From contig OZ038462.1 of the NCBI GenBank assembly GCA_964036295.1, positions 17,861,264 to 17,925,263 on the forward strand: a stretch of 64,000 nucleotides of DNA, read 5' to 3'. Shown in pieces: positions 1-64,000 of this stretch. The notes under the pieces are model-generated. The model saw only the letters and a list, made by a program, of their open reading frames with translations. It made no database searches and was not told where the DNA came from. Position numbers and translations under genes: made by a program. This DNA comes from Plumapathes pennacea. Lineage: Eukaryota > Cnidaria > Anthozoa > Antipatharia > Myriopathidae. Numbering within the stretch: position 1 is the stretch's first letter; every line of letters begins with the position of its first letter.

Positions 1-2806
1 AGATCAGTAGCTTAGTGGCTCCAGGATTTTAAACTGAGCTGACTTTATTTACCAAAACGAGTTATTTTACCGGATCCGGCTTAATGAACTGCACACAGAT
101 CTAATGAGAAACTGACAAGGAAGTGATATGTACATTTTATTACTGGCCTAACTGGCAAGAAATCTTTATTTATTTGACTGTTTCTCGAGAGTTTTATCTG
201 TTCGTGAAGCGCCTGACTTATACAAATATTGCATTTATTCACCCATTTAGACACCCTCATGTTGTTGTTGTTGTTGTTTTTTTTTTTTTTGTTTTTTTTT
301 TTTTTCGGCATTAATAAGACCTCTTCTCAAATTTACATCACTAACAGAGATTCACATTTTAGTTTATTTTCCGTATTTTTCTTTCTATTCAGTGGCCGTC
401 TTGTCTTGTTACTTAGTGCCGAGGGGAAAAAAAAAATGAAAGGACTCGTAAAGGCGGGTCAGGCGGGGCAACTTCCGTTTTACTTTTTCCCAACACACCA
501 AAATGAATACCTATATTGGTTGTAGAAGCAGCTGCCGTTAGGTGTTAGGAAAAGATAGCAACGGTGACATAAAGGTTTTAGTTTTTCAAAGCAGATTTGG
601 CAAATTGAGAAGCGGAGGCGAGTCTGTAATGGAGATAAGTTCTTTGTTCCTGTAATAAGGATATTTCGGGGCACAAAAAGGCGATGAGATAAGCGATGTT
701 GAGACCGAAGTTGAATTGATATTAACACGGGCGTCAATATTTACTCCGCCGTCTGATATATCAAAATTGACGATTTGCGCTTCACACCGCTATTCTTTGC
801 AAATTGGTTGGCGCAAAAGATCGCAGCGTTGCTGAGTTCCAGCGGGCCTATGCAGACATGGTGAGAAGGGGAAATCGCGCAAGGCTGATCGCGGGATCAA
901 CAAAGCGCTCTCTAGGGCAATCCTTCGCCGCACTGGTATATTTGTTGCGGCTGGTTCGGGCACGTGCGTCAAGTCTTTTTTTATAATTTGTTATCTGCTC
1001 TGATAGGAAATTCGTTTCTAAATCTGGCTTCATATCTTCTCTTTGGTACAATTAAAAAAGAAAGAACAACGGAAAATATAACTTTAAGATTATCTGCAGT
1101 GCATGGGTGTGCTTACGGTACATACTAAAACTATTTTAAGTAGACAACTGTAACTTTATATCACTTTGTACGCGCTCGCTTCGATTTATAATAAAAAAAT
1201 GTGTGAATAGTTGGCGCGCCCAGGCTAGGGTCCCCGACCAACCTTTTTTCATATATACAGGGCTTTTAACTTAAAAGTTGCCGCTTTTGGAATTTTTGAT
1301 TTTTGATTTTTGATTTTTGATTTTTGATTTAATGGAAGGGCACTTTTCTCCCCAAGCCAGTTTATGACACAATTGTATGGTACGGTGGGTTGTGTTGGGA
1401 CGGAGTGGAGTCTCAAAGGTAGTGTAAAGTACAAATAATGTATTGGAGAAAATTGAAATTGCGAGAGAGAGAGGGGGGGGGAGGGGGGGGGGGAGGTGGT
1501 GGAGGGGGAGACCAAAATATATAATAATCCGTTTCTTGGTATGGGGGGAGGGGAGGGGGGACATTTTGGGAATATTTTCTATAAAGTTGTCTTGCAGCTC
1601 CTAATGATGTGTACGGTACAATGTCAAGTCAGAAGAGTTAATTTTGCCTTCGTGCTGTTTTGATTACTCAGGCCATAACCATTCTAGTTTATGGTTCCTG
1701 TTGTTTTCATTATTTGGCCACTTTGATACCCAAATAATAAAGTTTTATGTCGCATTTTCATTCCCGTTAGCGATAATGGCCAAACAAAGTTTATATATTT
1801 TTGGGTCAAACAAGGGATATCAGTATAACTAAATATAATAAACATATCTCGCTGAGTTTTAAGATTGCGTGACACCAATAACGAACCACGGCGACGTCGG
1901 CGCGTATGTTTTGACTGCATGAATCTTTTATTTTTTACAAGAAAGAGCTCTTAAAGTGACAGGGACATCCTTGGAAACATATTTGTGCTATATTGTAGCA
2001 GAATAAAGCGAAATGAGGCGTAAATTGGCAAAGAAAGTGAAGCGATCAGTTAGCGCTTGTCGACCACTGAGTTGAAGAGGCATTTTGATAGGAAAAAAAC
2101 ACATAAATCAATCGTTAACCGGTGATATTGAAAGAAAACTTATTATAAGGTCTCCTACAGAGTTTTGTGCCAAGTTTGAGGTAGAGGGCGAAGTTTTTGT
2201 TCGAGTTTATTGGAAAGTGTGAATTGATCGTTGCGCGTTGTTTATAAGTCGATGTTGTGATTTTGGCAAAATTGGCCGCGTTAGTTCTTTCGAGCAATGA
2301 AAAGTACCAAACTAATTTTTATATTCTAAATAAGAACAACACTTCTAGATATTACAACCGAATTTTTGTGCAAATCTGAGTTATACCGGACATAGAAATG
2401 ATTTTTTGGAAAAGTGCTCTAAACTGAGAATTGCGAGCATTGAAATTTGGGCTGTCTTTGCCCCGACACCAGATATTCAATATTTGACCGATAATTCTAT
2501 TTATAGGCTCAAATTGCTCGTAGATGTCTCCTTAATTAATAGATGAAGACATTTATGTGTAGAGTTTCATTGCGCGGTCGCGCGCGAAGGCTTTTGTGGT
2601 CCTCCTAATCCCTTTCATTTTAGTCATTTTGAGGCGTAGCGGTTTTTAATTTTTTTCTTGAAACTCCAAAAATTTTTTAACAAAATAAGTATACGAGAGT
2701 ACTTGGCACACCATAGGCTATCTCTGGACAAAATATGAAGAACCCCGATTTTTGACTGATGTGCCACATTTTTCTCATTTCACCCGGTGTTTAGGAAAAT
2801 TCGCTC
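1..2806 (-). mobile_element. TTAA-targeting DNA element, copy A (partial, runs off the window)
   Basis: This non-coding stretch matches, in inverted orientation, the sequence at 5971-9588. It ends at 2806 with the same terminal sequence (GAGCGAATTTTCC read inward on the minus strand) next to a TTAA at 2807-2810. It lacks the 0.75-kb insertion present in the other copy at 7384-8139. No transposase ORF is visible, so it looks non-autonomous. The other end lies left of the window. Simple repeats occur inside it, such as a T-rich run at 258-305 and a GATTTTT array near 1290-1330. Confidence 0.75.
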
Positions 2807-2832
2807 TTAAGATCTCGTATTTACAAATAAGA

Positions 2833-3426
2833 ATGGCAGAAACTGTAAAGGATTACGTTATCAATAATGAGGAGAACGAAACGAAACAAAACGAAAAACC
2901 AAAACCAAAACCAAAAGCGAGGAAGAACGGCGGACCAAAACAAAGTAAAAAGGAAACTGAAATAGATCCAGAAACTCGAGATGAAATATCAAGAAAAAAG
3001 GACATTCTTGCATCAGTCGCTATGTTGGAAGGTTTGGAAGAATATGTGGGAGAAAACTTAAGTGCAGTTGATATTAGAAAGATGAATTATTCTGACTTAG
3101 AATCTTTATTCAAGGTTTACAAAGAAAAAGCTGGACAAGAATTAATGAAAGATGGAATGGGAATTTTCGTTGATGGATTTGTCAAAGTACTTTCGTATTT
3201 ACTTACTTTTGACAACGAAGAATCTTTGAAGAAAGATTTGTTAAATAATAAACAATTAGGAAGAAGAATAGGTAAATATGCGTCTAAACTTTCTGAGGAA
3301 TATGGCGACGTGGTTGCGTTTTTGAAAGTCGGATTAGATGTTGCAAAACACGTTGTAGTTTCAAAAGATGAGAAACTTGAACCTAATGGAGATGACGAGA
3401 AAATTGAAGATAAGAAAAATGAATAA
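2833..3426 (+). CDS. cluster G gene 1, unknown charged protein (197 aa)
   Basis: First gene of the virus-like cluster, starting 23 bp inside the TTAA where copy A inserted. I do not recognise the family. The N-terminal third (residues about 15-60) is a Lys/Pro/Glu-rich, probably disordered segment. Residues about 60-170 look helical, and the C-terminal 25 residues are acidic and lysine-rich. There is no signal peptide or clear membrane segment. An upstream in-frame ATG exists at 2752, but it lies inside the inserted element, so I take the ATG at 2833 (MAETVKDYV). A 22-bp hairpin follows the stop directly. Codon use is AT-rich like its neighbours and unlike the Polinton genes. Confidence 0.7.
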   Translation: MAETVKDYVINNEENETKQNEKPKPKPKARKNGGPKQSKKETEIDPETRDEISRKKDILASVAMLEGLEEYVGENLSAVDIRKMNYSDLESLFKVYKEKAGQELMKDGMGIFVDGFVKVLSYLLTFDNEESLKKDLLNNKQLGRRIGKYASKLSEEYGDVVAFLKVGLDVAKHVVVSKDEKLEPNGDDEKIEDKKNE

Positions 3427-3440
3427 TTTTGTCTCTTGAA

Positions 3441-3495
3441 AATTCTTAAGTTATGTTAGCATCTAATCAAAAAATGCTAACATGACTTAAGAATT
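3441..3495 (+). terminator. 22-bp hairpin after cluster G gene 1
   Basis: The arms 3441-3462 and 3474-3495 are inverted copies with one mismatch, which would be a G-U wobble in RNA, around an 11-nt A-rich loop. It begins 15 nt after the stop of gene 1 and ends before gene 2, as expected of a transcript-end signal. Other hairpins in cluster G also fall at gene ends. The function is inferred. Confidence 0.6.
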
Positions 3496-3508
3496 TACAA
3501 TATATTTG

Positions 3509-3937
3509 ATGAAGATGCCAGAAACTGAAAAAGATTTAGAAAACACTGGGAAAGTTGACCAAATAACAAGTATTCCAAAAGATATGGAATCAAGCCCAAG
3601 CAAAGCAAATAAAGAAAAGAAAAAGGATCCTAAAAAAGTTGCGGCTGGCAAGGCCTTGGCAAAAAAGAACAAAGAAGCAAGGGAGGCGTTGAAAAATAGC
3701 CAGGATAAAGATAAAGATAGTTTGATAAGTCCGCTAAGTTTTTTAGACGTAAATAATGGATTGCAAATGATAGCTGGTTTGATAGGTTCTGTTTTCGTGA
3801 TATATCATGGCTACAAAATTTTTTACCCAACAAAGGAAGAAACAACGGTAGTACATGAAATTGTTGAGACTAATCAAGTGGAAGAACCAGTCAAGGAACC
3901 AAATCAAGAAACCAAGTCAAATATCGATATGGAATGA
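3509..3937 (+). CDS. cluster G gene 2, single-pass membrane protein (142 aa)
   Basis: Unrecognised protein with a Lys-rich, highly charged N-terminal half (residues 1-75), one hydrophobic segment around residues 88-112 (core GLQMIAGLIGSVFVIYHGYK), and an acidic Glu/Thr/Pro-rich tail. This suggests a type of small membrane or virion-envelope protein with a long basic domain on one side. I chose the ATG at 3509, just after the hairpin; 3515 is also possible. It sits in a tight same-strand run, 27 bp before gene 3. Confidence 0.65.
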   Translation: MKMPETEKDLENTGKVDQITSIPKDMESSPSKANKEKKKDPKKVAAGKALAKKNKEAREALKNSQDKDKDSLISPLSFLDVNNGLQMIAGLIGSVFVIYHGYKIFYPTKEETTVVHEIVETNQVEEPVKEPNQETKSNIDME

Positions 3938-3964
3938 TTTAAAGATTAGCGATTCGTGTTTAAT

Positions 3965-4183
3965 ATGAGTAGTGAAAATAAACTCGTTAATAATGCAAAA
4001 GAGGCAGTTGCTTTGGTTGGAATTTCTGCAGCAATTGGTTATGCGGTTAAAAAGGCCTTAAGAAAGGCGGTAACTTCAGATCCTTCCTCTAGTTTGATGA
4101 ATGCGGTTGAGTGGACAGGAGTTATGATTGGCGCAATTTACGCGAGAGATTACCTCGTAGAACAAAAAATTATTCCGACTTAA
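3965..4183 (+). CDS. cluster G gene 3, small membrane protein (72 aa)
   Basis: Short ORF with two moderately hydrophobic segments, AVALVGISAAIGYAV (about residues 13-27) and a second around residues 45-60 containing VMIGAIYARDYL. They are separated by a basic stretch (KKALRKAV). No known family. The start is the ATG at 3965; the frame upstream has only a GTG. Spacing to gene 2 is 27 bp. About 170 bp of AT-rich sequence without an ORF separates it from gene 4 and may hold a promoter. Confidence 0.55.
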   Translation: MSSENKLVNNAKEAVALVGISAAIGYAVKKALRKAVTSDPSSSLMNAVEWTGVMIGAIYARDYLVEQKIIPT

Positions 4184-4356
4184 AAAGATTAAAATAACTT
4201 GAGGGATGGTGAGCATAATGATATACGGATCTTTAATTGTTAGAAACGTTATAAATATTAAGTAGCCCTGGATCAAACGACGATTTTAAGTGGAAATATA
4301 ATTTGCTTTTCGCTGAATAACAATATAAGAGGATAAAAGTTACCATTCTAAACAGA

Positions 4357-4767
4357 ATGGCAACATTTTTCACCATGGCTATTGGAGCAATATTAAATGC
4401 AGGAACGTTTATTGGAGGCAGTTATTTGGCAACTTTTTTTTCAGGAAAAGATCAAGACGAAGAAAGGAAAAGACACGATTTGGCTATTGAAAAATACGAA
4501 AAAGATTACAACGATTGGAAAGAAAAAATGGGTAAAGTAGAACTTTGGAGAGAACAAAGAGAAAAAGATAAGGAAAATGCATCATATAATTTTAGGAGCA
4601 CAGATGAGGCATTAAAAGCCTATGCAGAAACTCACCCAGACGAAAATTTAAAAGAACCTAATTTCAACGATTATTATTCTCCAAGCAAAGACCAAAAGAA
4701 TGGAGAGATGATATTCACGGGATTGACTGTGGCTGGTTTGGCTTATGGTGTCTCAAAAATATATTGA
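4357..4767 (+). CDS. cluster G gene 4, membrane protein with charged middle (136 aa)
   Basis: Unrecognised. A hydrophobic N-terminus (residues about 3-28, FTMAIGAILNAGTFIGGSY) is followed by a strongly charged helical middle (residues 30-110, many E/K/R/D). A second short hydrophobic stretch lies at the C-terminus (GLTVAGLAYGVSKIY). The Gly/Ala pattern of the hydrophobic parts resembles the other cluster G membrane proteins. The 3' end overlaps the longest possible reading of gene 5 by 23 bp, which suggests compact, virus-like packing. Confidence 0.65.
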   Translation: MATFFTMAIGAILNAGTFIGGSYLATFFSGKDQDEERKRHDLAIEKYEKDYNDWKEKMGKVELWREQREKDKENASYNFRSTDEALKAYAETHPDENLKEPNFNDYYSPSKDQKNGEMIFTGLTVAGLAYGVSKIY

Positions 4768-4795
4768 CTTAACGTTTTCTAATAATGATACGAAA

Positions 4796-5986
4796 ATGGC
4801 AGAAGTAGATCCAGAAAGAAATCCTTTTGGCCCTAGTACTCATGGCGGAGATGGAGATGGTGAAGACATTCCAATGAGACCAACTAATCAAGGTGATAAA
4901 CCTTTGAATCCTTTTCATCACCACGATACACACGATACTAAAAAAAAACCATTTGGTGGTGATTCAGAAACAGATTCATTATTACAAGGACAGCTACCTC
5001 ATACTCCTGGAAATAATCCAGAGACTGGGGATCTCTTAAAAAAGATATGGCGTTATGCTAATTTAAGTAAGTTACATTATGATCAAGATAGAGTTGGGAG
5101 GCATTGGGTCTCGTTGACATCGAAAAATTCTGCAAAATTCTTTATAAACAAAGATGAAACTTTAGATCCTGTAAAACCAGGAAGAGAACCATCCAAAACA
5201 CTACTCAGCGCGTTAGGAAAGACATCGATAGAAATCATGGATGATAAATATAAAAGAATAGAATGGAACAAGGAAAAGGAAAAAGAACTAAGAGAGAAAA
5301 AAGAAAAAAACGACGACTTGAACAGAAAATTGAAGAAACTAAAAGATGAAAACGAATCGTTAATAGATCGTCTTTCGAGAAAAGACGGCAAGATTAAAGT
5401 TCTTGAGAATAATCTGAAAAAGTCAACCTCACCTGAAGAAAAGAAAAAGTTAGAGGAAGAAATAGAAAGACAAAAAGCAGAAGTAACCAAGGCAAGAAAA
5501 GAAAACGAGGCGGCCATAAAACAAAACAAAGAAAGGATTGAGGAGCTTCAAGATGAGTTAAACGAAAACCCAGAAGATCAGGAAATACTTGAACAAATAA
5601 ACGAATTAGAACAAGAAAACGAAAGATTAGGATCAGAAAATGAACAAATTTTCGAGGGGTTAAGTCTCAAAGAAAAAGTTAAATATATCTTCAAGAGGTA
5701 CGGTTTGACAGTTATTAGAGTGCTGACAGCTGTAGGAACCATTATTGGAGTCATTGTTGGAAATCTCAAAGCGGGTTTGACGAAAGTTGCCAAAGGTGTT
5801 GGAGATGGACTTAAAGAAATTGGAAAAAAGTTGGCTGGAATTCTCCCTGGAATGGTTGGAGCAATAGTTAGCTTTTTGTTTAAGGCTGCTGGAGAAGCTA
5901 TCGGTTTTCTCTCGAAACATGCTTGGTTGCTGATTCTTCTCGTCGTCACTTTTGTTGTTGAACAATTTAAGAGCGAATTTTCCTAA
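4796..5986 (+). CDS. cluster G gene 5, coiled-coil multi-pass membrane protein; 3' end replaced by a TTAA element
   Basis: Unrecognised family. An acidic and His-rich N-terminus (contains GGDGDGE and NPFHHHD) is followed by a folded region near residues 95-150. A long charged coiled coil spans about residues 157-285. Gly/Ala-rich hydrophobic helices follow at residues about 302-325 and 346-390. I chose ATG 4796; ATG 4745 is also in frame. The last four codons and the stop lie inside the inserted element, which begins at 5971 after TTAA 5967-5970. On the far side of that element (from 32043) the same frame stays open for six more Lys/Asn codons. It then meets a TAA that overlaps the next gene's ATG by one base. 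The original end was therefore almost certainly there. Confidence 0.75.
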   Translation: MAEVDPERNPFGPSTHGGDGDGEDIPMRPTNQGDKPLNPFHHHDTHDTKKKPFGGDSETDSLLQGQLPHTPGNNPETGDLLKKIWRYANLSKLHYDQDRVGRHWVSLTSKNSAKFFINKDETLDPVKPGREPSKTLLSALGKTSIEIMDDKYKRIEWNKEKEKELREKKEKNDDLNRKLKKLKDENESLIDRLSRKDGKIKVLENNLKKSTSPEEKKKLEEEIERQKAEVTKARKENEAAIKQNKERIEELQDELNENPEDQEILEQINELEQENERLGSENEQIFEGLSLKEKVKYIFKRYGLTVIRVLTAVGTIIGVIVGNLKAGLTKVAKGVGDGLKEIGKKLAGILPGMVGAIVSFLFKAAGEAIGFLSKHAWLLILLVVTFVVEQFKSEFS

Positions 5987-7383
5987 ACACCGGGTGAAAT
6001 GAGAAAAATGTGGCACATCAGTCAAAAATCGGGGTTCTTCATATTTTGTCCAGAGATAGCCTATGGTGTGCCAATTACTCTCGTATACTTATTTTGTTCA
6101 AATTTTTTTGGAGTTTCAAGGAAAAAAAAAAAAGCCGCTACGCCTCAAAATGACTAAAATGAAAGGGATTAGGAGGACCACAAAAGCCTTCGCGCGCGAC
6201 CGTGCAACGAAACTCTACACATAAATGTCTTCATCTATTGATTAAGAAGACATCTACGAGCAATTTGAGCCTATAAGTAGAATTATAGGTCAAATATTGA
6301 ATATCTGGTTTCGGGGCAAAGACAGCCCAAATTTCAATGCTCGCAAATATCAGTTTAGAGCACTTTTTCAAAAAATCATTCCTATGTCCGGTATAACTCA
6401 GATTTGCACACAAATTCGATTGTAATATCTAGAAGTGTTGTTCTTATTTAGAAAATAAAAATTAGTTTGGTACTTTTCATTGCTCGAAAAGACTAACGCG
6501 GCTAATTTTCCCAAATTCACAACGTCCACTTGTAAACAACGTGCAACGATCAATTCACACTTTCGGATAAACTCGAACAAAAACTTCGCCCTCCACCTCA
6601 AACTTGGCACAAAACTCTGTAGGAGACCTTATAATAAGTTAACTTTCAATACCACCGGTTAACGATTGATTTATGTGGTTTTTCCTACCAAAATACCTCT
6701 TCAACTCAGTGGTCGACAAGCGCTAACTGATTGCTTCGCTTTTTTTTTGTTGCCAATTTACGCCTCATTTCGCTTTATTCTGCTACAATATAGCACAAAT
6801 ATGTTTCCAAGGATGTCCCTGTTGCTTTAAGAGCTTTTTCTTGTAAAAAATGAAAGAGTCATGCAGTCAAAATATACGCGCCGACGTCGCCGTGCGTTCG
6901 TTATTGGTGTCACGCAATCTTAAAACTCAGCGAGATATGTTTATTATATTTAGTTACATTGATATCCCTTGTTTGACCCAAAAATATATTAACTTTGTTT
7001 TGTCATTATCGCTACCGGGAATGAAAATGCGACATGAAACTTTATTATTTGGGTATCAAAGTGGCCAAATAATGAAAACAACAGCAACCATAAACTAGAA
7101 TGGTTATGGCCTGAGCAATCAAAACAGCACAAAGGCAAAAGTAACTCTTCTGACTTGACATTGTACTGTACACGTCATTAGGAGCTGCAAGCCAACTATA
7201 TAGAAAATACCCCCCAAAACCTCCCCTCCCCCCTCCTCCCCATACCCAGAAACGGATCCTATATTTTGGTCTTCCCCTCTCGCAATTTTCAATTTTCTCC
7301 AATACATTATTTGTATTTTACACCTTTGAGACTCCACTCCGTCCCAACACAACCCACTGTCTCAATACAATTGTGTCACATTG

Positions 7384-8139
7384 CCAGAAATTCCGGACAT
7401 TTTGCGTCCACGATTGCTTCCGGTCTTTCCCAGCGGCATGCGGTATGAGCATGCGCCATTCACACATTCAACATTGTTACGTACTTTGCCTCAGTGGGGT
7501 GGGGGAGGGATGGGTTTCTCCGGTTCAAAAAGAGACTGCTACGTTTAGGAGACGTGCCGCTGAACGACCTAGTTGAAATTAGCTTTCGTTTGGTGCAATT
7601 TTCATGCGATTTGGAGCTTCCCAGCCCAAAATATCAACATCCGAAGTCAGCGTATTTCACGGGAGGTATTCGCCATGGCTGGCTGTGAACTGCAAATTCA
7701 AACACAAAAAGTACACATCGAATTTGCTCCAGGGGACTGACGGAGGCTTCACAGGAGATGTTCAATCCTTCGACAATCAGGTACGGGGTAGACATTTTGC
7801 GTTTTACCCAAGGTTCTTGTATTAAATGCAGCTTAAAAAGTGACAGTAGCCGGTTTTGAGCGTATTCTGCTATCAATCCCTTCTTACGTCGGCCGAAATT
7901 TTAAATTCAAAAAAGTACACATCGAATTTTACCGAATAAATATTTTTTGTACTGTTGTGTTTAGGAAGCTTCCCTCTTCCGAATGCTGCCCAGACATTTT
8001 TACGAACGTGCTTCAGTTAAGCGAAAAGCGCAATTTATTATCAGATCCCATACATTTCTTTGTTATTTCTTGAGCGGCTGTCAGCGTGAAACCTGATGCC
8101 TCTTCCGAGATGGCGCAACCGGATGTCTGAAATTTCTGG
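7384..8139. mobile_element. 0.75-kb insertion with short terminal inverted repeats (MITE-like)
   Basis: The related copy A lacks this segment between the sequences CAATTGTG and CCGGCTTGGGG. The ends are inverted: CCAGAAATTCCGGACAT at the left against CCAGAAATTTCAGACAT (reverse complement) at the right. Two internal stretches share AAAAAGTACACATCGAATTT. Short ORFs here are not convincing. The target duplication is not clean. Confidence 0.55.
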
Positions 8140-9299
8140 CGATGATAAACCGGCTTGGGGAGAAAAGTGCCCTTCCATTAAATCAATAATCAAAAATCAA
8201 AAATCAAACATTCCGAAAGCGGCAACTTTTAAGTTAAAAACCCTGTATATATGAAAAAAGGCTGGCCCGGGGACCCTATTAGCCTGGGCGCGCCAACTAT
8301 TCATACATTTCTTTATTATACAGTCGAAGCGAGCGTGTACATGGCAAAGTGATTTAAAGTTACTGTAATCTACTTGGAATAAATTAGTTTTAGTATGTAC
8401 CGTAAGCACATGCACTGCAGATAATCTTAAAGTTATATTTTCCGTTGTTCTTTAATTTTTTAATTGGTACAAAGAAGATATGAACTAAGCCAGATCTGGA
8501 AACGAGTTTCCTATCAGAGCAGATAACAAATTATAAAATAAAGACTTGACGCACGTACCCGAACCAGCCGCAACAAATATACCAGTTCGGCGAAGGATTG
8601 TCCTACTAGAGAGCGCTTTGTTGATCCCGCGATCAGCCTTGCGCGATTTCCCCTTCTCACCATGTCTGCATAGGCCCGCTGGAACTCGGCAACGTTGCGA
8701 TCCTTTGCGCCAACCAATTCGCAAAGAAGAGCAGTGTGAAGCGCAAATCGTCAATTTTGATATATCAGACGGCGGATTAAATATCGACGCCCGTGCTAAT
8801 ATCAATTCAACTTCGGTCTCAACATCGCTTATCCCCATCGCCTTTTTGTGCCCCGAAATATTCTTAGTACAGGAAAGAAGGGGAATTGCTGTCGCGTTGC
8901 TTTCTGATACTTTGTTTCGCTTGTCAAGGGCATAATATCCCCCAACCAGTCGCTGAAATGAGCAACTTATCTCCATTACAGACTCGCCTCCACTTCTCAA
9001 TTTGCCAAGTCTGTTTTGAAAAACTAAAACTTTTATGTCACTGCTATTTTTTCCTAACACCTAACGGCAACTGCTTCGACAATCAAAATAGGTATTCATT
9101 TTGGTGTGTCGGGAAAAAGTAAAACGGAAGTTGCCCCACCCGACCCCGCCTTTACGAGTCCTTTCATTTTCTTTCTTTTCCCTCGGCACTGAATAGCAAG
9201 ACAAGACGGCCACTGAATAGAAAGAAAATTACGAAAAAGAACTAAAATGTGAATCTCTGTTAGTGATGTAAATTTGAGAAGAGGTCTTATTAGAGCCAA

Positions 9300-9300
<1 letters not shown>

Positions 9301-9331
<31 letters not shown>

Positions 9332-9332
9332 T
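9301..9332. repeat. (CAA)n microsatellite
   Basis: About ten consecutive CAA triplets within the TTAA element. The matching place in the inverted copy A (about 258-310) is a GTT/T-rich run. Confidence 0.9.
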
Positions 9333-10209
9333 GGGGGTGAATGGGTGTATAAATGCAATATTTGGATGTCATGCGCTTCATGAACAGATGAAACTCTCGA
9401 GAGACAGTCACATAAATAACGATTTCTTGCCAGTTAGGCCAGTAATAAAATGTACACATCACTTCCTTGTCAGTTTCTCATTAAATCTGCGTGCAGTTCA
9501 TTAAGCCGGATCCGGTAAAATAACTCGTTTTGGTAAATAAAGTCAGCTCAATTTGAAATCTAAGTGCCACTAAAAGCTACTGATCTTATCATGTTTTATT
9601 TGTGTATAAAGAAAACAAAATATTTCTTGGCCAGATGCGTATTCATGTATCACTTCAAGTACAAATTCTATTGTTGTTGTTTTCATTATTTGGCCACTTT
9701 GATACCCAAATAATAAAGTTTCATGTCGCATTTTCATTCCCGGTAGCAATAATGACAAAACAAAGTTAATATATTTTTGGGTCAAACAAGGGATATCAAT
9801 GTAACTAAATATAATAAACATATCTCGCTGAGTTTTAAGATTGCGTGACACCAATAACGAACGCACGGCGACGTCGGCGCGTATATTTTGACTGCATGAC
9901 TCTTTCATTTTTTACAAGAAAAAGCTCTTAAAGCAACAGGGACATCCTTGGAAACATATTTGTGCTATATTGTAGCAGAATAAAGCGAAATGAGGCGTAA
10001 ATTGGCAAAGAAAATGAAGCAGTCAGTTAGCGCTTGTCGACCACTGAGTTGAAGAGGTATTTTGATAGGAAAAACCACATAAATCAATCGTTAACCGGTG
10101 GTATTGAAAGTTAAACTTATTATAAGGTCTCCTACAGAGTTTTGTGCCAAGTTTGAGGTGGAGGGCGAAGTTTTTGTTCGAGTTTATCCGAAAGTATGAA
10201 TTGATCGTT

Positions 10210-10605
10210 AGTAGTTTGGTCTGACCAATTCGGACAAAATGCCTCGCTTTCATGTTATGTAAATATAGGCATTAGCATTCAAGGTGACGTGTCTAGGTAA
10301 TCGATATGCATAGATTATTATGGGTAAATTTTAAAGATTTAAATATTAATTTAGTTAGGGATAATTTTGGCGCCAAATTGGTTGGCGCGTTCGATACGTA
10401 ATATCTTGCGTTTCTAAGGTCAACATGTGGTTTCTAGGTAACCAGTTGGGACAGATTGCCTCGCTTTCATGTTATGATTGATTGATCAATTTGAGATGCA
10501 GGGTATTTATGGGACGGGTACCGTGGGGGAAATTGAAATGAAAATGCACAACAAAGTGATATTGAAAAAAATTTTAATGAACAAAGATATGTGTTATGAA
10601 ATTTT
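10210..10605 (+). repeat. Polinton left terminal inverted repeat (~396 bp)
   Basis: Pairs with 31073-31467 in inverted orientation with few differences, which suggests a fairly recent insertion. It contains the repeated motif GCCTCGCTTTCATGTTATG twice (about 10240 and 10460). The short ORF at 10478-10666 lies mostly within it and is not a gene. Confidence 0.95.
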
Positions 10606-10628
10606 CCAATTTGATATTGATGACATTC

Positions 10629-11950
10629 TTAATTTAAGAGAGAATCAAGAATGTCGTCAATATTAAATTCGGAAGATGAAAACTGCGACGGTTCCGACCA
10701 TTCTGTCAACTGCGACGGAGGGCAATAACATTCTGTAGATGGAATGGTGCTGTTGAGGAAAAGAAAGATTGGTTGTGAATGATTTGTTTAAACTGTGTAT
10801 ACGGCTTTGAGAACAAAAGTCAAGTGAAACAGAAAAAAACATTCAAGATTACTTGTGAAATAATTTGTTGAAACTGTGTATACGGCTTTGAGAACAAAAG
10901 TCAAGCGAAACAAAAGAACAATCAAGATTGATTAACTTACCTCTCCGCAATGCTGGATGACGCCGTTGGCGTATGGTGTTGTGGTATGGTGCTGTTGAGG
11001 AAAAAAAGAAAGATATTTTGTGAATGATTTGTTTAAACTGTGTATACGGCTTTGAGAACAAAGTCAAGTGAAACAGAAAAAACATTCAAGATTGCTTGTG
11101 AAATAATTTGTTGAAACTGTGTATACGGCTTTGAGAACAAAAGTCAAGCGAAACAAAAGAACAATCAAGATTGATTAACTTACCTCTCCGCAATGCTGGA
11201 TGACGCCGTTGGCGTATGGTGTTGTGGTATGGTGCTGTTGAGGAAAAAAGAAAGATATTTTGTGAATGATTTGTTTAAACTGTGTATACGGCTTTGAGAA
11301 CAAAGTCAAGTGAAACAGAAAAAACATTCAAGATTGCTTGTGAATAATTTGTTGAAACTGTGTATACGGCTTTGAGAACAAAAGTCAAGCGAAACGAAAG
11401 AACAATCAAGATTGATTAACTTACCTCTCCGCAATGCTGGATGACGCCGTTGGCGTATGGTGTTGTGGTATGGTACTGTTGAGGAAAAAAGAAAGATATT
11501 TTGTGAATGATTTGTTTAAACTGTGTATACGGCTTTGAGAACAAAGTCAAGTGAAACAGAAAAAACATTCAAGATTGCTTGTGAAATAATTTGTTGAAAC
11601 TGTGTATACGGCTTTGAGAACAAAGTCAAGTGAAACAGAAAAAACATTCAAGATTGCTTGTTAACTTACCTGCCTGCATCGGGACAATTACTATCCCCGT
11701 CTTCCATGTCGTCGTCATCGTCTTCTGGTTCAGGTCCGCCCAACCCGCACATGATTACGGTTATCATATTACATATGGAATTATGTAATGGAATGTCCTT
11801 CTCTTGTGGGGTCAGTTTCTTCATGTCGCTTAGCACGACAGATAACTTTTGACGGAGTGTCTCCGTTTCATCTCGAACCGGGATCGGTTCTTCGCCGATG
11901 CGTTTTATCAATTCTTCGATTGCAGTGATATTCTCGTTGAACAGAGGCAT
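10629..11950 (-). CDS. spliced Polinton gene with three tandem 51-bp micro-exons (~184 aa)
   Basis: Model on the minus strand: exon 1 11950-11670 (ATG start, 93 codons plus 2 nt), exons 2-4 11475-11425, 11234-11184 and 10991-10941 (each exactly 51 bp), and exon 5 10749-10629 (TAA stop). Every intron begins GTAAGT and ends CAACAG, and all junctions are phase 2, so the whole chain stays open. Exon 1 encodes a helical acidic region ending in a Glu/Asp block. Each micro-exon encodes the same 17 residues (core STIPQHHTPTASSSIAE). The C-terminus is Ser/acidic with IDDILDSLL. I recognise no family; an acidic regulatory or adaptor protein is possible. It lies just inside the left TIR and is divergent from the next gene across the 45-bp array. 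Confidence 0.7.
10740..11655. repeat. ~241-bp tandem repeat carrying the micro-exons
   Basis: About 3.8 copies with 241-242 bp spacing (the marker GTTGAGG recurs at 10754, 10996, 11237 and 11479). Each full unit contains one 51-bp exon with its splice sites plus two copies of an intronic sub-repeat (CTGTGTATACGGCTTTGAGA). Exon number in the gene therefore depends on repeat copy number. Confidence 0.9.
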
Positions 11951-12181
11951 GTTGATGAGCTTTTTTCACGTTTGCGAACAAAAGATTAAAGTGAAAATAC
12001 GCGCAGCTTTGCTAATATTTTTATAGCTGTAAAATTCATTAGTTTTAATTATTACATGATTCTTTCTTAAATTTGCTTATCAAAAGGCTTGTCAGTAGTA
12101 ACTAGGAAGAACAGGCCATTGTATGCGTTTGAGCTATGATTGTTGGCGTTTAATTGCGTTTTGCTGGAATTGAAGCTGCCA

Positions 12182-12592
12182 AAACTTTCAATGCATAGCG
12201 ATGGACAGCGTTTGTTTGAAGCTGTCAAACTGTCAATGCATAGCGACGGGCAGCGTTTGTTTGAAGCTGTCAAACTGTCAATGCATAGCGACGGGCAGCG
12301 TTTGTTTGAAGCTGTCAAACTGTCAATGCATAGCGACGGGCAGCGTTTGTTTGAAGCTGTCAAACTGTCAATGCATAGCGACGGGCAGCGTTTGTTTGAA
12401 GCTGTCAAACTGTCAATGCATAGCGACGGGCAGCGTTTGTTTGAAGCTGTCAAACTGTCAATGCATAGCGACGGACAGCGTTTGTTTGAAGCTGTCAAAC
12501 TGTCAATGCATAGCGACGGACAGCGTTTGTTTGAAGCTGTCAAAACTGTCAATGCATAGCGAGGAACAATGTTTGTTTGAAGCTGTCAAAAA
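12182..12592. promoter_or_regulatory. 45-bp tandem array (9 copies) between divergent Polinton genes
   Basis: The marker TGCATAGCGA recurs every 45 bp from 12192 to 12553. Each unit has two CTGTCAA motifs (TGACAG on the other strand). The array sits between the start of the minus gene (11950) and the plus gene (12681), where a shared promoter would be. The same hexamer marks the other divergent promoters of this Polinton (29006-29218, 30484-30546). A regulatory role is inferred. Confidence 0.6.
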
Positions 12593-12680
12593 TAGGATAC
12601 ATATATGAGTGATACGGAAACTGAGAGGTTTCAAAAATTGTACGAAGTCGAAAGAAAGGAAGGAGTTAATCAATTACAAT

Positions 12681-13481
12681 ATGGCTCAAGCGTTTGTCGT
12701 AAGTATCGCTTATATGATTGTATGTGTTGTATTTTCTCTATATCTCTTTGCATGCTTGTACGTTTAGTGTTTCTAAAAAGAACCAAAACATTTTATGTTC
12801 TTTTAGGATCTCATGAAAAGGAAAGTAGGAGAGAACGACGTGGAGAAAGTTGCGCCCAGGAGACGTATCGAGTTTGAGGTAAGCGTCTCCGGAAAAAGAT
12901 GTATTTTTTATACCCTACTTCTGTTAATATATATTTTGCTTGGACAGACGTTACCCGACTCGACGACTTTCCAGCCTTTTTGCCCAAACGAACAAACTTC
13001 ATCTGTGGCAGCAGCAGATGCAGATGTGGCTAATGATGTAAATGTGAGTGAGAAATTGTTCTATTTTGCTTCTGATGTACAATGAAAGTGCTTTTATTTT
13101 CACGCTCACTTTAAAACTTGTCCCCCATTCCACGCTCATATTAAAACTAGTTCCCATTCCACGCTCATATTAAAACTAGTTCCCATTCCACGCTCATATT
13201 AAAACTAGTTCCCATTCCACGCTCACTTTAAGACTAGTTCCCATTCCACGCTCACTTTAAAACTAGTTCCCATTCCACGCTCACTTTAAGACTAGTTCCC
13301 ATTCCACGCTCACTTTAAGACTAGTTCCCATTCCACGCTCACTTTAAAACTAGTTCCCATTCCACGCTCACTTTAAAACTTGTCCCCATTCCACGCTCAC
13401 TTTAGTCTTTTATTTATTTATTTATTTTATTTATTTATTTTATTTTATTTATTTATTTTATTTATTATTTATTTTATTATG

Positions 13482-13516
<35 letters not shown>

Positions 13517-13805
13517 CAGAATGTGGAGGTGCTCTCTTCGCCAGCTAATGACGAGGACGAGGTGAATGTGAATGTGAAGGATGAGAAGAATGATATCAAG
13601 GATGATATAGAGGAAACAGGGACTATGGTGAGGCTGAGTTTCCCTAAACAATATTCAGGGAGATGTCGATGTATACACGGCTTACATAGCTAAACTTGTG
13701 TTTAAAAGAGAGAAGAAGGAGAGGGCAGAGGAGAGGAAGAAGAAGAAGAAGAGTGGTGTTCGGATCCAATATGTTATGCATGGCAATGTCAACATAGGAT
13801 TATAG
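12681..13805 (+). CDS. spliced Polinton gene, acidic then Lys-rich protein (~146 aa)
   Basis: Proposed exons: 12681-12698, 12807-12878, 12948-13043, 13520-13627 and 13659-13805 (TAG). Each is a multiple of three and joins in phase 0, with GT donors (GTAAGT, GTAAGC, GTGAGT, GTGAGG) and AG acceptors. The product has a basic nuclear-signal-like stretch (KRKV, PRRR), then acidic Asp/Glu/Asn-rich segments, then a run of Lys/Arg/Glu (REKKERAEERKKKKK). No family recognised. Doubts: the last intron would be only 31 nt, which is short for an animal. An out-of-frame upstream ATG ORF begins at 12605. Intron 3 is filled with a 29-bp tandem repeat and a (TTTA)n tract. Confidence 0.5.
13099..13406. repeat. 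29-bp tandem repeat (~11 copies)
   Basis: The unit is close to CCACGCTCACTTTAAAACTAG plus TTCCCATT, with two variants (ACTTTAA and ATATTAA). It lies inside intron 3 of the spliced plus-strand gene and has no unique spacers. Confidence 0.9.
13407..13516. repeat. (TTTA)n low-complexity tract
   Basis: An imperfect TTTA/TTTTA run ending directly at the polypyrimidine tract and acceptor (TATTTACAG) of the next exon. ORFs crossing it are artefacts. Confidence 0.9.
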
Positions 13806-14620
13806 ATTGTGGATGGAGTGTAGAGGAATCTTAGATTTATTATTTAATTAATTTTTCTTTTGCATTTTAAGAGAAAGGAGTTTAAGAGTTTAAAGAGAGC
13901 AAAGAGGACGTGTGATACGCGACCGTATGAGATGAAAAGAAGAAGAAAGTATCTAGGTCGAATGATGTGTGCTACACGATTGATTTTTGTTTACAGACAC
14001 TTCGGCGGGTGATGTGTGATTGAATTTTATTTCGTTACGACATATATATTTTAGTTAGAACCCGTATTTCTTTTTTCATTAGGATACGGTGATCAAGCTC
14101 TATGTTGATGAAGATGAGGATACTTATGTATTTTTTTTCTGTTGAAATTTTTTAGATGTCAAAGATTGGTGATAAAATTGACAATGAATTTGTCAGTAGG
14201 TTTATATGGAGGGCCAATAACGAGAAACAACTTATCTTCACTATCATGACGTTGAGAATGTTTCCCTTTATACTAATGATACTGTTTAAATGATTGTGTG
14301 TGTGTGTAGTAAATGATCTTTCATATTTCGTTACGTGATAGACTATGATTAGATTAATTTTTTTATTTTAGATGTTTTATGAAGGAAGCGATGAAGAAGA
14401 GGAGGAGGAATTAGAAAGTTCATGTTATCATGCTTGTCAATATTGTAGTTGTCGTGAGGATGTTATGTTTGATTTCGGTCTGTGCTAAGTAGTTTGATGA
14501 AGTTTAGTTTTTTATTTTCCATTTTTCTAAGAAATGTATTGAAGGAAAAACAATAAAAAAAAAGTTATTTCTTTTTTAAATCATGTTTTATTAAGTATAT
14601 GTCAATAAATACACTTTGTT
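13806..14620 (+). other. Polinton stretch with possible small exons
   Basis: No long ORF. Three short open stretches follow good acceptors (TTTTAG or similar): an acidic one near 14083-14127, an ORF at 14156-14293 (45 codons, starting MSKIGDKID), and an ORF at 14372-14488 (38 codons, Glu-rich, then Cys-rich with CYHACQYCSC). They may be exons of one or more small genes, but I cannot fix donors. An AATAAA near 14551 (plus strand) and a TTTATT near 14587 (minus strand) fit 3' ends of genes converging here. Confidence 0.35.
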
Positions 14621-14689
14621 GTTATCACCTTTTTCTTTTTTACAAAGTTTTTCTCCAGAGGTGTACAACTTATTGTCTTTCAACTCCTT

Positions 14690-15112
14690 CTATAATGAAC
14701 ATGTCTCTATGAACATCTTTTCCAAAATGGATATGAGTTGTTTTCGTAAAAAAACAACAAGTATTGTGGTTGGACCATCAATTACATCCGTTTCTGCCTC
14801 ATTCTCATCCATTTTCTCAATCAATTTGGTTATGATATCATCTTCGGCTTGTCTCACATATTCTTCACCATATATAGTTTCCATACCATTCTTGAAGCAA
14901 GCGAACACGCAAAGTGGCATTTTTATTCCCAACATTTTCTCCATTCGGTTTGCGAAGAAGTCCTTTTTGTGGAAAAGATTGTGTGGTAGAATACCTCTGA
15001 TGAACTTGATTATGTATGCCAAGCCATTTGTAAAAGCACATGATATTAAATCATGTACATCTCTTGAGTGGAGGAATCGCCTAAGCGCCTGTTTCATTGA
15101 TTTTTTAGTCAT
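14690..15112 (-). CDS. Polinton minus-strand ORF, unknown (140 aa)
   Basis: Starts at ATG 15112 and stops at 14690; a poly(A)-type signal lies about 100 bp downstream. Basic N-terminus, a hydrophobic Cys-containing middle (GIKMPLCVFACFKNG), then an acidic helix and a hydrophobic C-terminus. Not recognised. The overlapping plus-strand ORF (14616-15143) has a less protein-like composition. The ORF would lie in an intron or 5' region of the polymerase gene on the opposite strand. Confidence 0.5.
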   Translation of the reverse strand: MTKKSMKQALRRFLHSRDVHDLISCAFTNGLAYIIKFIRGILPHNLFHKKDFFANRMEKMLGIKMPLCVFACFKNGMETIYGEEYVRQAEDDIITKLIEKMDENEAETDVIDGPTTILVVFLRKQLISILEKMFIETCSL

Positions 15113-15172
15113 GTCAGAAAATGATTTTACATCAAATGATTGATAATTTTTTTAAAAAATTTCTATTTATAG

Positions 15173-18100
15173 CTGTGGTGGCCATACCCAGAGTTGAATG
15201 GAGATTCATTCGAAAGGGCTATAAAGCGAGGTGATTATCAATCAGAAGAAGATTGGTCGTTCCCAGAGCTGAATGGAGATTCATTTGAAAGGGCCGTGAT
15301 GAATAATGATTACCAGCCAGAACATATAGGTGACTCCGACTTCCACACTGGCATATTTGATGTGGCAGCAGCAGCAGAAGGAGAACCTACAATGATGTTA
15401 GGCGGTGCTAATGCAGCATACAAAGATAATGATCTCTGGAACCTTAAGGGGAGAAAAGAAAGATTTATAAAGAAGTATGGGGTAACAGAGTATGACTTCA
15501 CGTTTCATCCATCACGACATCACATGGCTTCCTTTGAAGGACTATCAATAGATGACAAACTTCGTCAACTCACATCCTCCTTGGATGAACTGGTTCCTGC
15601 TGTTATCCATAACGCAAATTTGTCAGAGGGGGCTCTCGTCGGGATTACGATGCAATCAAAACAACTAAATCATCCCATTCGTATTTCGTGGATGCCTGTG
15701 AATCAAGTAACTGAGGAGAAGATTACTGCCACCTTTGAACGTGTGATGCAATCACATGAAGAATTCATTTTGGATGATGATGTGTTGGTGAATGTTGTGG
15801 CATTAGAGGATAGACGTGGTGGTGGACGTGTAAGACGTGAGACAGGTAAAACAAGTTTAGTCATGGAAGATAATCTAAAGAGAGACAAGAATATAGTTGT
15901 ACCCCCTGCAGACGTTCCAGACCAGATGTGTTTGGCTCGATGTCTCGTATTTGCTATGCTTCATCGACAGTGTACTGAACAGTTAAATTATCATCTACCG
16001 ATACGGACTCTGATACAGAATCCAGTTCGCTGGACGACAGAAGCTTTGGCACTATGTGTGACCTGCAATGTCGATCCCAACAAACCCTGTGGTACCGAAG
16101 AACTAGCAAAGTTTGCCCAACATCTACTCACTAAAGGATACCTTATTCGTGTTTATGCTGCCGATTTGGAAAATGAGTGCTTTTTTAGGGAGAGAGAGGA
16201 AGACTTTTTTCCAGAAGCCAAGATTATACACCTTGTCTTGGTAAAAGAACATTACTTATACATTAAGAACATTACTACATACTTTGGCAAGAGACAATTC
16301 TGTCGAGCCTGCGACATGCCCTTCAATGACCGCAGAACACATCGGTGTCCCTATGTTTGTGAAGCTTGTAAAGACGAAGCATGTACAGGTCGTCGATCAG
16401 TAAGCAAAAGCACACGATGTGACAGGTGTAAACGAACTTTCTATGGTGACTTATGTTTTCAGAAGCATCTGGATAAGAAGACACATATGTGTCACAGTGA
16501 ACGATATTTCTGTGACAAGTGTTTAAAAGAGTATGTCCAGAGGAAAAATCGTGAGAAGCATATTTGTGGAGCAAGATATTGTGTGGTCTGTCAAAAGACG
16601 TGTAAGGAAGGTCACAAGTGTTACGTTCAGATTCATGAATTCCCACGCATCCCAAAACGTCGCAAGCGTAAAAGAACATTGGATGAAGAAGAACATGAAG
16701 ATGAAGATGAAGATGAAGATGGGGTGGATGAGAATTGTCCTGAACTCGTTGACCTGATTAACCCTCTAAACCCTGGAAGGCCAGGTGTTGATCGTGACAA
16801 TCGTATTAACATGATCTTTTTTGACATTGAGACACGTCAAGAAACGGGTGTTCATGTACCCACATTGTTGATCTCTCAAACTACCTTCGGAGACGATGAA
16901 CGGATCTTCGAGGGGGAGGATTGTGTGGCACAATTCCTAGAGTATCTCGTAAATGATTATGGTGATGTTCCTACAACCATAGTCGCTCATAATTTTAGAG
17001 GTTTTGATGGCCACTTCATATTGCGCACCTTGCTCGATGCTGGAGAGACCCCGAAAGTGATCATGAATGGATGCAAGCTCCTATCTTTGACTTGGAAGGA
17101 GAAACTCCGATTCATTGATAGTTTAAGTTTCGTTCAATGTTCTCTCGCCGAGTTCCCTAAGATGTTTGGCCTGACTCTGGATGAAAACCAATCCTTGTTG
17201 GCTAAAGGTTTCTTTTGCCATCTGTTCCATACCAAAGAGAACATGGAAGCTAATTACGTTGGTCCAATGCCTCCAATGGAAACGTACGACCCAGACTCGA
17301 TGTCACCAGAGAAACGCAAAGAGTTCTCCACGTGGTACAAAGCACAAGTGGACGCCAACCATGTCTTCAATCTCAAGCAGGAATTGATTGACTATTGTCG
17401 AAATGATGTGATCATCTTACGGAAAGGTGTGGTGAAGTTCTGTCAAACCTTCCAACAGGTCAACCACGTCAACCCTATGAAGTATGCCATAACCTTGGCA
17501 TCCATTTGTAACAAAGTCTACAGGGCCGACCACATGCCTCCTAACACTATTCCCTTTGTGCCAGCCAATGGGTACACGCCTAAAACAAACCAATCCTGTG
17601 CTGCCCTGGAATGGTTGTTATGGCTTAATCGTCAACCAGAGTGGGGTGGTCGTATCCAACATGTATGGAATGGTGGAGAGTACAGACCAAGTGAGGTTCA
17701 TGGTGGTGGATCTGTTGATGGTTATGATCCAGAGACGCGTAGCTGCTTCCAGTTTCATGGTTGTTACTGGCATGGCTGTCCAAGGTGTCACAAAGGGGAG
17801 GAGCTAAACACAAGAACACAACAGACAATGGGAGATTTGTTGCGCAGAACAAAAATGAAAGAAGATGACTTGAGACGAAATGGGTATACTGTTATCACTC
17901 TCTGGGAGTGTGAATGGAGTGAAAGAAAGAGATCTGAAGATGTCCTAAGAGAGTGGTGTGATCAGCTGAACTTGGTTAAACCTTTGGATCAGAGAGATGC
18001 CTTCTACGGAGGGAGGACTGGCTGTACGAAGTTAAAGAGTGACGTTAATTGTGAGAAGACGTCCAGTAACGTTGTGGCTCTAAACTACTTCGATTTTACG

Positions 18101-19579
18101 TCACTCTATCCCTATTGTAATGTTTGTCGTCGCTGCGATGAACAACTAGATTTGCTTGTTCCTGGACAGAAGCCCAAGCTCGAGCCTTCAGAACCATTAG
18201 GATCATGGGATGAAGACGATATGGACCCATATCCAGTTGGGCATCCAATAATCCAGCGGTACACGCAACCATGTAATCAGGAATATGGGATGCAAGGGAT
18301 GTCATTGGACATCTCAGAAGTGTATGGCTATTTCAAGTGTACCATATTGCCTCCAAGACAGCTCTATCATCCTGTCCTACCATATCGCAGCAATGGGAAG
18401 CTGATGTTTCCGCTATGTGCAAAATGTTCAGAGAGCCAGAACCAAGCCTACTGTGACCACTCAGACTCCGAACGTAGCCTACTGGGTACATGGGTTTCTG
18501 AAGAGGTGAAGATGGCTGTGCGATTTGGCTATGTCATCCAAAATGTTTGGGAGACTTGGCATTATCCAAAACGGTCCAGACGACTATTCAGATCTTACAT
18601 CCAAACGTTTCAGAAGCTAAAGCAAGAGGCGAGCGGTTGGAACGAAAATATCGAGACGGCAGAGCAACGTAACGCTTTTGTTGCTGATTATGCAGCCCAT
18701 GAAGGTGTTCAACTTGATCCTGACAAGATCGCACATAATCCAGGAGCACGCACTGTTAGTAAATTACAGTTGAATACGCTCTGGGGGAAGTTTGGGCAAA
18801 AACCCAATCGAAACAAGACCGAATACATACATGAATTGGACCGATGGATGCATTTGGCGACACAACCCTGTCACGATGTCCATGCAGTTCACCCCATGAA
18901 TAATGGTGAAAGCATCATGGTGGTCTATAATCTCCGAGAAGATTATTTTGATCTATTAGAGGACAACCTGTGTACCTCCCTCATCATTGCTGCCTGGACT
19001 ACTTGGTTGGCTAGAAAGAAGCTCTACATTGACATTCTAAATGTGCTGAAGGAGCGTGTTTGTTACATGGATACCGACTCTGTCATCTATGAAATCCACA
19101 AAGGCGACGATCCGAACAAGGTTCAAATAGGACCTTACTTTGGAGATCTCACCAACGAGATCAAAGGAGGCTATAAAATGACAGAATTCGTCTCGGCTGG
19201 TCCTAAGAACTATGCTTACACAACCACTAGTGGAGAAACGAAAGTAAAGGTTCGTGGCATCACCTTAACCACCCGTGCATCTAAAGTGTTGAACAAAACA
19301 TCAATGCAGACCACGATCAAAAAGGTGGTGACTGATGTACTACAGGGTAAGAGCTCTATGAAGGACGCTGCCAACGATCACAATATCGTTGTTCCATACC
19401 CAAACAGCATTGTACGAGAGGGAAAAGTCACCAACCGTGTCTTGGCCAAAAACTTGAAGAAGAAGTACAAGGCTGTCATTGGGAAACGATTAATGGTGGC
19501 ATCATTGATTCACAGCGGTGAAGTGTCTGGTGATGAAAATGAATTCGAAACACTTCCGTTTGGGACATGCCGTCCATGA
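15173..19579 (+). CDS. protein-primed DNA polymerase B (Polinton polB) with embedded Vsr-like domain
   Basis: Replicates the element by protein-primed synthesis (established for the family). Numbering counts from codon 15194. A Cys-rich zinc-finger-like region spans about residues 370-480. Exonuclease motifs are FFDIET (D544, E546) and HNFRGFDGHF (D605). A Vsr-like segment has FHGCYWHGC (854-862) and LWECEW (903-908). Motif A is DFTSLYP (D967), motif B NTLWGKFG (about 1194-1201), and motif C YMDTDS (D1293, D1295). All catalytic residues are present, with no stop. The frame is open upstream to a splice-acceptor-like TATTTATAG at 15171-15172, and the first in-frame ATG is 15299, so a short 5' exon is likely. 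The N-terminus has a duplicated segment (PELNGDSFERA twice). AATAAA signals follow near 19680. Confidence 0.96.
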   Translation: MWWPYPELNGDSFERAIKRGDYQSEEDWSFPELNGDSFERAVMNNDYQPEHIGDSDFHTGIFDVAAAAEGEPTMMLGGANAAYKDNDLWNLKGRKERFIKKYGVTEYDFTFHPSRHHMASFEGLSIDDKLRQLTSSLDELVPAVIHNANLSEGALVGITMQSKQLNHPIRISWMPVNQVTEEKITATFERVMQSHEEFILDDDVLVNVVALEDRRGGGRVRRETGKTSLVMEDNLKRDKNIVVPPADVPDQMCLARCLVFAMLHRQCTEQLNYHLPIRTLIQNPVRWTTEALALCVTCNVDPNKPCGTEELAKFAQHLLTKGYLIRVYAADLENECFFREREEDFFPEAKIIHLVLVKEHYLYIKNITTYFGKRQFCRACDMPFNDRRTHRCPYVCEACKDEACTGRRSVSKSTRCDRCKRTFYGDLCFQKHLDKKTHMCHSERYFCDKCLKEYVQRKNREKHICGARYCVVCQKTCKEGHKCYVQIHEFPRIPKRRKRKRTLDEEEHEDEDEDEDGVDENCPELVDLINPLNPGRPGVDRDNRINMIFFDIETRQETGVHVPTLLISQTTFGDDERIFEGEDCVAQFLEYLVNDYGDVPTTIVAHNFRGFDGHFILRTLLDAGETPKVIMNGCKLLSLTWKEKLRFIDSLSFVQCSLAEFPKMFGLTLDENQSLLAKGFFCHLFHTKENMEANYVGPMPPMETYDPDSMSPEKRKEFSTWYKAQVDANHVFNLKQELIDYCRNDVIILRKGVVKFCQTFQQVNHVNPMKYAITLASICNKVYRADHMPPNTIPFVPANGYTPKTNQSCAALEWLLWLNRQPEWGGRIQHVWNGGEYRPSEVHGGGSVDGYDPETRSCFQFHGCYWHGCPRCHKGEELNTRTQQTMGDLLRRTKMKEDDLRRNGYTVITLWECEWSERKRSEDVLREWCDQLNLVKPLDQRDAFYGGRTGCTKLKSDVNCEKTSSNVVALNYFDFTSLYPYCNVCRRCDEQLDLLVPGQKPKLEPSEPLGSWDEDDMDPYPVGHPIIQRYTQPCNQEYGMQGMSLDISEVYGYFKCTILPPRQLYHPVLPYRSNGKLMFPLCAKCSESQNQAYCDHSDSERSLLGTWVSEEVKMAVRFGYVIQNVWETWHYPKRSRRLFRSYIQTFQKLKQEASGWNENIETAEQRNAFVADYAAHEGVQLDPDKIAHNPGARTVSKLQLNTLWGKFGQKPNRNKTEYIHELDRWMHLATQPCHDVHAVHPMNNGESIMVVYNLREDYFDLLEDNLCTSLIIAAWTTWLARKKLYIDILNVLKERVCYMDTDSVIYEIHKGDDPNKVQIGPYFGDLTNEIKGGYKMTEFVSAGPKNYAYTTTSGETKVKVRGITLTTRASKVLNKTSMQTTIKKVVTDVLQGKSSMKDAANDHNIVVPYPNSIVREGKVTNRVLAKNLKKKYKAVIGKRLMVASLIHSGEVSGDENEFETLPFGTCRP

Positions 19580-19742
19580 AACTCTTTCATCTAAAACGAG
19601 AGTGAGCTTGTGGATAAAATCGAGAGAAAACAGTTGAAAAATCACTTTCTGTATATTTTAGTTTAGTTTTTAAATGTAAATAAAATAAAGTGTGATTATA
19701 TTGATATTATGCAAATGAGTGGTTTATTTATTTATTTTTTCC

Positions 19743-19750
19743 TATAAAAG
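19743..19750 (+). promoter_or_regulatory. TATA box upstream of the integrase
   Basis: TATAAAAG lies 47 bp before the chosen integrase ATG (19797). The longest ORF reading starts upstream of this box, which argues for the later start. Confidence 0.6.
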
Positions 19751-19796
19751 GGAATCCTGTATACATGTAGATATGTTTATTCATTCATTCATAACT

Positions 19797-20969
19797 ATGG
19801 TTAAGAAAAAAGGTGTAGTTCATAAAAAGATTGTTTCTAAAGGGGTTAGCCTTGATCAAATTTTAAAGAAAGCTTTTACGGATCCAGCTAGCCCACTATC
19901 ATATGTGGGTCTTAAACCTTTTGTTGAAGGCGTCAATCAGCTGTATGGTGTAGACAAAGCATATGCCCGCAATTGGTTGCGACGACAAAGGGCATATACA
20001 AAACAACGACCTGCCCCGAAACGTAGACGTGAACGTCATGATCCTACCTATGTGACAGGTATTAATGAAATGTATCAAGCTGATCTCTTGGACATGTCCC
20101 AATTTCAAAAGGAAAATGATGGCGTGCGCTTTCTGCTCAATGTGATTGATGTTCTATCCAGGTATGCCTATGTACGACCTCTTCACAATAAGTCCCCCAC
20201 TTCGGTTGTCCCAGCTTTCACGTCTATTCTAAAGCAAAGCCAAAACAGTCCCGAGGCCATTCATACGGATCGTGGTACGGAATTCTACAATACATCTATG
20301 ACCAAGTGGTTGAAAAAGCATTCAATTCGTCTTTTTAGTACACATGGCAATCACAAAGCTGCTATAATAGAGCGGTTCAATCGCACCTTCAAACAATCAA
20401 TTATCAACTACATGATATTCACCCGACAGACACGATACATAGACATTCTACAAAAGTTTGTAGAAGGGTAGAATTCCCGATCACATTCAAGCATAGGAAT
20501 GCGTCCTAAAGATGTAACCATTTGGAATCAATACAAAGTATTCAATAAACTCTATGGTAAATATATAAAAGGCTCGTACCGGCGCCAGAAGCCACAGTTC
20601 AAAGTAGGAGACACTGTACGTCTGAGTATTGTCAAAGCCAATATATTTCAAAAGAGCTACTACGGATTGTGGACCGAGGCTTTTTACAGAGTGCACAGAA
20701 TTGTGAAAACTTTGGGAAATCCTCGCTACATCATTGCTGAGTTGGACGGGACTCCTCTGGAAGGCAGATTTTATGCAGACGAATTGCAAAAGATTAACTA
20801 CGATCCAGACCAGGAATTTATGGTAGAATCCATTCTAAAGAAACGTCGTCGTAAAGTGGGGCGTAAGACTATATCAGAAGTCTTGGTAAAGTGGCGTGGC
20901 TATCCTGAAAAATATAATAGCTGGGAGCCTGTGGAAAACATCAAAGAGGGAGATAGCCTGATAGATTAA
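19797..20969 (+). pseudogene. Polinton integrase (DDE, chromodomain) with a premature TAG
   Basis: Retroviral-type integrase that would insert the element and make the 6-bp TSD. From ATG 19797: a basic N-terminus, then the catalytic core with D96 (QADLLDM), D158 (HTDRGTEF) and E192 (AAIIERFNR). The C-terminal half has an SH3-like basic region and a chromodomain (VESILKK through VKWRGYPEKYNSWEP). A TAG at 20469-20471 stops the frame after residue 224, and the same frame continues open to 20969. This is a single nonsense change, not a frameshift. All three catalytic residues lie before the stop; the region after the core and the chromodomain are lost. The next gene starts 6 bp later. Confidence 0.92.
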
Positions 20970-20975
20970 AAAAAA

Positions 20976-22042
20976 ATGTCTAATTTGTGGAGGGATGAGA
21001 TTGTGAGTGTTTTTAGCAATGCTGAGTCTGGCAATGGAATGGCGAACAGTCCTGGTCATTTTAATGTATGTTTACCCCATCCAATTCAGCTAAATGGAAT
21101 GGAAGTGGCTGTAAAAAATATTACATTTCCTACTTCATGGAACCCTATACCTCTGAAAGATCGTCAACGACATGCACCTCGTTGGTGTGTTACAATAGGT
21201 TATGATGGAAGCATGGGTAGCTTCCCTCCAGAAGGTATGGTTAAGACTGGACCTCTAGACTGGACCGATGGATTAATACAGATGACATTTACCATAAGAC
21301 AATGCTATTTACTCTAGCAAACGCTCCATATAAGACAGCCGAAAAAGTCATAGCTCAAATGATACGTCAAATGAACGAGGCCCTACCAAACAGTGTATTT
21401 GGCTTGACGTGGATTACATCGCCCGTGAAAGCTCATAGGCCACGACGAGTCACTCTCCAACAGAAGATAGAGGGGGATGCTGACGGCGTAAATCGTGAAA
21501 TTTACAGTGTGTGGGCCAACGATGCATTATGTAAGCTATTACATTTTGGACAAGACATCCATGAGATACTTCCTGAACGTTACTTAGTCACCGAAGGGTC
21601 GAAACAAGGACAGCTTATGGAGTTAGAAGAGATTTTCAACTCACATCACTTACCATCACCCTTCAAACTTATTTCGAACAAGAACAACCTATCTATCAAA
21701 AATGCAATTCATTTGGATGCCTCTGCTATTCCGCCGCCCGATGCTCAAACTCAGTTTCAACGTTTCCTGACCTATTGTGATTTTATTAAAGATCGCATTG
21801 TCGGGGGCATCCGCACAGGATTGTTGAATGTTACACCAAACCCTGGAATGTCACTTCAACACGATGCTACTTCCTTCTCCGTGGAAAGTGTTATCCCACT
21901 CTACTACCCAGTGAAAGATTTAACATTCCAATCGTTTACATTTCGAGTGAGAGATGACAATGGGGACGACATAGATTTTAACTGGGGTGTCACAAGTCTA
22001 GAGCTTCACTTCAGGAGACGACCAGGAATCCAACGTCTATAA
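20976..22042 (+). pseudogene. minor capsid (penton-like) protein, copy 1, frameshifted
   Basis: Two overlapping frames (20976-21317 and 21302-22042) together cover one protein similar along its length to the next gene. The N-terminal motif (FSNAESGNG, then KNITFPTSWNPIP) resembles what I recall of Polinton minor-capsid/penton proteins. The C-terminus ends LHFRRRPG. A one-base shift near 21296-21315 breaks it. The paralogue in tandem at 22084 shares NALSGNG, QITLPTS and LLHFRRRQG. The role as the single jelly-roll vertex protein is inferred from family and position next to the major capsid gene. A structure-based search would settle it. Confidence 0.7.
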
Positions 22043-22083
22043 ATTTGTTATCCTCTAGCTTTTTGGTATCAGTTTGTGTCATC

Positions 22084-23175
22084 ATGACTACAGAACTATT
22101 GATGGATGAAAAAATCGACTTGTTCAGTAATGCTTTATCCGGAAATGGTTATGTAAACACGTGTGAGAACTTCGTCAACACATTACCAGAACCACTAAAC
22201 ATGCAAGATGTAGAGGTATGTGTGAAACAGATTACACTTCCTACGTCATGAAATCCCATTCCACACCGACACCGTGATAAATCATGTCTCCGTTGGATCG
22301 TGACTTATAGTAAAAATGAGATGCCCTTTACTCATTGGAATAAAGTGATCACTGGTTCTCACGCTCAGTGGGTTGGCCATGGACATCGTAGCCTTCTTTT
22401 CACCCTTCAGTCCGGAATTTACGATACATCTGAAGAGATAGTGGAGCAAATTAAAAAACAGACTGATGCTGCGTTTTCTTACCCTGAGTTCAACTGGCCT
22501 GTGTTGGTCTATAAAACCTTTGAAAGTACACCACAACGAATTCTTATACATGAGGTTAATAATAAGGCAACTATCTTTGCCAATGCCCGCCTCTGTCAGG
22601 CCCTCCATTACGCACAGCAAGACCCTTATGGATCAACTATTCCCACATATTCGGTCCTTCTATTTCCATCAGCACATAGAAGTCTCGATGGGACAATGTT
22701 AGAAAATGATGCAAGTAAAGATGGATTGAAACGATATGATATCTATAATCCAACAAAGTTAGATGATGTTTTCAGACCCCTCAGCCATCAAACAAAGTCG
22801 TCACAAACGATCTCACCCGAAAATGCTATCCATTTAGATCACAAACCAGATCTGACCATAGACCCTACGAATCAGATTCAGCGTTTCTTTCTCTATGCCG
22901 ACTTTATCCAGGATCGGATTGTGAATGGGGCCAAACGTCCATTGCTAGCATCGGTTCATAATCCTGGATTGATAATAAAGAGGACTACCCTGACTCATAT
23001 AATTAACTATCCCATTCCTCTGTACATTCCTGTCAAGCCTATGATGATACAGCATTTACATGTATGGCTTCGAGACGATCATGACAATCCTATGAGTTTC
23101 AGTTGGGGAAGTGTTAATATTCTGCTTCATTTTAGAAGACGTCAAGGGTGGGACCGACACAGACTATATAACTAA
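22084..23175 (+). pseudogene. minor capsid (penton-like) protein, copy 2, premature TGA
   Basis: Tandem paralogue of 20976-22042. The frame from ATG 22084 meets TGA at 22249-22251, exactly where copy 1 has a Trp codon (TSWNPIP). The same frame then continues open from about 22252 to 23175 and ends with SWGSVNILLHFRRRQG. This is a single nonsense change. Both copies of this gene are therefore broken in the same element. Gene duplication of the minor capsid is unusual for the textbook Polinton gene set. Confidence 0.7.
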
Positions 23176-23209
23176 GATCACATCTAACAGAACTCGTATT
23201 GTTATCACA

Positions 23210-23674
23210 ATGAGGTCAATGAACAGATATAACCGTCACGTTGGCGTAATTGCTTACCCTCAGCTGGGTCGTGGAATGCGACCTTTTCTAACCCAAGGCC
23301 CCATTACCGTAACACCTCAACGGGGTCGAGGGCTAGGATCATTTGCACGTCGTGCGGGGCGGCGGTTTGTACCTTTAGCGAAAGACGTGGGTAAACAACT
23401 ATCGAAGGCTGGTTTGTCAGAAGCACAGGGTGCCATCCATGATGTTGTTGGTGGGGCACCAATAAAAAGAACGATTAAAACCAGAGCTAAACGTCTAGGA
23501 AAACGGACACTTAACATTGGGAAAGCAAACCTAACAAAGGCTTTAAAGATAGCGATGCAGTCAGGATCAGGTCGAAAAGGTTCTAAAGGTCTTAAAAGGT
23601 CTGCCAGAAAAACAGTAAATGTCCAACGCCCTCCACCATTTGTAGGATCTTGGGATAACAACGTACTCATGTAA
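23210..23674 (+). CDS. basic Polinton core/virion protein (154 aa)
   Basis: Very Arg/Lys/Gly-rich: repeated GRG and RR motifs (LGRGMRPF, RGRGLGSF, RRAGRRF), a middle amphipathic segment (PLAKDVGKQLSKAGLSEAQG), and a basic C-terminal half with RAKRLGKR and GRKGSKGLKRSARK. Composition and place, between minor and major capsid genes, fit a DNA-condensing core protein like adenovirus VII/X-type proteins; this is an inference. The longer ORF begins at 23111 inside the preceding gene, so I chose ATG 23210. An AATAAA lies near 23692. Confidence 0.7.
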   Translation: MRSMNRYNRHVGVIAYPQLGRGMRPFLTQGPITVTPQRGRGLGSFARRAGRRFVPLAKDVGKQLSKAGLSEAQGAIHDVVGGAPIKRTIKTRAKRLGKRTLNIGKANLTKALKIAMQSGSGRKGSKGLKRSARKTVNVQRPPPFVGSWDNNVLM

Positions 23675-23756
23675 ATAACATATATGAGGAAATAAAATTG
23701 TTTTTGTTCTTCCAATCCTTGTATGTGTCTTTTGTATTTGAATCGGAGGGAGAAGG

Positions 23757-23764
23757 TATAAAAT
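23757..23764 (+). promoter_or_regulatory. TATA box upstream of the major capsid gene
   Basis: TATAAAAT lies 41 bp before the capsid ATG at 23805, in the 130-bp gap after the core-protein gene. Confidence 0.55.
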
Positions 23765-23804
23765 AAGACGATCCTTTAATCTCATACATCATTATCATCT
23801 GACA

Positions 23805-25181
23805 ATGAAGCGGAGTATTCGACATGTTGAGCAAGTTACTGGATCTGGAGCATCCAAGATCAAGGGGGCTAAGATCCAAACTGACGGATTAGATCTTTTC
23901 ACTGACCCTCCTGTAGATACCTCTCTATTTGGTGTAGAGCCTCGCAAAGTGTACCCGATAAATGATGCAATCAATCCGATTGAATTTGATCTAGACAGCC
24001 GGGAGAGATGGATGGATTTGACACGATCTTATTTGTACTTCCACATTCACCTGACAAAAATGGGGGGCGAATGGGGTGACGATAAGGTTGGCATGATCAA
24101 CAACATGGCCTTCTCTGTGTTCTCTCACATAGAGATAAAAATCAATGGACGTCAAGTCACCACCCCTTCACCCAAATCCTTTGCTTTCATTCAATGGTTT
24201 CAAGCTTTCTTTAACTTGTCAGACGACGACAAGAAAACATGGGGAGCGCTGCAGGGCTACCTCCCCATTGACACGGCACATGATGATATAGGGGATAATG
24301 ATGGGTTCAACCAGCGCAAAATCTTTACAGCTGATGATAGAGGTGACGGTGAACCTGGATACACTGGTGACAAACCCTTTATTCTACCTCTGAATCAAAT
24401 TCCTGTATTTGCCACCCACAAGTACATCCCACCTCAAGTCAATATCAATATTAAATTCTATCCATTTGGCAACAATTGGCCACTGATGATGACAAATGCC
24501 CTTAACATCACAGCAAGCGTAAGTACAGCTGAGAAACCCTACCTGATGCTGTATCATCCAATGATCAATCCCTCCCATGCCCTACGATTGGAAAAGCGAT
24601 TGGCCAGTGCCTCGGGTGGAAAAGCCCGTTATGTATTAGATAATGTTGTCATGCGAGACTTTACAATCCCAGACAATCTTCGACAACATCATTTGACTGA
24701 GGTGGTTCCTCCAGGCCCTATGCCCAAAAGAATTGTTTTGATGTTACAACCACAGAAATACTTTGAGAAACCCTTCAACAATGATGGCAAATCACTTAAC
24801 CCCTTTCACTTTACGAGAAACAATCTGGTTAAAATTGAGACCGATGGAGATGGAGGATGGGATGAAATCGATCTAGTGAAAGACCCCTTGGAATCCTATC
24901 GACGTTTCATCAAGATGTTTGAGGCCACAGGGCATGGTATCCGAATCGATAAAAAGACATTTAACACACGCTACAACATGTATATATTTGACTTTACGCC
25001 TGGAGATGATTACACAGACCCCGTTCTCTATAAACTCCCGCACGGTAGCCAACGCTTCACACTGCGATTTGAGCCGGTCACATCAAACCAGACGAAAGCC
25101 ATATTCCTACTGTTCTACACCTCAGTACTTCAACTTGACATGCTTGGCTCTGTGCTTTTTGATGACACCGTATCTGCATAG
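23805..25181 (+). CDS. Polinton major capsid protein (double jelly-roll type), 458 aa
   Basis: Intact ORF with features of the family often labelled F54H12.2-like in animal annotations: an N-terminal basic leader, DTSLFGVEPRKVYPIND, SYLYFHIHLTK, INNMAFSVFSHIEIKINGRQ, then a long series of beta-rich segments (QVNINIKFYPFGN, NLRQHHLTEVVPPGP). The C-terminus ends FYTSVLQLDMLGSVLFDD. Length fits Polinton/adintovirus hexon-like proteins. It would form the icosahedral shell with the penton-like protein. A TATA box lies 41 bp upstream. The protease starts 6 bp downstream. No damage seen. Confidence 0.85.
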   Translation: MKRSIRHVEQVTGSGASKIKGAKIQTDGLDLFTDPPVDTSLFGVEPRKVYPINDAINPIEFDLDSRERWMDLTRSYLYFHIHLTKMGGEWGDDKVGMINNMAFSVFSHIEIKINGRQVTTPSPKSFAFIQWFQAFFNLSDDDKKTWGALQGYLPIDTAHDDIGDNDGFNQRKIFTADDRGDGEPGYTGDKPFILPLNQIPVFATHKYIPPQVNINIKFYPFGNNWPLMMTNALNITASVSTAEKPYLMLYHPMINPSHALRLEKRLASASGGKARYVLDNVVMRDFTIPDNLRQHHLTEVVPPGPMPKRIVLMLQPQKYFEKPFNNDGKSLNPFHFTRNNLVKIETDGDGGWDEIDLVKDPLESYRRFIKMFEATGHGIRIDKKTFNTRYNMYIFDFTPGDDYTDPVLYKLPHGSQRFTLRFEPVTSNQTKAIFLLFYTSVLQLDMLGSVLFDDTVSA

Positions 25182-25186
25182 AAATC

Positions 25187-25756
25187 ATGTCTCAAAAAAT
25201 TCCTGCTCTATGGACGAATCAATTGAATCAAGTACTTTCTGCGCTCCCATCAACCCGTTCCCTGTTCCGAGGGACATATGGTTGTGATCAAATCCCTAAT
25301 CCCCACACAACCAATCGTACTGGACGATTTCGGCCATGGATAATGGTGGTCAATACACAACCCTCCACATCTCCAGGTGAACATTGGCTTCTACTGGGGG
25401 CAGACACCCCCACACATTTGCAAGTCTTTGACAGTTATGGATTAGACTTTCAAACCAACTACGCAAACCGATGGTTTCAGGATTTAGTACGACGGTTTCA
25501 GACATTGGGACAAAACAGAAACACGTATCAAAGTTTGAACTCGAATGTTTGTGGACATTATTGCATATATGTAGCATCTCAATATGGTCAAACGGGTTCT
25601 TTTGAAACCCTTCCAGATATTATACCAAATCGTTTCTTTGCTCAAAACGATGCAATAGTAGCCCATATTGCATCAGTCTGCCTAGATATACAAAATGTCA
25701 TTTTAGATTCGACTCGTACAGGGCAATGCTGTTGTAGCTATGTTCACAAGCTATAA
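25187..25756 (+). CDS. adenain-like maturation cysteine protease (189 aa)
   Basis: Cleaves capsid precursors in related viruses. Catalytic signature visible: H66 in GEHWLLL, D82 in FDSYG, C122 in NVCGHYC (C126 follows), with Q115 upstream as a candidate oxyanion residue. His-Asp-Cys order and length match the C5/C48-type proteases of Polintons and adenoviruses. Intact. It lies 6 bp after the major capsid gene, with an AATAAA overlapping the end (about 25758). Confidence 0.93.
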   Translation: MSQKIPALWTNQLNQVLSALPSTRSLFRGTYGCDQIPNPHTTNRTGRFRPWIMVVNTQPSTSPGEHWLLLGADTPTHLQVFDSYGLDFQTNYANRWFQDLVRRFQTLGQNRNTYQSLNSNVCGHYCIYVASQYGQTGSFETLPDIIPNRFFAQNDAIVAHIASVCLDIQNVILDSTRTGQCCCSYVHKL

Positions 25757-25832
25757 ATAAAAATGTTGTTACTCTATCGTCTCACTCTATCATTTGTGAT
25801 CGTCATTTAAACTCGAGTATCACCTACCTCTC

Positions 25833-26618
25833 GTGATGAAGCGGAAGCGAAGTATTGAATCTGGATCATCCAATATCAAAACTAATGATCTGAAACGCTA
25901 CAGGACTCCTCCCTTTGATACATCTCTCCCTGGTGCAGAGCTCATTAAGCCAATAAACCTGCGTTTCAAACATCCTGCACGCATTTTAGTATGTGGTCCC
26001 TCCAACAGTGGTAAAACAACGCTAGTGATGAATATCATACATCACTGTCAAACCTTCTTCCATCATCCCGTCACCCGGGTTGTGTGGTATTATGGTGTCT
26101 ATCAGCCTGGTTATGCTAAGTTAGCGCAAATGGGGGTGACACTTCGTGAAGGATTACCAGAGTCGATCGAAAGCGATTTCCCCTATACAGTGTCATCGGA
26201 CGAAACACAGATCCTGGTTCTAGACGATTTCATGAAAGAAGCCAGCCAAGATAGTCATGTCCTAGATATATTCACTAAATGGTCTCATCATAAAAACATA
26301 ACAGCATTTATGTTAACACAAAATCTATATCATCAAGGACGTCATTCTGTCGATATTACTCGCAATGTGTCTGTAGCCATCTTTATTATTGAAATGCGAA
26401 ATATACGGGTTGTTGAACGTTTTCTACAGTCCAGTTACAACAAGAGACAAGTACGGCAAATCATGGCTTGGTTGCAAGAAAAAACCCACGGAAAACCATA
26501 CTCAAATTTTATGATCGACTTCGACATGAGTACTAACGATGAACATCGTCTTCGTATTAATATCATACCAAACACTGAGAGAGGATTCACACAAGTCTTT
26601 GTACCATCGTTTGGATAA
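25833..26618 (+). CDS. DNA-packaging ATPase (FtsK/HerA type), 261 aa
   Basis: Would pump the genome into capsids. Walker A is GPSNSGKT (residues 55-62). Walker B is ILVLDDF (127-133, with D131/D132). A later motif TAFMLTQNLYHQG fits the sensor strand of this family, and MRNIRVVERF follows. Length is typical for the A32/Polinton ATPase. The frame is intact. An AATAAA lies at about 26627, and the next small gene starts 52 bp downstream. Confidence 0.94.
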   Translation: MMKRKRSIESGSSNIKTNDLKRYRTPPFDTSLPGAELIKPINLRFKHPARILVCGPSNSGKTTLVMNIIHHCQTFFHHPVTRVVWYYGVYQPGYAKLAQMGVTLREGLPESIESDFPYTVSSDETQILVLDDFMKEASQDSHVLDIFTKWSHHKNITAFMLTQNLYHQGRHSVDITRNVSVAIFIIEMRNIRVVERFLQSSYNKRQVRQIMAWLQEKTHGKPYSNFMIDFDMSTNDEHRLRINIIPNTERGFTQVFVPSFG

Positions 26619-26670
26619 AAACCTATAAATAAAACGAAACTTTCAATCATCTCGCATAAAAAGACAAATC

Positions 26671-27057
26671 ATGCAACAAAAACGTACACGTCTTCGACAT
26701 GGTCCAACACCTCTCCTTCGACGTCATGCCACTTTTCTACGACGCGTCGTGACACAGCCTAATCTTCTCCAAAGAGCAGGCACAAGTCAGTTACAAGCCA
26801 TCCAAGAAGTCTTGCAAAATGTTAAGATGGGAAACATTCCCGTTCCACCAAAGATAATAAAAGGCATCCCTCGCCATCAAATCGGCAAAGGACTTTCAAC
26901 AATCTGTTGTCACAGGACGGGTCCAAGACGAATCAAAGCCCTCTTAGCTGGTAATAATCAAACAGGAGGATTCCCACTAGCGGCCCTAGCAAGATTTGCC
27001 ATACCTATTGCACTAAATTTCCTATACGATCGGATAAGCGAAAAGAAACATGACTAG
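26671..27057 (+). CDS. small basic Polinton protein with hydrophobic C-terminus (128 aa)
   Basis: Arg-rich N-terminus (RTRLRHGPTPLLRR), a middle with VPPKIIKG, and a C-terminal hydrophobic helix (FPLAALARFAIPIALNFLY) followed by charged residues. The composition suggests a minor virion protein that touches membranes, like adenovirus VI-type lytic factors, but I see no diagnostic motif. Its last 8 bp overlap the next ORF. Confidence 0.6.
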   Translation: MQQKRTRLRHGPTPLLRRHATFLRRVVTQPNLLQRAGTSQLQAIQEVLQNVKMGNIPVPPKIIKGIPRHQIGKGLSTICCHRTGPRRIKALLAGNNQTGGFPLAALARFAIPIALNFLYDRISEKKHD

Positions 27058-27922
27058 TTCACAAGGAACCTCAATGGTTGTCGTCCCTGCCTCCTTCCTC
27101 TCTCAAGAATGGATTAATCAACTTAGCATGAAGCCTTCACAACGACACTTCAATCCTGCCGCCGCGGGTCAACGACTTCACGATACCCTAGCTAGCCCAA
27201 ATCAAGACACTGTTAACAAACGCTCTGATTTCCTCAATGAATTGGGCGAGTTTAACGACTTCAATCGTCAACACTTGAGCAAACCACCCGCTTTTAGACT
27301 TAAAGCTAAAGGAAACCCAAAAAGCAAAGACTATCAAAACGTCGATATGTTGAGCATTGCTGGACGCTTGCCTCATCCTTCCCCAGCCATAGGCGTCAAC
27401 CAAACACCAATCCACAATGCAACCTTACATCAGTCCAGAGATAACTCATTAACGTCACCTGTACCACCACCACCACCACCACCACCACCATTACTACCAC
27501 CGCCAACCACATACTCCTCTGCCATGAAATCACCCAAAACACATCCATCCATGACATCTGATCTGCTATCCACAATCACCAGTCAGCTTAAACCATCTTC
27601 ACACCCTGCCACACCTCTTCATTCATCAGACTCTGACAACTTTTTAGATGAACTAAACAAAGCTGTTAAAGGAAAACTGAAACCAACTCCAAAACGTCAA
27701 AAGAAAAAGGAGTATGCCCCAGCCCACCCTATAGCCAAACTCTTTACAGAAGCAGGATTTTCCACTCCTGAAGCCATAGGCAAACGAACCAGAAGTAAAG
27801 TGCAACAAAAACCACAAGTGGGTAAAGGATTCAAGCGAAAGGAGTCTCCATTTCAATATGTATCGTTTAATAAATACAAATGTAGAAGACATGTACACAT
27901 CGCACGAGTCAATAAAAAATAA
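27050..27922 (+). CDS. Polinton proline-rich protein, unknown (290 aa)
   Basis: Starts at ATG 27050 overlapping the previous gene. It has a Pro run of about a dozen residues near position 145, Ser/Thr/Pro-rich low complexity around it, and a basic C-terminal third (KPTPKRQKKKEY, KRTRSKVQQKP, KGFKRKESPF). Little predicted fold. Position at the end of the virion gene block suggests a virion-associated protein; function unknown. An AATAAA follows the stop. Confidence 0.6.
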   Translation: MTSSQGTSMVVVPASFLSQEWINQLSMKPSQRHFNPAAAGQRLHDTLASPNQDTVNKRSDFLNELGEFNDFNRQHLSKPPAFRLKAKGNPKSKDYQNVDMLSIAGRLPHPSPAIGVNQTPIHNATLHQSRDNSLTSPVPPPPPPPPPLLPPPTTYSSAMKSPKTHPSMTSDLLSTITSQLKPSSHPATPLHSSDSDNFLDELNKAVKGKLKPTPKRQKKKEYAPAHPIAKLFTEAGFSTPEAIGKRTRSKVQQKPQVGKGFKRKESPFQYVSFNKYKCRRHVHIARVNKK

Positions 27923-27964
27923 AATACATGTAAATAGCATAAATGTCTCCAGTCTTAATACGTC

Positions 27965-28879
27965 CTAAATTATATGACGTTCTTGCAACGTTGGTATCAA
28001 AGCCGAGTCAAAACTGCAGTAACTGGCTGGGTGATCAATCTTTACCATGCGTTCATCCAATTGTTCCATCCATTTTGCAGTGTCATCATACACATAACAG
28101 TCACCAAACATTCCATCCGGAAGCCCTCTTGTGATCATTTCAACAGGATTGAACAACCCAAATATTTTTTCCACCTCACTAGAACATAATCCACAGCTGG
28201 AATATGTGGCGGACACCCATCTTCCCGCCAAGGAAGGGATATCCACTAATCGAAGAATCGCAGCACGATTCTGCACCCACACTACTTTTACAGTCAAATC
28301 ACACAAGTCATGTCTCTTTAGGCTATTAGTTTTGCATCCTTCACAGATTTCCTTGCAATATCGGACAAGAGCTGCGCAAACCACATCAACAACGATTGAC
28401 CAATAACACTGTATCACAGACAACTTCCCTCGTCGCATGATTACATCGTGAGGTTGGATCTCATTAGGCTCAGTGGCTCTGTGGTTAAACTGTTCTTCAC
28501 ACACATCTTTCAGTCGAACCCCATGCAAGACTTCACAGCCAGGTATACCGTCTGGACAATCAGCCAAAGGGTAAAATGACTCATCGCATACTGTCATCGT
28601 CTCTTCCTTCCTCGGTTCTATACTGCTGCTGATGCACAACTTTGGGAGGAGAGGTTCTACTTTCGACTTTGCCTTTAAACTCTTTTTCTTCCTCTTCTCA
28701 ATCTTAGGTTTTGACTTTTGTGGTCTAGGTTTTGACTTGGTCTTCTTCTTCTCGACAATAACTTCTGTCTTCTCTCCTTCCTTTACTCTCCATTTCTTCT
28801 CACCCATATGAGCAATGCTATCATTCCAGGCTTGGTCTATAAGAGAACGCTTTCTTGCTTCTATCTGTGCTTGGGCCAT
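27965..28879 (-). CDS. Polinton Cys-rich protein with Lys-rich linker, unknown (304 aa)
   Basis: ATG at 28879. Residues about 25-70 are a Lys-rich linker (VEKKKTKSKPRPQKSKPK). The C-terminal 200 residues carry many cysteines in pairs (CKEICEGC, SSCGLCSSEVEK) with HDLCDLTVKVVWVQNRA and a late YASYC-like Cys, suggesting a zinc-binding fold. I do not recognise it. It is divergent from the gene at 29293, and the shared 414-bp interval holds the 71-bp regulatory repeats. Its 3' end faces the end of 27050-27922 with about 40 bp between. Confidence 0.65.
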   Translation of the reverse strand: MAQAQIEARKRSLIDQAWNDSIAHMGEKKWRVKEGEKTEVIVEKKKTKSKPRPQKSKPKIEKRKKKSLKAKSKVEPLLPKLCISSSIEPRKEETMTVCDESFYPLADCPDGIPGCEVLHGVRLKDVCEEQFNHRATEPNEIQPHDVIMRRGKLSVIQCYWSIVVDVVCAALVRYCKEICEGCKTNSLKRHDLCDLTVKVVWVQNRAAILRLVDIPSLAGRWVSATYSSCGLCSSEVEKIFGLFNPVEMITRGLPDGMFGDCYVYDDTAKWMEQLDERMVKIDHPASYCSFDSALIPTLQERHII

Positions 28880-29005
28880 AATTATCGTATTGTTTGCTCC
28901 TACTTCCTCTCTCTCTCTCTTGAATCAAAAACACTCGACAAATTCAGTATATTCTCTTGGCTATTTATGTATGTCTATTCGATCATCTATACGTAATAAT
29001 CTATT

Positions 29006-29218
29006 AATAGTTTCATTGTTTGATTGACATCTGTCAATGTCACTTCTTTGATTGACAGGTGACGTGAGCATCTATCAATAGTTTCATTGTTTGGTTGACG
29101 TCTGTCAATGTCACTTCTTTGATTGACAGGTGACGTGAGCATCTATCAATAGTTTCATTGTTTGGTTGACGTCTGTCAATGTCACTTCTTTGATTGACAG
29201 GTGACGTGAGCATTCATA
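29006..29218. promoter_or_regulatory. three 71-bp repeats with PBX-MEIS-type sites, divergent promoter
   Basis: Units start at 29006, 29077 and 29148. Each contains TGATTGACAG (an exact match to the known PBX-MEIS/PREP composite site), directly followed by GTGACGT (CRE-like core), plus an inverted pair around ATCTGTCAA. It lies between the minus gene starting at 28879 and the plus gene starting at 29293. A related single copy is at 30484-30546. Binding is inferred from sequence only. Confidence 0.6.
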
Positions 29219-29292
29219 ATTTAAAACATTAACAATCTCCTTTTTCTGCATTTGATCTCTTTGCTTCTACAACGACAACAACAACAAATAAA

Positions 29293-29787
29293 ATGTCTCC
29301 AATAATGGGAAATGATACACGATGGTGTAAAGTTTTCTTCGATTCAAACTCCTACCAAGCTGCATATATAGTTGTTGGATACCTCATTCGTCATTGTCAG
29401 TGCAAGAACTATGCGATATTTAACTCCACATACAGCGTCTGCTTGGTCTTCCAACTCCCTCGCATCCAGGAAAAGATCTTCTGTGACTCACTCAGATGTA
29501 ATCAATTCATCACAAACCTCAGCATTAAAACGATCGAGGATGGTCTGAAAGAGGAAGATATTCAGGAACCATATGAAAACCCACGATGGTCTCTGCGAGG
29601 ATACAAATCCAAGAAAGTCGCTCTCATTCTCGATCATTTGGACATAAAGAACAAAGTATGTGGATTGCCGATGTCCGACAACCGAGAATATGGATTCATG
29701 TACTTCAGCTGCTTCTCACAGAAAGAAAAAGACTTTGTACCTAGCTATACCCCGAAGAACAAACAAGGAAACGTTTTTCAAGTTTAA
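29293..29787 (+). CDS. Polinton accessory protein, unknown (164 aa)
   Basis: ATG 29293 just after the repeat promoter; the ORF is intact. Mixed alpha/beta composition, Cys-rich in the first half (RHCQCKNYA, CDSLRCNQF), no membrane segment. Contains RWSLRGYKSKKVALILDH. Not recognised. It is expressed away from 27965-28879. An AATAAA immediately follows the stop (about 29791). Confidence 0.55.
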   Translation: MSPIMGNDTRWCKVFFDSNSYQAAYIVVGYLIRHCQCKNYAIFNSTYSVCLVFQLPRIQEKIFCDSLRCNQFITNLSIKTIEDGLKEEDIQEPYENPRWSLRGYKSKKVALILDHLDIKNKVCGLPMSDNREYGFMYFSCFSQKEKDFVPSYTPKNKQGNVFQV

Positions 29788-29890
29788 TCAATAAAAACAG
29801 AGAATGTACATTTTGTGTTGTCTTGTTTCATCTACAAACATTGTTCTTATCTGTTCTCCACATTTATGGGGTGGGTGCAAAAGACAATGT

Positions 29891-30358
29891 CTAAGCTCGG
29901 TGTACAGGATATTTCCAACGGGACGGTACAGGTTTGGGATTTGTCCAAAAAGAAGGCCCTTGACTGTGAACTTGCTCAAAAAGTGCTTTCTGGAACGGAT
30001 CTGGTTGACCTACTTTTGGATTCGGCCAAGACACATCAGGAGATTCAGACGTATCCATAGGTTCACTATTCTTCACACGTTCTGCCCAGATGGTTTGGTT
30101 TGCTGGATCAAATCTTGTCGGAATTTGATCTGTCCGAGCATCTTGTTCACGTCGAAAATATCCATCGTTCTTCCCGAAGGAAACAGTTTGACACATTTGG
30201 GGAATAGGCCAAGGCTGGTCAAGAGGTTCAGACGTATCCATAGGTTCACTATTCTTCACGCATTCTGCCCAGATGGTTTGGTTTGCTGGATCAAATCTTG
30301 TCGGAATTTGATCAGTCCGAACAAGTCGATCACGCCGAAAACTTCTCCACATACTCAT
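29891..30358 (-). CDS. Polinton accessory protein with an internal duplication (155 aa)
   Basis: ATG at 30358. A segment of about 30 residues containing IPTRFDPANQTIWAE and KNSEPMDTSE occurs twice, matching a DNA-level duplication of about 115 bp (around 30035-30120 and 30215-30300). Polar, Trp/Pro-containing, with no catalytic motif. The duplication keeps the frame. It is divergent from the gene at 30585 over a promoter with the same PBX-MEIS-type sequence. Confidence 0.5.
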   Translation of the reverse strand: MSMWRSFRRDRLVRTDQIPTRFDPANQTIWAECVKNSEPMDTSEPLDQPWPIPQMCQTVSFGKNDGYFRREQDARTDQIPTRFDPANQTIWAERVKNSEPMDTSESPDVSWPNPKVGQPDPFQKALFEQVHSQGPSFWTNPKPVPSRWKYPVHRA

Positions 30359-30483
30359 CTTTTTTTTTTTTCCCTCTCTCAACTCTTTAAGTGTCACTCG
30401 GTAAACCGTGAATACCTTTTTTCTTTTTTTGCATAGCTAATTTTGCCTGCTTTTATTAACACTATAACAGTTTACGTAATAAT

Positions 30484-30546
30484 CTATTAATAGTTTTATT
30501 GTTTGATTGACATCTGTCAATCTCACTTCTTTGATTGACAGGCGAC
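30484..30546. promoter_or_regulatory. single copy of the 71-bp regulatory unit between divergent genes
   Basis: Repeats the 29006-29218 unit: TTGATTGACATCTGTCAA then TTTGATTGACAGG. It sits between the minus gene at 30358 and the plus gene at 30585, so the same control element recurs at two promoters. Confidence 0.6.
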
Positions 30547-30584
30547 ACAAACCTTTTATTAAGTATACAACAATACAAACTCAA

Positions 30585-30899
30585 ATGTTCATTTCATCCA
30601 GCTCTCTGAACGTGTTGGACGGTTCAACGAGTATGACTGTAAATGATGATAAAAGGGATGATGGTCACATCTTAGAACACTTGGAAGATCTTCATAATAA
30701 TCAAGATCTGTATAAAGTAGAGAAGCACTGCAAAGATTTTAATGCAAAATGGTCATCAAACGAAGACGAACTAGAAAGAGACATAGAGGAGATAACAAGA
30801 GCCATAGGCGAACTAACACTATGCGATCGTCCAGATTCTAAACAGTCACCACACGATGTCAAAGACGGAAACAAGGAAGAAAAGACAGTGGAGGAATGA
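30585..30899 (+). CDS. small acidic Polinton protein (104 aa)
   Basis: ATG 30585 chosen; upstream in-frame codons lie in the promoter repeat. Asp/Glu/Asn-rich with a predicted helix (SNEDELERDIEEITRAIGEL) and a charged tail. Function unknown. The stop overlaps the next gene's ATG (ATGA at 30896-30899). Confidence 0.5.
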   Translation: MFISSSSLNVLDGSTSMTVNDDKRDDGHILEHLEDLHNNQDLYKVEKHCKDFNAKWSSNEDELERDIEEITRAIGELTLCDRPDSKQSPHDVKDGNKEEKTVEE

Positions 30900-31057
30900 A
30901 GGGTGGCGCTGTCCGAAAATACAAAAGACGCAAAATTGACGATGTCGCCGAAGTTATGTCGATGTTCCTTAGCGGACCAAATCCTACATTTGGATCAATG
31001 GCTAAGCTTCTTGGCAAACAAGCGCTCAAAGGAATTGTTGACAATATAAAACATTAA
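30896..31057 (+). CDS. 53-residue basic/amphipathic Polinton peptide
   Basis: Small ORF overlapping the stop of the previous gene in an ATGA junction. The N-terminus is basic (VRKYKRRK). The C-terminal half is a likely amphipathic helix (SMAKLLGKQALKGIVDNIK). The composition recalls small DNA-binding or membrane-active virion peptides. It ends 15 bp before the right TIR, followed by an AT-rich 3' region. Confidence 0.45.
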   Translation: MKGGAVRKYKRRKIDDVAEVMSMFLSGPNPTFGSMAKLLGKQALKGIVDNIKH

Positions 31058-31072
31058 CATTTGCTACATGTA

Positions 31073-31467
31073 AAATTTCATAACACATATCTTTGTTCAT
31101 TAAAAATGTTTTTCAATATCACTTTGTTGTGCATTTTCATTTCAATTTCCCCACGGTACCCGTCCCATAAATACCCTGCATCTCAAATTGATCAATCAAT
31201 CATAACATGAAAGCGAGGCAATCTGTCCCAACTGGTTACCTAGAAACCACATGTTGACCTTAGAAACGCAAGATATTACGTATCGAACGCGCCAACCAAT
31301 TTGGCGCCAAAATTATCCCTAACTAAATTAATATTTAAATCTTTAAAATTTACCCATAATAATCTATGCATATCGATTACCTAGACACATCACCTTGAAT
31401 GCTAATGCCTATATTTACATAACATGAAAGCGAGGCATTTTGTCCGAATCGGTCAGACCAAACTACT
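31073..31467 (-). repeat. Polinton right terminal inverted repeat (~395 bp)
   Basis: Inverted counterpart of 10210-10605. It ends CCAAACTACT at 31467, followed by the TSD ATCGTT. It starts about 15 bp after the stop of the last plus-strand gene (31057). Confidence 0.95.
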
Positions 31468-32060
31468 ATCGTTGCACGTTGTTTACAAGTGGACGTTGTG
31501 AATTTGGCAAAATTAGCCGCGTTAGTTCTTTCGAACAATGAAAAGTACCAAACTAATTTTTATTTTCTAAATAAAAACAACACTTCTAGATATTACAACC
31601 GAATTGGTGTGCAAATCTGAGTTATACCGGACATAGAAATGATTTTTTGAAAAAGTGCTCTGAACTGAGATTTACGAGCACTGGAATTTGGGCTGTCTTT
31701 GCCCCGACACCAGATATTCAATATTTGACCCATAATTCTATTTATAGGCTCAAATTGCTCGTAGATGTCTTCTTAATCAATAGATGAAGACATTTATGTG
31801 TAGAGTTTCGTTGCGCGGTCGCGTGCAAAGGTTTTTGTGGTCCTCGAAATCCTTTCATTTTAGTGATTTCGAGGGGTATGGCGATTTTTCAAAAATTTCA
31901 CGAAATGAAACAAAATCCGGACAAACTAAATATACCAGGGTGATTGGCAAACCATAGGTTATTTATTGACAAAATAAAAAGAACCCCGAGTTTTGACCGA
32001 TGTGCCACTCCTCACCCGGTCAGAAAAAAAAGTCGCTCTTAAGAATAAAAATAAAAAGTA

Positions 32061-32453
32061 ATGAATATGTATCAGACAAACTTATTATTAAGGTTAAAAG
32101 CTAATGATAAAAACAGTAGAAATCAGGTTTTAAGTGTGGCAGCAAAAGTAAAACTCGCAAAACAAATCCGAGGAGCAAAATTCTTTGAGGTTGTTTCTTG
32201 TCCATACACAACTTCTCCTTTAATAATTCGTTGTGACCTAGTGGATGAGAGTTCGTTCTTCTCAAACATGAGTGAAGGAGAAAAAGTGTTAGAAAAGGTC
32301 AATAATACAGATAAATTCTTGATCGTTGAGAACAGCATACCATCCGTTAAAGTACCCATAAATAGCAAAAAAAGTCTAATAATAATAATCTTTGACAGTG
32401 GATCAATTTCAGAGGCATTCATTCAAATCGTTATTCATCATACAGAAAAATAA
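32061..32453 (+). CDS. cluster G gene 6, unknown (130 aa)
   Basis: First gene after the TTAA element. Its ATG (32061) overlaps by one base the TAA that would end gene 5 once the element is removed. Mixed composition with a hydrophobic beta-rich C-terminus (KKSLIIIIFDSGSISEAFIQIVI). No signal peptide and no recognised family. It sits 25 bp ahead of gene 7 in the same direction. Confidence 0.65.
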   Translation: MNMYQTNLLLRLKANDKNSRNQVLSVAAKVKLAKQIRGAKFFEVVSCPYTTSPLIIRCDLVDESSFFSNMSEGEKVLEKVNNTDKFLIVENSIPSVKVPINSKKSLIIIIFDSGSISEAFIQIVIHHTEK

Positions 32454-32478
32454 CTTAACTTAAAAGAATGTTAAATGA

Positions 32479-33233
32479 ATGTTAGCAAAAATGGCTGAAT
32501 TTATTCAAAAAGAAGGATTGTACCCTAAACTTCCGAGGGATTCCAACGATTTCAGGTTAAACGCTTGCTCAAAAATTCTCGAAAAAATGGAGAAAAACTT
32601 AGAGATTGATACAAATAAGAGAAACAAAAAATTAAAGAAACATTCTAGGCTAAGAACAATAAACACACTTTCAACGGTTGGCTCTACAGTTTTATCAGTG
32701 TCTGGAGCAGGTGTTTCGGGAACTGGTTTTGGTGTTGTTGTTGGTGCACCTCTTATCGGAGTAGGTGCACTCTTAGGAGTAACATCTCTCGTGGCTATCA
32801 GGCTTGACAAGGAAACAATTAAAAAATTAACAATTTATGAAAAATTAATATCTCTTGGGCAATCAAAAATTAGCTGCATTTATGAAATGGAAAGTAAAGC
32901 ACTTTCAGATGAAAAAAATTCTGTTGAAGAGTTTAAAAAAATTAACGACGAAAGAGATGAATATGATTTGAAAAGAAACGAGATTCTCAAGGTTCCAAAA
33001 AACGGAGGAACTTTAAAAAGGTCGCAAAGCGTAAAAGAATTAACAGAAGAAGTTTCGAAAGCCGTTCAAAAATTCATGACTTCTCGAGCGTTGACAAAAT
33101 AACGTTTGAAAATTTATTGGATAAACTAAGCGAGTTAAACATTGACTTGAGAATTGACATAAACATCAATAATCGAAACGTGGACCAAAGATTGGAACCA
33201 AGCGCTCCACCGGCATATGAAAATGTTATTTAA
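32479..33233 (+). CDS. cluster G gene 7, Gly-rich two-helix membrane protein with PPAY tail; frameshifted
   Basis: ATG 32479 (or 32491). A charged helical N-terminus to residue about 65 is followed by two Gly/Val-rich hydrophobic stretches (STVGSTVLSVSGAGVSGTGF and VVVGAPLIGVGALLGVTSLV). A long charged helical domain follows. The frame stops at 33102. The -1 frame, however, is open through that point from about 33050 to 33231, with protein-like sequence ending APPAYENV. PPxY is a known late-domain motif that recruits NEDD4-type ligases. A one-base indel near the A-run at about 33073 is the simplest explanation. No upstream ATG supports a separate gene. Confidence 0.6.
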
Positions 33234-33240
33234 GAGTTTT

Positions 33241-33264
33241 GTTTCGTATTTTAAAATACGAAAC
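33241..33264. terminator. 24-bp perfect palindrome between cluster G genes 7 and 8
   Basis: The two 12-bp halves (starting GTTTCGTATTTT) are perfect inverted copies. It lies 7 bp after the PPAY-frame stop (33231-33233) and before gene 8, as at the other gene ends of the cluster. Confidence 0.6.
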
Positions 33265-33291
33265 ATGAGAAAAAGACTATTTTTAAACCAA

Positions 33292-34962
33292 ATGAGTAGC
33301 TTATCACGTCTTAACAATGATGGATACATTGGCACGGGTTATACAGGTCAAACGAATCAAAATCCGTTTTTTCATCACAATGCTGCTGGCGATGGGCCTT
33401 TAAAAGTACCATCTCACTTGGACTTAGAAAAACAAGAAGAACTTATCAAAAAGGGGAAAGCAGCCATGGAAAAATTCAAAAGACATTTTCCAAATGCTAA
33501 AGAAAATAAATTTATCGCTGTTGATGAGGGTGATGGAGATGGAATTTTTTCAATAGAGTGGATAGACTTGGAAAATGGACCAGGAGCCACGAGAGTCATC
33601 TGGAAAGATGGGGATTTCTTAATTGATCCAGAATCGCTTTCATCAACGGCTAAAAGTGACCTTGGAAGAAGAGTATTATTTCCATTAACGTTATTATTAA
33701 CAACTGAAACTTATACTTTACATCCGACACCTTTCAATCAAAACGCTAAGAATGTCCCAACAGATTTAGAAATTTATGTCACGCCAGAAGAGTCCTTCGT
33801 ATCCAAAATGAAAGACGTCTTCTTAAATGAAACGCTAACGTTTACGACTTCTAAAGACGCTAAAAGATGGTTAGCGGGTCCAAACATAGAATTTTGGCCG
33901 CAACAACTAAGCTTCGCCGTTTGGTGTGCTACTTGTGGTTGCGGTATTGGCCTTGATGAAAATTATTCAAAAGTAGTTCAAAGTTTAATTGAATTTCACG
34001 TGTATTTCACAATGAGAAGGATTCTTTACGAGTTGGGTGTCGCTTTACCAAATACAAATGCTTTCGACGCGTTGAATAATCCTGTTGACAAAGGGAAACA
34101 TCAAGCTTTGTGCAAAGAGTTTGGAATTTCCGTTGATAGTGACCTTCGATGGACGCGAGGAACAAACGGAGGATTAGGAGATATTTACGCTTATGATCAC
34201 GCTCACGGTCATTATTCCAACACAAGAACGAGTGAATGGTTTTCTAATAAAGATGCCAAATGGCCAAATGGTGGACTACACTTTTCAGATGAGAGCGGTT
34301 CTTCTAATAAGGTAATTCAACGCATTCAAAACTATTTTCATCACGGAAAACAACATGAGTGGTTTGCCTTGAGAAAAGGTAAAGGAATCACAAAAGCAGG
34401 ACTTGGAAGACTTAATCGAAGTATCGAAGCTTTTGTTTATTGTGTTTTGGGAGCACAAGCAAATGTTAGAAATCCAATCGTTGGAGATGGAGAAGGAGTT
34501 CAAAAAGCGCAACAAGAAATGTTGATTTTATTTGAAAGCGCTGTCATTGAAGAAGACATTTCGAAAAGTATCTCAAGATATCAACTGGCTGTTCAAAACG
34601 CTAAAGTGAAGTTAGATTTCGCTATCACGCCGGGAACTTGGTTGCTTCCTTCCGAATTAGTCATTAATAATGAAAGGGTTGAAGGTTATAATAACAAATT
34701 ACAAAAGGCTACAGATGACATGAAATTTGGAGCGAATGATTCAGTCAATGAAAACAACAAAAAAGTTACACCTAAAAAAGATTCATCTCAAAGTAGCGTA
34801 AAAACAAATCATGTTGAACATGAAAAACAAAGCCAAAATGTGTCTATCAAAACTATAACCGCAACGAAATTAAATCCTTCAATTAGCTCAAAAATTCACG
34901 AGGATAAATTAGCTTCAATCGCTGTAGTTGTTGGAGGAGCTGTTTGGTGGTGGTTTCGTTAA
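33292..34962 (+). CDS. cluster G gene 8, large protein with C-terminal anchor (556 aa)
   Basis: Largest gene of the cluster. The N-terminus has NQNPFFHHN, echoing NPFHHHD in gene 5. Conserved-looking core motifs are RWLAGPNIEFWPQQL, FAVWCATCGCGIG, RGTNGGLGDIYAYDHAHGHY, GLGRLNRSIEAFVYCVLGAQ and ITPGTWLLP. The tail is polar and low-complexity. The last 20 residues form a hydrophobic anchor (VVVGGAVWWWFR). I recall similar uncharacterised ORFs recurring in cnidarian gene sets, but cannot verify this here and know no function. A virion surface or structural role is a guess. I chose ATG 33292; 33265 abuts the palindrome. Hairpins follow the stop. Confidence 0.75.
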   Translation: MSSLSRLNNDGYIGTGYTGQTNQNPFFHHNAAGDGPLKVPSHLDLEKQEELIKKGKAAMEKFKRHFPNAKENKFIAVDEGDGDGIFSIEWIDLENGPGATRVIWKDGDFLIDPESLSSTAKSDLGRRVLFPLTLLLTTETYTLHPTPFNQNAKNVPTDLEIYVTPEESFVSKMKDVFLNETLTFTTSKDAKRWLAGPNIEFWPQQLSFAVWCATCGCGIGLDENYSKVVQSLIEFHVYFTMRRILYELGVALPNTNAFDALNNPVDKGKHQALCKEFGISVDSDLRWTRGTNGGLGDIYAYDHAHGHYSNTRTSEWFSNKDAKWPNGGLHFSDESGSSNKVIQRIQNYFHHGKQHEWFALRKGKGITKAGLGRLNRSIEAFVYCVLGAQANVRNPIVGDGEGVQKAQQEMLILFESAVIEEDISKSISRYQLAVQNAKVKLDFAITPGTWLLPSELVINNERVEGYNNKLQKATDDMKFGANDSVNENNKKVTPKKDSSQSSVKTNHVEHEKQSQNVSIKTITATKLNPSISSKIHEDKLASIAVVVGGAVWWWFR

Positions 34963-34965
34963 CTA

Positions 34966-34992
34966 CTCACTCAAGTGAGACACGCGTGTCTC
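34966..34992. terminator. two overlapping hairpins after cluster G gene 8
   Basis: CTCACTCAAGTGAG (34966-34979) and the perfect palindrome GAGACACGCGTGTCTC (34977-34992) begin 4 bp after the stop of gene 8. They share three bases, so they could form alternative structures. Confidence 0.6.
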
Positions 34993-35151
34993 ATCACAAT
35001 GTAATTTTCACAAAAACAAAAAAAACTATTGAAATTCTCGTACCCTACACGTTGGGTGCCTAAAAATGAGTAAATCACGCCGGGCCAGCAGTCGGCAAAA
35101 ACACGCCACTTTGCGACTGCGGTTATCCAGCGGTTATCCCAAAAAATCAAG

Positions 35152-35856
35152 ATGGCGGCCAATAGATGTTTCTCAGTGGATGAAGTAATTGATCGTGTTG
35201 CTTTAGATGGTGTTAGTGATGCCGGCCCAGAATGTATACCTCCAAGTATCGAGGAAGTTATTAAGCTATCTGTGGATCAGTTTAATCCTTTGAGAGGATC
35301 CATTGACAACATGTGTCAATTTCGGAGAGATGCATCTTCATGCTTGGAGAACATTTATAAGAAGCATGAGCATGGCAAATCTGATGAAATGGAGAGAGCG
35401 CTTTTGTCAGTCATCAGTGTGGGATCAATAATAACCGGAGAAGTTATGTCATGGCTGAAAAGCTTGCGTAGGCGGATGGTACCTACTCCTAAAAGTCGAA
35501 ATCCTTGGTGTATTGAATTTACTCGGGACATGCCGAAGGATATATTCACTCACTTCCGAGAGGCAATTAGACGGGGAAGATCTCGCTTTGGAGTAACAGT
35601 TGGCGAGTCCACTGTTACATTTACCCACAAGAATCGGCTGATACGTGACTTTTCAAAGATGACTGGCCTTACACAGGAAGAATTAAAACAGAAATTTCGA
35701 AAAATTTACAAGGGCAATCGACTGGGTTGCAGAGCAGAGATTTTATTGAGCGAGGAGAAACCATTTGTCATTGCCTATGATGAAAGACATATGCGTGTGA
35801 ATTTGAAATGCAATTATGGATTTTGGAACCAGTTTGGGTATGGACACCACCCTTGA
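35152..35856 (+). CDS. transposon ORF 1, unknown (234 aa)
   Basis: ATG 35152 is 76 bp inside the left TIR, in an ATGGCGGCC context. Helical acidic N-terminus, then a middle basic region (WLKSLRRRMVPTPKSRNPW). The C-terminal half resembles a small DNA-binding fold (RSRFGVTVGESTVTFTHKN, MTGLTQEELKQKFRKIYKG). No zinc-finger pattern. Probably an accessory protein of this transposon. About 1 kb of non-coding sequence (35857-36847) separates it from the minus gene. Confidence 0.6.
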   Translation: MAANRCFSVDEVIDRVALDGVSDAGPECIPPSIEEVIKLSVDQFNPLRGSIDNMCQFRRDASSCLENIYKKHEHGKSDEMERALLSVISVGSIITGEVMSWLKSLRRRMVPTPKSRNPWCIEFTRDMPKDIFTHFREAIRRGRSRFGVTVGESTVTFTHKNRLIRDFSKMTGLTQEELKQKFRKIYKGNRLGCRAEILLSEEKPFVIAYDERHMRVNLKCNYGFWNQFGYGHHP

Positions 35857-36847
35857 AAGTCTTGAAACAATATTACAGACAGTCTTGTTAAACCAAGTGA
35901 GTTTTTATTATGTTGTGTTCTTCAAATGAAGAAAATAATTCCTCATGATAAATGTATCATAACTGAGGCTATACAAGTAGTTTAAAAGTGTTAATATTTG
36001 TAATAAGTCTGCAATATTAACTTGTTCTAAAACACATTGACAATATATGTTACATAGAGAGGCCTAACAGAAGTAAGGTGTCTCAGCAAGGGTGATGGAC
36101 CAGAATTTCTAACCAATCTCTGAACTAGGATGTCATGGGTTCAATTCCCATGGCTGGCAGTAGTAAGGACGGGTTTTCATCCAGAAGGAAACTCCAATGG
36201 TTTTTCCCTTCCGAACCCTTCTTATGGTATTCCACCACATGACCCCACCAGCTTCTAATTGAAACTCTTACCATGTTAACTGAAGGTAATTTTTTTGGTA
36301 AACCTGTAAAACTTTACTGTTCAAATAGCACACTTTTAGTGAGATTCTAGAATGTTTTTGACACCTTACTTCTGTCTACCTATAGTACTCTGTGTTCTGT
36401 ATTTAAATATTGTACAGTTATTATAGATTCATTATGTATATGAACATGCAATATTAAAAATCTAGTATTGACATGTAAAGAGGGGTGAATAGTTTTGTAT
36501 TAAATCTGCAGTCAAAGGCCCCAACATTAGCCTGCGAAAGTGATTACAGACCATTATAAAATCCAGGATCCATGCTCTAAGACAGGAAAAACCCAAAATC
36601 TGCACCAATATTTTAAATCTGCGAAACTATAAAAAAATCCAAAATCTGTGTACTGTTTGGGGATAAATAATATTTACACCAAACCAGAAATAATGTTTCC
36701 CCTCTGAACACTCTCATCGATGAGTGAGAGTAATTTATGACCACAAAAGTAGCATTTCTGATCCTCTGGATCAGCCTTCTCTAAACCACAATAGCAATAC
36801 CTATTATCATTTAGGGCTCTTGAAGGGATGTAAACCCCATTGCTGCT

Positions 36848-39387
36848 TCAGTGTGAGTTTGACTCATGGCCATGCTCAGGTAGCCAAACCAGCATGATAA
36901 ACTCGTGCCGGAAGATTTCCTGCCATCTGTGCTGGTAAGTGGTATTACCACTTAGCCTGTGAAGGGCAATATGCTTTGCTTCCCTCCCTTCCATTGTGAC
37001 AGTCATCAGGCCCTGCTGATATGTATCATATACATACCTAGCATGAACCGGAAGAACATGTCCCAAAGTCCAAATTGTAGGGTTTACAGAAGTGGGCAGG
37101 AATAAGGCATTTGCACGGTAGTAATCTTTGGCTAAAGATACAAGTTTAACTAAATCTGATTCCTGGACCTCAAATCTATTGAAAATAGAGCAACAGTCAC
37201 GAAGTTTCAATCCCACATAGGACAGAACCAGGACAGTTTGCTTCTGTTTCTGGCTGTCTTCTTCATGGCTCAAGTACTTTATGAGCCTCATGAAGTTGTG
37301 ACAAAACAATCTGGAGTCCTTACCCGTGAAACTGTACTGCAGATCCCCCTGCTTTCCCTGAGTTTCATCAAACCACTTCTTAACTTTCCTAGCAAGGCAT
37401 TTTGCTTTAACCTCATATTGAAGTGCAGAAACAACTCTTGCAAAACAGGTATCCCTTGGGATATCTTCAAATGTCTTGCATGCTGGAGGAAGCTTAGTTT
37501 TCCCAACTGCTTCCTTTAGTAGGGACTTGAAAAAATATTGCCATGCATTATTTTTCAAATGTAGGGGTTCTACATGTCCTTTATCGATTAGTTTCCCAAC
37601 AAGAGGAACAAATTCCTGGCGACTCTTACTCCTAGCAATAAATTCTGTAACCTTAGACCTTTTGCATTTGTCTGAAATAGGTTTTGCTTTGGTACTTAAA
37701 GAGGCTTTAAATTTGTCTACATCTAAAGCTACTTTAATTCTATGATCAAACGACCAAGGCCTCCACTTACATGTACTATCATAGCCAAAGGAACCCTGCA
37801 AGTCAGTGCAATCCCTTTCACTTACATTTGCAAAGGTAGAAAAGTAGGTTGCAGCATTGCTCAACTCTCCACCAAGCATTGCCAACATTTTCATGTCATT
37901 TGGTAATTCTTGAAATTGAAATGTAACATGTATACCATCAATTTCAATGACTTTGCCCTCTAAATCTGCCATCTGCCTACACACTGCCTGGACGTACTTC
38001 TTAACTACAAGGGAGGTTTCCTCAACATTGCCACCAAAAACTAAAAAATTGTCACTACTGGAGGCCACTCGCCTCCCAGCATTGAGGAAGCTAACCAGGA
38101 AAGAGCATGCAGTGTCATTTTTGCCAAAAGGGCAGCCATCCCCCCCAAAGGCAACAAGAAATGTTCCCTCTGTCTTCCCAAACCACTTTAAGGTATCCTT
38201 ACGGCTTTTGACTCTAATGTAAAAAGAAGCTAACCTAGGTAAATACTCTCGTAGGTCCCGGAAGCACCCACTTACATTTTCCTCCTCAATGTATTGACCA
38301 AAATGATCTTCAATACATAGCACTGTTCCAACAGGAATCTTTTTGATCTCCTGTGAGAGCACATTATAAGAAACCAACTTAGGTATGGGGCAATTTGGCA
38401 TGAATTTAATTGCAATTTTACTTGAACCCTGCTTCTTATTACTTAGCTTCATTGTTGATGCAGTCCGCACAGCTTGATATTTTCGTTTACCCTTGACCCC
38501 TGCAGTGTAATATGTGGCAATACTTCTCAACACATTGTCATGTGAATTTTCAAAAGCCACCCTTTCCTGATTCTGCTTTTTCTTAAGGATGTAATCTGTT
38601 AGCTTCTTGTTAGACAAAACATAATCTCCAAGAATATCTGTTTTACATTTCTTACTTAGGGTGTCAAAAAGCCCATCAATAGCAGGCCTTTTATTAGACT
38701 TAGTTGCACCATGGATAGCTGAAGCTGCATTGAACGTCTCATGTCGTCTCCTAGTTAATGTCCTTTCTGAACTTCCTTCTGCAGCAGTAGAAGTTGGGGG
38801 TCTTGCCTGCCTCTTAGCCTAGGATAATTATAAGAAGTGTCAATTACACATTAGTGATTCCAGCAGTGCCTGGCCACTACATTGAAGGATTACAATATTA
38901 CCAACAGGAAATGTCAACTATAATGTCAATACGTACTTTAGGTTGGCTTCTGAGTACTTGGAGATCTTCACATAATATTTTGGAGGCCTCTTTTGTGTCA
39001 ATAATCTGAAATAAGTTAGGGATTCATATAAGGCTTAGTATGTAAAATAACTTCATAAATTACAGTTTTGAACAAGATTTACGCACTTTTATATCCTTAT
39101 AAATGTTCTCCACCCTGAAGTCTGGCACATTTCTATTGTTGTGTCGCCTAGTTATGATTATTTAATACCGGAAGAATACAGCACTTGCAGTAAAGCATGA
39201 TCAGAAATTAATTAAATATTATTATAAATCGTATCATGCGGTTCACCTTCTTCTTCAGTTTCCAAATCTTCTTCTGCTCAACTTGAAGTTCATGTTTCTC
39301 CTTAGCCTTTTGAATCTCAGCTTCTGTCTTAGCTTTCATATAAATCCCAACTGGGAAGCGGTTGTACGTTTTCTTTTTATTTGGCAT
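36848..39387 (-). CDS. spliced transposase-like gene of the CACTA-like element (~726 aa)
   Basis: Exons on the minus strand, all phase 0: 39387-39247 (ATG, 47 codons, Lys-rich, donor GTGAAC), 39005-38937 (23 codons, donor GTACGT) and 38818-36848 (acceptor TCCTAG). The last exon holds a conserved core: DGIHVTFQFQELPNDMKMLA, MLGGELSNAATYFSTFANVS, KRSKVTEFIARSKSRQEFVP, GHVEPLHLKNNAW and the C-terminal MEGREAKHIALHRLSGN, FRHEFIMLVWL. I recall this family as transposon-linked in corals and sponges; the catalytic triad is not identified, though GHVEPLH and EIDGIH contain candidate acids. The gene is intact, so the element may be recent. Confidence 0.65.
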
Positions 39388-39918
39388 CGTGCTTGCTGCT
39401 GCATGTCTTACCGTGGCACCTAAAAATATGGATATAAGAGCATCATATCAGTTGCATTTTCCATCTCAAAGAGCACAATATTCCGAAAATGAAAAACATA
39501 CGATTCTTACCGGGGAATCACAGCATACGACAGTCATCGCCTCGGTCCAGAAGACCTCAGGGTAAAAAAGTTTATTGAAGCCGACGTTAGGTCATTTCCG
39601 ACTCTTCCCAAGACGACGCCATTTTCCAGAGAAACGGTTCGACCACCAGGAGACACAGTTTAACCTTTCTAGTGCATGTTTGGTATCAAAATTTAGCTTG
39701 TAAAACGCACTACTTGAATATTTAAGCTTCGACTTTTCCCGCTCTATCCCACAAGCGCTAGCGATCATTATTTATAGGCTCTTAAATTAGTTACCAGTCT
39801 CCTAATAAAAAACACGGATACGGACGCCATTTTATTTCCCCATTGTTTGGCCGGAAATCGGAGGCTCCTGGCCCGGCGTGAATTACTTTTTCAAAATTGA
39901 CATTCTCTAAATTTCGCG

Positions 39919-40066
39919 GTGTCCGACGCGTCGGACACTTGATGATTCTCAAGTTTCTAATACTTTAAATTCCATATGCCCGATACATAGGGCATTTAAT
40001 AATTCTCAAGTTTTTCTAAAATCACGTATCACTATAATTTAATTCATAACAAAGTGGTTATGAATT
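39919..40066. terminator. series of three hairpins in the convergent region of cluster G
   Basis: GTGTCCGACGCGTCGGACAC (39919-39938, perfect), ATGCCC/GGGCAT with an 8-nt loop (39976-39995), and AATTCATAAC/GTTATGAATT with a 6-nt loop (40041-40066). The first two are each followed by ATTCTCAAGTTT. Stem sequences differ, but pairing is kept. They lie between the 3' ends of rightward gene 8 and the leftward small ORF. Confidence 0.65.
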
Positions 40067-42191
40067 ATTTAGTAAAGCAAACCTGCCGTCCTTAATTACA
40101 CTATACTTTGAAGTATGTTTCGAAACACTCAATCATTTCGTCGTCTAAATATTCCATAATGTTAGAAAAAACCTTCTCTGCTTTCGTTTCATCACGATAA
40201 AGAAAATCAAAATTAAATACGTTAAAAATTTCAACAATATCACATATTATGTCATCATCTTCTAAAATCTTATTATTAAAATAAACCTCGTTAATCTCTT
40301 TAATCACTCTCTCCTTAAGAGCGAGTTCGTGTAAATATCACCTACGCCGTGCAGGGTAGAAAAATCAAAATTATCCAAACTTTGTCATAATGAAGGCTTA
40401 ATGTATCTAGTTATAAAAATATAAGTTTTAGTTCGTTCAGTTTCTTATTTCATTTTTGCGACAACAGTTCCTTCCCGGTGCTCTGCGAGAAGACAAAATC
40501 GACCTAAAAATAATGCTTCCATTATCGGCTCTAATGGAAAAACTGGGATATAAACATAACAGCTTAAATTATGGCATGCGAGTGGGGTCTTTCCCGTATG
40601 CATAACCGTTGTCAAATGTAAATTTGATTGAAACCAAACTTTTTGACCGATTTTTTAGCATTAACCACTTTGAGCGACGTTTTCTCACGCGAAAAATATG
40701 CTAATTTCATCAGCAAAAATCGCGTCCTGGTACATGGTTTTGCAATTAAAGACTATGTTCATCGGCAAAAGCAATGTTTCTTTTGTGATTCTGTGAAATA
40801 AAATCATGGGGTAAATGAAATGGTGAATTTTGGAAACGCCAAGTATACATGGTACTTGCACCCAAAATGTGACCTTGCGACCTTTGAAGACGCGTGACAT
40901 TCGAAAACAATAACAATACGTGACCGCAGCATGTTTTGGATTTTATGAAATCGTTGTACGAATATCGCCTAGATTTAATGTAGAATTGCCAAAAGAGTGT
41001 TCAGCTGAAGATGAGACGGCAATTTCGCCCGAAAATGTTCTTTCTTTGATTTGACGATTTGGTGGTTCAAGTTTACAAAAGAAACTTGCATTTGTAACGC
41101 TTGGAATTAAAGTTATCTCTTATTTGATTTTGAATGAATAAACGGAAAGGGCCGATGTATCTGTTTTTTATGTAGGTCTTTCTCACCTCAAAAAGGACAA
41201 AATTCGAGATTTACCGTATTAGAAAAAATGCTTGATCAACTGCACGTGTCGATTTCATTTTATCGTTTTAGAAAACACCGGTATCCCCGACTATTAGTTA
41301 TTTTGGTTCTATTTTCTGCCGAAAAATTTGTAGCTTTACAACTGTGTATTAACTGTCAACCATATGTAATAGGATCACGTTCCGTGCAGTCACGTCCCAT
41401 CTTAAGATTCGTGTTACGTCATCAATTTTATCTTTGTTTCCATTTATTACCGTATAAGGATTGTATTCTCTATTCATCTAGTTCGGAAACGCCTAGGAAA
41501 TGCCTATGATATTTTGTAATGTTCGTAATCAATAGCCCTATTATTCTGTATGTTATATCTATCCGTGCATCATTCGATTAGTTCAGAGTTAGACTTGGGT
41601 ATTCCCTCTGTAAAGCCATTTTGCAGAAGCTCGGGAATAAAGTATCTGCCATCTGCCCATTATTTGACAACATCGACGGGCTTAAGTCAGTGGTGGTCTT
41701 TCCGAAGCACCATGGCTTCGTGTGGGTATTCTCGAATTGTTGGAGGACCTTGTGGCTCAAGTCCAGGCAATCCAGCAATTTCCCAATGCGTGATTGTTGG
41801 TGAGTACCGTAAAGATATCAAGGCGCATTTAAAAAGCCATGAAGTTCTGGACTCTTCCCTGGATTAAGAGGCGAGGCTCTTGCTGGCACGGGCAGGTAAA
41901 TTATATATTTTTGATTCTACGATTTCCGTTACCCTGGGCCCCACTTGTTCAAAGCTCAGTTAGGTTAATCCTGAATTCGAAATGTTCCCGTTTTGAGCGT
42001 GCAACGCATCTTATGATTACTGTACTTTTTTTTCCAAGGTATATTTGAGACAAGCGACGTTGTTCTTGTTGTCACGATATGCCCACGGCACCACGACACA
42101 TTTGGCATTAGATGGCGCTGCAACAGAAGGAATTGCACGTGCCCGAGTGAGTGGGCATCGCACAAGGCCGTGAAAGGATACCGCGGGATTA

Positions 42192-43505
42192 GATAGTGAC
42201 TAAAAGAACACACGAGTGACCACGAGTGACCACGAGTGACCACGAGTGACCACGAGTGACTACGAGTGACCACGAGTATAAGGCATAAGTCAAAATAAGC
42301 TCCTCATGTGACTGTGACGTCATTTTAATATCATTTAAATATAAAATGTAAAACCACTCGTTCGTGAAGTGTAAAACAAAATCTTTGAAGAAAACGCCGA
42401 CCACAAGGCGTAAAGAATAAATAGCGTGACAGTGACGTCATTACCTACTCACTGCAGAACAGGCTACAAACGACCAGGGCCCAGTTGTTCAAAGAGCGGA
42501 TAGCGCTATTCACAGGAGAAATTCTTATCCAGTTGATACTATAAGGCTAAATTTTAACACTTATCCACTATTCACACTTTGAACAACTGGCCCCAAGAGT
42601 TAAATTAAGTCCTTCGCGTGACTGTGACATCAATTTTATTTATATGCTGTTTTAAACATAAGCTGTAATATGACTGGCTTATCGGGTGTCCCCGAGTCTG
42701 AAAAGTTTTACTAAATACAATCTACTGCCGGGACTTTGCTGTGCAGCATTTGGTAGTGATTCAGAATCATCACTTTCGGCGTCTGACTGCAGCACCTTTC
42801 TCACGTTTCTGTTCAGTTACTGAAATTCTGTTCTTCCGCCGGTTCCCTATTTACTTTCCACGTCGCCGATAGTAATAAGCTCCACGTCCTTCACTCCAGT
42901 GTTAGGTCTTTTCGTTGTCTTACTCCCGGGTCTTACTTTGGTCGTACTTTTTCGGAGTAAAATCTTTCCGTTTTTTTATCCGGACTTCCATGGCAAGAGG
43001 AACAGAAATGCAAATTTTTTTGACATCTCAGCAGCCTTATCTCTGCGATCAGCCAATCATATGTAGGTTTCCACGCCATGTGAATTTAGTGAGCAATTCC
43101 CACGACTTAATTAAAAGAGCCAAATCTGTTCGGTAGGGTCACGAGTTTGAGTTAAATACAGCACGCTGTGTCACGTTGTCTACAGCCGACGCTGACACGT
43201 GATTCGTCACGCAAGGGACATATTTGTGTGTGCCTTGTGGTCGGCGTTTTCTTCAAAGTGTTTGTTTTTTAAAATGACGCTAGTGAAATTTTTACACTTT
43301 ATCATGGGTGCATGATATTGCGTTTTAAATTTAAAATGACAATAAAATGACGTTACAGTCACGTGAGGAGCTTATTTTGACTCGTAGTCATTCGTGGTCA
43401 CTCGTGGTCATTCGTGGTCATTCGTGGTCACTCGTGGTCACTCGTGGTCATTCGTGGTCACTCGTGGTCATTCGTGGTCACTCGTGTGTTCTTTTAGTCA
43501 CTATC
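42192..43505. mobile_element. fold-back element with 9-bp TSD, nested in the palindrome
   Basis: Ends are GATAGTGACTAAAAGAACAC and its inverse, flanked by the direct repeat GCGGGATTA (42183-42191 and 43506-43514). Just inside are 10-bp tandem arrays (CGAGTGACCA at about 42210-42285; its inverse at about 43380-43490). A 9-bp TSD is typical of MULE-type elements. No transposase. Confidence 0.75.
42475..42594. mobile_element. ~120-bp MITE
   Basis: A short inverted-repeat unit starts CAGGGCCCAGTTGTTCAAAG and ends CTTTGAACAACTGGCCCC. A relative of its end occurs at about 41937 (GGGCCCCACTTGTTCAAAG). This would be the innermost layer of the nest. Confidence 0.6.
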
Positions 43506-46153
43506 GCGGGATTAACCTTGCTCAGTCTGAAAGACTCTTCCGGCTAACTCAAGTGCTGATCCCTGTCGCTTCACGTAAGTTTAATTCAAAGCAGCAAGGC
43601 AGCTGTCAGCTTGCGAATTTGAAAAAAGTAGTTTAGCGGGAGTAGGTATTAAAGTCATTAACACTGAGGGTGATCACCGCCAGAGGTTTGGTTGCGTCCT
43701 CAGACTGTTCAAGTGAAATGATATTATGGAATGAAAGTATGGAAATCCTTTAATATATATTCAACCAGTATAACCTCTGAACCGAAAACTAAATTGAACA
43801 TTCTCAAGAGTGAGGGGATTTTTGCAGCAGTCATAATACTGGGAAGTATATTCACTTGTTTTCATTATAATCTTAATTGAAAATAATATTTTGAATAGTG
43901 AATTTTAATAATAACTTTAAATTTAATTTTAACTTTTTAAAAAAAGTTTGTCAATACTCAATCACTTTTTAGCTCGCAGATTTAAAAATTTTAAAATGTG
44001 ACCTTAAAATAGTCCGAATATTATATGTGTAATATTATTATGGCATAATACCTACTCCCGCAAAACTACTTTTTTCAAATTCGCAAGCTGACAGCTGCCT
44101 TGCTGCTTTGAATTAAACTTACGTGAAGCGACAGGGATCAGCACTTGAGTTAGCCGGAAGAGTCTTTCAGACTGAGCAAGGTTAATCCCGCGGTATCCTT
44201 TCACGGCCTTGTGCGATGCCCACTCACTCGGGCACGTGCTTTTTTTTCAAATGTGTCACATTTAAAATGTGTCGTGGTGCCGTGGGCATATCGTGACAAC
44301 AAGAACAACGTCGCTTGTCTCAAATATACCTTGGAAAAAAAAGTACAGTAATCATAAGATGCGTTGCACGCTCAAAATGGGAACATTTCGAATTCAGGAT
44401 TAACCTAACTGAGCTTTGAACAAGTGGGCCCAGGGTAACGGAAATCGTAGAATCAAAAATATATAATTTACCTGCCCGTGCCAGCAAGAGCCTCGCCTCT
44501 TAATCCAGGGAAGAGTCCAGAACTTCATGGCTTTTTAAATGCGCCTTGATATCTTTACGGTACTCACCAACAATCACGCATTGGGAAATTGCTGGATTGC
44601 CTGGACTTGAGCCACAAGGTCCTCCAACAATTCGAGAATACCCACACGAAGCCATGGTGCTTCGGAAAGACCACCACTGACTTAAACCCGTCGATGTTGT
44701 CAAATAATGGGCAGATGGCAGATACTTTATTCCCGAGCTTCTGCAAAATGGCTTTACAGAGGGAATACCCAAGTCTAACTCTGAACTAATCGAATGATGC
44801 ACGGATAGATATAACATACAGAATAATAGGGCTATTGATTACGAACATTACAAAATATCATAGGCATTTCCTAGGCGTTTCCGAACTAGATGAATAGAGA
44901 ATACAATCCTTATACGGTAATAAATGGAAACAAAGATAAAATTGATGACGTAACACGAATCTTAAGATGGGACGTGACTGCACGGAACGTGATCCTATTA
45001 CATATGGTTGACAGTTAATACACAGTTGTAAAGCTACAAATTTTTCGACAGAAAATGGAACCAAAATAACTGATAGTCGGGGATACCGGTGCTTTCTAAA
45101 ACGATAAAATGAAATCGACACGTGCAGTTGATCAAGCATTTTTTCTAATACGGCAAATCTTGAGTTTCATCCTTTTTGAGGTGAGAAAGACCTACATAAA
45201 AAAACAGATACATCGGCCCTTTCCGTTTATTCATTCAAAATCAAATAAGAGATAACTTTAATTCCAAGCGTTACTGACAAATGCAAGTTTCTTTGTAAAC
45301 TTGAACCACCAAATTGTCAAATCAAAGAAAGAACATTTTCGGGCGAAATTGCCGTCTCATCTTCAGCTGAACACTCTTTTGGCAATTCTACATTAAATCT
45401 AGGCAATATTTGTACAACGATTTCATAAAATCCAAAAAATGCTGCGGTCACGTATTGTTATTGTTTTCGAATGTCACGCGTCTTCAAAGGTCACAAGGTC
45501 ACATTTTGGGTGCAAGTACCATGTATACTTGGCGTTTCCAAAATTCACCATTTCATTTACCCCATGATTTTATTTCACAGAATCACAGAAGGAACATTGC
45601 TTTTGCCGATGAACATAGTCTTTAATTGCAAAACCATGTACCAGGACGCGATTTTTGCTGATGAAATTAGCATATTTTTCGCGTGAGAAAACGTCGCTCA
45701 AAGTGGTTAATGCTAAAAAATCGGTCAAAAAGTTTGGTTTCAATCAAATTTACATTTGACAACGGTTATGCATACGGGAAAGACCCCACTCGCATGCCAT
45801 AATTTAAGCTGTTATGTTTATATCCCAGTTTTTCCATTAGAGCCGATAATGGAAGCATTATTTTTAGGTCGATTTTGTCTTCTCGCAGAGCACCGGGAAG
45901 GAACTGTTGCCGCAAAAATGAAATAAGAAACTGAACGAACTAAAACTTATATTTTTATAACTAGATACATTAAGCCTTCATCATGACAAAGTTTGGATAA
46001 TTTTGATTTTTCTACCCTGCACGGCGTAGGTGATGTTTACACGAACTCGCTCTTAATAACCTCAAGTTCTAAAGTCTCAAGTTTTTCACTCATCCTACTC
46101 ATTTAATCAAATTCTTTTAAGCCATTTTTATGTAAAATCAATTTTTTTTCAGC

Positions 46154-46792
46154 TTAATTTTCATCTTCGCTTTCGCTAAGTAAAATTTCCTCGGGGACTT
46201 CACTAATCCTTTTAAACTTTGACACTGGGTCAACAGTTGCTTCCGTCAAACTAACCTGTAAATACGCATTTTTTGAGTTGTCAAAAACGGAATCAATCTT
46301 TATCTTTACGTCAACGTCATAAGGTTGGTTCAACATATAATCAGCAGTTAAACGTTTTCTATCTGGGCCATAGAAATTACAAAATACTCTCTTATTGTAA
46401 TACCCAACTTTAAGAAACATCACTGGACTCTCGCCCGGCTCAATTTTCAAGGGATTAAACTTAGTAAAATCAACCTCGTCTTTTTCACCTATTTTCTTGA
46501 CATGCGCTTCTATGTAATTAATAATTTCGTTAAACTTGTCAATCCATTTCAAATCTTCATCAGTGTATATAAAAGTTATTGGAAAATATAAGCGATTTAT
46601 TTTACCGTAATCGTCTAAAACTTTTCTTAAACCTAACGTCGTTGTTTCTTTATCTAAAATTATTGGTCTACTTTTTCCGTTGGCATTTTCCGTGTAAACT
46701 TTCATAATGTAAAATTCTTCGCCCTTCTTGTTCTTCTTTGTCTCAAATTCAGTAAATCTTAAATCTTCAGTTTTCAGGTCTTTAATTTTCAT
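46154..46792 (-). CDS. cluster G gene 10, soluble protein, possibly nucleic-acid binding (212 aa)
   Basis: ATG at 46792. Lys-rich, beta-rich protein without membrane segments, ending in an acidic tail (EEILLSESEDEN). The C-terminal half (FLKVGYYNKRVFCNFYG, then VDVKIKIDSVFDN, AYLQVSLTEATV) alternates hydrophobic strands with basic and aromatic residues, and the acidic tail recalls single-strand DNA-binding proteins with OB folds. This is a suggestion from pattern only. It is leftward, with gene 11 upstream and the split gene 9 downstream. Confidence 0.65.
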   Translation of the reverse strand: MKIKDLKTEDLRFTEFETKKNKKGEEFYIMKVYTENANGKSRPIILDKETTTLGLRKVLDDYGKINRLYFPITFIYTDEDLKWIDKFNEIINYIEAHVKKIGEKDEVDFTKFNPLKIEPGESPVMFLKVGYYNKRVFCNFYGPDRKRLTADYMLNQPYDVDVKIKIDSVFDNSKNAYLQVSLTEATVDPVSKFKRISEVPEEILLSESEDEN

Positions 46793-46869
46793 ATCTATAT
46801 CTTTATAAAATACAAAACTTTAAGTAAAAAAAATTATAACCAAGTTAGTTATAAATTTCATAATAATTT

Positions 46870-47190
46870 TCAAAGATTAATAATGTTTTTATTATTTTCT
46901 TTATCATTTTCTTCTTTACAAATTTTGCAGCTATACTTATGCTTGTCATGTATACAAAAACCTTTACCTCCACAATCTCTACAATAAAATTTCCTTCTAC
47001 CATGTGCACAAAACAAACTTCCAAAACATTCCCTACAAGATTGTTTACATTTGTTATGTATGCAAATTTGAGACCCCTTGCAAAGCTTACAAATGTATTT
47101 AAACTTTCTATGAATACAAAAATAGTCTTTATTACTCTTCTTCGCATTAACAGGTTCATCCATAATGTTATCTCTAACGTTATTTGTCAT
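46870..47190 (-). CDS. cluster G gene 11, four C-x-H-x6-C-x2-C repeats (106 aa)
   Basis: ATG at 47190 (or 47160). Four repeats of exactly 18 residues carry C-x-H-x6-C-x2-C (CIHRKFKYICKLC, CIHNKCKQSCREC, CAHGRRKFYCRDC, CIHDKHKYSCKIC), each a likely zinc-binding unit. From memory, similar Cys-His repeat proteins occur in large DNA viruses and some protists; I cannot confirm homology here. The N-terminus is acidic/Asn-rich. Leftward, 78 bp upstream of gene 10. Confidence 0.7.
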   Translation of the reverse strand: MTNNVRDNIMDEPVNAKKSNKDYFCIHRKFKYICKLCKGSQICIHNKCKQSCRECFGSLFCAHGRRKFYCRDCGGKGFCIHDKHKYSCKICKEENDKENNKNIINL

Positions 47191-47266
47191 ATTTAACTAA
47201 AATTGTTTAGCCTTTAGACTAAAAAATCAATTTTTTTATGGGGCCTAAATTTTCTGAAACACTTCT

Positions 47267-47370
47267 TAATCCCGAAATTGGAATATCCGAAATCGCGATA
47301 TTCGAAATCGGAATATCGAGTATCGCGATAGTCGATATCGTAATTTCGGGTATCGCGATAGTCGTTGTTC
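47267..47370. repeat. 30-bp repeats centred on TATCGCGATA
   Basis: The palindrome AATCGCGATA/TATCGCGATA recurs at 47291, 47321 and 47351, exactly 30 bp apart, surrounded by related ATATCG/CGAAAT words. It lies upstream of the leftward genes and just before the host-side TTAA element fragment. It could be a promoter, an origin or the end of cluster G. Confidence 0.6.
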
Positions 47371-47397
47371 CAGAACCCCCCCTTATTAACTACTAAC

Positions 47398-48310
47398 GTA
47401 CGGCGACGTCGGCGCGTATATTTTGACTGCATGACTCTTTCATTTTTTACAAGAAAAAGCTCTTAAAGCAACAGGGACATCCTTGGAAACATATTTGTGC
47501 TATATTGTAGCAGAATAAAGCGAAATGAGGCGTAAATTGGCAAAGAAAGTGAAGCAATCAGTTAGCGCTTGTCGACCACTGAGTTGAAGAGGTATTTTGG
47601 TAGGAAAAACCACATAAATCAATCGTTAGCCGGTGGTATTGAAAGTTAAACTTATTATAAGGTCTCCTACAGAGTTTTGTGCCAAGTTTGAGGTGGAGGG
47701 CGAAGTTTTTGTTCGAGTTTATCCGAAAGTGTGAATTGATCGTTGCGCATTGTTTACAAGTCGACGTTGTGAATTTGGCAAAATTAGCCGCGTTAGTTCT
47801 TTCGAACAATGAAAAGTACCAAACTAATTTTTATTTTCTAAATAAGAACAACACTTCTAGATATTACAACCGAATTTGTGTGCAAATCTGAGTTATACCG
47901 GACATAGATATGATTTTTTGAAAAATTGCTCTGAACTGAGATTTACGAGCACTGGAATTTGGGCTGTCTTTGTCCCGACACCCGATGTTCAATATTTGAC
48001 CCATAATTCTACTTATAGGCTCAAATTGCTCGTAGATGTCTTCTTAATCAATAGATGAAAACATTTATGTGTAGAGTTTCGTTGCGCGGTCGCGTGCGAA
48101 GGTTTTTGTGGTCCTCGAAATCCTTTCATTTTAGTGATTTCGAGAGGTATGGCGGTTTTTCAAAAATTTCACGAAATGAAACAAAATCCGGACAAACTAA
48201 ATATAGCAGGGTGATTGGCAAACCATAGGTTATCTATTGACAAAATAAAAAGAACCCCGAATTTTGACCGATGTGCCACTCCTCACCCGGTCAGAAAAAA
48301 AAAGTCGCTC
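47398..48310 (+). mobile_element. TTAA element fragment (right end only)
   Basis: Matches the right end of the complete copy (9860-10209 joined to 31474-32038) in the same orientation and ends at the same GAGCGA terminus next to TTAA (48311-48314). Its left part is missing; homology starts at the ACGGCGACGTCGGCGCG motif. It shows the uninterrupted ATCGTT site that the Polinton used. Confidence 0.8.
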
Positions 48311-48761
48311 TTAACACTTTTTCTGCATGTGCTCGTGACTGCCTGTGTTCACACATTTTGTGATTAAACATAGTTAAATACTTGCTAAATAGTGAACACT
48401 TTATCAGTTTAGTAAGCACTGCTTTTAAGCAAACAATCACGGGGGTGGGAAAGGGGTGAACAGGGAATCAAATCCGCCGATTTTCTCCAGTATTGTATCA
48501 AATCCGCCGATCCACGATCTTTTTTCCTTCAAATGCGAATCCAAAACTATATAGATCATTGTAATGTCCGGGACCCGAAAATCCAGATTCTTAAAGTCGA
48601 GTTTCGCTCCAACACTTAGTTTTTACAAGATAAATCTGTAGTCCGTTGCACCTTTAAAATCCATAAATAATATGTACAAAATTCAAAATTCGTGCGCTTT
48701 TTGGGCTAAATCCGTCCATCCGCAGATCTATTTATCCCTCCCTCCCCTCCCCCAATCACGT
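48311..48761. other. host-like sequence, no gene seen
   Basis: AT-rich sequence between the TTAA element and the receptor gene. Probably contains the 3' UTR of the minus-strand receptor. A short direct repeat (ATCAAATCCGCCGAT) occurs at about 48469 and 48489. Confidence 0.5.
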
Positions 48762-51700
48762 TTAATTCGTTTCCATGTCATTTCCTGGCGGACCTGCGTT
48801 TGAGTGGCAGCAAGGCAGGTGTAGTCGAAGAGCCGCAAAACATTCACCCAAGACATTTCTACAGCGACAAAGAATCGTTTTGAGTTGGTGTTTGATTTTG
48901 GGATGTCTGAGAGCGTACAGAAAAGGATTGAGAACAGAGTTGATGCTCACACACAAAGCTGGAAGGATATCAGTGGCAAATGCACCCCACTGGGCTTCAG
49001 TAAGTGCGTGGTCTTGCCAGTTTTGCAACATGCTCAAACCAAATTTAAACACCAAATGAAATATTGAAAGACACCAAGCAAAACAGGAACAGTAAAGAAA
49101 ATCAAATTTGTGAAAACCAGAAGAGCAATTCTCCTGGCGATGGCTGCCTCTCTCTTTATGCCCACACTGGCTCCAGATCTTTTGCTCACAATGAAAATAG
49201 GAAGATAAAGAACAAAACTTGTGAGCTGAATGATAATGAGAACGATCTGCGAACCAAAGGCGATACCTACCGTCGGCTTTCTCCCATCACCCAAATATGT
49301 GAACTGGTCAGCGGGAAATGGCGTTACATCCACAAATGCATTGTATGTCATGAGTCCGACATTAAATACAGGCAGAACAGCAAAGGTCAGGGAGAAAGAC
49401 CAAGAAAGGAATAAGAAAAGCAGAACGCCTCGTTTACCAATCCTAATGTCAGGTTTCATGGCGAAAACAATCTTGAGAAATTTCTCAAGAGTCAAAATAA
49501 AGGAACCAAAGACTTGCGACACCACTGCGCATGTCAGGATCGGTCCCACGATATTCCTGGATGTCCTTATTTTGCTGTAAACACTGTAACTTTTCCCTTC
49601 CAGTATGTCATGAAACCATTCAATGAACATAGTTGCAGTGTTATACCTCACCAACGGCAAACTAACCAAACCAAAGAGAACATCACACACCGCAACATTA
49701 AGAACCAAACGAACTGCCAAATTACCCCTGAGAGATTTGTGACATAAAATAACGAGAACAACCGTGATATTCACAAGCAGTGCCACAGAACCTGTAGCGT
49801 ACAGAGAAAATGACGCTTTTATAATGACGTCAAAGACTGCTTGAAAGTTGGGGAGATCGTACTGGTGAATGAAACATGCGCCGTCACAGAGACACGTGGG
49901 CCTAAAGCCGAGTTTGATGAAATCGAATGCTTTGCCGTATTGAATTTGATCACGCCACTCCCACCGGTTTGGTGAATTGAACTCTTTGTAACACCATTCA
50001 GACGTCGAGTGAACCTCAGCAGCATCGGACTTTCTCTTCACCAGCGAACAGTTCTTACAGTACTTACTCAAAGTCACTCCTTGAACTGTTGCGAGGGTTT
50101 TCAGCTGTAATAACTGTTCGCTAGGAGTCCAGTGCTCGTTGGTCGTCACGTCTAAGTAATTCAGCGACTGCAACTCGTTACGGTCAATTATCCATTCACG
50201 AAGATCGTTGAACGAGAGGTCACTAAGGAAATTTGAAAAAATAATGTCAAGGAGCAACAAGTAAAAAGTTATACGAGAAAAAAGAACTTCACGTTTGTGT
50301 TTCTCAATCGCCGAATTTTGTTGTAAACATACAATTTGAACGCGGCTACTTTCAGTATCTCGATTTGGTGTGTTTACTTACAGACTAGTCAGGTTCCTCT
50401 GGTCCCTGAACGTTCCATATCCAATGGTTTTGAAGTTGTTTTGGGCAAGAGACCTGCATAATTAGTTGTGAGATATTATGATAGAGATAAATGTCAAGCT
50501 AGTTTTGTAAAAGCAATTGTAGAATAATTTGTGCCAAAAAGAAAATCATGAAGAATACTAGTCGCGTGAAACGATGAGGCGAACATTCTCTAAACAAGCT
50601 GTTCCCCACTGAACCAATTTGTCAATAAAGATTTAAATCGGGAAATTTAAAACACTCTTTTCCTCTGAACCACTTATATTTCGTTTTCCGGAAAATCTCC
50701 AGTATACCGCAGTATTTTTTTCATGTATATGTCTTTTATACTGTCTTAGGCTGAAGTTCTATTAACTTTCGCTTTGCGGAAAAATTTTGCCTTTACATAA
50801 TTACCAGATGATGACAATCAGGAAGTAAATAGATCGAGTTAGTAAAATATATATGTTCGCATCATTGATATAACTTGCAAAATGTGATCGTATAAAATAT
50901 ACTGTAATGTATGACTATGTTTAATGTTTTTTGTGAAGGACAAATTAAGATACTCAAACGCAGACAGTGCAGTTGCCGTTTATAGTAAGGTGTGGCCGTC
51001 GAAATAAATTGTCCTTGTCTTGTAATAGCGCGGATCTATCTCGCTAGTTACTGCACGATATTTATGTCTCAACTTAAACTTTAAAGAACCCAAACAAATA
51101 GTATATCATTTTCACTACTAAATTTCTCCACTCATTGTCTCGGTGCGATTAAGTTATGGGAGAATGAGATTGGACCGAGGCCATGAGCGGAGCGCAAAGC
51201 GACGGACAGATGGTAGATAACGTAGTCGCCGAAGGGGAGGTGGGTTGGTCGGAAAAGGCTTTTACGCGTCCTTGTAGAAGGTCTTGTAGAAAAGCCCCGA
51301 AATTGAATAATTTGGATCTTAAATACATGTATAAGAGGCGTGGCGATGCGGGGTATTCTAAACAGACATTCCCTAGGGGGATAAAGCTAATAAATCGCAC
51401 CCGCCAGTATTTCGTGTAGCCTTTTAGCAATGAAAATAGTAGAAAGTTTCTTTTTACTTACAGAATCGTCAAACTCTTGCAGAAAGAGAACATCCGAATG
51501 GGTACCTGAGCCAAGTTGTTGTTAGACAAATCTCTGCAAGAAAAATAATTCAAATGAGCAATGCAGCCTTTCTTTACAACATTCTTAATCTTAACTAATA
51601 AGTGCATGTAAAACTATTCTCAAGACTCACAGTGAAGTGACGTTCCTTAAAATGTTCGAGTAGACTTCATCGGAGCAGTTCAGCGCATCTGTCGTCAGTG

Positions 51701-51855
51701 TGCATTTGGTTTTCGGTTTTTCCAGGTGAAACTTCGCAATGTAGACCGCATGTGGACGAGGTCTTTTTCGTTTCGTTCGTTGCACCTGATAACACCAGCA
51801 CCGTGTACAGCAGCAGTAGAACAGCACAGGAACTAGTCCGCTTTACACGAGACAT
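48762..51855 (-). pseudogene. leucine-rich-repeat GPCR (LGR-like), spliced, with two frameshifts
   Basis: Host receptor on the minus strand. The first exon region (ATG 51855) gives a signal peptide (SSCAVLLLLYTVLVLSG) and a Cys-rich N-cap, continuing only in another frame (CTLTTDALNCSDEV, ending at donor GTGAGT). Two exactly 72-bp LRR exons follow, 51533-51462 (DLSNNNLAQVP) and 50453-50382 (AQNNFKTIGYGTF). The last exon starts at 50222 and encodes the hinge and seven helices (FILTLEKFLK after TM3). The frame closes at 49034, but the next frame continues with TM7 and NPFLYALRHP to 48762. Shifts lie near 51720 and 49050. This could be a pseudogene or assembly indels. Probable glycoprotein-hormone/relaxin-receptor relative. 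Confidence 0.7.
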
Positions 51856-51933
51856 TTCGAATTATAACAAGAGAAGTGTTTTCTTTGTCAGCGTTGACTA
51901 TAGTCTCAGTCTGCGAATTGTGTTCAGCCTTTA

Positions 51934-52643
51934 AAATGCATCAACTGATGGTTACAGATGGTCATCCACTTTATCCGTTGGCCATCAAATATTCTTTTAA
52001 TCATCCGACAGATAATCATGAAGGCGACTCAATGACATATTGTCTCTAAAAGAGTATTGGGTTTTGAACTTTTACTTTTAATTAATTCCCAACAAACGAA
52101 CTAAGGGAAGAACGCACCGCATGGAAAGGACAATTATTGCTTGAATCAAACGAGAGTTTTCACGGATTCGACATTTAATTCTAACCACATCCTGTTTGTT
52201 CTAGGTATATCGTTTAAGTATAAAGTAAAAATATGGGGAGCTCAAATTTCGGGAAAGACAACGCCACGTCACGTTTGACGGACATAGTGTGCGCGTATAG
52301 TGATCCTCACGATAAGCACCTGCGGACAACGAGGTCTTCCGTTAATTATCGTCATTATTATTATTTGAAAAATGCATCCTTGTTTTTGCGTTGAGCCTGT
52401 TTTCACTTCAAAAGGAAGGACTGTTGTACTCGTGCGGATCCTTGTGAAACTGAGACTGTACGAAGAATTTTAGCGCGTCCTGTTTTGTGTATTCTCTCAA
52501 ACCTTGTATAGAAATCGCTCTTCTTAACTGATAAATTTCGTTTCATTTTACATCATCGATCTTTGTGAACTGAGTGTTAATTGAGCCACTTTAGAGAAAA
52601 AGGTAGCTAAGTAATTTTGGTTTAAAAAGCAATTGGTCTGTAT
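51934..52643. other. intergenic, no gene seen
   Basis: Upstream flank of the receptor. No ORF, repeat array or RNA gene that I can support. Confidence 0.5.
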
Positions 52644-53060
52644 TTAGGCCTTATCAGTATGTAAGTATAAAATGTTATATCTATAAGCAAAATGGTTAGA
52701 CAATCCACCTTTGAAGATATTTAAAGAGTTAGATGAAACTATTTCCTTGGGTAGGTTGTTCCATTCTTTCAATGTCCTAGGAAAAAAGGAGAACTTAAAA
52801 ACATCCTTTGTTGATGTCGTAGTCTGGTACTTAAATTGATGACTACCACGGGTCCTGGTTTCTTTGCTGGGGTCAAGGTACTGCTCTAAATTAATATCCA
52901 GGAGTCCGTGGTTCATCCTGTACATCATAATTAATCTAGCTTTCTTCCTCATCGTTCCTAGAGTGTTCCAGTTCAGGTCTTGCAACATATTTGTCACGCT
53001 TGGTTTTCTCTCATAGTTCCCAGAACAAAAGTGGGCTGCTTTTTGATTGTGGCAACACAA
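52644..53060 (-). pseudogene. non-LTR retrotransposon fragment (reverse transcriptase C-terminus)
   Basis: 138-residue ORF with the C-terminal pattern of CR1-like LINE polyproteins in marine invertebrates: SVTNMLQDLNWNTLGTMRKK, ARLIMMYRMNHGL, then RTRGSHQF and FFPRTLKEWNNLP. Downstream (minus) is a short tail. Upstream it is interrupted exactly at the target duplication of the fold-back element at 53068, and no matching upstream part is seen beyond it. Confidence 0.7.
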
Positions 53061-53067
53061 GCTTTAT

Positions 53068-54165
53068 ACGGTGGCCCACAAGGGCATGACAATTCTTAAT
53101 TTCCATGACAACTCTTTTTAAGTATTTTGTCAACATTAATGATTTCCCGTGTCAAAACATTTGATCTCGTGTCAACACTTTTTTGTCATATCAAAACTCA
53201 CTTATTCCATAGTCAAAACCTTCTCTCATGTCAAAACTTTTTCCTATGTCAAAACTTTCTTTCTCGTGTCAAAACTCTCTTTCCTGTGTCAAAACTTTCT
53301 TTCTCATGTCAAAACTTTCTCAGCTTTCTCGCGGAGTGTTTCGGCCGGGGAACCTGGGAACCAGGCTCGCAGTGATGGCAAAAAGGTTGGTAGGAAAGTA
53401 TGTTTTCAAAGGGAAATGTAAGCTCAATTTCCAGGTTTTTGTTCAAAGAGAAACCAGGCTCCAGCTAGTACGTCTTCATGCGTAGCATGCGGCCATTTGG
53501 GTGCATTTCACGAGCAGAGCTTGTCTTCGAGCAAGGAACTGACGGCCAACGTCGAACGTCGACTGCCAAAGTCCAACATCGACTGCCGATCAGGTGAACC
53601 TTCGAGCAGCAAATTCGGAAGAGTAAAGACTTTCGGGGCCTGGAAGGAAGCGAAAAGCGCAAGTGCTTTCAGAAAGAAGAAAGCTGCGAAACTTAAACCA
53701 GCTTCGGTTTGTGTACTGGTTTCGAGTTTTGTGCACTGGCTTTGAGTTTTGTGTAATAGCTCGTTTTCTCTTTGCACAAAAACCTGGCAATTGTGCTCAC
53801 ATTTCCCTTTGAAAACACACTTTCCTGCCATCTTTTTGCCATCACCGCGAGCCTGGCTCCCAGGTTCCCCGGCCGAAACACTCCGCGAGAAAGCTGAGAA
53901 AGTTTTGACACGGGAAAAAGTTTTGACACGAGAAAGAAAGTTTTGACACGGGAAAGAAAGTTTTGACACGAGAAAGAAAGTTTTGACATAGGAAAAAGTT
54001 TGACATGAGAGAAGGTTTTGACATGAAATAAGTGAGTTTTGACATGACAAAAAAGTGTTGACACGAGATAAAATGTTTTGACACGGGAAATAATTAATGT
54101 TGACAAAATACTTAAAAAGAGTTGTCATGGAAATTAAGAATTGCCATGCCCTTGTGGGCCACCGT
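53068..54165. mobile_element. 1.1-kb fold-back element with 8-bp TSD
   Basis: Inverted ends (ACGGTGGCCCACAAGGGCAT and its inverse) are flanked by AGCTTTAT at 53060-53067 and 54166-54173. The arms (about 53068-53460 and 53755-54165) are built from tandem units of about 20 bp around GTCAAAACTTTCTTTC. The centre is non-repetitive. No transposase; an 8-bp TSD fits a hAT-type element. Confidence 0.75.
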
Positions 54166-54173
54166 AGCTTTAT

Positions 54174-55151
54174 AATGGAGCCTGTTTTTTCTTTTCTTTT
54201 TTTTTTTTTCTTTTCTTTTATTTTTCTGGGTCGAGAATCAGCACACGGTGATTGGTTCGCATTATCACGTGATTTGCAATGACGTTATGCAATTGACTTT
54301 CCTCGCGAGCGACTTGAGATGTTGGCGATTGAAGCAAGAGACTGAAATTGAATTGTGTTAAAGTTAGCCTGTATCCCATCCGAACTGAATATCGGTTGGC
54401 TCTGTGGATGTACGGAAGCCATACTTTTAGAACGATTTTGGCATGCATTGTATTTAAGCGTCTGCTGTGTTTTGCGTTATTATTGCGAAATTTTGGCGCA
54501 GTGCCATGAAGATCAAACAATCAGTACGTGGTACCGATGGCATTATTAATATATCGCAAACAAATCTGAAGCCAGTGGTTTAGTATCCGCCAAAATTTCT
54601 GTAGTGACAGTTGTAGCGAGCGGCGGATACAAAATAGTCGTCGTTTAACGTAACAGAACTTTATTAAGACTGCACGCGGCAAAGACTACAATCAAAAGAC
54701 AAACAGGAATGTTCGTGTTGCATAAAGTAAAGGTTCATTGTTCATTGTCTGATGGTACTAAAGTTACTAATTGGTTCTAGAGGCAGAGATCACGCGAGAT
54801 TAAGAACTGTCAGTGAAATGACACTAAGATACTTTTTAAACGATAACGTAATTGCTATCGTTACAACAGTAAATACGGCTTGGAAAATATTAGGCCGAAA
54901 ATTGAGCCTTTCGGCTATAAAAGAGCCAAAGTTATCCATGTTTACAAGTTCATACAGTATGCAAATTGGTCAGGTATTTCAATTCTTGATTTGCACGTGA
55001 CGGCATAAAAAAGCCATCTCAAAAGTAACGTATCCTATAAGTCCAACACACCAATATGCTCAACACTATTATGCCTTAAGACTTAAAGCAAAATTCCGGG
55101 TCGATACAAAATATCTATCGGGTGCTATGGACGTTTGAATACCGTGACAAC
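54174..55151. other. intergenic, no gene seen
   Basis: A T-rich run at about 54186-54225 and otherwise unremarkable sequence up to the BEL/Pao LTR. Confidence 0.5.
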
Positions 55152-55388
55152 TGCCTGAACGCTATTCTTGATTCCCTTTGATATTTATAATACTGTTGCT
55201 GTTTTGATACTGAATCGTTGTTTGTTTTGTTTCTCGGATTGTAATCGGAGACTTCGGTAATTTGTGAACTATTCGGATAGACTTCGTAAACACGTGCGTG
55301 GAGTCGCTAGTTGTTCACTGACCGCCATCTTGAGCTGTTCTCTTCCATTAAACAAATACGTATTACTATCGCCATCGTCGTTTCTTCA
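55152..55388 (+). repeat. BEL/Pao left LTR (237 bp)
   Basis: Matches 60788-61029; TG...CA ends. Confidence 0.9.
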
Positions 55389-55422
55389 TGGTACCGTGAC
55401 CAGGATGGAATAGCTTCAGCGT

Positions 55423-56722
55423 TTGCAAGATTCCAGGAGAGGCCATCGGGCCCATGTGACAAGATTATTCCAGAAATGCGCTGATGTAATCAACTCCGAA
55501 CAACTGAATGAACTCGACGCCGCTTCAGTCCGAAGCACGATCGAACAACTCAAGCGGAAAGAAACGCTTCTACAAGATCTGGACTCACGGATTGCACAGA
55601 AACTCGATGCCCCAGATGCTCTTGAAGCTGAAGTGCTGCAACAGGAGGAATTTCAAGAGCACATTTCGGAGAAGATTGCCCAGATAAGTATACTAATCAC
55701 TCGCGGACCCAGCGCCCCGAGCGTGCCCACATCTCAGCCAGATCCTTAGACATCTCAACCCCCAACCCAAAACTCACAAGCCCAATCGCTCATCCAAATA
55801 CCCGCCCCAATCTCTGTTGACTCTTCTGGCCGCCATAGCCGCCTTCCCAAGTTGATATTGCCGACGTTTAGCGGGGAACCCCTGGAGTGGCCTACATTTT
55901 GGGACTCTTTCAATGCTGCAGTGAACACTAACACGAGTTTAGGAGCGGTCGAGAAGTTCAGTTATCTCAGAGCACAGTTAACGGGGGAAGCTGAGAGAGC
56001 CATAGCCGGGTTCCCACTCACAAAGACAACTATTCCAAGGCCATAGCTACTCTCCAAGAACGTTTTGGCCAGATCCACAAGGTAGTTAATGCACACATGA
56101 CTGCCCTGCTTGAGCTTGCCCACCCCTCAACCAGCCTTGACAGTTTAAAGTCATTTTACGGCAACATGGAGACCCACATCAGAGGACTAGAATCTCTGGG
56201 GAAATGTCAGGACACATATGGCGGTTTACTAGTACCAGTAATCCTCAGCAAACTCCCAGGTGAGGTCAATAGAAATCTAGCAAGGGGACGCCAGGGTAAG
56301 GAATGGTCAATCAAGGAATTAAGGGAAGCAATCTGCAATGAATTAAAGGTTTTGGAAGCTGGATCGAACCCCTCCTACCCAGGTCCCACCCCAACAACAT
56401 CATTCTATGCCGGAGTAGGGGGTCCCGCCCAGGTGGGACTCGCACATGAGGTACAAAGAGTTATAATTTAAGGAACAGACTGTGGGTGTATTGCAAGGGA
56501 AAACATGCCCCTAACAAATGTACTGTGACTGACATCAAGACACGCAAATCTATCATACAGAAGGGGAGTCTCTGCTACAACTGTTTGGGTTCCAGTCACA
56601 GAAGTGCACAATATCAATCCATGAATCGCTGTAAAATTGTGGGGGCAAGCATCACACAAGCATTTGTGATCGTCAAGCAACACAAGTTAGACCTCCCACT
56701 CACCTTCCTCCCCCCTGTATGA
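55423..56722 (+). pseudogene. BEL/Pao gag region
   Basis: Pieces in shifted frames: an N-terminal coiled coil (LNELDAASVRSTIEQLKRKE), the Pao gag core (LPTFSGEPLEWPTFWDSF, KFSYLRAQLTGEAERAI), the continuation at 56097-56471, and a nucleocapsid-like Cys region (CYNCLGSSHRSAQY) at about 56570. A stop at 55747 and frame changes near 56040 and 56470 break it. No clear initiating ATG remains. Confidence 0.8.
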
Positions 56723-56859
56723 GAGTACTAGTGAAACCATCCCCGGGCCCCCAGGGGAAACTCAGCAATCACCAACCCATGGCCTCCTCGCCCCAGCTCA
56801 ACAAGTCCTACACAATAGGAGTGAGTTCCCAACCCTACTGAAAACTTCTGACTCAGATC

Positions 56860-59800
56860 AGTGTTGGAAATGTTAGTACAGAGGCCAACATTTTGTTGGA
56901 TGATGGTGCACAACGATCCTTTATTACCAAGGGACTTGCCGATGAACTTGGGGCAAACCCCCATACCAAGGAAAATATCTCCATGTCAGCCTTTAGTTCA
57001 AGGGAACCTACCTTCAGACAGCTAGATGTTACCACTGTTGATATCATTACAGATGAGGGTGACAAAATTCCTGTACGCGTACTAGTCATCCCTACGATTG
57101 CCACCCCCTTACAGAACAAACACCGCCACATTGCCCTCAATCTACCCCACCTCATGGGGCTTAAACTTGCACACCCAGTGTCTGATGGGAACTTTGAAAT
57201 CAATTTGTTGATTGGAGCCGATCATTATTGGGACATTGTCCAGGACAACATCATCCGTGGGGAAGAGGGACCTACAGCAATGCAGTCAAGATTGGGGTAC
57301 CTGTTATCCGTGCCCCTAAAATTGATGAGGTCTCAAGGGAATTCAACCAACATTTTTCATGTCATGGCTCAACGTGGGGAAGATGAGTTCAACCTTGAAC
57401 GTTTCTGGTCAGTAGAGTCACTAGGCATCTCACCTTGTGATGATGGCCCAGAGAATGACTTTCTAAGTAATTACCAGCCCACCTCAATGTCTCGTGATAC
57501 TGATGGTGCATACAAAGCCAAATTTCCTTGGAAAGATGAACACCCCCCTCTCCCCACTAACCTTTTGATCTGCGAGAAACGCACACGTGCCACAGCCCGC
57601 CGACTCAGTCAGACGCCAGACCTACTGAAATGCTATGCAGAGATCATCAAGGAGCAGGAAGCACGTGGCTTTATCGAGAGGGTTCAACATCCAGACCCAT
57701 CTGACAAAGCGCATTACATCCCCCACCATCCCGTGAAGAAGGAATCGTCAACCACACCTACCAGGATCGTGTATGACTGCAGCTGTCGCCAAACATCCAA
57801 CTCTACCAGTCTCAACGATTGCCTAATGTTTGGCCCACCATTTCTGACAGACATGGTCTCCATGCTGGTGCGCTTCCGTAGCCACGCCATCGGAATCTCT
57901 ATAGACATAGAAAAGGTATTCTTGCACGTCAGACTCGATGAGAGCGACCGCGACAGGACACGTTTCCTGTGGCTGTTTGACCCTGATGACCCTGAAAGTG
58001 AGTTTGTGGTATACCGATTCAAGTCTGTTCTCTTCGAGTCAGCAAGCTCCCCCTTTATGCCGAATGCTGTTCTGCACACCCACCTCGATGGATACGACAC
58101 CAAGGTAACCCAGGACATGCAGAACAATCTGTACGTCGACAACATCACCGGGTGCGACACCGACGACAATACCATGCAGTACTATCAAGAGTCAAGATCC
58201 GTAATGGCCGAAGCGAAGTTCAACCTACAGTCGTGGGCATCTAACAGTAAGTTACTTCAAGCTCAAGCCACTGAAGACAACGTAGCTGATGCCACCAGTG
58301 ACAGAGTAAGCGTCTTGGGTCTCCGGTGGAACACCTCAACAGACACACTAACACTCTCACCTAATGAAACTCTGCCACCCCATGACATACTTGTCACCAA
58401 ACGTGAGGTACTCCGAGAGTCTTCCAAGATATTCGTCGAAGATCCTCATGCAAGATATATGGCAGAAGACTGTTGGCTGGGATGAACCGTTAGATGAAGA
58501 AATTCGAGAGCGTTGGATCAAGATAGCACAAGACATCCAACAATGCATGAAGGTTGTCACTCCCAGGAGCTACTTCACTCAACCACCGACAGATGAGGCA
58601 GTTCAGCTACATGTTTTTGTAGACGCGAGCCCCAAGGCCTATGGCGCCGCAGCATACCTCAGACAAGCGGATCAGACTTCGTTCGTGATGGCGAAGACTC
58701 GAGTCGCACCCCTGAAGAAGTTGACGCTGCCCAAACTCGAGTTGATGGCTGCTCTGGTTGGTGTCAACCTCGCGACCTTCACCATTAACTCACTCAAGCA
58801 GAAGTTTCCCAGTCTGGATGTCAACTTGTGGTCAGATCGTCCTTCATTGGCTACATAGCAACAAGCAACTCAAGCAGTTTGTAGCCAACCGCGTCCAAGA
58901 GATCAAGCACCTCTTTCCAGTAACAGCCTGGCGGTATTGTCCTACTGCCGACAATCCTGCGGATCTGGTAACTAGAGGGATTAACGCTTCACAACTACAG
59001 TCCTCCGACGCCTGGCAGCACGGACCAAATTGGTTAACCACTGACAAATGGCCCATATGGGACTCAAGTACCATCCTTCTAGCAGAAGTCCCAGACTCGG
59101 AAACGCTCACGGAACCCAAATGCAGCATCCCGAACCACCTCTGACATCTCAAGATGATCCAAACATCAGCAAAACCATGGACATTACAAGGTACAGCACA
59201 TACGGCAAGTTGATGCGCATCACAGCCTATGTCCTAAGGTATGTCCAGAACATGAGGAACCGAGCAACTAGACAGACGGGACCCCTGACTGTTATGGAAC
59301 TTGCGCTAGCCGAGAAGAAATGGATCCAGGACCGCCAGCTCCTTACCTTCAGTGACGAAATACAGAACATTTCCTCAAGAAGGCCCGGCTTCCTCTAGTA
59401 CGACAATTATGTCTCTTCATTGATGACGACGGATCACTTCGGTGCGGCGGGAGGTTCCACAATGCCCCAGTTACTGATGCCGTCAGGTTTCCGATACTCC
59501 TTCTACAGAAAGACCACCTAACAGTCCTCATCATTCGCGACATACACGCTTGTCAGTTACATGCCGGAGTCGACTCAACGCTAACAGCCCTACACCAGAA
59601 ATATTGGATTCCTGCTGGACTACACTGCGTGAAGAAGATTTTAGACAAGTGCGTAACCTGTAAGAAGGTCGTTGGATTTCCATACGGTGCTCCAGATCCT
59701 CCCCTACTTCCAAGATCCAGACTTCAGCACTCACGACCCTTTGCTGTCACCGGTGTCGACTTCACAGGAGCCCTATACGTTAGTAAAGGAAGATCAGAAA

Positions 59801-60776
59801 CCAAGGTCTACATATGCCTACTTACATGTGCTGCCACAAGAGCGGTTCATTTGGAGATAGTTTCAGACCTGTCAGTAGGAACATTTCCTCTCGCCTTTCG
59901 AAGATTTGCCAGCAGAAGGTTTCTTCCGGATCTGATGATATCAGACAATGCCACTACAAACCTCTCAGGAGCCAGAGAACTCAAGGATCTGTTCGAGCCA
60001 CCCACCCTCAAGGAATCCCTGAGCAGACAAGGCGTGGACTGGCAGTTCATTCCTAAGAAAGCCCCATGGTACGGCGGATTCTGGGAGCGCCTCTTGGGAC
60101 TTACCAAGACAACTTTGAAGAAAGTACTAGGACGTGCATCCATAGACCTAGTCAAACTGCAGACCATTGTGGTGGAAATCGAGGCCATCCTCAACAATTG
60201 ACCCTTAACGTACGTCTCACCTGACTTCGAGGACGATGAGCCCCTCACTCCGGCCTATCTCCTGTACGGCAGAAGAATTACTAGTCTTCCCTACCCATCA
60301 CAGAAGTAGATGAGATGGATGATCCGAACTATGGGAACAAAGGAGAGATGCTAAGGAATACCAAGCGTTTAGCTCTGCTTCTCCAACACTTCTGGAAACG
60401 TTGGAAGCAGGAATACCTAACCTCACTCTGCGAGTTCCACAACGCCTCTGGTGTTAGCGGTGACACTAGAGTTAGGATCGGGGACATCGTGCAATCCATA
60501 ATGATTGTAAGAGACAGAAGTGGAAACTAGCCATTGTGGAAGACCTCATCCGAGGTGCAGACAACTGTGTTCGAGTGGTGAGTTTACGAACACCTCAGGG
60601 AAGCACCAACAGACCAATTAGTAAGCTGTACCCGCTCGAAGTTAGAGCTGACGTTGAACCCGGGAGACCAGCGAGAGATGAAGACCTTCCTCAGCAACTG
60701 AACCTGAGACGGAGTCGTCGAGCAGCTGCGTCGAAGGCAGTGGAGCATCACAGATTGGGCCAGAGAACTTTGCGCC
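56860..60776 (+). pseudogene. BEL/Pao pol region (protease, RT, RNase H, integrase)
   Basis: Order of domains fits BEL/Pao: aspartic protease (LLDDGAQRSFITKGLADELG, about 56900), reverse transcriptase (GISIDIEKVFLHVRLDE, and NLYVDN where YVDD is expected, so one catalytic Asp reads Asn), RNase H (LHVFVDASPKAYGAAAYL, LPKLELMAALVGVNL), and integrase (CVTCKKVVG, VTGVDFTGALYV, LMISDNATTN, KAPWYGGFWERLLGLTK). The C-terminal tail ends near 60776. At least five frame changes or stops (for example near 58485, 58858, 59144, 59398 and 60201) make it dead. Confidence 0.85.
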
Positions 60777-60787
60777 CCCCCGGAGGA

Positions 60788-61029
60788 TGTCTGAACGCTA
60801 TTCTTGATTCCCGTTGATATTTATAATACTGTTTCTGTTTTGATACTGAATCGTTGTTTGTTTTGTTTCTCAAATTGTAATCGGAGACTTCGGTAATTCG
60901 TGAACTATTCGGATAGACTTCGTAAACACGTGCGTGGAGTCGAGTCGCTAGTTGTTCACTGACCGCCATCTTGAGCTGTTCTCTTCCATTAAACACATAC
61001 GTATTACTATCGCCATCGTCGTTTCTTCA
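60788..61029 (+). repeat. BEL/Pao right LTR (242 bp)
   Basis: Matches 55152-55388 with a 5-bp internal duplication (GAGTCGAGTC) and scattered substitutions. Confidence 0.9.
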
Positions 61030-61269
61030 ACAGCAAAGCCCTGTGACACGCTCGTGGCCGGCTAAAATCGGTGCTTGTGTCTAAATTATAATGTTTTCCT
61101 TCACGAAACATTTTAAAATTGGCACTGCAGAAAATGTGAAGTAACGAGACATCAAGCTGAGTAGCAGATCAGCTTCATTTCGTGTTCCGAGTTATTGGCC
61201 GCCAGTTGATGGACAACTTGGTCCACTAACACGCTGCTTCGAATTCCACTTCTGTTGCCACTCCTTTAG

Positions 61270-63179
61270 TCGGAGCAGGTCATCTTAGCTGGGTGGAATC
61301 TGCGTCGGTTGAGACAGTGGCGTATAATAGGGCGTCGTCAGCAAACAGTCAAACAGAAGAATTTAGGCAGTTGGGCAGGTCGTTGATATATATTAAAAAT
61401 AATAAGGGTCCCAGTACTGTACTTTGGGGGACACCAGATATTATAGCTGTGGGAAAGGATGTTGCTCCTTCGTGGGCAACTACTTGACTACGTTGCGTAA
61501 GAAACGATTTGAACCAGTCAAGCAGTGAACCGTGTATTCCATAATACTGCAGTTTTTTTCAATAGGCGGCGGTGTGGGACTTTATCGAATGCTTTAGTGA
61601 AGTCAAGAACCGCTGTGTGGACTGTTTTATTATGTTCGATGGCATTTGTAATATCGTGGAGGGTAAGAATGAGTTGGGTATCAGTCAATCTTTTTGCTCT
61701 GAAACCATGCTGACAGTCTGCGAGTACGCCATGCTCTGTGAGGTGTTTCATGACGTGGCTGTGAATGATAAGTTCAAGTATTTTGCACGCAATACAGGTC
61801 AGGGATATCGGTCTGTAATTTGATGGGTCTGAGTTTTCACCTTTCTTATATATTCCACATACATTTGCTTCTTTCCACTGATTAGGCACAATAAATTCCA
61901 GTGTTTACTGATTCTTGATATATTTCTGCCAAGATGTATACGATTTCATGCGCGTTTTCCTTCAAAAACCACGCCGGAATTCCGTCGGAACCACAGGCTT
62001 TATCGGTTTTCAAGGTAGCTAATTGTTTTTTCACGCCAGTAGCTGTGATAGCGCTCCAATACCGGGTTTAGGATTTTCACCGGGACTCGGGATTTTGTTC
62101 ATATCTTCTTTGGTGAAGACACAGGAGAAATGTTTACTCAAGGCCTAAGTGATTATTTTACCTTCGACTATGAAGTTCTCGTTGCCAGCATCCTTTTTCT
62201 TTAACTTCTTGAGGTAAAGACCAGAAAGCCTTAGGGTTCTTCTTGAATTGCATTTGCTGAGGAAACCCGGGAGATAGTTGTCTCTGGCAGTCTTCAGGTT
62301 TTTATGCAGTAGATTTCTAGCGCTTCTGAATTTAGCCCAGTCAGATTGGTTTCCTGACTTTTTTGCCTTGTTATAAATCTTCTGCTTTCTCCTGCTTTGT
62401 CTTCTCAGCGTGCGGTTAAACCATGGGAGGTTGTAGCGTGAGCTGGTGAACTTGTGTGGAATGTGGGAATCCACTATTATATATCCTTTGTTGGAACACA
62501 TTCCACTTCCTTTCCACAAATTCGTTTTTCAGTGACTGTTTGAAGTGTTCAGTAAGGTTTTGTAGTTCTTCTTTAATGAGGTCTGAGTTGGCTCTTTTCC
62601 TAATGTAGATATTCCGTTTAATCCGACGCGGATGTTGTTTACAATCTCAACATTATTAGTTAGTACTAGGTCGAGAATATTTTCCGTGTTTCCTTGCCTT
62701 CTGGTGGGCTCTCGTACTGTACCAGTTGGTTGATCTCATGTTCATCAATGATTTCAAGAAGTCGTTCAGATGAAGAGGGACTTGTTGCGTTGTGATCAGT
62801 CCAATTTATGTTAGGAGCATTGAAATCTCCTGCCACAATCACATTGTTTTTGTTGAGTTTGTCACCCAATTTGAACAGTGATGCATCACATGTTTCAAGG
62901 TTATCGGTGTCGTTCATCAGTTGGTCGATAGTAGGAACAGAGGAAAAGAGATTTTGGCCTTGATCTCTTGCTCTGGATTTGGCATTGCGTCCAGATGATC
63001 TCACAGTCGGTGTTAAGATCTTTACGATGAGTGACTATTATATCCTCCTTAATCATAAATATTACAATTTCCTCGAATGTGATTGGTTCATAAACCCCCC
63101 GATTAATCATTAATTGGACACCTATTGTTCTGTAATCGGATACTTCTTTGTTCTGTAATCGGACAGTTGGCTTGACCAA
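61270..63179 (-). pseudogene. degenerate LINE (endonuclease and reverse transcriptase)
   Basis: Read on the minus strand from 63179: endonuclease pieces (CEIIWTQCQI, SLFLCSYYRP, then VIVAGDFNAPNINWTDHN), a linker rich in basic residues (LRRQSRRKQKIYNKAKKSG, 62519-62145), and reverse transcriptase (SNYRPISLTCIACKILE, AVLDFTKAFDKVPHRRLL, 61889-61518). Past a frame change come [20 protein letters not shown] and LFADDALLY near 61330-61440. Frames shift at least four times. CR1/jockey-like by motif content. Confidence 0.85.
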
Positions 63180-64000
63180 TCATAAGCAAGAGTGAAATTT
63201 AAATGCACCAATCAGCGTTACACTGATTTTCAGTGGAAAACTCGATTGCCGGTGTGAGTTTGTGGCATCTCGAAAGGCGAATTTTGTTAATTCTTGGACA
63301 ACTTAACATGCAAGGAAAACAGTTTGTGGTCAGTCAAAGAACGTGAACAGTCACTATGTAACGAAAGAAGACAGGAAATTTTCGCCGGTCGGGCGCGTTT
63401 GTTTAGTTCACGACATCACCAGCATGCTGTGCTATAGACACTCTGAAACTTACGGCTCGGCCAATGTCAATGAACGTCGTTAATTTATTTCAAAATCATG
63501 GAAGAAACTTAACTTTGTTGTGATGGACTGTGATGGACAAACGCTCCTCGAGAATTAAGCCGTCAAGAAATCGGTAAGTTTGTATTTGCTGTGCCGACTC
63601 GCTAAGATACAGATTTTTTCAGTCTTGAATATATCCTTTGAATGCTTTGGAGTAAACTTCTGTGAAAAAAATAAACTAGTATTCTGAGTTTCAAAGTACC
63701 TGTTATGTTAAAAAATGTAAACCTGAAAAGTTGAAAGAAACTGTCTTTCAATTTGTGAGTTCGTGATGGGTTTACTGATTTTTACTGAGTGTACAGAACT
63801 TACACATTTTTTACTTTTACTTCAAAAATCTGCATTCAACTCAAGTCATTGGGTAAATTAGCTTCTTTCTCTCAAGTATTTTAAGTTGATATAACTGAGA
63901 GCTAGATGACTACGAACAAGCGGCGTGTTTACAAACGCCGAACCGTGTGTACGCGCGTGTTAAAATAGATCGGCGATGAAGTACTGGCTTGATGCTTTGT
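63180..64000. other. intergenic, no gene seen
   Basis: No supported ORF or repeat. A GGTAAGTT donor-like site at about 63570 follows a short open stretch (ATG 63533) and could mark a first exon, but nothing else supports it. Confidence 0.4.

What the first reader, a model, noticed from the sequence alone, without database searches (positions are those of the whole stretch)
2811..47397. A fragmented, apparently undescribed virus-like gene cluster ('cluster G') under the repeats
Four separated pieces (2811-5970, 32043-35075, 39884-40318, 46057-47397; about 8 kb together) form one compact block: eight rightward genes and three leftward genes with almost no spacing. It has several small Gly/Ala-rich membrane proteins, a PPAY-tailed membrane protein, a Cys-His repeat protein, a candidate nucleic-acid-binding protein, and hairpins at gene ends. 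It has no introns, unlike the Polinton accessory genes here. I match none of it to Polinton, herpes-like, parvo-like or retroelement gene sets. Direct observation: gene layout, motifs, contiguity. Inference: viral origin.
Basis: partly seen in the sequence, partly recalled or inferred. Interest (0 to 1): 0.9.

Follow-up and report, generated by a model that had tools for sequence, protein, structure and literature searches.

The report
Broken right half of a Polinton
The "new virus cluster" is the right-hand half of an integrated virus-like element of the Polinton/Maverick kind, split by jumping genes; it carries poorly described genes, including one that seems to use a reading-frame slip to add a tail resembling the motifs viruses use to recruit the cell's membrane-cutting machinery.

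Summary
It is not an unknown virus class. In six other genomic copies the same order lies beside the same capsid-like gene; in one, annotated in full, an A32-type ATPase and a retroviral-type integrase follow. For the window's own copy, capsid-like and ATPase genes lie 1.2-3.1 kb left of the window start, behind one inserted element. The right end (47394) has a Polinton-like ...CTACT. So cluster G is the right half of a high-copy, capsid-divergent Polinton. The seven genes tested show purifying selection. New details: g8, a large family without a Pfam domain; a DUF2738-like protein; a covarying hairpin; and, in g7, an in-register A AAA AAC before a -1-frame tail ending P[ST]APPxY. Database homologues end in either frame. 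Frameshifting and a budding or entry role are inferred; no stimulatory RNA structure was found. The smallest leftward ORF was absent from the six copies. Polymerase, protease and left terminus were not seen.

The parts
1..2810 (.). Right part of inserted TTAA-target element 1 (starts about 1.2 kb left of the window); separates the capsid/ATPase half from g1
   Evidence: TTAA at L045 1968-1971 and at window 2807-2810
2833..3426 (+). g1, 197 aa, charged, no family
   Evidence: 63-76% id in the six copies
3453..3483 (+). hairpin between g1 and g2 (10-bp perfect core, longer imperfect stem); at least 10 bp also in B, C, D and F, not in A and E
   Evidence: -19.2 kcal/mol
3509..3937 (+). g2, 142 aa, one moderately hydrophobic stretch
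3965..4183 (+). g3, 72 aa, Gly/Ala-rich
4357..4767 (+). g4, 136 aa; most constrained gene tested (dN/dS 0.05-0.13); 150 genomic matches, fragments included
4745..5986 (+). g5, coiled coil plus hydrophobic C-terminal region; element sequence ends at the TTAA 5967-5970
5971..32038 (.). Inserted TTAA-target element 2, itself carrying the nested Polinton 10210-31467 (ATCGTT duplication, AGTAG...CTACT ends)
32061..32453 (+). g6, 130 aa; two or three related copies in tandem in the six other elements
32479..33102 (+). g7, 207 aa membrane protein (0 frame)
32967..33233 (+). -1-frame ORF without ATG, ending RLEPSAPPAYENVI (PSAP and PPxY overlapping)
32997..33003 (+). A AAA AAC heptamer in the register required for -1 frameshifting
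33240..33265 (+). hairpin before g8, kept by changes on both sides between copies
33265..34962 (+). g8, 565 aa, conserved family without a Pfam domain; 898 homologues among 8000 scored candidates, 85 genomic matches
35076..39880 (.). Inserted DNA element with TIR CACGCCGGGCCAG, possible AAT duplication
40040..40067 (.). 11-bp hairpin in the convergent gap, present at the corresponding place in all six copies
40101..40318 (-). 3' part of the smallest leftward ORF (5' part 46057-46102); not found in other copies
40319..46052 (.). Inserted TTAA-target element 3 with long terminal inverted repeats
46154..46792 (-). DUF2738-like protein, 212 aa; ssDNA-binding role recalled and inferred
   Evidence: (E 3.3e-4, below the curated cut-off)
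46870..47190 (-). Cys/His-repeat protein, 106 aa, probably zinc-binding (inferred)
47191..47394 (.). Right terminal region ending ...AACTACT; next 6 bp AACGTA = candidate target duplication, unproved; host DNA here is another TTAA-type element

Best explanation
Cluster G is the right-hand half of an endogenous Polinton/Maverick (adintovirus-like dsDNA virus) of a lineage with a divergent capsid-like protein. Order, from the window copy and copy A together: [left end and polymerase, not seen] - integrase (leftward) - capsid-like protein - A32-type packaging ATPase - g1 to g8 (rightward) - DUF2738-like and Cys/His genes (leftward) - right terminus ...CTACT. I read g1-g8 as the late virion module (membrane and core proteins, with g8 a conserved structural or assembly protein) and the leftward genes as replication accessories (ssDNA binding, zinc-finger regulator). 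g7 most likely makes two products: most ribosomes terminate in frame 0, some slip -1 at A AAA AAC and add a tail ending P[ST]APPxY. That tail would recruit Tsg101/ESCRT and NEDD4-type ligases, for budding or, as shown for adenovirus protein VI, for entry. Shown: anatomy, hallmark neighbours, copy number, selection, heptamer and frames. Inferred: particles, slippage in cells, protein roles. The confidence given is for the Polinton identity; for the frameshift I give about 0.6, for the ESCRT/NEDD4 role about 0.45.
For: Hallmark genes directly upstream in copy A: A32 ATPase (PF04665, 9.2e-16), integrase core (PF00665, 3e-8), capsid (PF16903, 0.0032, below cut-off). The capsid-like gene is found upstream in all six copies by profile, whose left flanks align at 71-97%. 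The window copy's own capsid-like ORF (79% id) and ATPase ORF, both intact, lie left of the window; the ATPase ends at the TTAA insertion about 1.2 kb away. Gene order kept in 6 of 10 neighbourhoods; co-location far above control. Right homology of the window copy, A and C ends at the same ...CTACT followed by different DNA, like the nested Polinton's ends. dN/dS 0.05-0.50 in seven genes. Frameshift: A AAA AAC in register in 5 of 7 copies (W, A, B, D, E; A and B are near-identical), F has 7 A, C a 10-A run. -1 tails contain PSAPPAY (W), PSAPPPY (A, B), PTAPPAY (C), PSAPPEY (D). Of 100 g7 matches that I took as crossing the slip, 72 overlap a tail match: 56 in -1, 13 same frame, 3 in +1. Homologues P0200, P0202 and P0203 end in frame 0; P0201 is one ORF whose C-terminus matches the window's -1 frame (E 9e-10). 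P0202 and P0203 (g7) list longest contigs of the same length as P0001 (g8; 20,335) and P0121 (MCP; 23,921), suggesting shared contigs.
Against: PolB was not seen: the 96-aa stretch that I read by eye as a PolB C-terminus matches neither Pfam nor the nested Polinton's polymerase, and the family search did not complete. No protease or penton was recognised. The left end and its target duplication were not read. ATPase and integrase were named in copy A only, besides the ATPase left of the window. The capsid match is below its cut-off, with no significant similarity to the nested MCP. Right ends of B, D, E and F did not align to the terminus. For the frameshift: no stable RNA follows the heptamer (z +2.0 and +0.25); other in-register heptamers occur in the same A-rich gene; copies that are homologous without indels share the phase anyway, so the 56 of 72 show only that the run length is kept; 28 of 100 g7 matches had no tail match; C needs a different shift; E and F have lost the motif's frame; codon-phase counts are too few to decide.
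Confidence: 0.93

Rival explanations
1. An independent, undescribed virus unrelated to Polintons that merely inserted next to or recombined with Polintons in this genome.
For: Most of the proteins have no family; the capsid-like protein is not alignable to the nested Polinton's.
Against: The same neighbourhood with the capsid-like gene recurs in six copies and in the window's own; a shared right terminus in three.
Confidence: 0.04
2. A satellite-like or virophage-like element that uses a larger virus's transcription machinery: hairpins would serve as transcript ends, as in mimiviruses, and the DUF2738-like gene would come from large DNA viruses (the last point recalled).
For: A hairpin kept by changes on both sides before g8 and hairpins after g1 and in the convergent gap; mimivirus mRNAs are polyadenylated at hairpins not conserved in sequence (PMC4402537, passages).
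Against: By energy only 1 of 11 gene ends examined (g1) exceeds the 5th percentile of coding background; the g8 hairpin overlaps the g8 start, so it could act on translation; no transcript data.
Confidence: 0.12
3. The g7 tail is joined by splicing, or by transcriptional slippage at the A run, rather than by ribosomal frameshifting; or g7 was one ORF and most copies carry an inherited one-base loss.
For: 13 of 72 overlapping pairs are in one frame; copy F has 7 A; no RNA structure; P0201 is a single ORF.
Against: The frame-0 C-terminus is itself conserved in homologues elsewhere (P0203 by alignment; P0202 by eye), which one ancestral loss would not give.
Confidence: 0.35

Closest known systems
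Polinton/Maverick elements (hallmarks as listed in PMC11071308 and PMC4028283, passages read; end sequences recalled)
   Same: Packaging ATPase, capsid-like protein, retroviral-type integrase, ...CTACT terminus, multi-copy integration
   Different: Capsid-like protein not similar to the nested Polinton's; the right half carries g1-g8, a DUF2738-like and a Cys/His gene; penton and protease not recognised; polymerase not seen
Cnidarian Polinton capsid lineages (Bellas 2023, PMC10120064, passages read)
   Same: That paper states that cnidarian MCPs were the only metazoan ones outside the main Maverick-Polinton cluster
Meldvirus Meld23486 (Buck 2024 preprint, PMC11071296, passages read)
   Same: Adintovirus-like replication genes with virion proteins of another type; the same paper predicts -1 slippery sites in some adintovirus penton genes
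Adenovirus protein VI PPxY motif (PMC2841620, abstract read); filovirus VP40 overlapping PTAP/PPxY (recalled)
   Same: Virion protein with a PPxY or overlapping PTAP/PPxY motif
   Different: No homology claimed; here the motif lies behind a putative frameshift

Membership tests
Polinton/Maverick | FtsK/A32-type packaging ATPase | tested here: met
   PF04665 9.2e-16 in copy A; closely related intact ORF left of the window (dN 0.042 to copy A)
Polinton/Maverick | Retroviral-type integrase | tested here: met
   PF00665 3e-8 in copy A; 30% identity to the nested Polinton's integrase, pairwise E 4e-13. Not read in the window's own copy
[quoted passage not shown]
   PF16903 0.0032, below its cut-off; 79 homologues among 3087 candidates, one fused to an A32 ATPase; structure prediction switched off
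[quoted passage not shown]
   Only 96 aa seen, no Pfam hit, no match to the nested PolB; genome search unanswered
Polinton/Maverick | Terminal inverted repeats with AGT...ACT ends and 6-bp target duplication (recalled) | tested here: inconclusive
   Right end ...CTACT in 3 copies; left end not read, so the AACGTA duplication is unproved
Polinton/Maverick | Ulp1-type protease and minor capsid protein (penton) | tested here: inconclusive
   None recognised in the part seen; the region left of L026 was not seen
-1 programmed ribosomal frameshift | In-register heptamer plus conserved -1 ORF | tested here: met
   5 of 7 copies; -1 in 56 of 72 overlapping pairs, a phase that indel-free homology also predicts
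-1 programmed ribosomal frameshift | Downstream stimulatory RNA structure | tested here: not met
   z +2.0 (80 nt) and +0.25 (120 nt); pseudoknots not modelled
DUF2738 proteins | Match to PF10927 at the curated cut-off | tested here: not met
   20.3 bits against 23

The most novel reading that the evidence does not exclude
A widespread animal Polinton lineage builds membrane-bearing particles with a virion module unlike that of adintoviruses, and doses an ESCRT/NEDD4-recruiting P[ST]APPxY tail onto a membrane protein by -1 frameshifting: a regulated budding (or entry) switch that I did not find described for these elements in two library searches.
Probability: 0.3. Interest if true: 0.78.

Novelty: new variant of a known kind. 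Interest (0 to 1): 0.52.

Why it matters
Whether Polintons make particles, and of what kind, is open (recalled). This lineage has 85-153 matches per gene in one genome, fragments included, with purifying selection in the genes tested, and ties hallmark genes to an almost unannotated virion module whose g8 family is large in databases. The g7 tail gives a concrete, testable link between an animal Polinton and host membrane-scission or ubiquitin machinery.

Tried and rejected
Independent virus class: rejected by the hallmark neighbours. IMG/VR for g8 and MCP, single and profile: no relatives. PDB by sequence: none for MCP, one chance-level hit for g8 (E 1.1). PHROGs and NCBIfam: coiled-coil or weak hits. 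Cys/His protein as a Pfam EsV-1-7 member (recalled idea): no Pfam match. g1-g8 beside every DUF2738-like gene: not so in four of ten neighbourhoods, where they were absent or fragmentary or belonged to a neighbouring copy. AAUAAA scan: sites near a few ends only. In one search the DUF2738-like rows for C, E and F were read on the wrong strand and are dropped (12 of 15 pairs); W-A, W-D and A-D stand. g2, g3, g5, g6 and the Cys/His gene were not tested for selection. My first frame count (40 of 60) used rows that I had chosen for lying near each other; one search replaces it.
Full report
What is there. The four pieces exist with the stated boundaries. Three insertions have TTAA duplications and AGAGCGA-type ends; the second carries a nested Polinton at 10210-31467 (AGTAG...CTACT, duplication ATCGTT). 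A fourth insertion (35076-39880) has another TIR. The pieces hold g1-g8 rightward and, leftward, a small ORF, a DUF2738-like gene and a Cys/His-repeat gene.

It is multi-copy and ordered. In this genome the DUF2738-like protein has 153 matches, g7 152, g4 150, MCP 108 and g8 85 (fragments included, and lower bounds because only the best candidates are scored). I fetched ten neighbourhoods. In six (A-F) g1-g8, DUF2738-like and Cys/His genes occur in the window's order; in the other four only part does (L042 holds the start of a second copy). The smallest leftward ORF matched none of the 20 stretches.

It is a Polinton half. Homology between the six copies continues left of g1, 71-97% over at least 1.9 kb. 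A capsid profile finds the capsid-like gene there in all six. In copy A, annotated in full, that DNA encodes an A32 ATPase, a 412-aa capsid-like protein and an integrase. A search with that capsid protein hit C1:17858152-17859381, just left of the window. The 3.2 kb fetched there hold an intact 410-aa capsid-like ORF and an intact 219-aa ATPase ORF that ends in TTAA, followed by an inserted element that runs to window 2810. On the right, homology of the window copy, A and C stops at ...CTACT followed by unrelated DNA; the other four did not align that far. Co-location of MCP, g4 and DUF2738-like matches is far above control. The capsid-like protein has no significant similarity to the nested Polinton's, the ATPase a weak one (E 5e-4), the integrase 30% identity. 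Bellas et al. (PMC10120064, passages) report cnidarian MCPs outside the main Maverick-Polinton cluster; Buck et al. (PMC11071296, passages) describe adintovirus-like replication genes with other virion genes. Polymerase, protease, penton and left end were not seen.

The genes look functional and virus-like. dN/dS is 0.13-0.26 (MCP), 0.12 (ATPase, one pair), 0.11-0.26 (g8), 0.05-0.13 (g4), 0.19-0.50 (g1), 0.19-0.34 (g7 before the slip), 0.20-0.22 (DUF2738-like, three pairs). Synonymous distance between the window copy and copy D is 0.20 in MCP, 0.94 in g1, 0.64 in g4, 0.21 in g7 and 0.21 in the DUF2738-like gene, which suggests recombination between lineages. g8 has 898 homologues among 8000 scored candidates; of the 120 listed, three are 68-69% identical and the rest 41-52%. 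It has no Pfam, NCBIfam or usable PDB match.

g7 and its tail. g7 (207 aa) has a hydrophobic segment at residues 81-110. Overlapping its end in the -1 frame is an ORF ending RLEPSAPPAYENVI; it has no ATG in W, A, B and D, and in C two, before the slip. At 32997 lies A AAA AAC in the register needed for -1 slippage; it is kept in W, A, B, D and E of seven copies (A and B nearly identical); F has 7 A and C a 10-A run. Tails of A, B, C and D also hold P[ST]APPxY; E and F have lost the frame. Genome-wide, of 100 g7 matches taken as crossing the slip, 72 overlap a tail match: 56 in -1, 13 in the same frame, 3 in +1; 28 have none. Homologous DNA without indels shares the phase anyway, so this shows only that the run length is mostly kept. 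The stronger evidence is from the database: of six g7 homologues, P0200, P0202 and P0203 end in frame 0, P0201 is one ORF ending in the tail, and P0204 and P0205 are fragments. So both C-termini are conserved, as a slip site predicts. Against it: no RNA structure follows, other heptamers occur nearby, and there are no expression data. PPxY in adenovirus protein VI recruits Nedd4 ligases in entry (PMC2841620, abstract), so budding is not the only reading. Buck et al. already predict -1 slippage in some adintovirus penton genes. A search for Polinton with ribosomal frameshift listed two papers, that one and PMC12567637, which I did not open; for late-domain and Polinton terms, none of the 20 papers listed of 118 held both kinds.

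Hairpins. Perfect hairpins of at least 10 bp occur three times in the window pieces against a mean of 0.25 in 20 base shuffles. The one before g8 is in all seven copies and keeps pairing by changes on both sides at 4 of 12 pairs among 4 distinct sequences; 1 of 500 shuffles reaches its covariation score, but 71 of 500 its number of such pairs, and I had picked the segments because they pair. By folding energy only 1 of 11 gene ends (g1) exceeds the 5th percentile of coding background.

Verdict.

Noticed in passing
G000:C9:9094349-9358339: Array-like cluster of capsid-gene fragments (many about 286 aa), often about 4.1 kb apart.
   Followed up: no
window 35076-39880: DNA element with TIR CACGCCGGGCCAG and two ORFs (234 and 589 aa) without a Pfam match at 0.01.
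   Followed up: partly
window 49034-50260: ORF with a weak rhodopsin-type receptor match (PF00001, 2.5e-6, below cut-off).
   Followed up: no
window 10210-31467: Apparently complete second Polinton (both ends, PolB PF03175 1.6e-38) nested in a TTAA element that is itself inserted in cluster G's Polinton.
   Followed up: partly
copies in L025-L036 and window: Synonymous distances between the same two copies differ strongly by gene, suggesting recombination among lineages; g6 is duplicated in the other copies.
   Followed up: partly
L037, L039, L044: Divergent DUF2738-like neighbourhoods carry other ORFs where g1-g8 would be expected, with fragments of g8 in L044.
   Followed up: no
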